NCBI RefSeq assembly: GCF_035046485.1
Contig: NC_085137.1
Span: 317,265,164 to 317,329,163 of the forward strand
Reading direction: 5' to 3'
Length of the DNA: 64,000 nt
Source: Aedes albopictus
Lineage: Eukaryota > Arthropoda > Insecta > Diptera > Culicidae
Shown: one piece after another, positions 1 through 64,000 of the stretch
How the letters are laid out: every line of letters starts with the position of its first letter
Position numbering within the stretch: position 1 is the first letter of the stretch
Program-made: the position numbers and the translations under genes
Notes under the pieces: model-generated
What the model was told of the DNA's origin: nothing
Databases searched by the model: none
What the model saw: only the letters and a program-made list of their open reading frames with translations

Positions 1-427
1 TGATTGAAATTCCAGCAAGGCTCATCGTTAGCCTCTTAAGCAGCCAGAAAGTTCCGTTTGGAACTTTATCTGAACTTCGCGGAACTTGAAAGTGCATTTT
101 GTCATGGGAAGCAGAACTTTTGGTTACTTGGGTTGATCACCTTCCCACTATTTTTTTTGGATAAAATCAGGTACAATGCTTATGATTCTAAACAAATATT
201 TTTCAAACATGTACTGAGTGGGCCTGTTTCAAGTTCCGTAAACAAAATTTTTACACGTCAGTTTCACATTTTGTAAAAAAATATATTAAAATGGCCAAAA
301 CTATCAATCGGAAATTTATTGAAGAAACTAAATTTGATTATGCTGAATAATTTTTTCAAATTCTTACAACTGGTGTATTTTGTAAGTTAATAATCAAATA
401 AAGTCTAGTAAGTTACATAATGACTCA
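1..427. other. AT-rich sequence, nothing recognised
   Basis: No convincing coding, RNA or repeat signal was seen. It probably lies in an intron or upstream flank of the PTB-like gene whose last exons start at 1550. Confidence 0.5.
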
Positions 428-856
428 CGAAATTTGTCGAAAGACATCCCTAAAACTGCAATTTTAATTCAGCAAACACAACACTTTGCAGTTTGACACT
501 AGGGGCAAGACACTGTGCGAACGAGAGTAACTCTGAGAAATTCTGAGTAACTCTTTTTATCAATGATCGACGAAATATGTCGAAAAACACCCCTAAAACT
601 GCAAGAAAAGCGGGATATCGGGCAATATTGTTTTGTTTTTGCGATAGTATCAGGCAATACTCAAGTAAAACGGGAGCAATCCGGAGAAATTCTGAGCAAC
701 TCTGTGAAGGACAATGTACTCTCCAGCACAGTGTCATGCCCCAAGGTTTGACATTGGTTCCAAATAGCATAAACGGGAGAAATTCTGAGGAACTGTGAAG
801 AATTCTAATAACACATCGAACACAGGTTTGATCTCGTTAGATCTGACTTGCTCCTA
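428..856 (+). mobile_element. hAT-like MITE, subfamily 2, split by a subfamily 1 copy
   Basis: The two outer parts (428-498 and 754-856) match the complete subfamily 2 copy at 15871-16126 in order and orientation, and the right end still reads CTCCTAG. The left end is truncated. Removing the insertion at 499-745 together with one 8-bp duplication rejoins the parts. Confidence 0.75.
499..745 (+). mobile_element. hAT-like MITE, subfamily 1 (247 bp)
   Basis: The ends are CTAGGGGCAAG and TGCCCCAAG, nearly inverted. It is flanked by an exact 8-bp duplication GTTTGACA at 491-498 and 746-753, the TSD length expected of hAT transposases. Other copies lie at 3808-4040, 6126-6372, 13651-13897, 15715-16224 and 16494-17068. 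It carries an open frame of about 60 codons on one strand that recurs across copies. There is no transposase, so mobilisation must be in trans. Confidence 0.85.
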
Positions 857-1236
857 GTTCTACTCTGTAAAATCAAATACAAAATCACTTAAGACATATT
901 GTTTTTAAGTTTTCGTTTTAAATTTGAGTACAGTAGATGTTTCGGTTATCGAATGTTATCACTGTTCAGGGACACATCTCGATAAATCTTTCAAATCATA
1001 AGTAACTTTTCAAGTCTATTGGTCTAACAATTGGTAAATTGTAAGTTTCAAGGTAAGCCTAAACTTTTTTCGTTTCGTTTGCACAATTTTTTGCCCCTAG
1101 TGATTGCTATCTTCTTCTTCTTTACGTCCTCACTTCAACTTAGTGTTTAGTGGAAAACGAAACATATTTTATGAATAAGAATTCGGTTACATTTTCTAAT
1201 TTAACGTGAATACAAACTTTTTACAAAGTAGTGTAC
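857..1236. other. AT-rich spacer
   Basis: No feature supported. A TTCTTCTTCTTT run near 1110 is the only low-complexity patch noticed. Confidence 0.5.
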
Positions 1237-1479
1237 ACACCAAAAATCGATTGAGGGTTTCAGCAAAATTTTGCTGAATTTTGCCGAGCTGAAGGCTTCA
1301 GCAAAAATTTTGCTGAAATTCAGCAAAATTTTGCTGAATTGTTCAGTAAACTCTGCTGATCACCAGTAACGTTTTGCTGAAATTCAGCAAACTTTGCTGA
1401 AAGTTCAGCAAAAAAATTTGCTGGACCCTTCAGCTCGGCAAAATTCAGCAAAATATTGCTGAAAGCGTTTAGTGTGTAG
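1237..1479. repeat. Cluster of TTCAGCAAA half-sites and palindromes
   Basis: About a dozen copies of TTCAGCAAA or its complement TTTGCTGAA occur in 240 bp, several fused as TTCAGCAAAATTTTGCTGAA. GAGCTGAAGG and CTTCAGCTCGG form a longer inverted pair near the two edges. The flanks acacacc and gtgtgt suggest short terminal inverted repeats, so a small palindromic element is likely. It lies 70 bp upstream of the PTB exon acceptor, in the intron. Confidence 0.7.
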
Positions 1480-1549
1480 AATTACACATATTACGCGTAC
1501 ATAAAAAAAACTAATCCTACGATCCATATGATACGAATTTTTCCCACAG

Positions 1550-1803
1550 GTCAGCGCAGCCAAAGCTCTTCCGCCGAACAAAATCCTTCCGTACTGTAAT
1601 CTAACGGTGTCCCTCGATGGTGTCCGCATGGAAACCATTACCTCCAAGCAGAGTTTGCTGACCAATTTCACCATCGATACCATATCCTACGGCGTGCAGG
1701 ATCTCGTCTATACCAGGGTATTTGCGATGATCGTGGTCAAGGAAAACTACAACCTCAAGGACGAGAATCCTTTCGAGGTGCACGCCTTCGTGTGTGACAG
1801 TCG
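1550..1803 (+). CDS. PTB/PID-like domain protein, internal exon
   Basis: The acceptor tttttcccacag ends at 1549. The exon reads in frame from its first base and encodes about 84 residues, beginning VSAAKALPPN and ending in FEVHAFVCDS. The order of strands (ILPYCNLTVSLDG, then a second strand pair, then VFAMIVVKE, then EVHAFVCDS) matches the middle of a phosphotyrosine-binding fold, where a late strand typically reads xCHxFxC. The donor is at 1804 (gtagga), leaving two bases (CG) to complete an Arg codon with the next exon. Upstream exons, including the start codon, lie outside the window. Base composition is clearly higher in GC than the flanks. PTB adaptors bind NPxY-type tails or lipids; the exact family (LDLRAP/FAM43/other) is not assigned. 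Confidence 0.72.
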
Positions 1804-1868
1804 GTAGGATTAGTTCTAATTTCATATTTGATATGTATGTATGTGATGCTAAAATTCTTTACTTTTAG

Positions 1869-2058
1869 AGCAATGGCCCGCCGTTTGACGTTTGCCCTGG
1901 CGGCATCCTTCCAGGATTATTCCAAACGGGTGAAGGAAGCTGAGGAACACAACATGGGTGACTCCAATGGAAAACCCCTGCGGAAAAAGTTTGCCATCGA
2001 CCTGCGAACTCCGGAAGAAATCCAGCAGGACATCACCGAGCAGGAAACGGAAGCGTGA
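1869..2058 (+). CDS. PTB/PID-like domain protein, terminal exon
   Basis: This exon follows a 65-bp intron (1804-1868, acceptor cttttag). The joined codon gives Arg and the frame continues AMARRLTFALAASFQDYSK, an amphipathic helix like the C-terminal helix that closes the ligand groove of PTB domains. A charged tail then runs to a TGA at 2056-2058 (last residues EQETEA). The two exons give 147 residues of the C-terminal part. No linker or second domain follows, so the protein ends soon after the PTB domain. Function beyond adaptor-like binding is not inferred. Confidence 0.72.
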
Positions 2059-3559
2059 TTTCACAAGATTCGTTCCAATGTTTTAATCTTTGGTTATCAC
2101 AATCTTCGTTGAACGAATGTGAAATCAGTTCCAGATTGAAAACAGAATTAAGTGTTGCGACTAGTCGATTTTATACTATTTACGCATTAAAGTTATCATA
2201 ATACCTCCTAAGCTGAACAAAAAGACCTCAGCGAAGGTCCACAGGATACAAATACCAAAATCAAGAGTAACCTTTATGCAGCAAATATAGATTTAAGGAA
2301 AAATAAGATGCTACATATGTTTGTTAGAATATTGCAGTATGAAGAGAAGTTATATTTTAAATAAGGAACAAATGCAGAAACAAACTTAAAGAACTTTGTA
2401 TTGATAAATCGGATGTGTGACATTTGCACCAACATGTTTGAGTACCATGTGATATAAGATTTTATTGTTTATTTCTTCCGAAACCTCCCTATAGAATATA
2501 TTCAGTCGGATACGTTTATAATTAGGCGAGATTTCCTATATGATCATATTGGCCTTATATATCTTATTGTATGGGTGTTTGCTGGTTGGTCATAACTCAA
2601 CTCAAAAGCATTAAAATATCACAAATTGATGAAAAAATTGGTGAAATTACTGATGCCTAACCGCCGTCTCTGATACTCTTTTTCATTTTTGAAAAACAAG
2701 AACGTATTTGTGTAGGAGACATGACACAAGTTTTCACAACCCAAAAAAGTCGGTATATCTCTCAAAAAGTCGGCATATCCTTAACTAAAATGAACGACAA
2801 AACTTTTGCGTATATTTGTGTTTTTCGCTTGTATACATAATGTTAGTGGGACAGCCCTATTCTATCAAAAAGTTCATTCCCAGGACTGCCTAGCGTATTT
2901 TTTTTTCGCGTGGGACTCGGCGTAGGATTATCAAAAACCACCAGGGAGACGACACAATTTTTCACAACCCAAAAACAGAACATCCTAAAAAAGTCAGGTT
3001 CAGGTTTGTTTTTTTTTTTGGGATACAGTAAACGTTTGCTCGATGCAAACGCTTTAACTGCAATGGTTTTTAGCTGCCAATCCGCTAAGTGCAACAATTT
3101 TGCAGTTTTGTTTGTTGTTGCAGTTATCGAACATCAAACGTAAACATGCTGCAGTTTTCAAACATCTATTTATTAACGCGCACGGGGGGAGCGACACTAG
3201 TTTTGCCAAGTCGAAAAACCCATAAAAAAGTCGAAAAAAGTCGTAAAAACCCGGTAAAACCTGCAAAACTTTTGCGGGTTTCAGCGACTTTTTTGGGGTT
3301 TTCAGCCGCTAAACGCGCATGAGGATGTGTAGTGCGAGGTGTAGTGTAGTGTATGATGGCCAACAAGTGGGATTCCTTATTTTACACGGTCCAAGATACG
3401 GTCTCCTGAATCGTGCTTGAACCATGGTGGACTGCAAAACAACCAGTTAAGTTGTCTCCCCCTGCAAGAGCTTGAGTTCAACGAGGATTCGCAAGACACT
3501 CACGCAAAAACGGCTACGCTCAAAAATGTGTTCGGCCTGCACATTTTTAGTAAATATCC
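2059..3559. other. 3' flank of the PTB-like gene, with degenerate repeats
   Basis: The 3' UTR is followed by repeat-like sequence. The phrase CACAACCCAAAAA recurs at about 2737 and 2962, and AAAGTCG-type blocks occur at 2746-2780 and 3205-3250. The block 3180-3320 is rich in GTCGAAAAA and GCGGGTTT and looks like decayed transposon. Short open frames here have no recognisable content. Confidence 0.4.
2186..2191 (+). terminator. Possible poly(A) signal ATTAAA of the PTB-like gene
   Basis: ATTAAA lies 128 bp after the stop in AT-rich sequence. Other AT-rich hexamers follow, so the exact cleavage site is uncertain. Confidence 0.35.
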
Positions 3560-3769
3560 ATGCCGCACATGACTGTGTTGGAAACACACATTTTTTTCAA
3601 ATTGCTCGTACGCTCACATGTGGATGTATTTTGCAATAATTTCGACATGGCAACCTCACTGGGTTTATAAACCACCTTCAAATACCGAAAAATATTGATA
3701 TTTTGCAAAAATGTGAGCGTACGAGCAATTTAAAAAAAATGTGTTTCCAACACAGTCCTTGTGCGGCAT
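3560..3769. repeat. Fold-back element of about 210 bp
   Basis: The left arm begins ATGCCGCACATGACTGTG and the right arm ends CACAGTCCTTGTGCGGCAT. The arms stay paired through a shared block, GAGCGTACGAGCAATTT and its complement. About 55-60 bp per arm flank an unpaired centre. Confidence 0.75.
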
Positions 3770-3807
3770 GGGCGTTACTCACAAATGAGAGCTTTTATTT
3801 TAGAGAG

Positions 3808-4040
3808 CTGTGCGAACGAGAGTAACTCTGAGAAATTCTGAGTAACTCTTTTTATCAATGATCGACGAAATATGTCTAAAAACACCCCTAAAACTGCAAG
3901 AAAAGCGGGATATCGGGCAATATTGTTTTGTTTTTGCGATAGTATCAGGCAATACTCAAGTAAAACGGGAGCAATCCGGAGAAATTCTGAGCAACTCTGT
4001 GAAGGAAAATGTACTCTCCAGCACAGTGTCTTGCCCCAAG
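3808..4040 (+). mobile_element. hAT-like MITE, subfamily 1, left end missing
   Basis: Nearly identical to 499-745 from CTGTGCGAACGAGAG to the right end TTGCCCCAAG. The left CTAGGGGCAAGACA is lost, so no TSD can be read. Confidence 0.75.
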
Positions 4041-4296
4041 GATTCTACATATATGTAATACCCAGCGTTCGGAATTTTCGCTCATTCTCACGAAAATATA
4101 ATTCTCCCTCACGCCAATTTTCAGCGAAAATCTGGCTTGAGAAATCTCCCACACAAGGAGAAGAGTGAAAATATGTTTACACTCGCTCTCAAAGCGGCGA
4201 GAATTTCGTTTACCCTTCGTCGGCCGATCATGTTGTCTTTCCTTGACTCCTATGACGTCGACGACGATTGGTTTTATGCAGTAAATTTTCTTCTCC

Positions 4297-4400
4297 CTCT
4301 GTGTGGTTGGCGCGGTGGTGTGGATAGAGAGCGCGTGTCGCGGTTGTTTTTAGTAATGTTCCAGGTTCGAATCCCGTCGAGGGCACAATTTTTGTTAATC
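4297..4400 (+). repeat. tRNA-like SINE fragment
   Basis: TGGTTGGCGCGGTGGTGTGG resembles an A box, and CAGGTTCGAATCCCGTCG contains a consensus B box (GGTTCGAATCC). The spacing fits a tRNA-derived RNA polymerase III promoter. No cloverleaf closes, so a SINE head is preferred over a tRNA gene. Confidence 0.4.
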
Positions 4401-6117
4401 TGCTTTGGAACAGATTTTCGTGAGAATTGGGTGAGTGAAAATTTAACAGAACGAAAAGTAATTATCCCAAGGGGCGGATCACTTTTGGATCATCTGATGT
4501 ATGAAAAACATCTGTTGCATTTTAATGCATTTTTATGCATTCATTCATTCAGTGAATCAAGCAACCCATGGCTAGCTTCAATACTTGACAATTGTCATTA
4601 TCAGTGCCCAATAACAAACTATTTCGACCCCAACATTGTTTTATATTTTGCAGGTGTCAAAGATAAAATCCACAACTGTATTTTAGTTTATTTCAGGGTT
4701 TATTTTTCGCTCTGTACGCAATACATGCATACGGTTGAGTCTCCTAAGCCCTGCTACTCCCTGATTTTTTTTAATGTTTAGAGCGTAGTTTTAGCATTCA
4801 GCGAATTGAGAGAAAACAACCGAGAAATTGTAGTGAGCTTCAAGTTTGCAGTGATGATACTTAACAGTTTTTGTCAGTATTGTCTGTTCGTTTGTACTAC
4901 GCATATGTACGAAGTACCATGTACTTCGGCCTGCACACTCGACATTGATTTCATTATTTTATATAAACGCCAATAAAACAACTATAGTTGAACCATTTTA
5001 AATTTCACTTGACTTTTTTAATCTCGAAGTAATACAAAAACTATATATATATTTAAGGTACTTCACATATTCTGGATTAAAATCGGTTGAAAATAATTGC
5101 TCCCCCAACCAGCTGGTCGCAGTTAGACGGTTAGACCCTTGAAGTCAAGTATGTATTTCACTAGTGACTAGCCCAACTGCCATTTCCAGTCGATTCCAGA
5201 GCTGTTCCTGCAATAAATATTTAATAATATTTAACAGTTAATTAATTATAGTTAATTTAATATGCATAACTTACAATTACACGGTTCCTGTCTATTTTAA
5301 TACAGTTACCTTTTGAACACAACCAACATGAAACAATTCATAATGGTTTTCTTCAGTACAGAGCTGCAATTTGACATTCACATATACATCAATGCTAAGT
5401 TGATAGAAAATTAAAAAAAATGCATTTCCATACATTAGATGCAAATTCAATGCACATTCAAAGAGTGATTCGCCCCTTGAATTATCCACAGGTTGAAGCG
5501 ATTTTCAGTTATCATGAATCGCTGCTCTCGAAAGAAGTGCTGAAGGGGAAAAGTGTTTCTCAAGCAAAATAGTGAAAATAAGCTCTCCTGCCGCCGTGAG
5601 AATAGCTTATTTCGTATCGCTGAAACGAAAATTACGAACCCTGTACCGTAGTACTAAACCAGGACTCAATCCTCTAAAGAAAACGAGGACAAGTTATGGC
5701 GCTTACCAAGAGAGTATTTATGTACCTTTTCCTGCTTCTCGAAATCATCTCCAACGGAAGTACCGCAAAGGCAAGAAAGAGAAAAAATGAGTTTTTGTGG
5801 GTAGATTTTTAACCCTTTAAAAGGCCAAGGAATTGCTTTTCTGGGTGTTTGAAGGTTTCAGCAGGCTACCTTACCGGGGTAGGCTGGGGCTAATTTAAAA
5901 AAAATCTCTCCGGGATATGATTTCCCAAGTGGAAAGTGATCTACTAGTCAAAATAAGTGTGCTGTACAAAAATGAGCAATTTCGGTTGATACTTAGGGGT
6001 GGCGCAAAGGGTTTTTAAAGCTTTGTTTAGTACCAAAAAATACCAGGCGTTAGTAATCCCAATTTTGCGTAAACAAAAAAAAAGTTCGGAATAAATGAAC
6101 TACCCGCTTTGCGCGCA
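4401..6117. other. No gene recognised
   Basis: AT-rich unique-looking sequence. A 214-codon open frame begins at 4137 and runs through the tRNA-like fragment to 4781. It has no domain-like pattern and is not called as a gene. Confidence 0.4.
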
Positions 6118-6125
6118 GCCACAAT

Positions 6126-6372
6126 CTTGGGGCATGACACTGTGCTGGAGAGTACATTTTCCTTCACAGAGTTGCTCAGAATTTCTCCGGATTGCTCCCG
6201 TTTTACTTGAGTATTGCCTGATACTATCGCAAAAACAAAACAATATTGCCCGATATCCCGCTTTTCTTGCAGTTTTAGGGGTGTTTTTCGACATATTTCG
6301 TCGATCATTGATAAAAAGAGTTACTCAGAATTTCTCAGAGTTACTCTCGTTCGCACAGTGTCTTGCCCCTAG
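6126..6372 (-). mobile_element. hAT-like MITE, subfamily 1 (247 bp)
   Basis: Same length and content as 499-745 but reversed. The flanks are GCCACAAT (6118-6125) and GCCACAGT (6373-6380), an 8-bp duplication with one mismatch. Confidence 0.85.
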
Positions 6373-7253
6373 GCCACAGTTGATCAGCAGGAGTAAATCA
6401 ATTTAATTGTGTATGGCGAAATGCATCTAAACTTGAATTACTTGAAATACAAAGCTTTTCCCGAAAAAATATTTGGTAGGCTTAATAGTGGTCACCAATG
6501 TGCACATTGGTCGATGCGGTGAGTAGGAAAACAGCTGATGTAGTTAATTCATTGTTATAAAACAGAAAGAAATACAAACAGTAGGTGGCAATATAGTTGC
6601 AACTGCCTTATAAAGGGTTAAACCACACACAGTCCATGAAACCATTTCTTGAATGTCTGATAGCAGATTTGCTCTCATTCTATACAAAGGGATTCTGGCC
6701 AGTTCAATGGATCTCGGAATCTATTACAGAAACAATCAGTTATGCCCATGTCTCTGACCCGTCCAGTCGTGAATACACGCTGGTAACCCTTAGTTAAGGC
6801 CGCACGGGACGACGTGTAATTTTTCAAATCTTCCTTCTCATTCTAACAATTTGCCTCACGATTTTGAAGATGCAAATTCCAATTTCCACTGCACTGACGT
6901 AGCTGAAGCTTTAGTCGATTGTGCACCGCAAGTGAGCAAATGAACGATCAAATTTCTAGTCAAGAATATGAAGTAGAAGTTGGGTTTTGTATCTTACTAA
7001 CAACAGAGCAATGGCAGACGATTCAACCACCTTCCCGTCCTGCCTTAAACCAGTGAAAGACGTGAAGTTCTTTTCTCCCGATCTTCCCCGTGTGACCGTA
7101 ATCCAAATCTGCATATTTTTAACACACCCAAGAACACACCTCATAAATGCCTTATGCTATTTTATCCACTGTCGATTGATGCTTTGTCAAGGCCAGATAG
7201 CCGTTAGGCTTTCGGATTCATAAAATTGAACTCCCTCTCACATAAAACCAGAC
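6373..7253. other. Intergenic sequence downstream of the chitin-binding gene
   Basis: Nothing coding is supported. A perfect 18-bp palindrome ACCAATGTGCACATTGGT sits at 6494-6511. Confidence 0.45.
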
Positions 7254-7259
7254 TTTATT
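7254..7259 (-). terminator. Poly(A) signal AATAAA of the chitin-binding protein gene
   Basis: TTTATT on the plus strand is AATAAA on the minus strand, about 155 bp after the TGA stop at 7414-7416. It gives a short 3' UTR. Confidence 0.55.
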
Positions 7260-7413
7260 TTCTCGTTTTCTTCCTTCAAACTCGCAAATAAATTAATTTA
7301 CTTAAACCTACAGCAACGTCAACGTGTGCTACCAGAGCGTGGACGGTTTTTCGTTGCGCCCAGCGAGAAGGAACCATCCGCCGTCACCATTTTACCCCCT
7401 TAGATCGATTTTC

Positions 7414-8772
7414 TCACGAAGGAACAGCATCCGCCTTGAATAGGAAGGTTTTTCGCCTCCTCAGCGCTGGTGGTACAACACCCCTCCTGAGGTCGGCTAC
7501 AGTCGAAACGATAAACTCCGGCAAGTCGGCAGAGTTAGATGGTAGCGGGATATTTTCGGCAAGAGTGGCAGTCAATGGGTGAACTTCGTTCATCACAGTC
7601 TGATTTTGATCTTCCACGGGGGTTGGCTCATCGGCTTGCAAAACCAACTCGTTCTGAACTGGCGAAGCTTCCGAGTCAGCTACGTTTTCAACAACAACGG
7701 CTTCGTCGTCAGCCGTAGCGAGGTTCTCTGCAACGATTGGATCACTAATCATTTGTTCACTTTCTTCCTGCTCATCATGGTTCAGTTCATTGTCAGTGAC
7801 AATGTTCTCCGCATTAGGTGAAGGTACTTCACTAATCTCGAATGTTTGTGGCTCAGCTTCGAGAACTGGCTCATTTACCATTTGTGTGTCTGATGATTCG
7901 TTTTGAACTGAATTAGAATCATTTTCATCGTTCACGGTATTGCTAATGATAGAGTCTACCGATTGCGTATTCTGCTCGTCTGATACTTCCGGTTGAACAT
8001 GGTGTACTTCTTCTTGAACGTCCTGTACCACAGGCTCCGATTCTTCAATTTCTTGTACATCATTATGAAGCTGCAGTTGAATTGTTGGTTGCACCACTTC
8101 TGACAAGACAGCTACAGGTTCTTCTTGTTCATTGCTATCATTTACCACCGAGTTAGAAACACCCTCATCATCATTTGCTTCGTGGACTTTAACTGGAACT
8201 TCTTCCATATTTGAAGAAATGGCACTGACCTCGTTGCTTTCATCATTGACTTCTACTTCCTGAGTGTTGTCAATTACTTCATGTTGAACAGATTCCGAAG
8301 CTTGAGCATCTGTTTGCTCGTCTAGCATTTCCTGGGCAGTGTTCTCGGTTTCATCTTCTTCCACGGGGTCAAACTTATCGTCGTTGATTTGCTGGTGGTC
8401 AAACATGTTCACGTAGTTATCACTGATGGGCATGGAAACCACTGAACCTATGACTTTCTCCTCATTACTGGCATCATCCATCATAGATTCCTCTTCTGGT
8501 GGCAGTAAGACCTGAGCTGGCATCATAACGGCGGCCGAATTTGGTTCGGCAGCAGGCTGCTCTTCGTTGTTTGCACTGTCGCCTTCGTTGGACGATTCTG
8601 TTTCGGAATTTGAGGTTGAAGATTCTTCCGCATCGGGGAAGAACATGCCCGAGTCTTCACATGGGAACCCTAGTTGTCCTTCGTGCACGCAGGTTTGATA
8701 CATTTGGCTGAAAACGGTCTTCTCAGCACAAATGAAACTGAAACGGGCTCGGTCCTGGCATCGGTGAAAAAT
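7414..8772 (-). CDS. CBM14 (peritrophin-A type) chitin-binding protein, terminal exon
   Basis: The acceptor (minus strand) reads tctcaacatttag and the exon opens IFHRCQDRARFSFIC. It holds CBM14 cysteines 3-6 with family spacing: C-x9-C-x12-C-x9-C (FHRC, FSFIC, YQTC, FPC). Cysteines 1 and 2 are on the exon at 57101-57232. Together they give C-x14-C-x5-C-x9-C-x12-C-x9-C, a canonical chitin-binding type 2 domain. After the domain come about 400 residues of low complexity, very rich in Glu, Asp, Asn, Ser, Val and Gln. The end is basic, with LRRGVVPPALRRRKTFLF shortly before the TGA. Such proteins are normally secreted and act in cuticle or peritrophic matrix. The acidic tail may bind calcium or other matrix proteins (inference). 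An internal ATG at 8703 is not the true start. Confidence 0.85.
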   Translation of the reverse strand: MFHRCQDRARFSFICAEKTVFSQMYQTCVHEGQLGFPCEDSGMFFPDAEESSTSNSETESSNEGDSANNEEQPAAEPNSAAVMMPAQVLLPPEEESMMDDASNEEKVIGSVVSMPISDNYVNMFDHQQINDDKFDPVEEDETENTAQEMLDEQTDAQASESVQHEVIDNTQEVEVNDESNEVSAISSNMEEVPVKVHEANDDEGVSNSVVNDSNEQEEPVAVLSEVVQPTIQLQLHNDVQEIEESEPVVQDVQEEVHHVQPEVSDEQNTQSVDSIISNTVNDENDSNSVQNESSDTQMVNEPVLEAEPQTFEISEVPSPNAENIVTDNELNHDEQEESEQMISDPIVAENLATADDEAVVVENVADSEASPVQNELVLQADEPTPVEDQNQTVMNEVHPLTATLAENIPLPSNSADLPEFIVSTVADLRRGVVPPALRRRKTFLFKADAVPS

Positions 8773-9094
8773 CTAAATGTTGAGAAAAGAAAAAAAAAGA
8801 AAAGCTACATATAATAGTTGACTTTGAAAGGACACGGGATTGTAAATCATAAATAATTATATTTTGCTAAAAACTCATTGTTCAAAAGTTTAAATCCTAG
8901 GTTTAATCACAAACTAAGAGTTTAATTCAGTTTAACTAAGAATTTAATTCAGTTAGGTAGTTGATTAATGGCTAGATATATTCGGTGTTCAAAATGCAAT
9001 TCTGTTTTTCAAGTTCGAGTAAAGTACAATTTCGATTAGAATACCATGCTTGATCGTATTATTCAATATAAGCGAGATTTCGTCTTTAATTTTA

Positions 9095-9321
9095 GGACCC
9101 TATTGAAAAGGCCCCAACAACATTGCGTAAACAAACACGTTTCTGTCGACTTAGGGCCTTCTGATATCCACCCACGCATCTCACCACCATTAACAGAAAG
9201 CTTGATGTTTGCGCTTTCTGTTAGTGGTGGTGAGGTGTGTGGGTGGAGTTCAAAAGGCCTCAAGTCGACAGAAACATGTTTGTTTACAAAATGTTGGTGC
9301 GGCCTTTTCAATTGTTGGTCC
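9095..9321. repeat. Fold-back element, about 227 bp
   Basis: Two arms of about 105 bp run from GGACCCTATTGAAAAGGCC to GGCCTTTTCAATTGTTGGTCC. Both strands give similar short open frames, as expected from a palindrome. Arms are diverged (roughly 85% by eye). Confidence 0.8.
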
Positions 9322-9455
9322 GGAAATCATTTGTTTTGCACAGGCTGGAGACGTTAGAAAAAGAAATGTCTCTTTAAACTTGAGGTTGGTAATTTCCATT
9401 TACCCCCATGCGAAAGAAGTACCGAAGTTCTTTTTATTCAGCCGTGAGTTCAAAT

Positions 9456-9838
9456 CAAGGGGCAAGACACTGTGCAAACGAGAGCAACTCTGAGAGGTTC
9501 TGAGCACAGACAAACAGACGTATCACTTGGAACAAATTGCGATAGAAACCATCGTCACGAAAACATAATCGCCTAATGCTAGCCAAGCTGTGTTACGCAA
9601 ACCACTCAGTAGGTGGCGGTAGTGAGCAAACGTCAAACAGGAGCAAAAACGATGCGAGCACCGTGACCGAGTGATGTGTGAATTACAAAATTTTTGAACT
9701 AACCGTTAAAAAGGGTAACGATGAGAAGTGAGTAGAGTGAGACGTCTGTTTGTCTGTGTTCTGAGTTACTTTTTTTTACCGATGATCGACGAAATTTGTA
9801 GAAAGACATCCCTAACACTGCAGTTTTCGTTCCCCAGC
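9456..9838 (+). mobile_element. hAT-like MITE, subfamily 2, interrupted and truncated
   Basis: Begins CAAGGGGCAAGACACTGTG and matches 15871-16126 for its left half. It is broken by the element at 9505-9758, and the right half is lost after GCAGTTTTCGTTC. Confidence 0.7.
9505..9758 (+). mobile_element. MITE with CACAGACAAACAGACG ends (254 bp)
   Basis: The 16-bp terminal repeats are perfectly inverted (CACAGACAAACAGACG and CGTCTGTTTGTCTGTG). It is flanked by a 7-bp duplication TTCTGAG (9498-9504, 9759-9765). A second copy of identical length lies at 55802-56055. No coding capacity. Confidence 0.85.
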
Positions 9839-10034
9839 ACGGAGGAAGTTAGGCGTTCGACAATGTTAGGCATTTGTTAGTTATGTTGCTCATCGAAAAA
9901 TTTTGGAGAGCATAAATCATAACCCCGAATTTATGCTGAATGTTCGATTTTTTCGCGCATCATTGACAGTTGAGCAAATGGCAGTGGAAAAACACTTTGT
10001 TGGTTGCGGCAGCTTAAAAATCGCGTTCGTCGGT

Positions 10035-10231
10035 CGAGAAAAAGAAAAAAAATTGCTCGTCTCAAATAGTTAAACCCGTAGGAACCATTTCCGTCGTTGC
10101 GTTGTCCAAACCGTCAGTTAATCGTCGCTGCTCCTGGCCAATAAGTCCGTTTCGTTCGCGTCGTACCGTCGCCGGAACCAGTCATCTCCAAAACAGTGAC
10201 CGATTCCGTTAAGTTTGGCTCCATCGTGTCG
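10035..10231 (+). promoter_or_regulatory. Candidate non-coding 5' exon ending at a strong donor
   Basis: This is a GC-richer island in AT-rich DNA, ending TCGTGTCG|gtgagtcat at 10231/10232. It contains CCGTCAGTTAATCG, an Inr-like TCAGTT at about 10115. A 5' UTR exon of the downstream RRM-like gene (next acceptor at 19690) is possible. There is no coding support, so this rests on composition and the donor only. Confidence 0.3.
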
Positions 10232-10239
10232 GTGAGTCA

Positions 10240-11340
10240 TTTTATTTTTAATTTGATTTATTTTTCATTTAATTTCAATTAAATTGCAATTAAATTTTAA
10301 TTAAATTTTAATTAAATTTTAATTAAATTGTAATTAAATTTTAATGGGGCACGTTCGGTGTAGTACTAGATTTGTAGTAATGAGCTGAATTTTTGTATGG
10401 TGAGAAGGTCAATTCTCCGTTTCTGCAATAAAATGGTGCAAAAAGCGTGGGTATTATGATTCCTTGCCTGAATTGATGCTGTTTGAGCAAAACTTTGGAT
10501 AACTATGTTGTTTATGTTGCAAGAAATAGAAAAAAACAACAACACTGTTACCCAAAGTTTTGCTCAAACAGCATATAATTAGGCAAGGAATCATAATACC
10601 CACACTTTTTGCGCCATGTCATTGCAGAAACTGAGAATTGACCTTCTCACCATACTAAAATTCAGCTCATTACTACAAATCTAGTACTTCACCAATCTGT
10701 CCTATTAAATTTTTAAAATTAAAATTAAAATTAAAATTAAAATTAAAATTAAAATTAAAATTAAAATTAAAATTAAAATTAAAATTAAAATTAAAATTAA
10801 AATTAAAATTAAAATTAAAATTAAAATTAAAATTAAAATTAAAATTAAAATTAAAATTAAAATTAAAATTAAAATTAAAATTAAAATTAAAATTAAAATT
10901 AAAATTAAAATTAAAATTAAAATTAAAATTAAAATTAAAATTAAAATTAAAATTAAAATTAAAATTAAAATTAAAATTAAAATTAAAATTAAAATTAAAA
11001 TTAAAATTAAAATTAAAATTAAAATTAAAATTAAAATTAAAATTAAAATTAAAATTAAAATTAAAATTAAAATTAAAATTAAAATTAAAATTAAAATTAA
11101 AATTAAAATTAAAATTAAAATTAAAATTAAAATTAAAATTAAAATTAAAATTAAAATTAAAATTAAAATTAAAATTAAAATTAAAATTAAAATTAAAATT
11201 AAAATTAAAATTAAAATTAAAATTAAAATTGAAATTAAAATTAAAATTAAAATTAAAATTAAAATTAAAATTAAAATTAAAATTAAAATTAAAATTAAAA
11301 TTAAAATTAAAATTAAAATTAAAATTAAAATTAAAATAAA
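10240..11340. repeat. (AAAATT)n microsatellite of about 630 bp plus AT-rich left flank
   Basis: From about 10712 to 11335 the hexamer AAAATT repeats about 100 times with almost no variation (one G near 11231). The left side (10250-10344) holds a looser series of AATTAAATTTT-type units. A fold-back MITE at 10345-10704 separates the two. Confidence 0.95.
10345..10704 (+). mobile_element. Fold-back MITE family F360, copy 1
   Basis: Ends are TGGGGCACGTTCGGTG and CTGTCCTA, with long inverted arms beginning around GTACTAGATTTGTAGTAATG. The arms pair over roughly 140 bp around an A-rich loop. Flanked by TAA/TTAA. Other copies are at 26094-26452 (reverse) and 55353-55712, all 359-360 bp. Confidence 0.85.
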
Positions 11341-11411
11341 TTTAAATTGAAATAAAATAAAAAATTAAAATTAAAACAGGCTCCGATTTTTTTTTATTAA
11401 ATATGTTTTGT

Positions 11412-11505
11412 CCAGCTTTCATTCGAGGCAGAAGTGCGGTTGTAGTAGTGAACGCCGATAAAAGTTCACTACTACAATCACACTTCTTGCTCGGATGACA
11501 GCTGG
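11412..11505. repeat. Short hairpin, about 94 bp
   Basis: GTAGTAGTGAAC and GTTCACTACTAC pair, extending outward to CCAGCTTTCATTCGAG and CTCGGATGACAGCTGG. Confidence 0.65.
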
Positions 11506-11527
11506 AATGAAAACTAGCAGCATAAAA

Positions 11528-11745
11528 TCTATGCCTAACTTTCGTCTAACAGCCCATACTAAAACATGTCTAACGTTAGTCTAATGTTAGACTAACAAAC
11601 ATGTTTCGAATTTGCAACATGTCTAACAAAAGTGTGTCATATCTGTCTAATTTTAGACTAACATTAGGCAAAAGTGAGACAAAAAGTTAGCCTAACATGC
11701 TGGCCAGTTAGTCTCACATTAGGCTAATGTTAGGCTAACCCTCCG
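11528..11745. repeat. Cluster of GTTAGACTAAC / GTTAGGCTAAC motifs
   Basis: Around ten variants of TAACNTTAGnCTAA recur in both orientations within 220 bp, for example CTAACGTTAGTCTAATG and ACATTAGGCTAATGTTAG. It resembles a decayed palindromic MITE. Confidence 0.55.
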
Positions 11746-12393
11746 TACTGGGTCAGCAAACGCAACACTTTGCAGCTTGACATCCCAACTAACAATTGCA
11801 AGTCACAAACAAGCAAGCTTGCTGAATTGTTGCTTAATAATGGTAATGATAGCTGAACTAACATTATGCTCTACACATTACTGTTTAAATGATTTTTCAA
11901 TTGAGAAAATAGTCAATGTTCGACTTTCCTCATCGGTATCAACAATGATAAATTAAAGCACTTTTCAAAAGTTTAACAAGAAATTTATTCGACAAGCATT
12001 GATTCCTTAACAAAAGAGTTTAACAAAACATTTGTCTGCATCTTATTAAACTGATGTATCGATAAGCATATGCTCCTGAACAATGTGCCTTTCACTTGTC
12101 AAATAAACGCCTTCAGCCTGTCATAGTTTGACTCGGAACTTTGTTCGGATTATGGGATAAATCATGGCTAAAACTGTTTTGACAACCAAGTTATTAAAAA
12201 AAAACCATTATTTTAAACGAATCACATAAAATAAAACAGAATAGAATTATATATGTAGTTTAACATTGAGTGCTAAGAGACGTAATGAACGTAAAAATGA
12301 TGCATTTATTTCTGGAGCTCGATTTGAATAGGTCGTATGTGCTTTCGTCGATATAAAATTCGATCAGTTTATTTTAGCAATAGTAGCAATATG

Positions 12394-13541
12394 CCCAGGT
12401 AACCACTAAGCACTGATATAAGCGGTATAGAGGCACTTCAACAGCTTTTCAGTGCCAACAGGCTCTAAAGAAGGTTTTCAAATGCTTATAGGCCTTGTAA
12501 ATCGTAAGCATTGAAATAAGCCGTATATGGGTATATAACGCTATCTTGTAGTGCTTGTTAGCCCTGTGCTTTCAAGCCTAGTTAGACAGCTGTCAGTGCT
12601 GTTGAACGGCTTGTCTTACATGACATTTGACATGACATCCATACCAATCAAAATAAATTTCAATCAAACCAAAACTAAAACCGATGAAAGTAAATCTAAC
12701 GTAGAAGAAAGGTTCAGGCCTTCAGGAATTGAAAAAAGTTATTTGCAAGCGGCAGCATGTAGTACACCATGGATTATGATCCCGGTCATGAATCTGACAT
12801 CGAGATAGATCCCCTTCAAATTTCCAGATGATTCCCAGCTCAACTTCTATCTCCCGCGAATCTGCACGTCATCGATTAGCGCTTCCTCAACTTCAAACTT
12901 TAACACCATCGGATTCATCTGAATTAGCAATATCTTTTCCTTTATAGTACCAACGAGCTCTCAGTTTGTTCTATGTAGCAGATTTCCCCTGATATTTCGC
13001 TTGCTGTCCTACCTTTCTACCGAAAACAATCCAAATTTATCATCACTCGATCGATCGAATCTGGCTTCGGATCCGATCGTCTTTGTATCTGATTTAAGAT
13101 CCGTCTGCTACTCCTGGATGGAAAAATCAACAATGCATCGCCTCTTTGCTTCAAATACCATTATGAGCGTATGAAGTTCACGATGCATTTGTGGAGTATA
13201 TGGTTAACACGTAGAAATTCAACGCAGGAACATTGAGGACATTGGCCGGAATCTGGATCAAGTAGCAAAAAGATGAACGTCGACGAGAAGTAGAGTAGAA
13301 GTAGAAGTAGAAAAGCAAGACAAAAATAGAAGAGTTTTTTTTATTTTTTTTATTTACATTTGACATTCCTCTCGCCAGAGACTCGGTACGGGAAGCCGCT
13401 TATCAGCCGAATAATACGCCAAAAGTGGCTTTTGAGCAGCCCTATTAGAGGATATAGTTCCAATTAGCTCTGTTGAACAGGTTCTATATTCGACTATAGA
13501 ACCGACTTAATGCCATTTTTACGGCCTAATGGTTACTTGGG
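12394..13541 (+). mobile_element. TIR element with CCCAGGTAACCACTAAGC end (1.15 kb)
   Basis: Ends are CCCAGGTAACCACTAAGC and the complement of CCCAAGTAACCATTAGGC. It is similar throughout to 14024-15117, with shared blocks such as AGCCGTATAT and CCAGAGACTCGGTACG. Short open frames are not conserved between copies, so it is taken as non-coding. Confidence 0.75.
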
Positions 13542-13650
13542 AAGTTTTCTCACCGTGCGATAAAAATACTGACAGCGGAATCAGAATGGGAAACACGTGT
13601 TTTGGGCTGAACAGCTGTTGAGTTTAAGGCGTTGTTCAGTTGATTACCAC

Positions 13651-13897
13651 CTAGGGGCAAGACACTGTGCGAACAAGAGTAACTCTGAGAAATTCTGAGT
13701 AACTCTTTTTATCAATGATCGACGAAATATGTCGAAAAACACCCCTAAAACTGCAAGAAAAGCGGGATATCGGGCAATATTGTTTTGTTTTTGCGATAGT
13801 ATCAGGCAATACTCAAGTAAAACGGGAGCAATCCGGAGAAATTCTGAGCAACTCTGTGAAGGAAAATGTACTCTCCAGCACAGTGTATTGCCCCAAG
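13651..13897 (+). mobile_element. hAT-like MITE, subfamily 1 (247 bp)
   Basis: Flanked by an exact 8-bp duplication ATTACCAC (13643-13650, 13898-13905). The paralogous sequence near 49000 reads GATTACCACGTGCTG uninterrupted, a direct empty site. Confidence 0.9.
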
Positions 13898-14023
13898 ATT
13901 ACCACGTGCTGTGCTAATTCACCACTGCTGAACACAAGTTCAGGAGTGATCATTATTGAGTCATGGGAAGATTATGTTTTGCTTTGGGTGCTGCATCTCA
14001 CCATCTCTAGGATGGCGCAGATA

Positions 14024-15117
14024 CCCAAGTAACCACTAAGCACTAGCGTAACCGGTCTAAAGGTCATACAGCAGCTTTTTCGTGTCAATAGGCTCAGTAG
14101 GAAATTTTCAAATGCTCTCAGGCATTATAAATAGTAAGCACTGAAATGAGCCGTATATTAGTATATGACGCTATGCTATAGTGCTTGTAAACCCAGTGTC
14201 TATCAGCCGAATAAGAAGCCTGGCAGTGCTGTTAAAAAGGCTTGGCGTGCATGACGTTTACATCAATCAAAGCTGATTTCAAGCAAAACAAAACTGAACC
14301 GAAGCAAAACAATAAAATCTCCTCGGAAATTTCGTTCCTAGGATCGATAGGGCGGTGGAAGCTTGTCGTCGGACAAGCATTAAATGGAAACAGAAAATGT
14401 ATAGCTGCTTCCTCGATTATGATATAAATGCATCGGATGTCTCGTCGGATGTTTACCTGTGGAGTTTCAATCGTTTTTCCTACAGACGAACACCAAAACT
14501 AATCGATGGGCCCCATTTTTATTCCTCTTGTTACGGAACCTCTTCAACCTCCCAAACTTCCCTATAGCTGCATCTCCTGCACCCTCCATAAAACCATTTT
14601 ATACATTTCCAATGCGGCCACATTGTGCCCGATTTCAGATCCGAACATCGGATCATCCGGAACATTCGGATCGAAACATCAATGCTGTCCCAACTTGTTG
14701 CCTTCTTTTCCTTAAATACGGTGCTGAGCAAACCGATCTCTTGGTGCATCGATGGAGCAGATGAGAAACGTGACGACATCCACTTAAGACTAACAACCCC
14801 GAGGACATCAGATCGAATCTGGATCAGGCCGTAAAAATCGAAGAAAAGTTGACTTTGATGGAAAACATTCGGAGAAAAAAATAAAGAAAGTAAATAACTT
14901 TTTTTTCTTTTTTCTTGACCCATTTTTGACAACTCTTTCACCAGAGACTCGGTACGCAGATTGAAGCTGGCCGTATATCAGCCGAATATTTCGCCAAAAT
15001 TGGCTTTTAAGCAGATCTATTATAGGATGTAGTTCTAATGAGCTCTGTTAACATTGCTCTTCATGTGGATATAGAACCAACTTGGTGCCAATTTTTACGG
15101 CTTAGTGGTTACTTGGG
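14024..15117 (+). mobile_element. TIR element with CCCAAGTAACCACTAAGC end (1.09 kb)
   Basis: Ends CCCAAGTAACCACTAAGC and its near complement TTAGTGGTTACTTGGG, flanked by TA. The empty site is visible near 49130 (GGCGCAGATAGGAAGG). It has interrupted a tRNA-like segment of the host element. Confidence 0.85.
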
Positions 15118-15714
15118 TAGGAAGGCATGCGGCTGGCAATCGACAGGTCTCGAGTTCTAATCCGGATTTAGGTAATTTTATATGTAATTCTTATTTCATA
15201 ATAGGTGTTCTCAACATGAGAGCAAATAATTACTCTCGTGAGAGTTCAACATTTTTGCATTTTATTTATTTTCTATCATTTTTGCCAAAGCTGAATAACA
15301 ACTTTCCTGTGCATTTGTAAAACGCTTTGAACAACAAAAAAATAAGTTGGTGCACAACATGATGCTTTATAACTTCTCCAAATTTGTGTGAACAAATCCC
15401 GAACAAAGGTTGTACGTGAAAATAATTCAAATGTTATTCAACATTATGCTGAAGAAATTCGTCATAATGGTGCCTGTTAAATGAGTGATTGTTAGTTGGG
15501 ATTGGTGCCAGATAACACTTTGGCATAAACGGGAGAAATTCTGAGGAACTGTGAGGAATTCTGATAACACCTCGAACACACGTTTGCTCTCGTTAGATCT
15601 GTCTTTAGTCCATTTCACCTATTTGCCCCTTTCGACCTTTTGTCTATTCGCTTTTTTGTCCATTCGACCTTTTGTCCATTCGATCTTTTGTCCCATTCGA
15701 CCTTTTGTCCAATT

Positions 15715-16224
15715 CTAGGGGCGAGACACTGTGCAAATGCGAGTAAATCTGAGAAATTCTGAGTAACTCTTTTCACCAATGATCGAAGAAATTTGATGAA
15801 AACACCCCTAAAACTGCAAGAAAAGAAAGATATCGGGCAATATTGTTTTGATTTTGCGATAGATCAGGCACTAGGGGCAAGACACTGTGTAAACGAGAGC
15901 AACTCTGAGAGATTCTGAGTTACTCTTTTTATCGATGATCGACGAAATTTGTTGAAAGACATCCCTAAAACTGCAATTTTCATTCAGCACACGCAACACT
16001 TTGCAGTTTGACATTGGTGCCTGATCACACTTTGGCATAAATGGGAGAAATTCTGAGGAACTGTGAGGAATTCTGAACAACACCTCGAGCACAGATTTGC
16101 TCTCGTTAGATCTGTCCTGCCCCTAGATCAGGCAACACCCAAGAAATAACGGGAGCTATCCGGAGAAATTCTGAGCAACTCTGTGAAGGAAAATGTACCT
16201 TCCAGCACAGTGTCTTGCCCCAAG
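15715..16224 (+). mobile_element. hAT-like MITE, subfamily 1, with subfamily 2 inserted in it
   Basis: Begins CTAGGGGCGAGACAC and ends CTTGCCCCAAG. Removing 15871-16126 and one 8-bp repeat restores the usual 247-bp arrangement. Confidence 0.85.
15871..16126 (+). mobile_element. hAT-like MITE, subfamily 2, complete (256 bp)
   Basis: Ends CTAGGGGCAAG and CCTGCCCCTAG; exact 8-bp duplication ATCAGGCA (15863-15870, 16127-16134). It shares the first 90 bp and the terminal repeats with subfamily 1 but has a different centre and right half. Confidence 0.9.
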
Positions 16225-16300
16225 GTCCCATTCAACCTTTTGTCCATTCGATCTTTTGTCCATTCGACCTTTTGTCCTTCGACCTTATGTCATAGATTCT

Positions 16301-16438
16301 TATGGTCCAGTGCACGAATTTATGCTGGCCTGCTTACTCACACGCGAAATTTGACGTTTGAGCGGTGCCGACACCGCTCAAACGTCAAATTTCGTGTGAG
16401 AGTAAGCAGGCCAGTAGAAATTCGTGCAGTGGACCATA
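16301..16438. repeat. Palindrome, about 65-bp arms with a minimal loop
   Basis: TATGGTCCAGTGCACG and the complement CGTGCAGTGGACCATA are the outer ends. The centre reads GAGCGGTGCCGACACCGCTC, so it folds into a nearly loop-less hairpin. Confidence 0.85.
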
Positions 16439-16493
16439 GGGCACTGCACTGTTTTGATTTTGTATGGGATTTTGACGTTTCTTGGCCTTGCTG

Positions 16494-17068
16494 CTTGGGG
16501 CAAGACACTGTGCTGGAGAGTACATTTTCCGTCACAGAGTTGCTCAGAATTCCTCCGGATTGCTCCCGTTTTTGCTTGGGTGTTGCCTGATTCATCGCAA
16601 AATCAAAACAATATTGCCCGATATCCCGCTTTTCTTGCAGTTTTAGGGGTGTTTTTCGACAAATTTCGTCGATCATTGGTGAAAAGAGTTACTCAGAATT
16701 GGGTTCTTTAGGGGTATCAGGATTATTTCATAATCGGATTATCCGCCCAAAAATTAGTCGAAATCCAAAATTTCATAATTTTTGGAGTCCGGGAGCTATT
16801 TTTAAAATCCATTTAAAGTTTGTATGGGGAAATTTTTTTGTTCGGGTCGAACTGTCACTTTATCGATTGAACTGTCATTCTAGCCACGAAAATTAAAACT
16901 GTTTTGTTAATTTAACCATCAAAACAAAGGTATTGGAATCCAATAAAATCACGTTATACTCAGAAAAATGAGCTCTTTCGATTGAGCTAAAGAAAAAAGC
17001 AATATTTTATTCACTAAACAACCCAATTTCACAGAGTTACTCTCGTTTGCACAGTGTCTTGCCCCTAG
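16494..17068 (-). mobile_element. hAT-like MITE, subfamily 1, with a further insertion
   Basis: Ends CTTGGGGCAAG and CTTGCCCCTAG; exact 8-bp duplication CCTTGCTG (16486-16493, 17069-17076). The body is interrupted by 16701-17033. Confidence 0.9.
16701..17033. mobile_element. Small TIR element (333 bp)
   Basis: Ends GGGTTCTTTAG and CTAAACAACCC (10 of 11 inverted) and AATT on both sides (16697-16700, 17034-17037). The other MITE copies give the uninterrupted sequence, so the insertion is certain. Its family is unknown. Confidence 0.75.
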
Positions 17069-17249
17069 CCTTGCTGTTTACAAAATTTCTTTAAGAGTGA
17101 AAGAGAAGGAGAGGATTTCGTGCAGTGCCCTATATGGCACTACATTGTTTTGATTTTGTATGGGATTTTGACGTTTCTTGGCCTTGTTGTTTGCAAAATT
17201 TATGTAAGAGTGAAAGAGAAGGAGAAAATTTCATGCAGTGCCCTATAGC

Positions 17250-19040
17250 AAAGTATATTAATACCAAGGTAAGAGATTCCCGCTAATATTCACGGATTAG
17301 TGAGAAAAGGAAAAAAGCAAAAAATAGTTATGAAGTTTGCGCTGATTTGTATGGGCACATCACTATTTAGCAAACTTTCTTAAGAAATTAAGCACTCCCA
17401 TCTTAGGCCTGGGACACACTGGTGGTGTTCGTACCATGGTACAAGTTGTCAAGAAAATTATTCCAAGGCTATCTTGAATAAAGACAATTATCAGTATGAA
17501 ACTCATTTCAAGATAATTGTACCATGGTACGAATACCACCAGTCTGTCCAAGGTTTTAGAAGCTATTATTTAATAGCATCCCGCATAGAGAAATACAATT
17601 TGTAATACGCTCCAAACAGTATCTCTCCCCTTTCTTTTAATGTTACTGTACCACAATCAGGTACTATTCTGTTGAAAACTATGAAACTTGAAGCACTCAA
17701 CTATTAGAAACGTTGTAAGTAACGCATACCAATTTGTAACAGTAAGTTATACAGTGCAGGAATTGTCAAATGTTATAGCGATGAAAACTTTTGAGACATG
17801 GTGTTAATATGGAATAGCCATTTCTCAAATGGTTTGTGATTATATTTGCGCAGCACACTTATACATGTACATATCACAATATGCCACTTAAATTCAACAG
17901 TCTGCCAAATTGTTGCACATATCGGTATTTGTGAAGACAAAACATTTCAGTTTGCAGTTTTCTAGAAAAAAAAAAACGAAACCTTTCGTGACAGAGAAAA
18001 ACCCAACTAAAAAGTTGCTGCAGCAAACGAATTGGAGTGTTTGGAGCTGTGTGGATTAGAAGAGGTAAGTTTTACATGATTATTTTCTTTTTGGTGGTAT
18101 GACTCATCGTATATTAATTGTATTGCAGAATTCATGAACTTTCTTCAACAACAAGAGATTCATTCCGCCTGACTCTGTGCGGCTGCGAGGGATTCCGCAA
18201 AAGGGAGGCTAGAAGGACACCTCTTGATGTATGCTGAAAATGGTATGGAATCCGTTCCCATCCGGAGGAAGGCCCCGGAATCGGCGTAGGTGCTCTCGGA
18301 TCCAAAAGTGCATGCCTCGAAAGTCGGGTAATTCCAGGCGTGATGAAAGTAATGCTCCTTAGAGATTATATTGAATAAAAAAATATCCGATAAATGCATA
18401 ACAGACTTATTATTTTAGTGGTTTCAATATATCAGAACCATATACCATAAGTTTAATATGCCATTAATAATCATAAATCAAAAATACCACATACATTGTT
18501 CGTTTTCCTTCCAGGTTTACTGTTTTACTATTCTCAAATCATTTGCCATGCAGTGAATTGTCTGAAAAAATGGATAATAAATTGACCATATCCTTTACTG
18601 TTCTGCGAAAAGTTTGTTCGAGAAAACGAGCGATTTTTTATGGTAACCTATCTTAACCGCCTATTCTACATACTGTGATTTGGCGGATTACCATTTGTGA
18701 AACAGGCAAATCTGTACGTGGTATGGTTAGCTTACTGTTATCTCGGACAGTTCGAAAAATGGTTAAATAACAATTGTTAATGGTCGTCTACAGTATGAGA
18801 AACGTTGAATTTACAGTTCGTGATTATGCGGGATCTGACTGGATTAAATGTGACCTCCATGCAATAAAACAGAAAATATCGCCATTTGAAAATCGGTAAC
18901 ATTATTTTTTTAATTGGTTCTAAACATATTTTTTCAGCATTTAGAAACATCCAAACTAACAACACTTCACAAACTTTACTGAAATAATGACATTTAAGTG
19001 ATGATGATTAACCTGGGCTTGTTAGGGGAATATCTGTAAA
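17250..19040. other. Intronic sequence, mostly unassigned
   Basis: An imperfect inverted pair (GGTGGTGTTCGTACCATGGT and ACCATGGTACGAATACCACC) lies at about 17420-17540. The rest is AT-rich. Confidence 0.45.
18160..18399 (-). CDS. Possible exon of an unknown minus-strand gene
   Basis: The stretch from about 18360 down to the TGA at 18160 is GC-richer than its surroundings and reads about 65 codons (EHYFHHAWNYPTFEAC and onward, ending AAAQSQAE). A weak acceptor (ctctaag) precedes it. No family recognised. It could be an alternative exon inside the CBM14 intron, a fragment of another gene, or chance. Confidence 0.2.
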   Translation of the reverse strand: MHLSDIFLFNIISKEHYFHHAWNYPTFEACTFGSESTYADSGAFLRMGTDSIPFSAYIKRCPSSLPFAESLAAAQSQAE

Positions 19041-19251
19041 TAAAAGAAAATCGGGTTAAGTACGGTTCCTTTGAATTCCACTAAGAATTTGCATCCTTTG
19101 ACAGATACGTATTTCGACCTCAACTGTAAGGTCGAGTCAAGTACAAGACACTGAAGACGACCTTACAGTTGAGGTCGAAATACGTATCTGTCAAAGGATG
19201 CAAATTCTTAGTGGAATTCAAAGGAACCGTACTTAACCCGATTTTCTTTTA
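19041..19251. repeat. Perfect 94-bp inverted repeat with 23-bp loop
   Basis: Base-by-base comparison shows the left arm (19041-19134) and right arm (19158-19251) are exact complements. The outer ends read TAAAAGAAAATCGGG. Perfect identity implies a recent origin or gene conversion. It lies about 250 bp upstream of the RRM-like gene's 5' exon. Confidence 0.95.
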
Positions 19252-19439
19252 TTTTTGACATTTAAGTGTAAAAACACCAACTTTTCATAACTAACGCAGA
19301 TGTGTTGGTGAGTCTCATTTTTGACATTTGCGGGAATCTCTTACCTTGGTACATATTTATATACTTTGGCCCTATAGGTGCTAATCTTTGATCGAGTTTT
19401 CGGTGTTTGAAATTATTGCACACCTCTAGTTTATGTTCA

Positions 19440-19604
19440 TTTCATTTCAGTGTTCATTTTGCTTTTCACTGGCGCTCCTTCTCTTCCAGTGAAAAGTTTT
19501 TCAACCTGACAACATTCCAGAAACGCGCCTCATTTTCGTAGTCGCTCGCTAGTTTCGGCGTGGGTTTTTACTTATTTTGCTTCGTGGGGATTCATAAAAT
19601 TCAA
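19440..19604 (+). promoter_or_regulatory. Candidate promoter and 5' UTR exon of the RRM-like gene
   Basis: The sequence is GC-richer than its surroundings, has an Inr-like TTTCAGTG near 19447 and ends at a donor TTCAA|gtaagt (19604/19605). An 85-bp intron (19605-19689, acceptor cgttccag) leads to the coding exon. The transcription start is not fixed by sequence alone. Confidence 0.5.
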
Positions 19605-19702
19605 GTAAGTATTCTGTTATTAAGCTACTCAATACTTAATCCAAAATTCCGAAGTTTATTATCACAAAACTTAATCTCGATCGTTCCAGAGCTACCGGTA
19701 AA

Positions 19703-20075
19703 ATGGCTGGTCCAAACCGAGGCATGCCTGCCACCCACTGCTACACCCAGGCCGATTTGCGTCCCACGCTGAAAGATCCCCGCTGCAATCCGAATTTCCC
19801 GCTGGCCGCCTACTGGCCCGTGTACCTGGGTAACTTTTGGTGCGACGTTTACACCCAGCGCACCGAACGCATTCAGGAGTACTTCGGCTCCAAGGGCCTG
19901 CTGGTGCGGATGGTTTTCAGCCGCAGTGGAGCGTGCGATCCCTTTCTGAAGGAGCAGAAACGGTGCCAGTGTTACGATTTTCTCGTATATTTCGTGAGCC
20001 AGCAGGACGCCCACGATGCGGTTTACTACTGCAACCGGGACATGTATTACGGACACCGGCTGAACGTGCTACCAG
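19703..20075 (+). CDS. RRM-like protein, shared 5' coding exon
   Basis: The ATG (context GTAAAATGG) lies 13 bp after the acceptor. The exon encodes 124 residues plus one base and ends at a strong donor ACCAG|gtgagt. Residues about 38-124 resemble an RNA recognition motif: RNP2-like VYLGNF (~40), a helix RTERIQEYFGSKG, RNP1-like CYDFLVYF (~93), then a helix QQDAHDAVYYCNRD. Both RNP motifs keep aromatic residues that contact RNA. Several Cys residues are unusual for an RRM. If the donor is not used the frame reads on only to a TAA at 20090-20092. The donor's phase-1 G joins each of three downstream exons (29279, 43016, 54340) to make GRxP. RNA binding is inferred; no named orthologue is claimed. 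Confidence 0.82.
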
Positions 20076-20272
20076 GTGAGTGGACAATTTAATGAAAAAA
20101 AAAACTTCCGATGACGTCCAAAGCAGTCTATAGGGGAACGGGGGGTACGATGGCTGTATATTGATTCATTTTCATCGACATTTTAACTATATGAATTAGC
20201 ATTCACTTAGTAACGATGAAATTCAATAGCATAATTTGTTATTTATTTATTTATATAAGAACTATATCCTGT

Positions 20273-20816
20273 TAGGGGCCTGTCCATTAACTACGTAGAG
20301 GTGGAGGGGGGATCTGGCCAAAGTCTACGCCGTCTACGGTCCATACAAATTTCGAAAATTTCGTATGAGCGAAAGTCTACGAGGGGGGGGAGGGCAGGGG
20401 GGTTTGTGGTCAGAGATGGAAAAATTTGAGTCTACTTGGCTTATGGACAGCGCCTAGTTAAAACTTTTGCTCAGGTCAAAGAACCGATTTTTGACAAAAG
20501 TCTACGAGGGGGAGGGGGGGGTCTAAGATGACCAAATTTTGGTCTACGTAATAGAAATACACTAGAACTCCAATGGCGCTGTAGTCACTTTTCTCATTTA
20601 TTTATTTTAATAACGTTAATTGCAATAATTTACTATTCTTTAGTGACCACCTTGTAGAGGACCTTTTGTTTTGGTAAACAAATTTAACTTGACAATTCTA
20701 GTACCGCTGCTGACGCTGTAAGGGCGTGGCAAACTAGATGTTAGTCACACGAACAGTCGCGACATTGGACTTCTGTGGCTAGTTATTCTACTGTCTACGT
20801 GGTTTATGAACAGCCC
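20273..20816. mobile_element. Compound TIR element, GGGGCCTGTCCATTAA type
   Basis: The left end AGGGGCCTGTCCATTAAC pairs with TTATGGACAGCGCCT (to 20455) and also with a second right end TTTATGAACAGCCCC at about 20816. TCTACG and G-rich blocks (GAGGGGGAGGGGG) recur. It is probably two related elements, one inside or next to the other. Related termini occur at 21696 and 23494. Confidence 0.6.
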
Positions 20817-20849
20817 CAAAGAAGATATAAATATAAGCTAAATACTCCA

Positions 20850-21262
20850 TTGCACGGTGACGTCTTCAAGAAATGCTCTATTTCTCTCCTACGGAAAATT
20901 AAAAAAACAACAGGACCAACACCGTCAAATTAGACAGGTACTGGTCCTGTTGTTTTTAACTTAAACTCTGAAAGAGCGAAAGAGATAGAATTTCGCCGTG
21001 AGGTGATCTATAAAACTTGTAGGGTAGGACGGGCAAGATGAGCAATTCTATTCTATAGGCAAGATGGTGAATTCTATTTAAACACTTATGCCGTTTTTCT
21101 TTTTGAACCTGGGTTGGAACTGGATTGGCGGAAAATGTGTAAACAAACAACTACAAACAAACTTTAGTACAAGTGAAACCGAAGTCGGGTTGGGGTTGAA
21201 ACTGTGATCTGATCCAGTTCCAACCCAGGTTGGAACTGGATAATGAAGAAAAACGGCATTAA
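20850..21262. repeat. Two neighbouring fold-back sequences
   Basis: At 20860-21005, AACAACAGGACCA pairs with TGGTCCTGTTGTT, with weaker outer pairing. At 21087-21262, ATGCCGTTTTTC and GAAAAACGGCAT pair, as do AACCTGGGTTGGAACTGG and CCAGTTCCAACCCAGG. Confidence 0.7.
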
Positions 21263-21695
21263 ACAACTTCCCATAGAGAATGTTCATCCAATTTGAATAT
21301 GAACCTACTTGATGTAAGATATTTACACTGAGACAACTCTCCCGATCACAGTTATATGTCAGTCATATATTACTGCACTATTGGAATATCATACGAACCT
21401 AATCTATGGTTGAAAATGGGAAGTGAGAGTTATATGCGTCGCATGTGGTATGACTCTCAGATCGCCGTGATATTGTTATATCATGTCATGCATTTTGCTT
21501 CTTTGATGTGGGCTGGGTGTGTCAAGACAATGTACAGGGGGTTGCCAAAATGTTTGAGATAGGCAACTTATTTTTATCTCACAAAAAAGTTCAATATGCT
21601 ATGCAGGGAGAAGTAGTGAGGGACGCCAAACCAAGGTGTAAAAGAGAAGGAGCCAAGCGCGAGAAAGACGACGCGCTCGTCATCAAAACAGAACA
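21263..21695. other. Unassigned intronic sequence
   Basis: No gene or repeat recognised. Confidence 0.4.
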
Positions 21696-21719
21696 GGGGC
21701 TGTCCATTAATTACGTAAG

Positions 21720-21978
21720 TGTTGGGAACCACTGATCAGCTCAGCATTCTCTCTCTATACTGCTCGCTCACCGAAGGCGATGAGTCTGCCTTTCGGTTGA
21801 TGCACAAAGTAGTTAATTAGGATTAGAAGTATTGTAGTCGTCATCTCGTATACGTGTCGCGTCTTAGTCATGTAATTTTAATGTTCAATAAAGTTACGTT
21901 TTTAATGTTTTCCGTTTACACCTGGAGGATCATTACACTATCATGTGTCTCGGTCACCCCAAACTCCAGGTTATAACA
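21720..21978 (+). repeat. 5' LTR, 259 bp
   Basis: TG...CA ends. Contains AATAAA (in GTTCAATAAAG), the probable poly(A) signal. Confidence 0.88.
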
Positions 21979-22048
21979 GTGGCGACGAGAAATCCGTGAC
22001 CGTGCGTGCAAATACGGAATCGCGACGCATTTTTCCGCGGAGGAGAAG

Positions 22049-22702
22049 ATGGACGACAAAATGGAATATCAGATGCAGCGCCAACATCCAGCGTCAATAA
22101 CTGGATACGATCTACACCAGCATCAAGTGGATCAGCGGCTGCATTCGCCAGTTCTGAAATCAACACACCGGTACATTGACAATCCATCATTCCCATCTTC
22201 AACATCATATCAACCCGTGGAACATCATCCTCATCAGCAGCACCAGTACTTCCATCAGCCCAATTACTCGCATCAACCGCCAGCTGGATTCAATGGGCCA
22301 TTCATCATCAGTTCGTTATTGTGTTATGCGCAGCCAGTGGTACAACAAACACCACTGCCACCTTCGACCGTTCAGTTCCCACTCGGTCAGAAGCAGTCGG
22401 AGCAGTACATCCAGCAGATGCGAGAAGCCAGCGACAGGTACTTTGAGAGTATGCAAAAGCTGCTGCAGCTACAGTATGAAAGTAATATGGAAGCAATTAA
22501 CCTGCAGTTCCATATATTTTCGCTGTACTTAAGTACCGTGCGCCAACCACAACACTCAATCAACCAACCGAACGTTCCCGTACATGCGAGCTTCCAACAG
22601 CAGCAGCAGCAGCAAAACGAAGCACAAAGAACCATTGTTCACTCGGTCGCCGTACCTACACCACCCGTCGGCATAAGTGAAATTAAAATCGAAAACAGTT
22701 AG
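22049..22702 (+). CDS. Gag-like Gln/His-rich protein of the LTR element
   Basis: A 217-residue frame starts 70 bp after the LTR. The first 100 residues are rich in His, Gln, Pro and Ser (HHPHQQHQYFHQ). Residues about 112-165 form a likely amphipathic helix (QYIQQMREASDRYFESMQKL), and a Q7 run follows. No zinc knuckle. Position and LTR context suggest a Gag remnant or chimera; no motif proves it. Confidence 0.5.
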   Translation: MDDKMEYQMQRQHPASITGYDLHQHQVDQRLHSPVLKSTHRYIDNPSFPSSTSYQPVEHHPHQQHQYFHQPNYSHQPPAGFNGPFIISSLLCYAQPVVQQTPLPPSTVQFPLGQKQSEQYIQQMREASDRYFESMQKLLQLQYESNMEAINLQFHIFSLYLSTVRQPQHSINQPNVPVHASFQQQQQQQNEAQRTIVHSVAVPTPPVGISEIKIENS

Positions 22703-23088
22703 CAGCACGGGCATTCGACAGGGGTCTCCAAATCACTCGGTGTCGTTTCATGCAAGCCGTTGATTAAAATCAATAATTTGCGACAGACTGACACTGGAAG
22801 GATCGGTGCTCATAAATTGAATCGGCAGAAGTATATGCAGCACCTGTTAGATCGAAATGGACACCGAATGGATTCGCCAAGAAGACGGTCAATTCTGCAC
22901 AGCGATGTTTTCGAATGGATGGTCAACCAGAGTCGGATCGGTAGACGTTTGATGTTATTCCGTGCCATCGTTCCCGTTGCCCTGATCATCGACCACGCAA
23001 TCATCACGATCATCCAACCATCATCGTTCTTCATACACCAGAAGACCGTCGCTATGGTTAACTCCGTCAACCAATTAAAAGGGGGAGA

Positions 23089-23347
23089 TGTTGGGAACCA
23101 CTGATCAGCTCGGCATTCTCTCTCTATACTGCTCGCTCACCGAAGGCGATGAGTCTGCCTTTCGGTTGATGCACAAAGTAGTTAATTAGGATTAGAAGTA
23201 TTGTAGTCGTCATCTCGTATACGTGTCGCGTCTTAGTCATGTAATTTTAATGTTCATTAAAGTTACGTTTTTAATGTTTTCCGTTTACACCTGGAGGATC
23301 ATTACACTATCATGTGTCTCGGTCACCCCAAACTCCAGGTTGTAACA
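23089..23347 (+). repeat. 3' LTR, 259 bp
   Basis: Matches 21720-21978 except for three substitutions, one changing AATAAA to ATTAAA. Confidence 0.88.
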
Positions 23348-23494
23348 GTAAGGGAATTTTTGCGATTTTTCGACACCCCCTCCCCCCCTTGTAAGATTTT
23401 TTGTATGACAACCCAAAATTTTTTTGTATGGCGCGTAAGATTTCTCAAAACCTCCCTCCCCCCATAAACCCTTACGTAATTAATGGACAGCCCC

Positions 23495-25029
23495 ACAGTC
23501 GAAGTACTCGGACGTCTTTAACCTTCCGTAACTCGCGCGGTTGACTACCTGCGTCAGCACCACGCTAATGCTGAGTACAAAAAGCGAGATTTTTTCAACG
23601 TGTTGTACAGAATACAACAGCGCGATCGTTCGACGGTTAAGAAAGCCGCATTGAACAAATCACAGTGCAGGTCAGGTGATGCAGCTGAACCTGAACCGCT
23701 GTGACGCGGCTCAGCAACTGCTTTCTTAGGCGGTTTCTGAGTGGAGAACGGATATTGCACAGAGGTCCAATTTTAAGAAAAGCTGGCAGAAACTCAATGT
23801 TTGTACATGTCTTTTATGGGATACAGTATATTGAGCAATCATGCATAATACCAGGAGCACTAACTGGCATTTAAAAAAATGGAAATATTGATTTTGTATC
23901 TTGTTACAGTACTGTATAGCTGCTAATGATAAAGTTCTGAATTTTCGATAAAGAACACAAACAAGTTCAACCACTACAAAAGTCTATTGATGTAAGTAAT
24001 ACAATTGCTTTCAAAAGTTTATTTGTAAGTTCTTGTGTATATCAGACATCTGCAATGGGGCAAGAGATCAAAATAACAGTTTTGGCTTCAAAATTGACAT
24101 TACATGTCAGTAGTACGAAAAATTCTTACAGTTCGACTTCAAAGTGTCTTGCAAATCGCTCCCCGCTACTCCCCGCGCGGAGATTCCGTTCAAATGCTCG
24201 TTCATATATGCGAAATCGATTAAAGAAAAATGCAACTGCCAAGAGCTGCCAAAACAATAGCGCCATAATGACATGTGTATACTAAAATGTGTATGTAAAA
24301 CATCATTTTGTTCGAAGGAATCGACAAAAAATGAAAATGCTTTCAAAATTAAATTTAGCGCTAAATCATGTTCCAATCAGGGATTGGCGGCATGCACCGT
24401 GCGGTGCGAAAAAAGCGTGTGCTTCACACAATCGCAAGTGCTCGTCTCCCGTTTTGCCGAGAGACAAGAGACGTATGAGTGAGAGCTTTCGTAATTGTGC
24501 GAGAGACAATTGCAGCACTAGCTCTACGGCGCAGGGAGTAATGCACGGTGCTTGGACTGCGCTTGTCTCCAAACAGAAAAAATCAATTAATAAATTAATT
24601 TAAGAGTTTGTGTTTTCGTCAAAGTTGTTAAGCTTGTCAAGGGTTGACAAGTGATGGGTCGTTTGATTCGAAATTTTTCCAATCGTGCGTAGTATCAAGC
24701 CAAGTGCTAAGCACGGAGACAAGCACCGAGAGAGTGCATACGACAGAGCGTGAGAGCTCCAGCGCGCGGCAAAGTAAGCGAGCAACACACAACCGATTGC
24801 GCGTACTCGTCTCCTTCTAGTTTGTTGTGCTGTCTCGTAGCAGAGTGTGCGGCACGCAAAGAGTTTTGAGTCGCACCCTTTCCCTGGTTCCAATACACTC
24901 ATATAGGCTAAAACTAGCAGACTACTATGATTTGGCAATTTTTGCCAGGTATTTTCAAATTTGGACCACTGTGTATCGTCATCATAGCGGACCCACTACG
25001 AGTACCCGCCGGCAACGGCAATTAAGCCG
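23495..25029. other. Unassigned intronic sequence
   Basis: 24370-24900 is richer in GC and has loosely repeated GAGACAAG / CTTGTCTC phrases in both orientations, perhaps an old TIR element. No coding pattern supported. Confidence 0.4.
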
Positions 25030-25260
25030 CGGATGGGTCCAGAAAAATGGCAGCGATATGAACGACGGGTAAATACCCCGTCCAGAAGTTGGTGTTTACT
25101 ACCCATGAGAGGTAGTAGACACCTACTACGTTGTCGTCAAAGTGAACGGGGTCTTCTTCTGTTGCTGCTAACCGCCTCCGCGGTGGTCGATCGAGCAGTT
25201 CACTGGACTGTATGACGAACGTGCTAACAGGGTGAAGGCCGGTGGTAATAGCGGTTGGCG

Positions 25261-25881
25261 TTAACCCTCTAATACCCAACCCCGCCTTTAGACGGGGTAT
25301 AGTTTGAGCATTTTTGTATTTTTTGTTTCGTGGAAAATCAAAATTTTTATATTTTTGGCTGATATTTAGGAATGTTTTGTATATCTCAAAATAGTTTTTG
25401 GTGTATTTTAAAGCGTATTTATATTTTTTTAAATCATTGAAAAATTGGTGTTTAGTCACCTTTTCGAAGTCATTGTTTATTTTGTATTGAATCGCTACAA
25501 TTAACATATTTTAAATTTTTCTCAAATCATTCTACCCTAGTTAAATAGTTTAAGGTAATCGAATACACTCTAATATTATTTTCCTTAAAATTACACGGAA
25601 AATAAAATTTTCTATGAAAAAAAATTAACTAAAAATATTTCAACAACAATCATAAAATCTCAAAATGTTTTCATCTCAAAAAATCCGTACCCCAAATAGG
25701 CTTCCAGGAAAAATATAAAAGTATGGGTATCTTCAAAAATAAAAATTAGAAAAATCAAAAACTGAAATTCACGAAATCGAAAATTAAAAAGAATCATCTT
25801 CCAAAACATGTTTAAATCGATTTTAGATGACGAAAAACGATATTTAGATCAAAATCAAAAATTTGGGTATTAGAGGGTTAA
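25261..25881. mobile_element. piggyBac-like MITE (TTAA, CCCTCTAATACCC ends)
   Basis: TTAA CCCTCTAATACCCAA at the left and TTGGGTATTAGAGGG TTAA at the right, exactly inverted. TTAA target plus CCC-start fits the piggyBac group. The interior is AT-rich with no transposase. Confidence 0.8.
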
Positions 25882-26093
25882 TGCTTGAGTCGCGTAATGG
25901 AGAAGCCGCTTCACGAACGAGCGGGATCAGATCCTGCTAGAGACGCTGGCCATATTAGATGTCGACTTGGCTAATGTCGGTACCAAGAGTACCTTTAGTT
26001 GAAACGGTGCGGAGTCGATTATTGACGTGACTTTTTGTAGTCTTGCCCTAACAAGGGGTATTTGGGGAGGTGCTCCACAATGAGCGAAACTTA

Positions 26094-26452
26094 TAGGACA
26101 GATCGGTGAAGTACTAGATTTGTAGTAATGAGCTGAATTTTAGTATGGTGAGAAGGTCAATTCTCCGTTTCTGCAGTGAAATGGTGCAAAAAGCGTGGGT
26201 ATTATGATTCCTTGCCTAATTTGATGCTGTTTGAGCAAAACTTTGGGACACAGTGTTGTTGTTTTCTCAATTTCTTGCAACATAAACAACACAGTAATCC
26301 AAAGTTTTGCTCAAACAGCATCAAATTAGGCAAGGAATCATAATACCCACGCTTTTTGTATCATTTCATTGCAGAAACAGAGAACTGATCTTCTCACCAT
26401 ACTAAAATTCAGCTCATTACTACAAATCTAGTACTACACCGAACGTGCCCCA
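26094..26452 (-). mobile_element. Fold-back MITE family F360, copy 2
   Basis: Reverse orientation relative to 10345-10704. Ends TAGGACAGATCGGTGAAG and CGAACGTGCCCCA, flanked by TTA. Confidence 0.85.
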
Positions 26453-27172
26453 TTAGGTTTTGACGGCGACGAGCTGGTAGCGGTGCTCTCGCGTGCGTGT
26501 GATGCGACCATGCCTAGGCGAGTCCACCCTATAAGTGGGAGGCCACCGGCTTACTGGTGGACCGACGCGATTGCGGACCTGCGGCTCGCCTGCCTACGGG
26601 CTACGATCAGAGGAAGAGTGAAACGAACGGCGGGTGGTGTTCGCCGCTGTAAAAGCCTGAACTGAAGACAGATAAGATCAAGCTAAAAGGCCTGCTTTGA
26701 AGGTCTCTGCCAGAGTGTCAATGCGAACCCGTGGGGTGATGCCTACAGGATCGTGATGGCCAAGACGAAAGGTGTAATGGCTCCTACAGAGCAATCTCCA
26801 GAGATGTTGGAGGGGATCATCGAGGGGCTTTTTCCGCGTAATGATCCTAGTCCTTGGCCTCCTTTCGTAGAACAGCCAGGTACTGGGACTGGCGATGAGG
26901 AGAGGGTCACCCATGTGGGACTTGCAGGGATAGCAAAGTCCATTAGTGTAGGTAAGGCCCCAGGTCCGGACGGAGTTCCGAGAACATCCGGGTACCTGTA
27001 CAAGATTCTCCAGTTATTTCCAGAATCTAGTACAAGTTTACGACACGAAGGTGGGTCGGAAGTGATCTCGCATCTAGGGATACCCGGGTACCTGTACCTG
27101 TACGGGTAACAGATTCTCGGAAGTTACTTCCAAAATCGAGTACTAGTTTACGACACAGAGGTGGGTCGGGAG

Positions 27173-28025
27173 TAGAGATGGGCAATCAGAACCGGAGCCG
27201 TTGAAAAGATCCGGATCAGTGAACTGAGCGAGTGAACCGTGGCTCTTTTCTAGAGAGAATCGGATCACACGTCCGCCTGCCTCTGTACGAAATACCCGGA
27301 AAAAGAACCGTTCGCTTCTTTTTGCATCGCATTGCCACACCACCGACACATGCTTTTTCCTCACGCAAAGCAAACACAGCTAAACAGCGGTGGTTCCATA
27401 CGCTCACCACCACAGTCTTACCAAACGCATTCTGTCCCATGGTGAAGACTTCACGCATGCGGTCCACAAACAACGCACACGATGCTCAATCGGGAGAGCG
27501 CAGATCCGACTGTTCTGCTGGCCAACCAACCAGACTCCAACGCAACGATCCAAACCAAACTGCAGCTACTACTCTCACATGTTTACTTCTTTCGTCCAGT
27601 TCATCAGCAATATGTTGTTTGGCGATAAGAAAGGGGGTAATGCGGATGCGGGAATGCCATAACACATCAAGAGAGTGAGTGTCGTATAGTGGTTTCTGCT
27701 TTTAGTGGTGTTGCGTGTACGTACACGCTGCATTACACGAACACTACCTGAGCTACTGGTTGAAAATAGTAAACAAAGATCAGCTGTTCCCGGCAAAATC
27801 AAATGGGCATATTTTCAACCAGTAGATTTGCATTAGTGTTCGTGATACCGCGCTGCGAAACCACTATGCTGTGTCTGGGAGAATAAGCTGCAAGCAATCC
27901 TATTCGCTCGGTGCGGTTCGGTCATTCATGTCTGAGCCGCAGATCCGTTCAAAAGATCCGGTTCACTAGAGTGATGGATACGGCTCGGATCCGATCACTG
28001 AAGTGAGCCGTTTTGCCCACCTCTA
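27173..28025. mobile_element. Non-autonomous hAT-like element (853 bp)
   Basis: Ends TAGAGATGGGCAA and TTTTGCCCACCTCTA; exact 8-bp duplication GTCGGGAG (27165-27172, 28026-28033). The ATGGGCAA termini are typical of hAT elements. Interior has subterminal AAGATCCGG/CCGGATC motifs and a hairpin around 27735-27845 (CTGGTTGAAAATAG paired with CTATTTTCAACCAG). No transposase. Confidence 0.85.
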
Positions 28026-28290
28026 GTCGGGAGTGCCGCAAGGTTCCATCCTGGGTCCGGTGTTATGGAATGTCATGTACGACGAGGTGTTGAGGTTAGA
28101 GTTCCCGGTGGGAGTGAGGTAGTGAAGCTGACTACTACCCACTTGTGGAGTCATGGATTAGGTCAAGGAAACTAGAGTTGGCTCGCCACAAAACTGATGT
28201 TTGATGGTTGTGAACAATCGGAAGTCGGAGCAGCAAGCGGTGATCAGGGTAGGCGACATTGCACTATCACGTTGATTACATCTGTCTGTA

Positions 28291-29278
28291 AAAGAGCCTA
28301 CAGCTATAGTGACACTGGGCCGTTGAATCCGAAACCAGGCTCAGATTTTCTCCAGCACGTAACATTTTTGAGCTATACCTCAATTTATACATAGTGCAAA
28401 ATATGCGATTTTGGGCTTTCTTGATTGCAAGCCAATAATCATGGATTTTTTTCAAGCAATCAGAGGGTAAATTGGTTAAATAACATCTTAATCAACGACG
28501 CATGCAAAATATTTCGTGTTACCATATCAAATTTGATAGATTCAAGTATTTTAATAAGTAAACTTGCATGCAACTTTTGGAAGATAACTTGTATGGGAAA
28601 TATCGTACACTATGGGAAATCGAGCGGCGCTTGCTAACTAATCTGTCGTCAAAGCCCAGTTTAGCTAGCGGAAGCTGTACCTGGAAATTTGAAATATAGT
28701 GAAGAATTCGCTCATAAATTAAAATAATGCTAATAAAAACCAAAAATAAACATAAAAATCGAAATACGAACAATTGAAAAAAAAGTGTGCAAATCGGTCA
28801 ACTAGTTTAAATGATGTCGTGATTACCGCAATAGCACTTTTTAAAAACATCATTTCAAGATAATCGCGCTTAAAGTTTCGCGCTTTGCCTTGTCCCGGAG
28901 GGTACAATGGCTGTAATTTTGGCTCTAGGCTCCAATATTTATGGAATTTGGAATGTGTATTGACTAGCTAGACAATACTTTATTAGTTCGACTTTTTTTT
29001 TATTCCCGCAAGATTTGTAATCCCTTAATTGGACAATGTTGTTACTATAAACTAAATTCTTGTGTAGTGCGCTCGTGAAGATGCACTGTTCCATCTTACC
29101 CCGGGTTACCCTATATTCAGTTTGATAGTAAGCAGATTTTAAAAGCAAAGTGGATGCATAGCTTGTTTGAAGTCAGATTTTTCGACTGTTTAGTATAAGT
29201 CGCGGTATATTACCAACATTAAGGTTTATAACATATCTACTCGAGAAAATCACCTGAACATTGCTCTACCCTCCACAG
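28291..29278. other. Intron between the shared exon and terminal exon A
   Basis: AT-rich, no feature recognised until the acceptor ctctaccctccacag ending at 29278. Confidence 0.5.
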
Positions 29279-29889
29279 GGCGAATTCCCGAGTACTTCAA
29301 CGTGTCGGTAAGCGTCAAACACTCGCTTATGCAACCCGATAAATTGTCGGAAATGGCCGAGCAAGCTTTCGAACGCTACATCTACAACATCTGCAAGGCT
29401 CGAATGCAATGCATATTCAGGCACTCCGATACTAAACTGCTGGCCGAATATTTCTCGCCGGATGACCGCACCATGGCGCTGAAGTACTGTATGATCGCTG
29501 CGCCTGAGCTGATCGCCATGAACCAGCAAAAGCAACGCTTCTTGGAACGCAATATTGAAAATGAGATCCTGGCCTCCATCCAAGCAAGTCCCAAGCTCAT
29601 GGACATGCTTCCGCCGGGTAACATCTTGCAGGCCCTGATGAACGGGTTCCTTCCGCAGAGCACCATGAGCTGGAAGACTCTAAGCAAGGTGCCCTATATC
29701 AGGAAGATTCGCGTCTTCGGTCCCGGAAAGCGTAGAAAGGCAATGCGACAGCAAATTTACCAACAGGCCAAACAGCTATTCGGTGTTGATTGTGACAAAG
29801 AGTTTCCCATGTCGGAAGAGGTTCGAGAGAGCAAGAAGCAAAGAAACCTTGAAATGAAAAAGCTGAAGAAGCAGTCCAATGTTGGTTAA
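29279..29889 (+). CDS. RRM-like protein, alternative terminal exon A
   Basis: The acceptor ccctccacag|GGCGAATTCCC joins the exon 1 G to give GRIPEYF. The exon encodes 203 residues to TAA; isoform A is 327 residues. It shares anchors with exons B and C: FERY, RH, DR, KQRFLE, EI, ML, LQAL, WKT and FGV. Identity with B or C looks near 35-40% by eye. A helical, basic end (KKQRNLEMKKLKK) suits nucleic-acid contact. The order helix, strand (QCIFRH), strand (LLAEYFS), helix (DDRTMALKYC) could be a second, partial RRM-like unit; this is inference. The intron from the shared exon is 9.2 kb. Confidence 0.8.
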
Positions 29890-31249
29890 ATCTTTTTTTT
29901 TTCCTACCCGTTATGACGAACCGTTTATCTGAATTGTTCGAAATATGTTTAATTTTCTAACAAAATAATATTGTTAGCATTCTGAAGATTTTTAAATGGA
30001 TTATAACTTCTCGTATTGAATTTGAGTTAATAAAATAACTGTTTTCATCTTCAAATTTGTTTCACTATGCTACTTTTATTATGCAGTTAAGCCGAAAATA
30101 CCAATATGACTTTTTAGCGGTTTTCAGAATGGTTTCATAAATTTTTCTAATTACTCGTTTCGTTTACCAAAACTTTTCCGCTCATCGTAGCACTCGGTAG
30201 TCTCCCAACCGGTCGCATTGCTTGTGCTTCACCCGGCAGAGCATAAGTGTCTCACTGGTGCGCGCTAGTCTCTCAATGGGTGCGGGCGCCGATTAATTGG
30301 ATTTAAGTGGTCGAATTTGTTATCCTCTCTCATAAAACATAATTATCATTCTATTGGCGTGCACCACTATTGAAAAATGCGGTTTAAAAAGTGTTTTAGC
30401 ATAATGACTCATAAATGAAACGAAAATCCAAGTGTATCATTTCATGTTTCATACACACTTGTTTCTGTAGCAGCAGCGAACGAGTGAGTTGCTGGGTGAA
30501 AGATGAAGCATCACAGCAGTCCGTTCGTATGGGAAACGATTTGCTACAGCCGTCGTACGTCATGTTTTCCTTTCGAAATTGCACGACCCTGGTTACAAGT
30601 TTGTAATACAGTGTCCGTCGGGAATATACATTCAGTGAAGCTAAGTTCAATAAATTCAGTCGTTATAATAGAAGAATAAGTGTATCAGTTTAACCGTCAA
30701 ATAAATGTTGTAATCGTTCAGAACATTATGTACCCATTGCCTAATCAGTGCTCATTATCACCGCGATTGTAATCGTTCAGAGTTTGACAAATTCCGACTC
30801 CCACCACAGACGCTCTTATGTGCGAAAACAAGTACTTCATTGAGCACTTGATTAGCTTGAAGAACACAAACACGGGAGACTAAGACAACCACGTCAATGA
30901 TCCAATTTCGTTTTATCAGCACATTTTGCGGCCATTATAACAAAAGATATGCTGACAACAATGCCTGTCACTGGGCTGAAGACAACAGAGAAATCAACTA
31001 CGTCGGACCAAAGTAACGGAGGAAATAACTACGTCAGTGTAGCAGAGGAAGGTGGCCAAAGCCGGAAGGAGGGGGATTTAGACTAGTGGTCTAGGCTTTT
31101 GCCTCTCAGTAGGTCATGAGTTGAATTCCCACACCCTTCAGGGGTGAGTGAAAAACAGTCTACGGACTATGAAAGTCAGCATTTGTTATACACGGTGGGT
31201 GTTACTTAACGCACACCTCGATTTTTCGGCTGCCTTGCATCCCATTGTG
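29890..31249. other. 3' UTR of exon A and unassigned intronic sequence
   Basis: Beyond the poly(A) signal no gene or repeat is recognised. 30180-30300 is GC-richer without a coding pattern. Confidence 0.4.
30029..30034 (+). terminator. Poly(A) signal AATAAA after exon A
   Basis: 140 bp after the stop. Supports exon A being a true last exon. Confidence 0.6.
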
Positions 31250-31900
31250 CTCATTTTTTGTGTGTAGTTGCGGCATAAATTGGTTAAAAAAACTGGCGGT
31301 GGGCGTAAAGTGGGCGGACTCCCTAACCGACGAAAGCGAAAAGCCGCAAAAACCGGCGACATCCGTCTCTACGATGTCTCACGTCGCCTTATTGGGACCA
31401 TGATGAATGTTACGATGCCCGTGAAAGACACGTCTCCGTCTGGACAGTTACTGACCGACCTGGCTGACTAGTTGAAACGCTGATTCGAGCACTTTGGAAA
31501 CCTTTTTCAAGTGATGGTCATGCCATCAACAACTCAACATGATCCGCCATTGCATTACCCGTGTCAACACCAAAGCTCCATCAGTACAGGAGATAGAAAC
31601 AGCCATCCGTAGCATGAAATCGAACAGGGCTCCAGGGGTCGATCGCATATCAGCTGAGATGCTCAAAGCTGACTCCGTAGTATCCGCACAACTACTGCAT
31701 CAATTATTCCGCAACATATGGGAAACCGTGACATTTCCGGCTGACTGAATGCAAGGCGTCTTAGTAAAGGTACCCAAGGGTGATCTGACCTAGGACCTGA
31801 CTGTATGCGATATTTGGTTACTGTGTATCGTTCTCAAAGTCCTCTGCAAAGTGATCCTTAACCGGATACAGGAGAAGATTTACGCAACTCTCCGACGGCA
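31250..31900 (+). pseudogene. Non-LTR reverse transcriptase fragment
   Basis: Broken frames spell EIETAIRSMKSNRAPGVDRI then SAEMLKADSVVSAQLL and ADWMQGVLVKVPKGDL, the start of a LINE reverse transcriptase. It ends in an A-run at about 31905, where a different LINE begins. Confidence 0.75.
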
Positions 31901-31929
31901 GCAAAAAAAAAAAACCGGGACTGCACCGT

Positions 31930-33280
31930 AATCACAAATGACGTCATGAAAGTGTCCAGTTTCGCCAGCTGGGAGGTCATCGCCGTAGCGCTAGACAGCT
32001 TGCGGGTTCCAGGCTACCTGTGTCGGATCTTGAAAAGCTACTTCTAGAACAGATTCTTAGTGTACGACCAAAGCTGTGAAACGCTATGTACAACGGAGTT
32101 CCTACGCTTCAGCTATCCGCAGGCGTTGGGCTCGTGGGTTTTGTGGACGATATCGTCCTATCAGTAACAGGCGATACACTGGAAGATGTAGAAATGTTGG
32201 GGGCAGAATCGACCGGTATCATCGAAAACTGGATGAATGGATTCAAATTGAAGATAGCCCACTACAAAACGGAGGTACTATTGGTGAGTAACTGCAAGGC
32301 AGTGCATCGAGTGGAAATCTCCGTCGGAGAATACGCAGTGTCATCGAAGCAAGAACTAAAACATCTGGATGTGATGATCGACGATCGGCTAAACTTTAAG
32401 GACAAACGTCTTGAAAACCCGCTTCAACAGTGCATCAAAATTTCAGACGCAAAAATCTCAAAAAGCAAGCTTCAAACAACAGTGCATTTTATTATTCTGT
32501 TCCTGCTCATATGTAATAAGCTTAAAGTGAGATGTTCAGGTGCGCTGGTTTTGTTTACAAAGAGTTTTGTGCCCTCAAAATCGTGAGTAGGTGCCAAAGT
32601 CGGCTATTGTGGCGGCCATTTTGGGATTGTAACAAATCTGTCCTTAACAGCCATGTCGACTACGCCTTTGAAAAGGCTGGGAAGGCGATCGACGCACTGT
32701 CGAGGATTATGCCAAACACCGGTGGTCCGAGAAACAGCAAGAGGCGGCTGCTAGCAAGCGTGTCATCTTCCATACTGCGGTACGGAGTTCCAGCCTGGAA
32801 TGCGGCGCTAAAAAACAAGCGAAATCGGGTGAAGCTAAACAGCGCGTTCAGGCACATGGCCGTGCGAGTAGCGAGTTCGTATAGAACAATATCGTCGTAG
32901 GCTGTTTGTGTGACCGCAGGAATGATTCCGATCTGCATCAACTTGGATAGGATGACATCGAGTGCTACGAGTGGAGGACGACCAGTCGTCAAGGGAAAAC
33001 GTTGGTGCGAACCGCTTCAATGGCAAAGTGGCAACAGGAATGGTATTCCACGGAGAAAGGAAGATGGACCCATCGGCTCAACCCTAATGTGTCGACTTTG
33101 GTGAACAGGAAGCATGGATAAGTGAACTACCACCTAACAAAGTTTTTGTCTGGTCACGGCTGCTTCAGGCAGTACCTATATCGGTTTGGCCATGCCGCTT
33201 CGCCCTTATGCCCGGAGTGCGAGATCGTGAAGTAGACACCGGAGCACGTAGTGATCATCTGCGCCAGATTCGATGCCGGC
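31930..33280 (+). pseudogene. R1-like LINE fragment, left part
   Basis: Reads GFVDDIVLSVTGDTLEDVEM (polymerase active site, here VDD rather than the usual ADD), then HYKTEVLLVSNCK and ELKHLDVMIDDRLNF. About 210 bp of foreign sequence follows (about 32430-32645), then HVDYAFEKAGKAIDALSRIM and SVSSSILRYGVPAW. The C-terminal H/C region (GHGCFRQY, EHVVIICARFD) follows to 33280. It resumes at 42415 after a 9.1-kb insertion. Confidence 0.78.
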
Positions 33281-34612
33281 CAGGGTGGCCACTCTGAGCG
33301 GCAAATAAAATTCCCGAGTTTTTCCCGGTTTTCCCGATAGCTTTTTGAATTTTTCCCCGATTCTAAAATAGAATGATTTACAGTGAAAATTAAACGTAAC
33401 TTACTAAGAAAAATTTAAGAGAATTAATATTGAATATTTTCAAATCCTTGGGTTTTACATAGTATTCATATGAACTTGAAAATAAGTTTACAACTGATTT
33501 ACTTAATATTTAGCTAAGTCATGTGTTGATTGTCTCGTATCCAATGATGGGCATTGAAGCTACGACATCTTCATTAAAGATTCTTAAATTTAAATTTTAA
33601 GATGACCAACTAGTACAAATTATGCAGTTGTTTAAGCAAATAAAAATAAAAAGGATAACCCTGCCCCCCCCGCAATTCTCAAAGAATACACTATGATTAT
33701 AGGATTTACGAATCTAATAATAAGTGGATTTCTTAGTAATAGTCCAAAAAAAATCTTGGTAAGTTCGTTTGGGAAACTAATAGGGAATAACAGAATGCCC
33801 AGAAAAAATAAATATTCTGAATGGACTTCTGGCGGAATATCTGGAAAGATTTATCGTGAAAGAATTTTGGAAACGATTTTTAGGGAAATCTTCCGTGTAG
33901 TATTTGTGATGGTCATTTTTAAGATAATTTGATAAAAAACCAGTGGCGAACTTTAAGGTAGCATAAATGGCTACTACAGAAAGTTAGGCAGGTTACTTGG
34001 CAAAACTTGAATCCGCGCAAAACTTGAATCCGCGCCAAATCGCGCGATACTGGAAATAAATTCGCGCCAACTCCGCGAGAGCGTGATGGTATTTTTTTTT
34101 TCTTTTTTCACGTTATTGACGAAATCCATTAAAACTAAAATTAAAATTAAAATGGAATGGACTAGCTGAGTGAGTGCTGGATGAAGAATATGTAAACTTT
34201 TGATTCGTAAATCAACGCAACTCATGCTTTCTGAAAGTAAGTTTGAAGTTTTGGCAAAACTCTCGTTTTTTTCCAAAAACATTCCGCGATTTTTAAAAAA
34301 AAATCGCTAGACAAGATATCAGGACAAACATGCCAAGAGCTATGTAGTGTATTCGTGGGAAAAATATAAAAAAAACTGGAGAAATTTTAAAAGAATTTAA
34401 AAAGTAAATAAATTCTTGAAATAAACAGAATAAAACTGTCTTGGCTTTCTTTAAATAATGCTGAATATTTTTGGAGACAGTGACCCGATACAAATTTTTA
34501 GAAGAGTTGTTGAAGCCAGTATGAATTTGAGAAGGATACTCTTGAAGAATTCTCATAAGATCACTTCGAACATTTTTTGAGTAATGCCTTAGTAGTTTTT
34601 GAATAGGTGGAG

Positions 34613-34775
34613 CGGACCTGGTGTGATGGTTAGAACACTTGACTATCACGCCGAGGACCTGGGATCGAATACCACTCCCGACAAACTCGCAAAATGTGAG
34701 TTCTTCCTTCGGAAGGGAAGCAAAGCGTGGGTCCCGAGATGAACTGCCCAGGGCTAAAAATCTCGTTAATAAAGT
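34613..34775 (+). repeat. tRNA-derived SINE copy
   Basis: GATGGTTAGAACACTTGAC (A-box region) and CTGGGATCGAATACCACTCC (B box) are followed by a non-tRNA body (CTTCCTTCGGAAGGGAAGC). Typical tRNA-like SINE layout; no clear tail or TSD read. Confidence 0.6.
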
Positions 34776-34869
34776 TCTTGAATAATCTTCAGTGAGGAAT
34801 TTTCCAAGGAGAATACCTGGCCAAACCTGAGAAAACGTCCCTTAAAATGAGTAATCACTGGAAAAATCC

Positions 34870-36131
34870 TACACGGACAGAAATGCTGTTTGATTGATAT
34901 AACTTTTTCCATAGTTCACTCAAACTTCGAAGATATGCTTGGCATAATTGCTTCAATTGGTTGATTCATAATGATTTGATGTCTACATCAAGCATATGTT
35001 TCATTTAAATCAACACCATTGAACACCAACCATCAAATGCTTAAACCAAGCATAAATGTCATTACTTGAACCCATGTTGACCGAGCCTCTTGCCTGGCTG
35101 CTCATTGTTCATCATGGCGGCGGTAGTTCATAGTGAGAACGGTGGCATTGTCGTTTCATTGTAACAATTTTAAAATCGTTCACTGCCTGCCTCTGTAACC
35201 AGAAGAAGTGCGCTCTGTTGTTATTATATTCAATTTACTTGAGGATTCAGTCATTTCAACTACAGGTAAGTGTGCCCCCGGTAATGGGGTGTAAGAATTC
35301 GCCAGCTCATGTCTGTGTTGTTTTTTTCCAGATGCAGTTTATTACCGTACACCACCAATCGAAAAATGACCAAAAAAAATAAGCGGCATCCGTAACACCG
35401 AGACCAGCAACCGGAATGTACGCCATACTGTTAGGATCACCCGGTTCGGGCAAGAGAACCCCGGGCTCCGTTGGTACAGAAAATTTTTTGCGTGTTCCAC
35501 CTGTCCAGCGACGTGTTCCCAGTGTCTTCAACAGCCAGCGGAAAACATGGATGGGACTGTAAAAGAATCGGCGACAGTGATGAAGTTTTTTGTTACGTGC
35601 TTGAGTTTGTTATTATTTCAAATTTTTAAGGTAAATAAAGAACGTGCAAGAGAAATTTTTGATAATTAAACGTTTCTATAATGGTGGTATTTAGTACAAT
35701 ATGTTACAAATAGAACATAATGAACTAAAATACCATCATTATAGAATTGTTTCTCCTAAATTTAACCTCATTTGAACATGTTTTGTGTATGCTTAAAACA
35801 GCTTAAAACAACCTTCTGATACAGTTCGTTTAAGCTTCAAGTGTAAAGTTGTGTAAAGCATAAACATGCTTGGATATACCATGAGAATGAATGAGCTGTC
35901 AAACCATCAACAATAAATATTGTTAGTGGACGCATAATATGATTAAGCCAACCATATTTCTTGCTCCAATCAATTAACCAATTTTGATCAATTCAAGCTT
36001 CTGTTATGCTTCGTCCTATGATATTATGCGTGATTCAATCTCAAAAAGGGATTATATAAAAGTCAGTGCACAAATATGCTTGTTCGCGACCGAAATATGA
36101 TTGACATAACTTTATATTTTTCTCCGTGTAG
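34870..36131. mobile_element. TIR element with CTACACGGA ends (1.26 kb)
   Basis: CTACACGGACAGAAAT at the left pairs with ATTTTTCTCCGTGTAG at the right. The interior has repeated AAGCATA and CATAATATG phrases and a GC-richer block at 35390-35580. No transposase recognised. Confidence 0.55.
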
Positions 36132-36591
36132 AAGGACAATGTTGACAGTTTTCAAGATTAACTTGCTGGAGTCCTTCGAAATTCCTACAGGGGTTTCCTG
36201 GATTGTTTAGGAGTTTTTCCAAGAATTCCTGCAGTAATGCATCCAGGGAAGTCTGCAGAGAACCCCCTGAGTTTTTCGCCAAAGTTTTTTGCTAGCAATC
36301 CATGCAATGATTTATATACCTTTTTCAAAACTTTCCTTCGAGGATTTTTTTCCGAAATAATATAAGGGTTTATCCAGAAATCCCTTTTCAAAATATATAG
36401 CAGGTGCCTTTCAAAATTGTACCAGTAATTCGGGCAGATTACTACGGATGTCTTTCGGATATTACATCCAAAGGGATACGTTACGTCTGAGACGAATGTG
36501 GACTGTGCAGTGGGCTCATACTTACGATAAAACGGAGCATGTTAATTAACAGAAGAAGGCGCAACATAGCGATCGAAACCTCGGATGAAAG

Positions 36592-36940
36592 CTTAAGGCG
36601 AAACTCGATCCATTTCCTCACTTTTGATTTTTAATAAAATAACGAAGCAATATTTTCAAAATCGGTTTTCGTACACATGTAGAGTATGGATCAAGGTATC
36701 TCCTGAATTTTTCCCTGGTGGAAAAAGTTTTTCGTTTTTGCAGAAACCATTTTTAAACAAAATTGCACAAAATGGTTTCTGCAAAAACGAAAAACTTTTT
36801 CCACCAGAGAAAAATTCAGGAGATACCTTGATCAATACTCTACATGTGTACGAAAACCGATTTTGAAAATATTGCTTCGTTATTTTATTAAAAATCAAAA
36901 ACCCAAAAAAATGAGGAAATGCTTCCAGTTTCGCCTTAAG
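36592..36940. repeat. Fold-back element with ~160-bp arms
   Basis: CTTAAGGCGAAACT...AGTTTCGCCTTAAG ends. The arms are almost perfect complements; the centre is around AAATTGCACAAAATGG. Short frames on both strands are near-identical because of the palindrome. Confidence 0.9.
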
Positions 36941-37720
36941 AATCCGTTTTTCAGTTAAATATTCCTTCAAACTTCCAATATAATCACCGACAGTCGAAAT
37001 GCGAAGGAATTGCTAGAAACAAATTTGATTTTTCTTGAACTTGAGAGAACTCCAAAGTTGAATAAAGATGCATGTCATACCCGCAATGAAAATATTGGAG
37101 GAATTGTTGCACAATTTTTTCAGAGAAATATTTTGAATAGATGATGAAATTCATAAACAATTGTCGTAAACCAAAACGAAAACTTGCTCCAAATTCTTCA
37201 CTAGTAGGATGTTGGGGTCAATATGACCCAGTCAGGCACGCTGAACGTACACAATACACTACGCTATCGTGGTGCGAAAATTTTAACATCTTAGGAGAGT
37301 TAAACAAATATTTGCATTTCATTATTTTTTAATTCAAGTGTCGATAATCATTCAAATAGTTCGCTGTAAACACTTCAAAAATCATTTCCGCGCCAAATCC
37401 GCGCGAGGGCCGATTCCATGGTTAAATCCGCGCCAAATCCGCGAAAATCGCGAAATCCGCGGAATTCGCGAAATCCGCGCTGTTGTAACAACCCTGCACT
37501 TATGCTAAAGCTTCGCCAAAAAGGGATTTTTCCGATAACTTACTCCGGCTTTCTCCGAACATTCAGTTCAACAGATGAGTACATCAAAGCACCTAATGAA
37601 AAACAACAGAAATCTTTCAAACAAAATATTAGAAATACTTTTATGAACTACACTAGGCGTGCTTTGAGGAATTCCATCAGATATTAAAAATCCCTTTAAA
37701 TATTCTTTCAAATGTTTTTC

Positions 37721-37751
<31 letters not shown>

Positions 37752-37817
37752 GGCGTAACGTCCTCATTGAGACAAAGCCTGCTTCTCAGCTTAGTGTTCT
37801 ATGAGCACTTCCACAGT

Positions 37818-37979
37818 TGTTCAATCCTAGCAATCGCAGCAATCATTGACTGCGGTGCTTGAGAAAATTATTTGATTCGAAGTGTAACTGTCAGCTAGAA
37901 TAAACGTATTATAATTAGCACTACTTTTCGCAAGTTTTATTTCTGGAAGTTTCCGGAAGTAACTGGAAGAAACACTTCA
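37818..37979 (+). repeat. 5' LTR, 162 bp
   Basis: Unusually short LTR, identical to 41375-41536. Confidence 0.92.
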
Positions 37980-38038
37980 GCTGGCGACGAGGAAAGTTCT
38001 GGATTTTCAAGAGCTCCAGAATTGAACCCGGAAGAAGG

Positions 38039-39239
38039 ATGGCAACGAACGAAGAACTCCAAGCAGCGATTCTGCAGATGACCCGGCTACTCCAGCGGTT
38101 GGCCGTTCCTCAAGCAACCAACCCCGAGCAGGTACTGGAGTCACTGTCGACCAACATCAGCGAGTTCAGTTTCGATCCGGAAAACGGCACCACTTTTGAA
38201 AAATGGTTTGCCCGTCACGCGGATCTGTTCGAGAGCGACGCGCGAAGTCTGGACGATGCAGCCAAAGTTCGGCTTCTGCTCCCACAGTCGCTACGTCAAC
38301 TATATCCTTCCGAAGCTACCGAGGAACGTTTCGTTCGCCGACACCGTCAAGACGCTGACGAAAATCTTCGGTAAGCAAACCTCCGTCTTCAACAAGCGAT
38401 ACCAGTGTTTGCAGCTGGTCAAATCCGAGACGGACGACATCATCAGCTATGGTGGCAAAGTCAACAGGGCGTGTGAAGAGTTCGAGTTTCAAGACCTGAA
38501 GATCGACCAATTCAAGTGCTTGATTTTCGTGTGCGGGCTCAAGGCACCACGCTACGCGGACATTCGAGCAAGGCTACTTTCCCGCATCGAAGGTGAAACG
38601 GCAGAAGCGCCAGTGACGATCCAGACTCTGATCGATGAGTTTCAGCGGCTCGTCAACCTCAAGTCGGACACCACGATGATCGAACATCCATCAAGTTCGA
38701 AGCAATCGGTCCACAGCGTTTCGGAGAAGAAACCTGGAAATCGTCCACCGAGAACGGAAAGCAAGTCAAACCCTCGTACTCCCTGCTGGCAGTGTGGTCA
38801 AATGCACTACGTGCGTGACTGCTCATTCTCGGACCACCTGTGCAAGGTATGTAATCGCGTCGGCCACAAGGAAGGCTACTGTGGCTGCGTGAAAAAGTCT
38901 TCAAGCGACTCTTCAACTCCACCCCGTGAGAAGAAGCAGTACCAGAAGAAGAAGAAGCCCGGTTCCAGATTTCAAGCCAAAGGAATTTTCGTGAACCACA
39001 TCGCAAACACTACCCGGCGGCGCAAGTACGTGACCATCAACAACGTCACTATTCCGCTACAGCTGGATTCCGCAAGCGATATCACCGTCATTTCCAAGGC
39101 AACGTGGCAACATCTGGGACGACCGAAGCTGACTCCGTCATCGATTGAAGCATCTAACGCATCCGGTGGACAACTCGCTCTCATCGGCGAATTCAATTGT
39201 GAAGTCACCCTCAACGGGTGTTCGAACGTTTCTCGATGA
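38039..39239 (+). pseudogene. Gag-protease region of the Ty3 element, frameshifted
   Basis: Starts MATNEELQAAILQMTRLLQR. The frame is lost near 38280, and the homologous reading continues one frame over with RYVNYILPKLPRNVSFADTV. Two zinc knuckles follow, CWQCGQMHYVRDC (~38790) and CKVCNRVGHKEGYC (~38842). Then a basic stretch and a retropepsin active site LQLDSASDITVIS (~39060; DSA in place of the usual DTG/DSG). The reading stops at 39239, at a deletion joint. Confidence 0.85.
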
Positions 39240-41365
39240 TGCCATCATATTCGGACCAACTTGGGAAGCACACAAGGCGTCTCTGGACATGCTACTGCAA
39301 CGTCTGGAGGAATATGGATTCCACGTCAAGCTGGAGAAATGCCGGTTTTTCCAAACCGAACTAGGCTACTTGGGGCACATCGTGGACTGCAACGGCATTC
39401 GCCCGGATCCGGAGAAGCTCCAAGCCATCGCCTCCATTCCGGCACCAACCAACGTTTCCGAACTGCGATCATTCTTGGGAGCCGTTAACTTCTACGGCCG
39501 ATTTGTTCGGTGCAGTAATCTTCCACGAATTCCCCAACGGACATCTGAAGGCAATCCAGCACGCATCAAGATCCCTCACTCCGGCGGAACAAGGTTACGG
39601 GCAGCCGGAAAAAGAAGCACTGGCACTCACCTACGGCGTAACGAAGTTCCACAAGTACCTCCTAGGACGCCGATTCACTCTTCTGACGGACCACAAGCCA
39701 CTGTTATCCATCTTTGGTTCGAAGAAGGGTATTCCATTGCACACCGCAAATCGCCTTCAACGGTGGGCGTTAATGCTCCTCAACTACGATTTCGACATCC
39801 GCCACGTGTCCACCAACGACTTCGGGTGCGCCGACATGCTGTCCAGGTTGATCGACCGTTCCAAGCAACCCGAGGAGGACTACGTCGTAGCAGCGATTTC
39901 CCTGGAAGAAGATTTGGTAAGCATTATCCACGACACTATCGACCAGGTACCAGTCTCTTTCAAAGCCATTCAGGAAGAGACGAAGGCAGATGAAGCTCTA
40001 CAAACGGTGTTGAAGTTCATCCGTGACGGTTGGCCAAACGATGCACGGTCAATCACAAACCGCGATGTTCGTCCGTACTTCAACAGGCGGGAATCCCTCA
40101 CCCACGTCGACGGGTGTATATTGTTCCACGACAGGGTTGTCGTTCCAAGCAAATTTCGAAGGCAAGTTCTGAAGCAATTTCATCGTGGACATCCCGGCAT
40201 GGTACGCATGAAGTCGATTGCCCGCAGTTTCGTCTACTGGCCGGGGATCGACAACGACATCGAGGATTACGTTCGGCGGTGCACTCCATGCTGCACTGCG
40301 GGAAAGGCACCAATCAAAACAACGCTTGAATCATGGCCCATTCCAGACAAGCCGTGGTCCCGCATCCATGTGGATTACGCCGGACCTGTGGATGGTGTAT
40401 TTTTCCTGGTGGTGGTGGACCCGTACACCAAATGGCCTGAAGTGTACGCAACGAAAACTACCACGACGAAGACAACAACGAAGCTACTCTCTCAATCGTT
40501 CGCAACGTTCGGAGTACCGGAAACCATAGTATCCGACAATGGTACTCAGTTCACCAGTCACGAATTCAAGACGTTCTGTGAACAGCATGGCATCCGCCAC
40601 GTCCGCACTGCACCATTCCATCCACAATCCAATGGGCTAGCAGAACGGTTCGTGGACACGCTGAAGCGGACTCTTCGGAAAATTCGATCGGGAGGAAACA
40701 CACTGGAGGAAGCGCTGCAGACATTTTTGCAAGTTTACCGGTCAACTCCAACGGCCGACCTCGGTGAAAAGTCTCCTGCAGAGGTGATGTACGGACGACC
40801 GATTCGTACAGTTTCGACGCTGTTACTACCGCCCAAGCATTCCGCACCAGAACTACAACCGGAGGCCAGAAAGCAGAACGAGCGTTTCAACAGAAAACAC
40901 GGAGCAGTTTCGAGGCAGTTTGCTCCCGGCGATTCCGTATATGCTCAAGTCCATCAAGCGAATTCCTGGCAGTGGCAAGCCGCCACGGTCATCGAGCGTA
41001 TCGGCAGTACAACGTACAACGTTTTCCTGGAGGATCGTCAGAGGCTCATCCGCTCGCACACAAACCAGCTCAAGCACCGTGCGGTTGACTCTGTTCCAGA
41101 TCCTGTTCCGAGCCAAAGTTCAAGCCCACTATCGATATTCTTCGACGGTTTTGGATTAGATGTAGCATCTCAAGCAGTTCCGAATCCGGCACCCGCCGAA
41201 CTGGATCAGCGCAACCTGGAAATAGGAACAGACGAGTCAGAATATTTTTCCGAAGATGACGATGAAGAACCGCCTCAACCAGATCCAGTACCAATTCCGG
41301 TTCCGGCAAGGGAGCGGCGGCAGACCCGTTTACCAGCAAGATTCGAGCCCTACTGGATGACTTAA
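39215..41365 (+). pseudogene. Pol region of the Ty3 element, with two deletions
   Basis: A first joint removes the N-terminal half of reverse transcriptase; the reading resumes at FLDDAIIFG (~39232, active-site DD) and LGHIVDCNGIRPDPEK. A second joint near 39505 removes the thumb and the start of RNase H; the reading resumes GAVIFHEFPNGH, and TDHKPLL follows. The integrase is continuous to 41365: zinc-binding HRGHPG and RRCTPC, then core Asp (IHVDYAGP), Asp (VSDNGTQF) and Glu (NGLAERF). A C-terminal acidic/proline tail follows. The last 620 codons are open from 39503. Confidence 0.88.
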
Positions 41366-41374
41366 GGGGGGAGA

Positions 41375-41536
41375 TGTTCAATCCTAGCAATCGCAGCAAT
41401 CATTGACTGCGGTGCTTGAGAAAATTATTTGATTCGAAGTGTAACTGTCAGCTAGAATAAACGTATTATAATTAGCACTACTTTTCGCAAGTTTTATTTC
41501 TGGAAGTTTCCGGAAGTAACTGGAAGAAACACTTCA
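41375..41536 (+). repeat. 3' LTR, 162 bp
   Basis: Identical to 37818-37979. Confidence 0.92.
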
Positions 41537-41751
41537 ACAGTTATTAACTGGGAGCTTCCTCTGCCAATGACCATTTTGCATGCGTATATCGTGTGGCAGG
41601 CACGAAGATACTCTATGCCCAAGGAAGTCAAGGAAATTTCCTTTACGAAAAGATCCTGGACCGACCGGGAATCGAACCCGTCACCCTCAGCATGGTCATG
41701 CTGAATACCCGTGCGTTTACCGCCTCGGCTATATGGGCCCTGTTTTTCACT

Positions 41752-42300
41752 AACTATTTTTAAATTGTAAGAATGTTTGCACCAGAATTACTCATCTAGG
41801 TTTTCATAATTTTCATTTGAATTTCTTCTTGCAATTCATTCATTCATTCAAAATTTTAACAACATCCTATCCAAATTTTCTCAATGGCTTTTCGCTCAAA
41901 GGACAAAGGCTATATCAAGTATTCTCCTAGAGATTGTACAAGCATATTTTTTTTAGAAAAAAGTTATAATTTTTGTTTTGTTTTATAAAACTTTTATAGG
42001 ACGCATGATGTTTTCTGGAACATGTACATCCTGAAATGCACAAGTGTCATATGAATCTATAAATTTTTGTATGTGTCTCAACCAGTATTTCCACCAGAAT
42101 GTTCCTTAGACTATCTTTAAAATTGTTCAAATTGTGATGTTAGGTAACATCACTATGATTAACTTTACTTGTCATGAATCGACGATAAGATATTAATTTC
42201 CAAGAATGGTTTTTATGCCAGTTCACCCACTATGTTATTATAAGTTCAACAGTTGTTAACTGCATTTCCCACAAATTCTGTACAAAATTTAGAATTTTGG
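41752..42300. other. Unassigned sequence inside the 9.1-kb element
   Basis: AT-rich, no coding pattern. Confidence 0.4.
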
Positions 42301-42414
42301 AAATTCCCGGTGACTAGCAACAATTCCCGAGGTTTTCCCGACTTTTTCCCGGTGGTTTCGAATTCCCGAGCTTTTCCCGGTTTTCCCGAAATTCCCGACT
42401 GGGTGGCCACCCTG

Positions 42415-42720
42415 CCGGCATTAGGCGTGGACAACGTAGTCGACGAGATGTGCCGCACTGAGGAGACGTGGAATGCAATCAGCAGCGCAGGGCAGTCACA
42501 AAAATGCTGACGGAGTTGCAGAGGACGTGCAAGAGCGACCAGCAAGCTGGGATCGCTTGAAGAGGTAGTGAAATACGAGAAGTGCATGAGCACAGCAACA
42601 GAAGAGTACATGGGCACATTGACCTCCCCCCACCCCTTCCCGAAGCAGTCGCATCAGCAAAATTGATGTTCGCTACTGTCCGGTTAGCACAAGAAGGTGT
42701 AGATCGCAGATAGTACAATG
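42415..42720 (+). pseudogene. R1-like LINE fragment, right part
   Basis: Continues the LINE broken at 33280 (ALGVDNVVDEMCRTEETWNA then MLTELQRTCKS and a decayed end). Removing 33281-42414 and one CCGGC joins the two parts. Confidence 0.7.
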
Positions 42721-43015
42721 CAATGAGCGAACCAAGTGGAATGTGATCTGGAATATTGTGGCGTGTTGATTATGTGTAATCCTAATTGTGATGTAGTGCA
42801 AATAAATGCATGGGCATTATGTATTTTTGATTATAATCCTGCGAAAATTTTTCTTGTAATCAATTTATTCTCTTTATGTATCCCCTTTGTCCCCTAAATT
42901 GCAAGCAAAGATCTTTTTTTTGGACAAATATTCGACCCTATGTACTTACTAACGGCTAAAGTTTTATAATTTAATTTGACAATCTTCCCCAAAATTGTTC
43001 TGCACCCGTTTACAG

Positions 43016-43638
43016 GCCGTATACCCGCGCCTTTCGATGTTTCAAAAAGCGCCAAACACACGTTTTGGCAACACGAACGATTAAAACTGGAGGAGCAGGT
43101 TTTCGAACGCTACGTCAACGATGAAGTTGGCGCCCAAATCTCGTGCATCGTGCGGCACACCACAGAAGATGTTCTGGTGGAGTACGCTTCCGTAAACGAT
43201 CGCAACAAGGTCATCCGGAGCTGCCAGATCGCCTTACCGGGACCAATCTCCGCCTTTCAGGCGAAACAACGCTTTCTCGAACAGAACGTCGAGATGGAAA
43301 TAATGATGTGGATGCAAGAGAACCCAGGTTTCATGAACATGCTTTCGCCGAACAACGTTCTGCAAGCATTGTTCAAAGGAGTGCTTCCGAACGTTAACCA
43401 GAGCTGGAAAACAGTCGTCAAGCTGCCACCGGCCATGAAATTGAAAGTCAAAGGTACAAAGGAACGTAGGCTTTTTCTCAATAGACGAATCTGTAATCAA
43501 GCTATGAACCATTTTGGAGTACTTTGCGATTTCGTACATGTTGTTTCGGGTGAAGTACTTGAAGCACGGGTACAGAGAAGGCAAGCGAAAAAGGATGCGA
43601 AGAAGGAAAAACGTTTGAAAATGCAGGCGCGACAGTAA
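43016..43638 (+). CDS. RRM-like protein, alternative terminal exon B
   Basis: The acceptor acccgtttacag|GCCGTATACCC joins the exon 1 G to give GRIPAPFDVSKSAKH. 207 residues to TAA at 43636-43638; isoform B is 331 residues. It shares long blocks with exon C, such as GAQISCIVRH, DRNKVIRSCQIALPGPIS and KQRFLEQNVEMEIMMW, with roughly 60-65% identity by eye. The tail is basic (RRQAKKDAKKEKRLKMQ). No stop or frameshift occurs, and exon-intron junctions and phase are conserved, so it is unlikely to be a pseudo-exon. The intron from the shared exon is 22.9 kb and would require skipping exon A. Confidence 0.8.
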
Positions 43639-43799
43639 CTTATCAAAATGGTTGATGACCTGCGTTAACGCAGTACTTTGTTTTACTTTTGAAAAATAAT
43701 TGAATTCGATGATAATATGCGTGAAAGAATAACATTATCTATCTCAGATATACATACATTACAAAGCGTGTTATAATTATATCTAACATGAACTCAAAA

Positions 43800-43805
43800 A
43801 ATAAA
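43800..43805 (+). terminator. Poly(A) signal AATAAA after exon B
   Basis: 162 bp after the stop. Confidence 0.6.
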
Positions 43806-44029
43806 ATTATCTACTTCAAACACTTCTCCTTATTGTGAACTTTCCGAAGCACACGTAAACTTCCCTGGCATAAATAATGAAGAAAGAAGAAAAAACGAAC
43901 GATTCTTTCAACAACCAGCCCAGCAACGAAATAGGGACAATAATTAGAAACTCGGTACATGGAATGTAAGGACTCATGCAACCGTCGTCAATAGAATCAG
44001 GTCCTGCCTCTTCCTTACAAACATCTGGG

Positions 44030-44067
44030 TATGCAGGAATGCTCCATCGTCGGAGCATTCCTGCATA
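44030..44067. repeat. Short perfect hairpin
   Basis: ATGCAGGAATGCTCC and GGAGCATTCCTGCAT pair around a 6-nt loop, about 390 bp after the stop of exon B. Confidence 0.7.
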
Positions 44068-44137
44068 GCAGGCGTCAACATCCCGAGAACCTCTGCAATA
44101 GCTACTTTTCGGCCAAATTCAGAACTACTTCTGGATG

Positions 44138-45660
44138 TGGGGTCTTACCTACGCTAAGGGATTTTGCTCTCCCCGCAAATTTGTCATCGGTGACCCTCCT
44201 CATCGCCAGCTGTACTACGAAAGGAGGCCAAGGACTAGGATAATGACGCGTAAAAAGTCTCTACAACATCTGTTTAGACTGCTCTGTAAGAGCCATTACA
44301 CTATTGGGTAATTCTCGCTGAGACCGGCCCACTATTTACACCTTGTCTTCAAAAATGTTTAAGGTACCGATTTTCTGAAAGCCCTCGCCTAAAAAGTAAG
44401 AAAACTGCATTTGGTTACTCAAATTGATGAACCCCCCGTTAGTTAGAGCCACAACAATTTTTGCAGACCCCTCGATTTTGGTCAAATGGTGGCTCACTTA
44501 AACCGTTATAACTCGAAAGTTTCTCCAACAACCACCCCAAAACGAATTGTTGTTGAAAAGAAGAAAGATAGAGCTACTTTTTACAATAATAAAAAGTTGG
44601 GTCGGCCATATTGATTTTGGCCGCCATCTTGGATTTTTATACCAAAACATTTTTTTCACCATGAGGGCAACCACCGATTTTCAAATTTTTTACATCAATT
44701 GAAAGCTGGGACATTTATACATAACATATCAAAAAATTAGATATGTCTTTTTCTTCTTTCAAAAGTTATCTGCCGTTTCGGAAATTAGGCCACGTTTTCT
44801 CCATACATTTCCATGCGCACCGGCAACGACATGCAACAGCATCAGAGTTTACGCCTGCATGTATACACAAAGGCGCGTGCCGCAAAATTTGGCCAAATCG
44901 GAAGTTCGTTTCCGTTTTTTACTGTTTCTCAATGATGCGAGCATTAATTTTATAACTTTTTTAGCGTTTTGAAAAGCTTAAACCTTCAGCTTTCCATTAG
45001 TGGGTTCAGAATTTAAGTTCGTGTTCGTAAACACTGCGAAATAACGCTGCATTTTTGTAAACGGCCGGCACCGGGCCCAGTGCGCAAAAGTGGCATGATT
45101 TACAAAACGGCAGATAACTTTTGAAAGAAGAAAAAGACATCTCTAATTTTTTGATATGTTATGTATAAATGTCCCAGCTTTCAACTGATGCAAAAATTTT
45201 GAAAATCGGTGGTTGCCCTCATGGTGAAAAAAATGTTTTGGTATAAAAATCCAAGATGGCGGCCAAAATCAATATGGCCGACCCGACTTTTTATTATTGT
45301 AAATAGTAGCTCTATCTTTCCTCTTTTCAACAACAATTCGTTTTGAGGTGGTTGAAACTTTCGTGTTATAGCGGTTTAAGTGAGCCACTATTTGACCAAA
45401 ATCGAGGGGTCTGCAAACATTGTTGTGGCTCTAACTAACGGGGGGTCCATCAATTTGAGTAACCAAATGCATTTTTCTTATTTTTTAGGCGAGGGCTTTC
45501 AGAAAATCGGTACCTTAAACATTTTTGAAGACAAGGTGTAAATAGTGGGCCGGTCTCAGCGAGAATTACCCTATTGTCTTGGCTATCACGAGACCTCATC
45601 CCACGGATTCCATAGGCGATCTGACAGGGTCAGTAACCACACTGTTCAAGTCGTAACAGG
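44138..45660 (-). pseudogene. R1-like LINE fragment, split by a fold-back element
   Basis: The complement of 44138-44305 and 45576-45615 matches the LINE at about 26700-26960, including GTGATGGCCAAGACG-type and GGCGATGAGGAG-type blocks. The two parts are contiguous in that copy. Confidence 0.75.
44306..45571. mobile_element. Fold-back element with ~470-bp arms (1.27 kb)
   Basis: Ends GGGTAATTCTCGCTGAGACC and its complement. Arms stay paired past AAACGGCAGATAAC; the unpaired centre is about 44785-45105. TATT flanks both ends (44302-44305, 45572-45575), and the related LINE shows the site uninterrupted. No transposase. Arms about 95% identical by eye. Confidence 0.88.
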
Positions 45661-47348
45661 GTGTAAATAAAGCGAGCATTATTTTATACATAGGGTATCG
45701 GGATGCTTCGTTGGCATAGTCCCCTCGTTCGGCCTATCTTAACGTTAACCAAAAACTCAAACAAACACGCATAACTAGAGATCGGAAAAGTTATGCGCCA
45801 AAGAACTGTAACATTTCGTTTCAATTTTAGCACTTTGGAGCATTAAAATTGAATGAAAATGTCACTTTGTTTAGCTTTTGTAGACGCCATGATTCTTCGG
45901 CTTAGTGGGTAGTCTATACACATGACCATAAATGTCCTGATTCTAGTATATTTCGAATTGACTTTTCGATAACTGAACATTTTATGCGACGATCAAAGAC
46001 GCTATTTTGAACTTGTATATTTGTTTTCGACGAAAAATGACTATTTTACAAATTAAATGTGGGCCGAATATTGAGGGCAATTTTTTCACTATGTACACAA
46101 ATCTTGGCCCATCAGTAAAGTCGCGTCAACAACACCGAAAATGTGACGTCAACAACATTGCTTGCGAATGAACCAGGAAGAACGAACAGGAAGAAAGATT
46201 TTGTGTGCGGAGATTGTAAAAATATAACACAATAATAGGGTTGCGTTGATTTCGTTACAAAATTAAGAAAGAACTTTAGTTAAAGTGAGTAATTCATAGT
46301 TATGAGAAAATTTGGCTCCAAAAATGTAATTTGAATGCAAGATTGGTGAACAAACAGAGATAATACTTCAGCAGAAATATTTAAAAAATGAGTTGGTAAG
46401 TGGTTCTAGTGCATGGAAAGCAATAGGCCAACGTTGTATCCACTAAGGCCAATTTGTGTACCATAGACCAACGTTGCATACCATCGCATCGAATCTTTTC
46501 AACTTAATTAAGTACATTCTTGTATATTTACGTTAGTTTACTTCCAATTGGTGAAACATGCATTGCCTAGAATTTGTAAAAAGGTCAACATATTATTTCT
46601 AGTGCTATTAATTCATGAGTTATGGTCAAAATTGTCAAGGCGACTTGCAAATTAGGCCAAGGAATGGTACATATACCCTATGTACAATTGTAAGATCCCA
46701 ATATAGTTGCGTTGTAGCAAACTTCAAATTAGTTTTATTGAGGCCCTTGACTACTTCAACTCAAGTTTGATTGTATATAAATAGCAACGATTGCTTTATT
46801 TCACCCTATTTATTCATGCATTACTGTTTGAGCAGCATGGGGGCCTTATTGCTTGCCCTTATCTCAGATTTCAGCATGACTTCTTAGTTCATGCTCGCTG
46901 CATCCGCCGCCTAGACCGTAGGCAGCCGCAGCGCAGGTCCACGAAAGCACCGCTACTAGCTCATCTCCGTTTAACCCTTTCCTTCCCACGACTTTGAACG
47001 ACTATATCTATGCTAGAAGAGTTTCCGAAAAAAAGTGCTTGAACAAAAGTTATTGTAAATTGCCTAAATTTTTCGAAATCAATGAAAACAATTTTGGTTG
47101 TAAATCAATAAGTTTTTGATTGTTTATCAATAGTTCCACTATTAAAACAAGTAGTTAATAGTTGGATCAACCTTATGAGGTTACAACCATATATTTAAAA
47201 TTATTGCATCATATTCATCTTATTCTATTTGTCCCGAGTTCGCCGAAAATCGATGGTGCTCTAGAGCAACCATGGGAAGTAGAGGGTTAAACCGAGTATA
47301 GGTTTCCCTAATCTACGGGGCTTGGCCTTGGTCTAACTGCCTCTTCCT
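45661..47348. other. Unassigned intronic sequence
   Basis: AT-rich. Short frames near 46791 and elsewhere have no domain-like content. Confidence 0.4.
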
Positions 47349-47583
47349 CTACTCGTTACCTGGCTGTTGTTGCTGTTGATTCTGCAGAACGTACTGCTTT
47401 AACGTCCACGCCTCGTGACCGTAGAAAGCAACCGGAAGAATCAGCGTCTTGTATAGAGCGAATTTCGTTTGCGTTTGCAAGTTACAGGACCTAAACTGGT
47501 TATGTAATTCGTGAAAGGCCTTATTCGCAGCTGCAATACACACTTTTACTTCACGGGAAACTTCATTGTCACATGTCACAAGT

Positions 47584-47867
47584 CTTCTTCTTCTTCTTCT
47601 TCTTGGCGTAACGTCCTCACTGGGACAAAGCCTGCTTCTCAGCTTAGTGTTCTATGAGCACTTCCACAGTTATTAACTGAGAGCTTCCTCTGCCAATGAC
47701 CATTTTGCATGTGTATATCGTGTGGCAGGCACGAAGATACTCTATGCCCAAGGAAGTCAAGGAAATTTCCTTTACGAAAAGATCCTGGACCGACCGGGAA
47801 TCGAACCCGTCACCCTCAGCATGGTCATGCTGAATACCCGTGCGTTTACCGCCTCGGCTATATGGCC
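47584..47867 (-). mobile_element. tRNA-derived SINE, intact copy 2 (284 bp)
   Basis: Minus strand: A-box region ATATAGCCGAGGCGGTAAAC, B box GGGTTCGATTCCC, body, then a (GAA)n-type tail. A 12-bp TSD CATGTCACAAGT flanks it (47572-47583, 47868-47879). Reference for the interrupted copy at 37724-41740. Confidence 0.92.
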
Positions 47868-47931
47868 CATGTCACAAGTGTTCCAAGAAAAACAAGTTCA
47901 ACAATATCAAACACCTCCCCACCCAACTAAC

Positions 47932-49496
47932 AATTGCAAGTCACAAACAAGCAAGCTTGCTGAATTGTTGCTTAATAATGGTAATGATAGCTGAACTATA
48001 ATTATGCTCTACACATTACTGTTTAAATGATTTTTCAATTGAGAAAGTAGTCAATGTTCGACTTTCCTCATCGGTATCAACTATGATAAATTAAAACACT
48101 TTTCAAACGTTTAACAAGAAATTTATTCGGCAAGCATTGATTCCTTAACAAAGGAGTTTAACAAAACATTTGTCTGCATCTTATTACGCTGATGTATCGA
48201 TAAGCATATGCTCCTGAACAATGTGCTTTTCACTTGTCAAATAAACGCCTTCAGCCCGTCATAGTTTGACTAGGAACTTTGTTCGGATTATGGGATAAAT
48301 CATGGCTAAAACTGTTTAGACAAACAAGTTATTAATGAACTAATACTTCAAACGAATCACATAAAATAAAACAGAATAGAATTATGTTGTTTAACATTGA
48401 GTGTCAAAAGACGTAATCACCGTAAAAATGAGGCTTGTAACAAGATATTTTGTACCTTGATTATTATACTTTTCATCTTCCGTAGCAGTTCGATTGTAGG
48501 AGACACTTGGATCGATGCATTTGACACTGCAGTGCTGTCGTGTTTACTGAATATTGTTCCCGCAGTCACCTAGATAAGCAAACAGCATTCAGAAATCGAC
48601 ACATTTCAAGTATCCCTAAACATCCATATGCACTATTTATTGAACATAACATCAAGATTCCATGACAAAAGCATAAATAAAAAAAATTGCTTAACGAATC
48701 TTCGACTGAGCATGAGAAGATAACCTGAACAGATGCTCTGAATGCACCATGTCCAAGACCATACCGCACCACATATTGTCATACATTTTTAAAGATCGAT
48801 ATTTAATAATAAAAATATAAACATATTCATATCGCAATTAGTACATCTGGAAACAATATCTTCAATAAGGACCAACACTTTTTGACCGCATTCGATACAA
48901 GTTTTCTCACCGTGCGATAAAAATACTGACAGCGAAATCAGAATGGAAAACACGTGTTTTGGGCTGAACAGCTGTTGAAGTATAAGGCGTTGTTCAGTTG
49001 ATTACCACGTGCTGTGCTAATTCACCACTGCTGAACACAAGTTCAGGAGTGACCATTATTGAGTTATGGGAAGATTATGTTTTGCTTTGGGTGCTGCATC
49101 TCACCATCTCTAGGATGGCGCAGATAGGAAGGCATGCGGCTGGCAATCGACAGGTCTCGAGTTCTAATCCGGATTTATATGTAATTGTTATTTCATAATA
49201 GGTGTTCTCATAATAATAATAATAATTACTCTCGTGAGAGTTCAAAATTTTTGCATTTTATTTATTTTCAGTCATTTTTGCCAAAGCTGAATAACAACTT
49301 TCCTGTACATTTGTAAAACGTTTTGAAGAACAAAAAATTAAGTTGGTGCACAACATGATGCTTTATAACTTCTCCAAATTTGTGTGAACAAAACCCGAAC
49401 ATAGGTTGTACGTGAAAATAATTTAAATGTTATTCAACATTATGTTGAATTAATTCGTCATAATGGTGTTTTTTAAATGAGTGATTGTTAGTTGGG
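47932..49496 (+). mobile_element. TIR element with CCCAACTAAC ends, uninterrupted (1565 bp)
   Basis: Same family as 11784-15500. Ends CCCAACTAACAATTGCA and GATTGTTAGTTGGG. Restoring the host LINE frame implies a 2-bp TSD (TG on the LINE strand). The region 49105-49175 has a tRNA-like pattern (GGCGCAGATAGGAAGGC, then GAGTTCTAATCC). Confidence 0.88.
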
Positions 49497-49696
49497 CATC
49501 CATCACTACCTCAGCACTATCACCACTAGGTCTGCCTCTGTCTCTACCCGCTATCATGTACTTCGTCTTGGTACACTGATAGACAGCTTGCGGTAGTGAC
49601 GAGCACACAAATGTTTTCAAATTTACCATGGCAAAACGTGATCATCGACCAACAAACGCTTCTTGTGTGCGTTTTGTTTCCTTACTGATCAACCGG

Positions 49697-49767
49697 TTCG
49701 ATAGCCGAGTGGTAGCGTGCGAGCCTGGTGATCTCAAGGTTCTTGGTTCGAATCCGGCTGCCAACAG
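49697..49767 (+). repeat. tRNA-like segment (SINE head or tRNA relic)
   Basis: TAGCCGAGTGGTAGCG and TTGGTTCGAATCCGGC match A and B boxes at normal spacing, but anticodon and acceptor stems do not close convincingly. Confidence 0.45.
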
Positions 49768-49954
49768 ACACTTTTTTTAATTGTAAATCGGGTCCATGGT
49801 AGAATTGAAAACATAAATCTGTTGAGATGAAACGAAAATCAGTCTGCACAAATCAAGTGGCGTTGTGCATTTAAGTTGACCCTCGGAATAGTAATTTCAA
49901 CTGCAAGCCGCCTTTCAGTGTATAGTTAATCGTCAAGCCTATCCTCGCGTACTT

Positions 49955-50640
49955 CCCTGAAGACCTACCCAAAACAGTCAAATTCTGGCGGATTATGTGA
50001 AAATTCAGGCTTGGAAACTGTACGACGATGTTTTGAGCAAAAATTACATGTGCATAATCATGGATGATGGCACGTATGTCAAATTGGACTACAAGGCACT
50101 TCCAGGGGCACAGTTTTTCACTATGAAGCGTGGCACGGATGTTCCGAATTAGGAGAAATCGATTTTTTGCGAAAAAAAATGGGAAAATGTGTTGTTTTGG
50201 TAAGCAATTTGTCAATGTGGTATGAAATCATCTCCTTTCTTTACCGTCCCAAGTATGAACGTCGAAATTTACCAGAAGGAATGTCTCCAGAAACTTATTG
50301 TGCCGCTCATCTGAAGCACAAAGGTCCTACATTATTTTGGCCGGATTTGGCATCCTGCCACTATGCGCGTGCAACCTTTGACTGGTATGAAGAAAACAAT
50401 GCAAATAAAGCCCATTGAGAAATAGTTAACTTTGATGAAAAGGAAACTACGGAAAAGGATAGAGGAGCAGAGGACGTCACCAAATTCAAGAAAAACTGGG
50501 TCAACCAAGGCAAAACCATCGTCGGGACGGTTGTCCAAAACCTTATGAAGAACACCAAGAAAAAGTGCGAGAGGTGGCGGTGCGATAACTGCAAATTTGT
50601 TGCACTTACCGGACTTGCAGTGTATATAAAAATGCAGTGG
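49955..50640 (+). pseudogene. Tc1/mariner-type transposase remnant
   Basis: Decayed frames spell IIMDDGTYVKLDYKALPGAQ (first catalytic Asp, ~50055), then WPDLASCHYARATFDWYEEN (second catalytic Asp, ~50345), then PIEK (~50410), the usual site of the third acidic residue. About 20 codons between the last two are missing. A basic end with FKKNWVNQGKTIVGTVVQNL and MKNTKKKCER follows. Multiple stops and frameshifts make it non-functional. Ends not identified. Confidence 0.8.
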
Positions 50641-51821
50641 CATACGTGGGACCGCGCATAACTTCCCGGATAAAAACTAACCATAGGGTATTTGATGAAA
50701 ACCATTCCTGTACCATACAGTGTACCAGCTACAATATAGTGTATTGTAATGGAATGGTTCGCTAGAAGCTTTGCACATTGGTAGCTACTATACATTTACA
50801 TCCGATCTTTATGTAACAATATATTATACTGTTTTTCTTACGTTTGAACCATTCACTATTCCGAAACAATATTTTTCCGTGCATTTTTAGTTATTTATTT
50901 TAGTTTATGATTTTTTTCGTGCTTTGTTTTGTTGATGTTCGTGACTTTTTTATTGCAAAGGAAATGAAAAAGAAAAAAGTGAATAAGTTGAAACAATAAG
51001 TCAATAAAATGTTTAAATAAAGTGATAAACCAGGTGTCCTAAGGACTGCATATCCAAGAGATATGGTGGGCTAGGTATGTAGAGTGCGATGAGAGGAATA
51101 CGAATGTAGGTCAACCCGGAAAGACGCAGGCCAGATTACCGTAAATCAGTGGATGAGTTCAACACTATTCTTTCTCCTCTTCTCTCATGTGAAATTGCCT
51201 TGTACAACAACCGAATTAAATGAGATTTATCTTTGACATTTTTAACATAAGGACTGGACTGGACACTGAAACGACTTCTGATATAAGTTCGTTTTCGCTT
51301 TTTAACCTAACTTATAGTTGAATCGAACTTGACAGTTTTCTCATGAGTTGTTATGTACATATTTCATAGTTCAGTCAAACTGGAGCCTCAATATTGCAAT
51401 AACGGTTAAGCACGCTGTAATGATACTTATGTACCTCGTCACTCACTTCATGCAACAACATTAGTGGTCTAATAACACTTAGCGCGCTAGGCATAGTTCC
51501 ATCATGCCGCTCAAAGTGTTGCCACAAATAATGCTTAGTTTGCAAAACCCAGTTATCTGGCTGGTGGGACATGGGAGCCTAAGCGTCAACTGTTAATGTA
51601 ATCAGAGGCTACTCAGACTTAGACGAGTTTAGGTAAGTTTGGCTAGAACTGCCATTATCGAAGGAACATGACGAGATAATATAACATTATATGGTTTATC
51701 TAATGTAAAACAATACAACATAACAAAAGAGAACCATTCCAAAACCATGATTAAATTTATAACCAGTAGGGAAATTACAATTAAAAACAATATATTTACG
51801 GTACATTTAATTGTTTGAAAC

Positions 51822-52043
51822 TATAGATAGTAGAGTAAACATAGATCCGTGATGATGAATCCGTTGTATCCAAACGAACTGTCAAAATCTGTATCCAAAC
51901 GAGCATGACGTCATGATTCCAACAACACCGATGGAACGAATGACGTCATATTCAGCCGCCGCACTCTTGAAAAATACTATTCACACGCTTGAAACATTTT
52001 ACTCGGCGATGTCCGCGTATCTATGTTTACTCTACTATCTATA
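51822..52043. mobile_element. MITE with perfect 25-bp TIRs (222 bp)
   Basis: TATAGATAGTAGAGTAAACA at the left and its exact complement at the right (25 bp in all). The interior holds GTATCCAAACGA twice and TGACGTCAT twice. Confidence 0.8.
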
Positions 52044-52598
52044 TTTGAAACCATACGTGTACCATACAATGTATGGTATATTAAAGCTCACATATTAGTA
52101 TTTCGAACAATTCATTTACAATAAAATGTATGGTTTTGTAAAAAAATATATATGGAGAAATTTTTTTTATATTGTTACGATACTTACAATTCACTGTATG
52201 GGTGTCTACATTACATCTTATTGTTTTTGTATTTTTTATTTTTACAGTGTTGTTTATTGTAACAAAATGGTTCTAAATAGTACTGTTACAATACAACATT
52301 CGGTTTTTCTACTGTATTTTTTATTCGGGTTGCGAACGGATGGTCCGATTTGGGTCATCTGAGTTTTGTTCTGTTAGTTTTCACCCAAGGAAGGTTTATG
52401 AGGCAAAAAAACACGGAAAAAAAATGAGATTTTTTGAAAATTGGGTTTTTATACATTTTGAACGGGGACTTGGACTTGGCTAGGAACGTCAAAAAACGCA
52501 GTAGGCAAGACGAAAGTTTGCTGGGGACAGCTAGTTAAATATACAATGATGTCATGGGCTCTTCTGATGGTCAATAAACAATGTAATTGAATTTGATT

Positions 52599-52720
52599 TA
52601 CAAAATAAATAAAACATTTTCAAGTACATCAATTTTCAGGTGTACTCATATTTAACGATAATTTAATTTACAAAATAAATAAAACATTTTCAAGTACAGC
52701 AATTTTCAGGTGTACTCATA
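52599..52720 (+). repeat. Tandem duplication, ~70-bp unit
   Basis: TTTACAAAATAAATAAAAC followed by TTCAAGTACA and TTTTCAGGTGTACTCATA occurs twice with one or two changes, and a third partial start follows. Confidence 0.85.
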
Positions 52721-53427
52721 ACACAAGTTTACAAAATAAAACGAAAGTCGTGAACTTCTGTCAACGACCAAAATTTTTGAAGCACAATTTAGTGCTGATT
52801 TCGAAACCGACCTTCAAAAAAATTAATGTAGAACAGTTTTTGAGTTTTACCTCAATATCGAGTTTTATAACTTTTCAAAATATGTAATTTACTAAAATTC
52901 AAATATATTGCGTTTTGGTGAACCAATTTTTAATCCTTTTCCATAAATTAAAAGCTGAATACAATACCATTCGATCATCTGAATACAGGTTTTGCGTCAG
53001 ATTGATGAAATTCAAGATATTGGCGAGTTTTGGGGACAATCTTCTTAAATTTTAGCAAAATTCCCAAATTTTTTTAAAGAAATGTATTTTTTTAATAAGA
53101 AAAAAACAGCTTAAAAATTCTTTCTCGACGTTTATTTGACATATCATATGTAGGCGAGTTACAGTAAAAATTTCAGCTCAATCGGAGCATTGATTACAAA
53201 GAATGAGATGTTTGAAGTGAGCGACTTTGCTTAAATATAGAACAAAAATCGATTTCAAATCATCAACGTTGTATGGGAAGTCGAAAAATTTTCCGCTCTA
53301 CTGTATTTTTTTTCCTTCGCGTTTTCGAATTCAGGGCATGATTCTACACCAAAAATGATCATCAGCTTACCGAGTTCAAAAATGCTGTAAACTAGTGTAA
53401 TTAACGATACAGTCCTTACTTATGATC

Positions 53428-54249
53428 GGGTACATACATTAGTATGGGACATGCTTGTATGGAAAAAATAAATCCTCGCTCCAGTCGACTTTTTAGATCC
53501 CATTTAGGTCCCATATGAACTGTACAAAATTTCAGCACAATCGGTGAAACTATAATTTAGCGCAAGCGGTTTGAAGTTTGCATAGGATTTACTATGGGAA
53601 AAGTTACACTTTCAAACAAAAAATCCCAGAGTTCGCCCATTGTCTCCTTAATTCAAATCGATCAACGCTTCTTGTAGAAAATTCATTTATGAAACTTTCC
53701 TTCGAAGACCGTAAAACGATTGGATGCTTGTGGAAAAAGTTATTGATTTATTACTGATTAGTGATCCAACGAACGGCTTTTTGTTTTGTTTTATCAGCAG
53801 CACTGCTGCTGCCGTTGTTGCATGGGGTGGCGGGAGGCATCACCACCCCCAGAGACAGCAGCAGTCAAGGCAGCAGCTACAGTGCTGCCAATAAAACAAA
53901 ACAAAAAGCCGTTCGTTGGATCACTAATCGGTAATAAATCAATAACTTTTGGCACAAGCATCCAATCGTTTTGCGGTCTTCGAAGGAGAGTTTTATTATT
54001 GATTTTTCTACAAGAAGCGTTGATCGATTTGAATAAATGAGACAATGGGCGACCTCTGGGATTTTTTTGTTTGAAAGTTTAACTTTTCCCATAGTAAATC
54101 CTATGCAAACTTTGAACCGCTTGCGCTAAATTATAGTTTCACCGATTGCACTGAAATTTTGCACAGTTCACATGGGACCTAAATGGGATCTAAAAAGTCG
54201 ACTGGAGTGAGGATTTGATGTTTGTCCCATACTAATATACATGTATCCC
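53428..54249. mobile_element. Fold-back element with ~380-bp arms (0.82 kb)
   Basis: GGGTACATACATTAGTATGG and CCATACTAATATACATGTAT are near the ends. Arms pair almost throughout; the centre (~53820-53870) is a CAGCAGCA-rich stem. It ends 90 bp upstream of terminal exon C. Confidence 0.85.
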
Positions 54250-54339
54250 AACTGTTGTTACTCCCTGTCACTTAATTTGCAAATAAAGTTGATCATTTCA
54301 CAAATTGTCCAAATATTACTTTGTACTCGTTGTTCACAG

Positions 54340-55010
54340 GCCGTACGCCCGCGCCTTTCGATGTTTCGAAAAGCGCCCAACATACGCTTTTGCAACCGGA
54401 ACGAATGCAACTAACGGAGCAAGTTTTCGAGCGCTACGCCAACGATGTGCTTGGCGCCCAAATCTCGTGCATCGTGCGACATTCTACAGAAGACCTTATG
54501 GTGCAGTATGCTTCGGTTGATGATCGCAATAAGGTCATCCGGAGCTGCCAGATCGCTTTGCCAGGGCCAATCTCCGTCTGCCAGGCGAAACAACGCTTCC
54601 TGGAACAGAACGTCGAGATGGAAATAATGATGTGGATGCGAGAGGATGCAGACTTCATGGACATGCTTCCGCCGGACAACGTTTTGCAAGCATTGTTCAA
54701 CGGACTGGTCCCCGATGTTGACCAGGGCTGGAAAACTCTCGTAAACCTGCCGCCGGTTAAAAAAATGAATATCAAAGCTACCAGTGCTCGTAGATTACAT
54801 CTCATAAAGCGCGTCCGTATTCAGGCTATGCAACGTTTTGGCGTGGTTTGCCAGTTTGAACGCTGTGATCCGGATGACGTACTTCTCAAGCGATCGCAAA
54901 AGAAACAAGCAAAAAAGAACAAGAAAAAGCTAAACCCGGTAAAACGTTTCACAATGCAATTGAGGAGCAACAATGCGGTTGAGAGGGACTCATCCCTCTC
55001 ATCAAACTGA
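54340..55010 (+). CDS. RRM-like protein, alternative terminal exon C
   Basis: The acceptor cgttgttcacag|GCCGTACGCCC gives GRTPAPFDVSKSAQH with the exon 1 G. 223 residues to TGA at 55008-55010; isoform C is 347 residues. It is closest to exon B (shared GAQISCIVRH, DRNKVIRSCQIALPGPIS, KQRFLEQNVEMEIMMW), so B and C arose from a later duplication than A. It has the longest tail: a Lys-rich run (KKQAKKNKKKLNPVKRF) then an unrelated Ser/Asn-rich end. It starts only 90 bp after a long fold-back element. The intron from the shared exon is 34.3 kb. Confidence 0.8.
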
Positions 55011-55205
55011 TCTAGTTACCTTGTTGCTGTAATACTTTGTAATGCAAAAGTTGTTTTACTTTCGAGATAGAATTGAATTCGGTCGGAATGTACAATGCAA
55101 AATGGCGTTAACGAAATTTCAAAGAATTATCTTTTCCGTTTACAAATAACCTTGTAATACATATATCCAACTTTATGGACTCTGAATTCTGAAAGCAATT
55201 GAAAT

Positions 55206-55211
55206 AATAAA
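55206..55211 (+). terminator. Poly(A) signal AATAAA after exon C
   Basis: 196 bp after the stop; a second AATAAA occurs at about 55245. Confidence 0.6.
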
Positions 55212-55352
55212 ATACTTATTCTACAAACCAATCTTGGCTTAAAAATAAAAGAAATATCCCTTATCATATTCTAATTCTCCACAAGAGTTTAGTCTCTCGT
55301 TCTCGTGGGTTTATCGTTTAAGCTTGAAGCATCCGTCAACATTTTTCGATAA

Positions 55353-55712
55353 TGGGGCACGTTCGGTGTAGTACTAGATTTGTAGTAATGAGCTGAATTT
55401 TTGTATGGTGAGAAGATGAATTCTTCGTTTCAGCAATGAAATGGTGCAAAAAGCGTGGGTATTATGATTCCTTGCCTAATTTGATGCTGTTTGGACAAAA
55501 CTTTGGAAAACTATGTTGTTTGTGTTGCAAGAAATGAAAAAAAAACAACAACACTGTTGCCCAAAGTTTGCTCAAACAGCATCAAATTAGGCAAGGAATC
55601 ATAATACCCACGCTTTTTGCACCATTTCATTGCAGAAACGGAGAATTGACCTTCTCACCATACTAAAATTCAGCTCATTACTACAAATCAAGTACTTCAT
55701 CGATCTGTCCTA
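55353..55712 (+). mobile_element. Fold-back MITE family F360, copy 3
   Basis: Same ends and length as 10345-10704, with TAA on each side. Confidence 0.85.
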
Positions 55713-55801
55713 TTAAAACTATTTGTAAATTTGAGCCATTTCTATCTGGTAGACAACGAAAGCATAGCTTTACAGTAACATCAAAAAGCTAAACGAGAAG
55801 A

Positions 55802-56055
55802 CACAGACAAACAGACGTATCACTTGGAATAAATTACGATAAAAATCATCGTCGCGAAAACATAATCGCCTAATGCTAACCAGGTTGTGTTACACAAATC
55901 ACTCAGTAGGTGGCGGTAGTGAGCAAACGTCAAATAGGAGCAAAAACGATGCGAACGCCGTGACCGAGCGATTTGCGAACTACAAAATATTTGAACTAAC
56001 CGTTAAAAAGGGTTACGATGGGAAGTGAGTAGAGTGAGACGTCTGTTTGTCTGTG
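55802..56055 (+). mobile_element. MITE with CACAGACAAACAGACG ends (254 bp), copy 2
   Basis: Same length as 9505-9758 and highly similar. 7-bp duplication GAGAAGA (55795-55801, 56056-56062). Confidence 0.88.
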
Positions 56056-56159
56056 GAGAAGATATGAGAGACAGGGAGACAGCAACGGATCTCGTTATCT
56101 CAACAGTTAGGAGTTTGTCCATGAAACAGTAACTACAATGAGGAGTGCCAACAAATAAC

Positions 56160-56701
56160 AAACAAGAAGAGGAATGATAGTAGCTGGTGAACGACTCAAC
56201 AGGGAGCGGTACAGGGTGGCAAGAGCAGTCAAACATTTTTCGATTCAAATCAAAGTCACGGAAACATATTCGCCTAATATTGCTGACTGCACCCCAAATT
56301 GGACTGTCACAATAGTGTGCACACACCTTCAAAGTGTGATTGCAGCGCAGGGCCACGTCGGATCGAGTTGAGGTCTTCGGGGCACTTATTCCTTGTAAAT
56401 GGAGGAATAAGTGCACCGAAGACGTCGAGACGATCCGAGGCAAATGTGCACTTTTATCACACTTTTTAGGCGTACCAAAAAAAAATGTGATAGTCCAATT
56501 TGGGATGTAGTCTGCAATACTAAAGGGACTATGTTTGACCAACCATCAACTATAGATGGCGGTAATGAGCAAACGTCAAACTCGAACAAAAACGATGCGA
56601 GCGCCGCGGGTGGTCAGTTGGCCAACTGTCAAATTTTGAAAAAGATCGTTAAATCTGTGTACGACGGGAGTTATCAGAGTGTCACGTCTGTTTGTCTGTG
56701 C
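56160..56701. mobile_element. Diverged relative of the CACAGAC MITE, rearranged
   Basis: Shares ACATATTCGCCTAATATTGC-like, GGCGGTAATGAGCAAACGTC and ACGTCTGTTTGTCTGTG blocks with 55802-56055. An inverted pair (AATAAGTGC / GCACTTATT) and repeated GTCCAATTTGGG-type sequence mark a further fold-back inside it. Confidence 0.55.
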
Positions 56702-57100
56702 AGCTTTCTTAACTTGTGCATTCCTCCAGAATCCCCCAAATGGCTTCGAATGTGGTGCCCGTGCCTTCCAAATGGCTAGACTTACCCTAAGTCAAAAACA
56801 AACTTTTTTATCCTGTCGTGAAATTAAAGATGACTTTTCAAAATCCAACTTTGTTGTAAAGTGGATCAACTTTCATTACCATATATTGTCTGTTTAAATG
56901 TAGTTCACAGTTTTCTCACTTTAGCACTCCCATCGGCATATTTACTGGTTTGAATGACACGTGACATTTTTTAGCAAACAAACGAAAGCAAAGATCTTAG
57001 ATCCCCCTGAAACATGTAGATCAGTAAACCATTCCGCAAAGTCATCTGTTTCACCTCGAAACATGCTTTTTCCCCCGAAATTTTCAATTCATCAACTCAC

Positions 57101-57232
57101 CTGACAGTCATTATCAATGTCAACGTAGAATCCGTCGGTTCGATTCGCACATACAAATGAATGGTTAATGTCATCACGTATCTCCTCGGCACCGGCTGGC
57201 AACACGTACGCGTACGCTTTCACTTGTTTGCT
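57101..57232 (-). CDS. CBM14 chitin-binding protein, upstream exon
   Basis: A 132-bp, phase-0 exon: acceptor gtctattccag|AGC and donor TGTCAG|gtgagt on the minus strand. It encodes 44 residues ending SFVCANRTDGFYVDIDNDCQ, with CBM14 cysteines 1 and 2 (C-x14-C) and the aromatic residues typical between them (GFYVD). It continues directly into IFHRC on the exon at 8772, completing C-x5-C. It is distinctly GC-richer than its flanks. The signal-peptide exon must lie further right; none could be identified with confidence before the end of the window. Confidence 0.85.
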
Positions 57233-57894
57233 CTGGAATAGACGAGAAATAAAAGCAACAGGATTTTCAGTAAACTAGGTACACAGGTGCTGCGGTCATT
57301 GGCGGTCTTGGGGGAAAACTCGTAAAGTAGCGTTCCTTATTTTGGGCTAGGCGGAAGGTGTGTGTGATGTGTAGTAATCGCGTTCCGAAAGGGTGTAGAA
57401 GACATTTTATGCACTCGCGTTTCTCCAAACCACGTGCCGTGCGGTATGTTTGATGGCAGTTAGCAGTTAATATAGTTGGACCTATGATGGCAGGCTTTAT
57501 AATAACTCGTCCGTTGCTCGAATGCAAATTGCAGATGACTTAATCGATAGTGAAGCGATGAACCCCAATTTTGGATGGTACTTAAACCAGGAAGTAAAAG
57601 TCGATGCGATAATTTAATGAATTCACATAACTGACATAAACTGTCGCGAGTTAGCAATTGGATCAGCTGAAAACCAATATTGGGCCGTTAATAAACCACG
57701 AAGATAAAAATTTGACATTCTCAAACCCAGGGATGGCATTCACCATTTGCAAAGAGTTACATTCACTTGCTACTATCTCAGTTCATAAGCATGCTATCAA
57801 AAAACAATGTATGGATGACTTTTAGCTTGTAGTTTTATCTGAAAGTTTGCCGAATATCATAAGGGTCGCACACGCATGCTTAACTCGTGAGCGA
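57233..57894. other. Upstream intron of the CBM14 gene, unassigned
   Basis: No first exon or promoter identified. The pyrimidine-rich run before the acceptor would read as a hydrophobic stretch if translated, but it is out of frame with the exon. Confidence 0.4.
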
Positions 57895-58179
57895 GCTGTG
57901 AAAGCAACTCTCCACGCCGTGAATGTAGGGTATCGCGGTACTTGGGCGGTGGCTTCTATATTCGTCTGTTTTCCACTATAACTTAGTCAATATTGAACCA
58001 ATTGACTTGAAATGTTGTACACGGGTAGATACTATACCTATCTCACCACATTCTAAAAGTTGTGCCAATTGGTTCAAATTTGACTGAGTTATAGTGGAAA
58101 ACAGACGAATATAGAAGCCACCGCCCAAGTGGCGCGATTCCCTAAATTACATTCACGGCGTGGAGAGTTGCTTTCACAG
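57895..58179. mobile_element. Nested fold-back elements (285 bp)
   Basis: Outer arms GTGAAAGCAACTCTCCACGC and complement enclose an inner pair beginning GGGTATCGCGG and ending CGCGATTCCC, with CGGTGGCTTCTATATTCG arms. It resembles one palindromic MITE inside another. Confidence 0.75.
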
Positions 58180-61070
58180 TATGTAGCCCTTACTGCGCTA
58201 ACCGGAGCAATGGTGCAGTGGACCTTGTGTTTCTCCGAGACAATCAGCTGCCCTTCTTTAGTCTCACTTGAGGCTAAATAAGGCCGGGATTATGAAGATG
58301 TTGTTAAATAGTTTGAATTTTCACCTATATGGTTTCGCATTATGCGATTTACACAGTGTATTCCGTGTATCCTCGCCTTTGGCGTTTTCCAACCGATACC
58401 GATTTGGTTTTATTGTTGCTGTTGTTGCGAAGAGTTTAATCTTACCTAGTTTGGGTAGTGGCTACGGTTAGGATAGCTCAGATCAATCTTCAGCATAAAA
58501 GAACAGCAACGATCAATCTTTGCAGACTTATGCAAAATGGTACAGCCCAAGTGGCGTTAGTCCAAGAACCTTACTTTCGTAAGGGAAATTTCTATCTATG
58601 AAACCTTGTGAACCCGGTTTTTGTTCCTTCAGTAAACATGAAATGGCAAACTCGCGTGTCTTGCCTCGAGCCTGTGAACTTGTCAATGACGCAATAGTTG
58701 CTACACTCATCTCTGAACTAACCACCAGAGATGTATGTGCTATCACAATTGATGCATCTGTTGGAAACCTCAACAGGAAATACGTCTATTGTTCGGTTTA
58801 TTTACCGCATGATGAACCATCCCCTACGGATGCTTTCAAACAAGTCATCGCATACTGTACTTCAAAAGGCCTTCCGCTAATTGTTGGCAGTGATGCTAAT
58901 GCTCACCATATCATCTGGGGCAGCTCAGACATTAACTTGAGAGGTTCCAGCTTGATGGGGACTTAAGTAGTACGGATCTTGCATTACTTAACATTGGCAA
59001 CCGCCCAACTTTCATGGTATCTGCTAGAGAGGAAGTGTTAGATATAACGCTTTGCTCTAGCAGAATTAGTCACGAGCTGACCAATTGGCATGTGTCAGAT
59101 GAAGAATCTTTATCTGACCATCGCTATATCTTTTTTTAACATTTAAATGTTACTTCGCAAACATTGCGTTTCAGGAATCCTCGGTCAACAAACTGGGATC
59201 TTTTTACTGATTTGGTTGCGGCCAAATTTCATGGATACTCACCATCCATGAAACTCCAAGTGATTTAGATGATGCCGTTGATACTACAACGACCTTCATC
59301 ATGGAAGCTTTTGAAGAAGCATGCCCTCTACGGTCTGTGAAGATCACAAGAGGAACCCCTTGGTGGAACTCTGATAGCATAGCATAGCATAGCCGACCGT
59401 ACACATCCTGGGGTGGCTGTCGATAGAGACGTTTAATGCGCCAGAAAAGCTGCCTGGGGCTTGACAGACTTTTCATTGAACGAACTCTCAACACCTGGCC
59501 AGGTCCTTACGATCAGCGGGGATGGGGAGGAAATGTTGATTAGATATCTGCTCAGAATATGTCCAAGAACTTGGCCCACTTCATAGATATCTGGAGTTGG
59601 AACTTGGATGGGGTTTTATAGGATGCTTTCCGTGGCGAAAAAGCGTATGAAAAGATGTTATAAAGCAATATTTAATTATGTGTTATTATTTACCTTATTA
59701 CCGCTGAAAGAGTAAAAATTAGAAACATATGTTAAACATATGTTGTTAAACGATGATTATATTTTAGAATAAACTTGAGTACTTGTTTGAGATAAAGTTG
59801 CTATCATTGGAAGAAAAAATAAAGGTAATGTTTACACAGGCATTATTATTTTACACAGGAATGCATGAAAGATGAATCGCAAATCTCACGTTGTAATTCA
59901 TCTAGTGAAGCGATCCACATGCGTTATGGCGTATGCCCAGTTATAACAATACAGAAAAGAGCTCTTTAAAAAGTCCGCCCATAGAAAAGATAAATCGGAT
60001 TAATCTCACCATGCTAACACTGAATCGTCATCCGGGTACTACTGCTTTGTACAGGAAGCCAAGATACCCGTAACGCACCAGGAGATATCCGTCGCGAATT
60101 TGCAGTTCAAAAGCATTCATCCGACACCATGTGTGGTAAAGATGTAGTGTATTTCATGCGAATCAATTCCATCCACTGCGTTGAAAGAAACTGCAATTTC
60201 AGGCCAGCAGATTGATTTGAAGAGGGGTACACATCGTGTGATTCACCAACTGCGGATGAGAATTTTTCACTAGAGGATCCGGCAGGTTCTCACTGTACAC
60301 ATTGGGCTTCCGATTTCTTCTAATATTGTTCATTGGGCACTATGAAACATAAATTTTCGTATTCAGTGATTTCGTTTTATCCAAGCCGAAATGAAACTCA
60401 ACAGAAGGAAAATTCTGACACCCGAAAATTTCAACACGTCCACACGCGCGCACAGACTCAGGAACCCCTTGGTGGAACTCTGATCTGGAAAAACTCAGGA
60501 AACAATGTAGAAAGAGTTGGAACAGACCACGTTTGGCTGGTTCGGAGGCTTTCAGGTCGGCTCGCAAGGCCTACAGGAAAGCTCTCCGGTCTGCTGAACG
60601 ACCCGGCTGGAAAAACCTTTGTACAAATGTTTCCAGCTTGAGTGAAGTCCGTCGGTTAAACAAAATCCTTGCGAAATCTAAGGATTTCCGGGTGAACGAA
60701 CTTCGTTTGCCAAACGGCGATCTGACTTCCTCTGATGAGGAAGTTCTGGAATGCTTATTCAGCACACACTTCCCTGGATGTGTGCATATTACATCTTCGG
60801 ATGAACCTGATGTATTTTCTTGTAGTTACGATTCCCTGGCTTCGGCTCGGAGTATTGTAACTATAGAATCGATTGAGTGGGCTTAATAGCTTTGCTCCTT
60901 TCAAATCTCCTGGGGCAGATGGGATTTATCCTATTTTGCTTCAGAAGGGATTTGATCATTTCAAACATGTTTTGAAAAAACTACTTGTTTGCAGTTTTGC
61001 TACAGGGTATATTTCCAAATCCTGGCGGGATATTACTGTAAAGTTTATTCCAAAAGTGGGTCGTGCGTCG
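58180..61070 (+). pseudogene. LOA/R1-type LINE, copy A
   Basis: The 5' part is non-coding, followed by an endonuclease region (QVALVQEPYFRKG, VYCSVYLPHDEPSPTDAF, catalytic-type GSDANAHHIIWGSS at ~58895, SDHRYIF). After the insertion at 59376-60459 come RSARKAYRKALRSAER, FRVNELRLPNGDLTSSDEEV and the reverse transcriptase start FKSPGADGIYPILLQKGFDH. Stops and frameshifts are present. It ends at 61070 at a direct repeat of 63191-63403. FKSPGADGIYP and (in copy C) DIEGAFDNVP support LOA/R1-type, not proven. Confidence 0.8.
59376..60459 (-). mobile_element. Retroposed insertion with 25-bp target duplication (1.08 kb)
   Basis: 59351-59375 and 60460-60484 are an identical 25-bp sequence that is single in the uninterrupted LINE reading. 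The left junction carries an (ATAGC)n run, read on the minus strand as a 3' tail of GCTAT units. This fits a 5'-truncated LINE or other target-primed insertion. No coding pattern. Confidence 0.75.
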
Positions 61071-63190
61071 TTTGTCGGCTGTTCGGGTTCGTTTAGAAGT
61101 TGACCATCAATGTTAACTTCTTTTCCCGATCAGCCTAGATAGCTGTGTAGTGTCGGTAGCGGTTGTCTCAATTGGCTAAGAATAACACTACGGACCGCCT
61201 GATCCAGTGGTAAGAGTCCACTATACAGGTGACCCCTAATTCATGGTGTTATGCGGCTTTATGCTTACCGTGCCAAAGAATGAATGGTTAGGGGGGTCTA
61301 ATAAAAACCTAACCACAAACGGAGCCTGTGGAGAATTAGGGCGTCCTCCACAGTATTACGCCCTTACTGCGCTAACCGGAGCAATGGTGCGGTGGACCTT
61401 GTGTTTCTCCGAGATAATCAGTTGCCCTTCTTAAGTCTCAAATTTGAGGCTAAATAAGGGTGGGGTTATTCAAATGTTGTTAATTAGCTTACATTACTGC
61501 CTATATGGGTTCGCTTGATGCGTTTTCGCCATTGGCGTTTTTCAATTGACACCGATTTGGTTCGTTGTTGATGTTTCCTTTTTGTGCTGTGATTGTGAAG
61601 AGTGTAATCCTGTCTAGTTTGGGTAGTGGCTACGACAAGGAAACCTCAGATCAATTTACAGCGTAAAAAGCGTATGTAGCCCAAGTGGATCTACTTCAAA
61701 AAGTTCAATTTCGTAGGGTAACTTCTGTATAGGTTACCTTGTGAACCCAGCTTTGCTTTTTTCATTATAGATGAACTGTCGTGCCTCGAGCATGCTATAT
61801 TTTAGAATAATGTTAACAGTATGTTTCAACCTTTCCTTATGAATGGCTTCAAGCAAGCTCTTGTTTTCAGCATCTTTTCGCTGATATTTGGCATCTGAAG
61901 TAGCTCAAACATTGGTTTGAGATGCTTCACTTTGATGGAATACTTAAGTAGTACAGTTCATGGTTGACTTAACATAGAATTGCACCTAACCCAACTCTGC
62001 ATGAGCAGAATTTGTCATGAGTTGACTGATTGGCATGTGTCAGATGAGGACTCTTCATTTGACCTTTTTGCACTTTGGAGTGTTCCTTCACAAACTTTGC
62101 GTATTCAGGCGTCCCTGCTCAACAAGCTAGGGAAACTGTGATAATTGGTTGCGATCACATTTTATGGATAACTCGCTTCCATTGCTACTCCAAGAGAGTT
62201 TCATTATGGTTTTGTTATTACAACGCCCTTCATTGTGGTATACCATAGCTACTGCTTTGAAAGAAGCTTGTCCTCTGCGGTCTGTGCTGACCGAAAGAGG
62301 TATTCCTGAATGGAACTCGGACCTGTTCAAGTTCTAAATATCTTCGGATAAACCAGTCTTTTGTATAGCTACGAATCTTTAGCTTCTACCCCGAGGATTG
62401 TAGCTATAGAATCTATTTAGTGGGCACTAAAAAGCTCTGCTTACTTCAAATCTCCGGGAGCAAATGGGACTTTGTTCTATTTTTCTTCAGAGGGATTTGA
62501 GTTTTTCAAACATGTTTTGAACTCTTGTAGTTTTCTATTGGGTATTTTCATGGCGTGAAATTACTCTGTAGTTTTATCCCGAAAGGGTGCGTGCGTTGTA
62601 AAAAGAAGGAATAAGTTCCAGATTTATCTGGTTACTTCGTTCTTTCTGAAATGCTCGAAACGCATTGTCGATTATCACATCTGTGATGTTCGTCTGGCTA
62701 ACATGCCTGTTCATGTGAACTCACATGTCTCCCAATTTGGGATGTCCACAGTGACTCTTTTACACAAAGTTGTATACGTTTTCAAGCAAGCACTCGCTCA
62801 AACGTAGTTTTTGCTTGATTTCTTGAATATTGAGGATGCTTTTGATGACGTGCCTTTCTATGTCATATTGAAAGTCGCATGACGTCGCAAGCTACCTCCA
62901 ATGAGCTATAGGCTCTTTTTACGCTTATGCGTTTTACAGTGTCCTTTTCAGGGCACTGATTAACCCCGTTGTGGTATGAGCTATGAGCTCTCGTTGCGCT
63001 TATGCGTTCATTCCCTCTTCTAGGGCACCCCTTCCTATTTCATCACCTTTCCCTTTCCCAATTCCCATCCCTTGTCTCATTCTCCCTCAGGTAAATGATG
63101 AAATAGGCTCATATGTATGGCGATGGCACAAATGTCCCTAATGGAGGATAACGTGCCTCTGGAGCCGGCCTTCTGATACCTGATACCTGA
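61071..63190 (+). mobile_element. Internally deleted LOA/R1-type LINE, copy B
   Basis: Starts with LINE 5' UTR-like sequence; the segment around CGCCCTTACTGCGCTAACCG matches copy A at about 58189. Heavily decayed coding follows (CPLRSVLTERGIPEWNSDLF), then a jump from mid reverse transcriptase to a 3' UTR (CCCTTTCCCAATTCCCATCC). It ends with a TGATACC repeat tail at 63165-63190. Confidence 0.7.
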
Positions 63191-64000
63191 TAACTATAGA
63201 ATCGATTGAGTGGGCTTAATAGCTTTGCTCCTTTCAAATCTCCTGGGGCAGATGGGATTTATCCTATTTTGCTTCAGAAGGGATTTGATCATTTCAAACA
63301 TGTTTTGAAAAAACTACTTGTTTGCAGTTTTGCTACAGGGTATATTCCCAAATCCTGGCGGGATATTACTGTAAAGTTTATTCCAAAAGTGAGTCGTGCG
63401 TCGTATGAAGAAGCAAAGAGTTTCAGACCTATCAGTTTGACCTCTTTTCTTAGATGCTTAGAACGCATTGTGGATCATCACATCCGTGATGTTCATCTGG
63501 CCAACGTGCCTCTTCATGTAAACCAACATGCCTACCAATCTGGTAAGTCCACTGTGACTCTTTTACACAAGGTTGTTTACGATATCGAGAAAGCATTCGC
63601 TCAAAAGCAGTCTTGTCTGAGTGTTTTCTTAGATATCGAGGGTGCCTTTGACAACGTGCCTTTCGATGCCATATTTGAAGCCGCACGGAGTCATGGTATA
63701 TCTCCAATGATTTCCAATTGGATTCACCAAATGCTCAAAAACCGATATCTCTTCTCGACATTGCGTCTAGCAGGGATTAGGAAATTGAGTGTTTGTGGAT
63801 GCTCCCATCTTATCACCGCTTTTGTGGAATCTCGTAACAGATACGCTATTGAGGCAACTCAATAATAGCGGTTTTCCTACTTATGGTTTTGCCGACGACT
63901 ACCTAACATTGTTAGTCGGTATGTGCATCAGCAACCTTTTCGACCTGATGCAAAGCGCCCTTCAGGTAGTTGAGGGTTGGTGTCGCCTATATGGCCTTTC
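63191..64000 (+). pseudogene. LOA/R1-type LINE, copy C (continues past the window)
   Basis: The first 213 bp repeat 60858-61070 with two differences. The reverse transcriptase continues: YEEAKSFRPISLTSFLRCLE, HVNQHAYQSGKSTVTLLHKV, VFLDIEGAFDNVPFDAIFEA (catalytic Asp), then a frameshift at about 63805 and YGFADDYLTLLV (catalytic DD, ~63875). A 219-codon frame is open from 63206. Probably the continuation of copy A. Confidence 0.82.

Follow-up and report, generated by a model that had tools for sequence, protein, structure and literature searches.

A single Aedes albopictus gene, LOC109420815, very probably makes three proteins by alternative choice of its last exon in cis. The gene lies in the 64,000-nucleotide stretch of DNA analyzed here, referred to as the window. 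The first coding exon, common to all isoforms, would encode a first RRM domain (RRM1), and its single donor would be spliced in cis to any one of three last exons that arose by duplication, each bringing its own acceptor, stop codon, and polyadenylation signal together with a different RRM2 and a basic helical tail. All three isoforms would be used in the animal, with the last exon chosen through competition of splice and polyadenylation sites. Exchange of RRM2 would then alter which RNA or protein is contacted, and RRM1 would keep a partner common to all isoforms. For Drosophila, the excerpted text of PMC9470587 describes alternative last-exon choice as being set either by splicing or by cleavage-site choice.

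A shared exon and three alternative last exons

The shared exon occupies positions 19690 to 20075 of the plus strand, with its ATG at 19703, and encodes RRM1 as 124 amino acids plus one nucleotide. Its 5' edge at 19690 is placed by acceptor consensus, and a 5'UTR intron likely precedes it at 19605-19689, as read by eye from splice consensus. The donor after 20075 reads CCAG|GTGAGT and leaves one G over. All three last exons follow on the same strand, behind introns whose limits are set by the donor and acceptor sequences. An intron of 9.2 kb (20076 to 29278) leads to last exon A (29279 to 29889), with a predicted RRM2, a helical basic tail, a stop, and an AATAAA at 30029. Longer introns with 3' limits at 43015 and 54339 lead to last exon B (43016 to 43638; RRM2 assigned by homology to A and C, tail, and stop; AATAAA at 43800) and last exon C (54340 to 55010; predicted RRM2, long basic helix, and stop; AATAAA at 55206). 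The acceptors read ag|GGCGAATT in exon A (first base 29279), ag|GCCGTATA in exon B (first base 43016), and ag|GCCGTACG in exon C (first base 54340). Coding remains of an LTR retrotransposon (RNase H and integrase; 37919 to 41365, plus strand) lie in the intron between A and B and do not belong to the gene.

The spliced coding sequences of isoforms A, B, and C measure 984, 996, and 1044 nt, all multiples of 3 with a terminal stop only, and give proteins of 327, 331, and 347 amino acids. The junction codon is Gly in every case, followed by R-I-P in A and B and by R-T-P in C, and the nearest AATAAA lies 140 (A), 162 (B), and 196 nt (C) past the stop. These values agree with the first-pass annotation, which had described a donor at 20075/20076 leaving one G, three in-frame joins reading GR(I/T)P at 29279, 43016, and 54340, and a separate stop with a nearby AATAAA for each last exon. 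The anatomy of alternative last exons is present at this locus: a shared donor, followed by last exons that each have an acceptor, a compatible phase, a stop, and a polyadenylation signal.

The three-isoform reading is already an NCBI annotation. A protein search (13 rows) returned Ae. albopictus LOC109420815 isoforms X1, X2, and X3. Isoform A equals X3 (P0005) and isoform B equals X2 (P0002), letter for letter, and isoform C is 98% identical to X1 (P0001), with 6 amino-acid differences that all fall in exon C. The earlier proposal that one RRM exon is swapped onto three alternative last exons is therefore matched by proteins already on record. LOC109420815 carries the name "uncharacterized," and the names give no domain, history, or mechanism. 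What is new here is that each last exon is predicted from structure models to encode a second RRM-fold domain plus a basic tail, so that the splice would fall between RRM1 and RRM2.

A family profile, built from 36 of the 43 relatives and including NCBI's versions of the same three isoforms, matched, within the window, one RRM1 exon (E of 4.5e-51) and three RRM2 exons (E no worse than 2.3e-70). The next-best E values in the window were 0.68 for the RRM1 profile and 2 for the RRM2 profile, and reversed-sequence controls reached at best 0.24 and 0.95, respectively. Chance open frames are ruled out by this comparison. Additional last exons were also sought in the window and 60 kb downstream, where no match below an E of 0.23 was found outside the known exons. 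Rfam gave no match across the window at gathering scores.

It is quite improbable that the last exons are three separate genes or decayed duplicates, with a single genuine isoform and with B or C as independent or decaying copies. This reading draws on the recording of B/C-type exons as stand-alone proteins, Ae. aegypti AAEL012022 and the ENA protein P0006, both of which start at an internal Met; we infer that these are truncated models of B/C-type proteins. Several observations argue against separate or decayed copies. Searching the whole assembly (1.34 Gb) with the RRM1 exon returned 12 matches at an E of <=0.001, of which one was on its own chromosome (C2), leaving no other RRM1 match there at that threshold. 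Queries with exons C and A returned 6 matches each at an E of <=0.001, and among the matches listed, the 3 on the same chromosome all fell within the window. The RRM1 match and the three RRM2 matches lie within 35 kb on one strand. In frame, the last exons have their first ATG at codon 17 (A), codon 93 (B), and codon 22 (C), with none upstream in the open frame; therefore, no last exon alone encodes RRM1, and exon B alone cannot encode RRM2, since its first ATG lies past that domain. In NCBI's naming, too, the three are isoforms of a single gene. Independent genes for the three last exons are thus unlikely, and a single gene with alternative last exons remains the preferred reading.

Other Ae. 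albopictus loci of the family are on C1 and C3. LOC109412511 (P0004) was considered as a second intact copy and rejected: its identity to window C is 99% over 59% of the length, after which the reading appears to go out of frame. Because the RRM1 exon at 100% identity occurs once in the assembly, with the next match at 50%, P0004 is probably a haplotype copy from another assembly.

Building proteins through swapped last exons is of a known kind. In Drosophila, the shared 5' exons of pipe are followed by alternative last coding exons that are homologous duplicates and encode an enzyme domain and not an RRM, and lola joins constant 5' exons to one of many alternative 3' exons. The products of lola and mod(mdg4) have BTB and zinc-finger content. 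Drosophila mod(mdg4) likewise combines constant 5' exons with a choice among several alternative 3' exons, and there the joining is by trans-splicing, as described in the excerpted text of PMC12692577, whereas here RRM1 and three RRM2 modules stand in cis order. A mod(mdg4)-like mechanism would give the last exons their own promoters and trans-splice them to the common exon, instead of joining them in cis across introns of 9-34 kb. The precedent itself, the long introns with their retrotransposon remains, and the separate records of B/C-type exons in Ae. aegypti and ENA all speak for such a mechanism. However, with all parts on one strand, in cis order, and with consensus sites, trans-splicing is not needed, and we consider it very improbable beside cis choice of the last exon.

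Predicted domains and possible partners

Predicted models of isoform A and of X1 contain two RRM folds per isoform. The RRM1 fold covers residues 38-124 in both, and the RRM2 fold covers residues 136-201 in the model of isoform A; the model of X1 (P0001) has a pLDDT of 87.5 and a pTM of 0.81. The locus had earlier been described as swapping C-termini. The swap onto last exons stands, but these are not plain C-termini, as the models of A and X1 place an RRM-fold domain in each.

Structure matches included U2AF65 and PABP, which are tandem RNA-binding RRM proteins. The DBHS proteins NONO, SFPQ, and PSPC1, which combine RRM1, RRM2, NOPS, and a coiled coil in one fold, were also among the top Foldseek rows, with TM-scores of 0.18-0.26, an rmsd of >20, and no superposition as a whole. 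At the level of sequence, Pfam RRM_1 gave no match at its cut-off in any of the four window exons, and exon C scored 14.6 bits against Pfam RRM_fung, for which the cut-off is 27. Among relatives, RRM_1 matched 6 of 20 at an E of <=1 (best, 3.7e-4), and two relatives with two units, P0014 and P0026, have PF00076 as a precomputed annotation. PDB sequence searches returned no RRM protein among 7 rows for the RRM1 exon (E of <=10) or among 5 rows for the profile of A1 (E of <=1).

Canonical RRMs carry characteristic aromatic residues in RNP1 and RNP2. Read by eye, RRM1 shows an RNP2-like motif, VYLGNF, in which the usual aromatic is present, and RRM2 has no clear RNP2. Because the RNP1 strand of RRM1, CYDFLVYF, is without two of the usual aromatics, RNA binding by RRM1 may be non-canonical. 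It is possible, though we hold it at somewhat below even chances, that the RRM fold serves protein contacts, so that last-exon choice would swap protein partners and not RNA targets within the same gene model. The absence of two RNP1 aromatics from RRM1 and of a clear RNP2 from RRM2 favors this possibility, as do the scores of the window proteins below the cut-off of the Pfam RRM models. In contrast, the fold matches to U2AF65 and PABP and the basic character of all isoforms (pI of 9.2-9.4) weigh against protein contacts.

Duplication history of the last exons

Protein identity between last exons is 43% for A-B, 42% for A-C, and 66% for B-C, with BLASTP E values of 4e-54, 1e-52, and 6e-98, respectively. 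With identities of 42-66% and all E values at <=1e-52, the earlier description of homologous but diverged last exons with intact frames holds. We built a C-terminal tree of 22 rows (21 of the 43 relatives plus window exon C) and an N-terminal tree of 18. One clade of the C-terminal tree (support of 100/99) contains Ae. albopictus A, Ae. aegypti AAEL012018, and two more proteins. A second clade (91/93, under the mark for firm support) contains Ae. aegypti AAEL012022, Armigeres, and Ae. albopictus B and C, with B and C grouping together (96/97). Armigeres falls beside B and C and Ae. aegypti outside, which is not the expected species order and has weak support (87/69). Because both of these clades include an Ae. 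aegypti protein, the duplication separating A from B/C appears older than the split between Ae. albopictus and Ae. aegypti. The B/C duplication would be younger than that separating A from B/C; the tree shows A versus B/C first and then B versus C, in the order that had been proposed from the sequence, with A oldest and B and C closer.

The dN/dS comparison between exons suggested by the first-pass annotation gave values below 1 for B-C by both methods, at 0.31 by NG86 (bootstrap, 0.20-0.47; 0 of 300 at or above 1) and 0.55 by YN00. The dS values for A-B and A-C were undefined or above 2 and thus saturated, so exon A is not datable by dS. These estimates also bear on the possibility of decayed copies. 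Constraint on C may be weaker, given the YN00 value and the confinement to exon C of all 6 residues that differ from X1, whereas intact frames, a conserved acceptor phase, and the NG86 value count against decay. Between Ae. albopictus and Ae. aegypti, identity is 84% for RRM1 and 67% for exon A, and exons B and C are 58% and 54% identical to AAEL012022, the sole Ae. aegypti B/C-type protein found. RRM1 is therefore better conserved between the two Aedes species than the last exons are.

A divergent culicine family and a candidate second swap

The search for relatives, which needs shared 5-residue words, found 43 proteins. All named members found of this divergent tandem-RRM family are from mosquitoes of culicine genera: Aedes, Ochlerotatus, Armigeres, Culex, Toxorhynchites, Sabethes, Wyeomyia, Malaya, Topomyia, and Uranotaenia, a list that covers named rows only, so the family may also extend to Anopheles and other groups. 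Armigeres was looked up as a culicine genus, and the other genera are likewise culicine. In the literature searched, AAEL012018, AAEL012022, LOC109420815, LOC109412511, LOC134215617, LOC109403083, LOC5572408, LOC6032990, LOC134227760, and LOC129778171 were not found, and AGAP001643 occurred only in PMC7955153. The gene and its mosquito family appear to have been unstudied so far. If use of the isoforms differs by tissue, stage, or sex, the locus would be a compact natural experiment in which the first domain of an RNA-binding protein is held constant and the second varies, and it would add unstudied mosquito RRM genes beside the sex-determining ones. If they are used alike everywhere, it would be an ordinary case of duplicated last exons.

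The intron on which the swap turns (the pivot intron) interrupts the Gly codon in PG|R, ahead of RRM2. Among paralogs, four places have both RRMs within a single exon (L002/L012, L004, L005, and L008/L013). In L030 and in the multi-RRM locus L027, a phase-1 intron interrupts a Gly codon where RRM2 begins, 20 codons 3' of the Gly of the pivot intron; L029 has a phase-0 intron 13 codons 3' of this Gly (both distances by eye), and the intron of L003 lies deeper in RRM2. With paralogs either undivided at this point or interrupted further 3', we rejected the pivot intron as an old intron of the family.

The proteins fle, AGAP001643, and Nix resemble the window family in being mosquito-restricted, divergent RRM proteins, a likeness drawn from published descriptions only; no protein among the 43 carries any of these three names. 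In the excerpted text of PMC7955153, AGAP001643 is the nearest A. gambiae paralog of fle and is restricted to Culicidae, and the introns of both interrupt a codon, at positions that are putatively homologous. The portion of PMC10798136 available places the fle intron at the beginning of RRM2, reports it in one Nix as well, and assigns three RRMs each to fle and Nix. An intron of the kind described for fle, interrupting a codon where RRM2 begins, occurs in the window gene's paralogs L027 and L030. Because these two loci fit the published description, the window gene may come from the broader stock that includes fle and Nix. However, we do not file it with them on descriptions alone, since its own intron stands before RRM2 and not at its start, where the source text places that of fle and AGAP001643, and since each window isoform has two RRM folds instead of three RRMs.

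Two relatives, P0017 and P0022, are likely a second case of last-exon swapping. They share 120 identical residues up to ..GHRLNIFPGR and then diverge, with C-termini that are 24% identical, and the point of divergence is the same GR junction as in the window gene. This coincidence suggests that swapping at the GR junction is either old or recurrent. A broader and rather doubtful proposal is that the boundary between RRM1 and RRM2 is a recurrent swap point in a fast-evolving culicine tandem-RRM family. Duplication of last exons would there supply a single conserved RRM1 with diverged cassettes of RRM2 plus tail (three in Ae. albopictus and at least two in another lineage), by which one gene would retarget an RNA-binding protein, and the family would be the mosquito-specific stock from which the sex determiners fle and Nix arose. 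The contigs of P0017 and P0022 are 1128 and 1263 nt long.

Sequence differences in exon C

The predicted sequences of exons A (29279-29889) and B (43016-43638) match the NCBI proteins exactly, unlike that of exon C (54340-55010), which differs from its NCBI counterpart, isoform X1, at 6 amino acids and from P0006, a stand-alone B/C-type protein in ENA, at 5 amino acids over 201 aa. These differences may represent high within-species variation.

Relatives on other chromosomes

A cluster of relatives (L028-L030) occupies both strands of G000:C3:45508000-45537700 in the Ae. albopictus assembly. Within this cluster, L029 and L028 are the RRM1 and RRM2 exons of one relative, and their spacing of approximately 8 kb makes alternative last exons possible there too. 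On chromosome C1, the loci L002, L008, L012, and L013 (G000:C1:320032344-320042139) are relatives of P0026 (Ae. aegypti LOC5572408), a group of proteins with a tandem pair of RRM1-RRM2 units, and Culex LOC6032990 (P0014) resembles them. L027, also on C1 (G000:C1:167842000-167851900, about 4410-6567, minus strand), is a multi-exon gene whose several RRM-like stretches are kin to RRM1 of the window gene (profile E value of 1.2e-14). A phase-1 intron of L027 splits a Gly codon at the start of the next RRM. L027 is a candidate for the parent gene or for a gene like AGAP001643, the nearest A. gambiae paralog of fle.

Other open frames and repeats in the window

The first intron harbors a Gln-rich open frame of 241 aa (21977-22702) with only a weak, below-cut-off match to SUIM_assoc. 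An acidic open frame of 452 aa on the minus strand (7414-8772) has a weak chitin-binding (CBM_14) match at one end, also below the cut-off. Several frames are open across a 664-bp array of 111 copies of the hexamer TTAAAA (10713-11376), and retrotransposon pieces with endonuclease and reverse transcriptase matches lie 3' of exon C (58583-63865).
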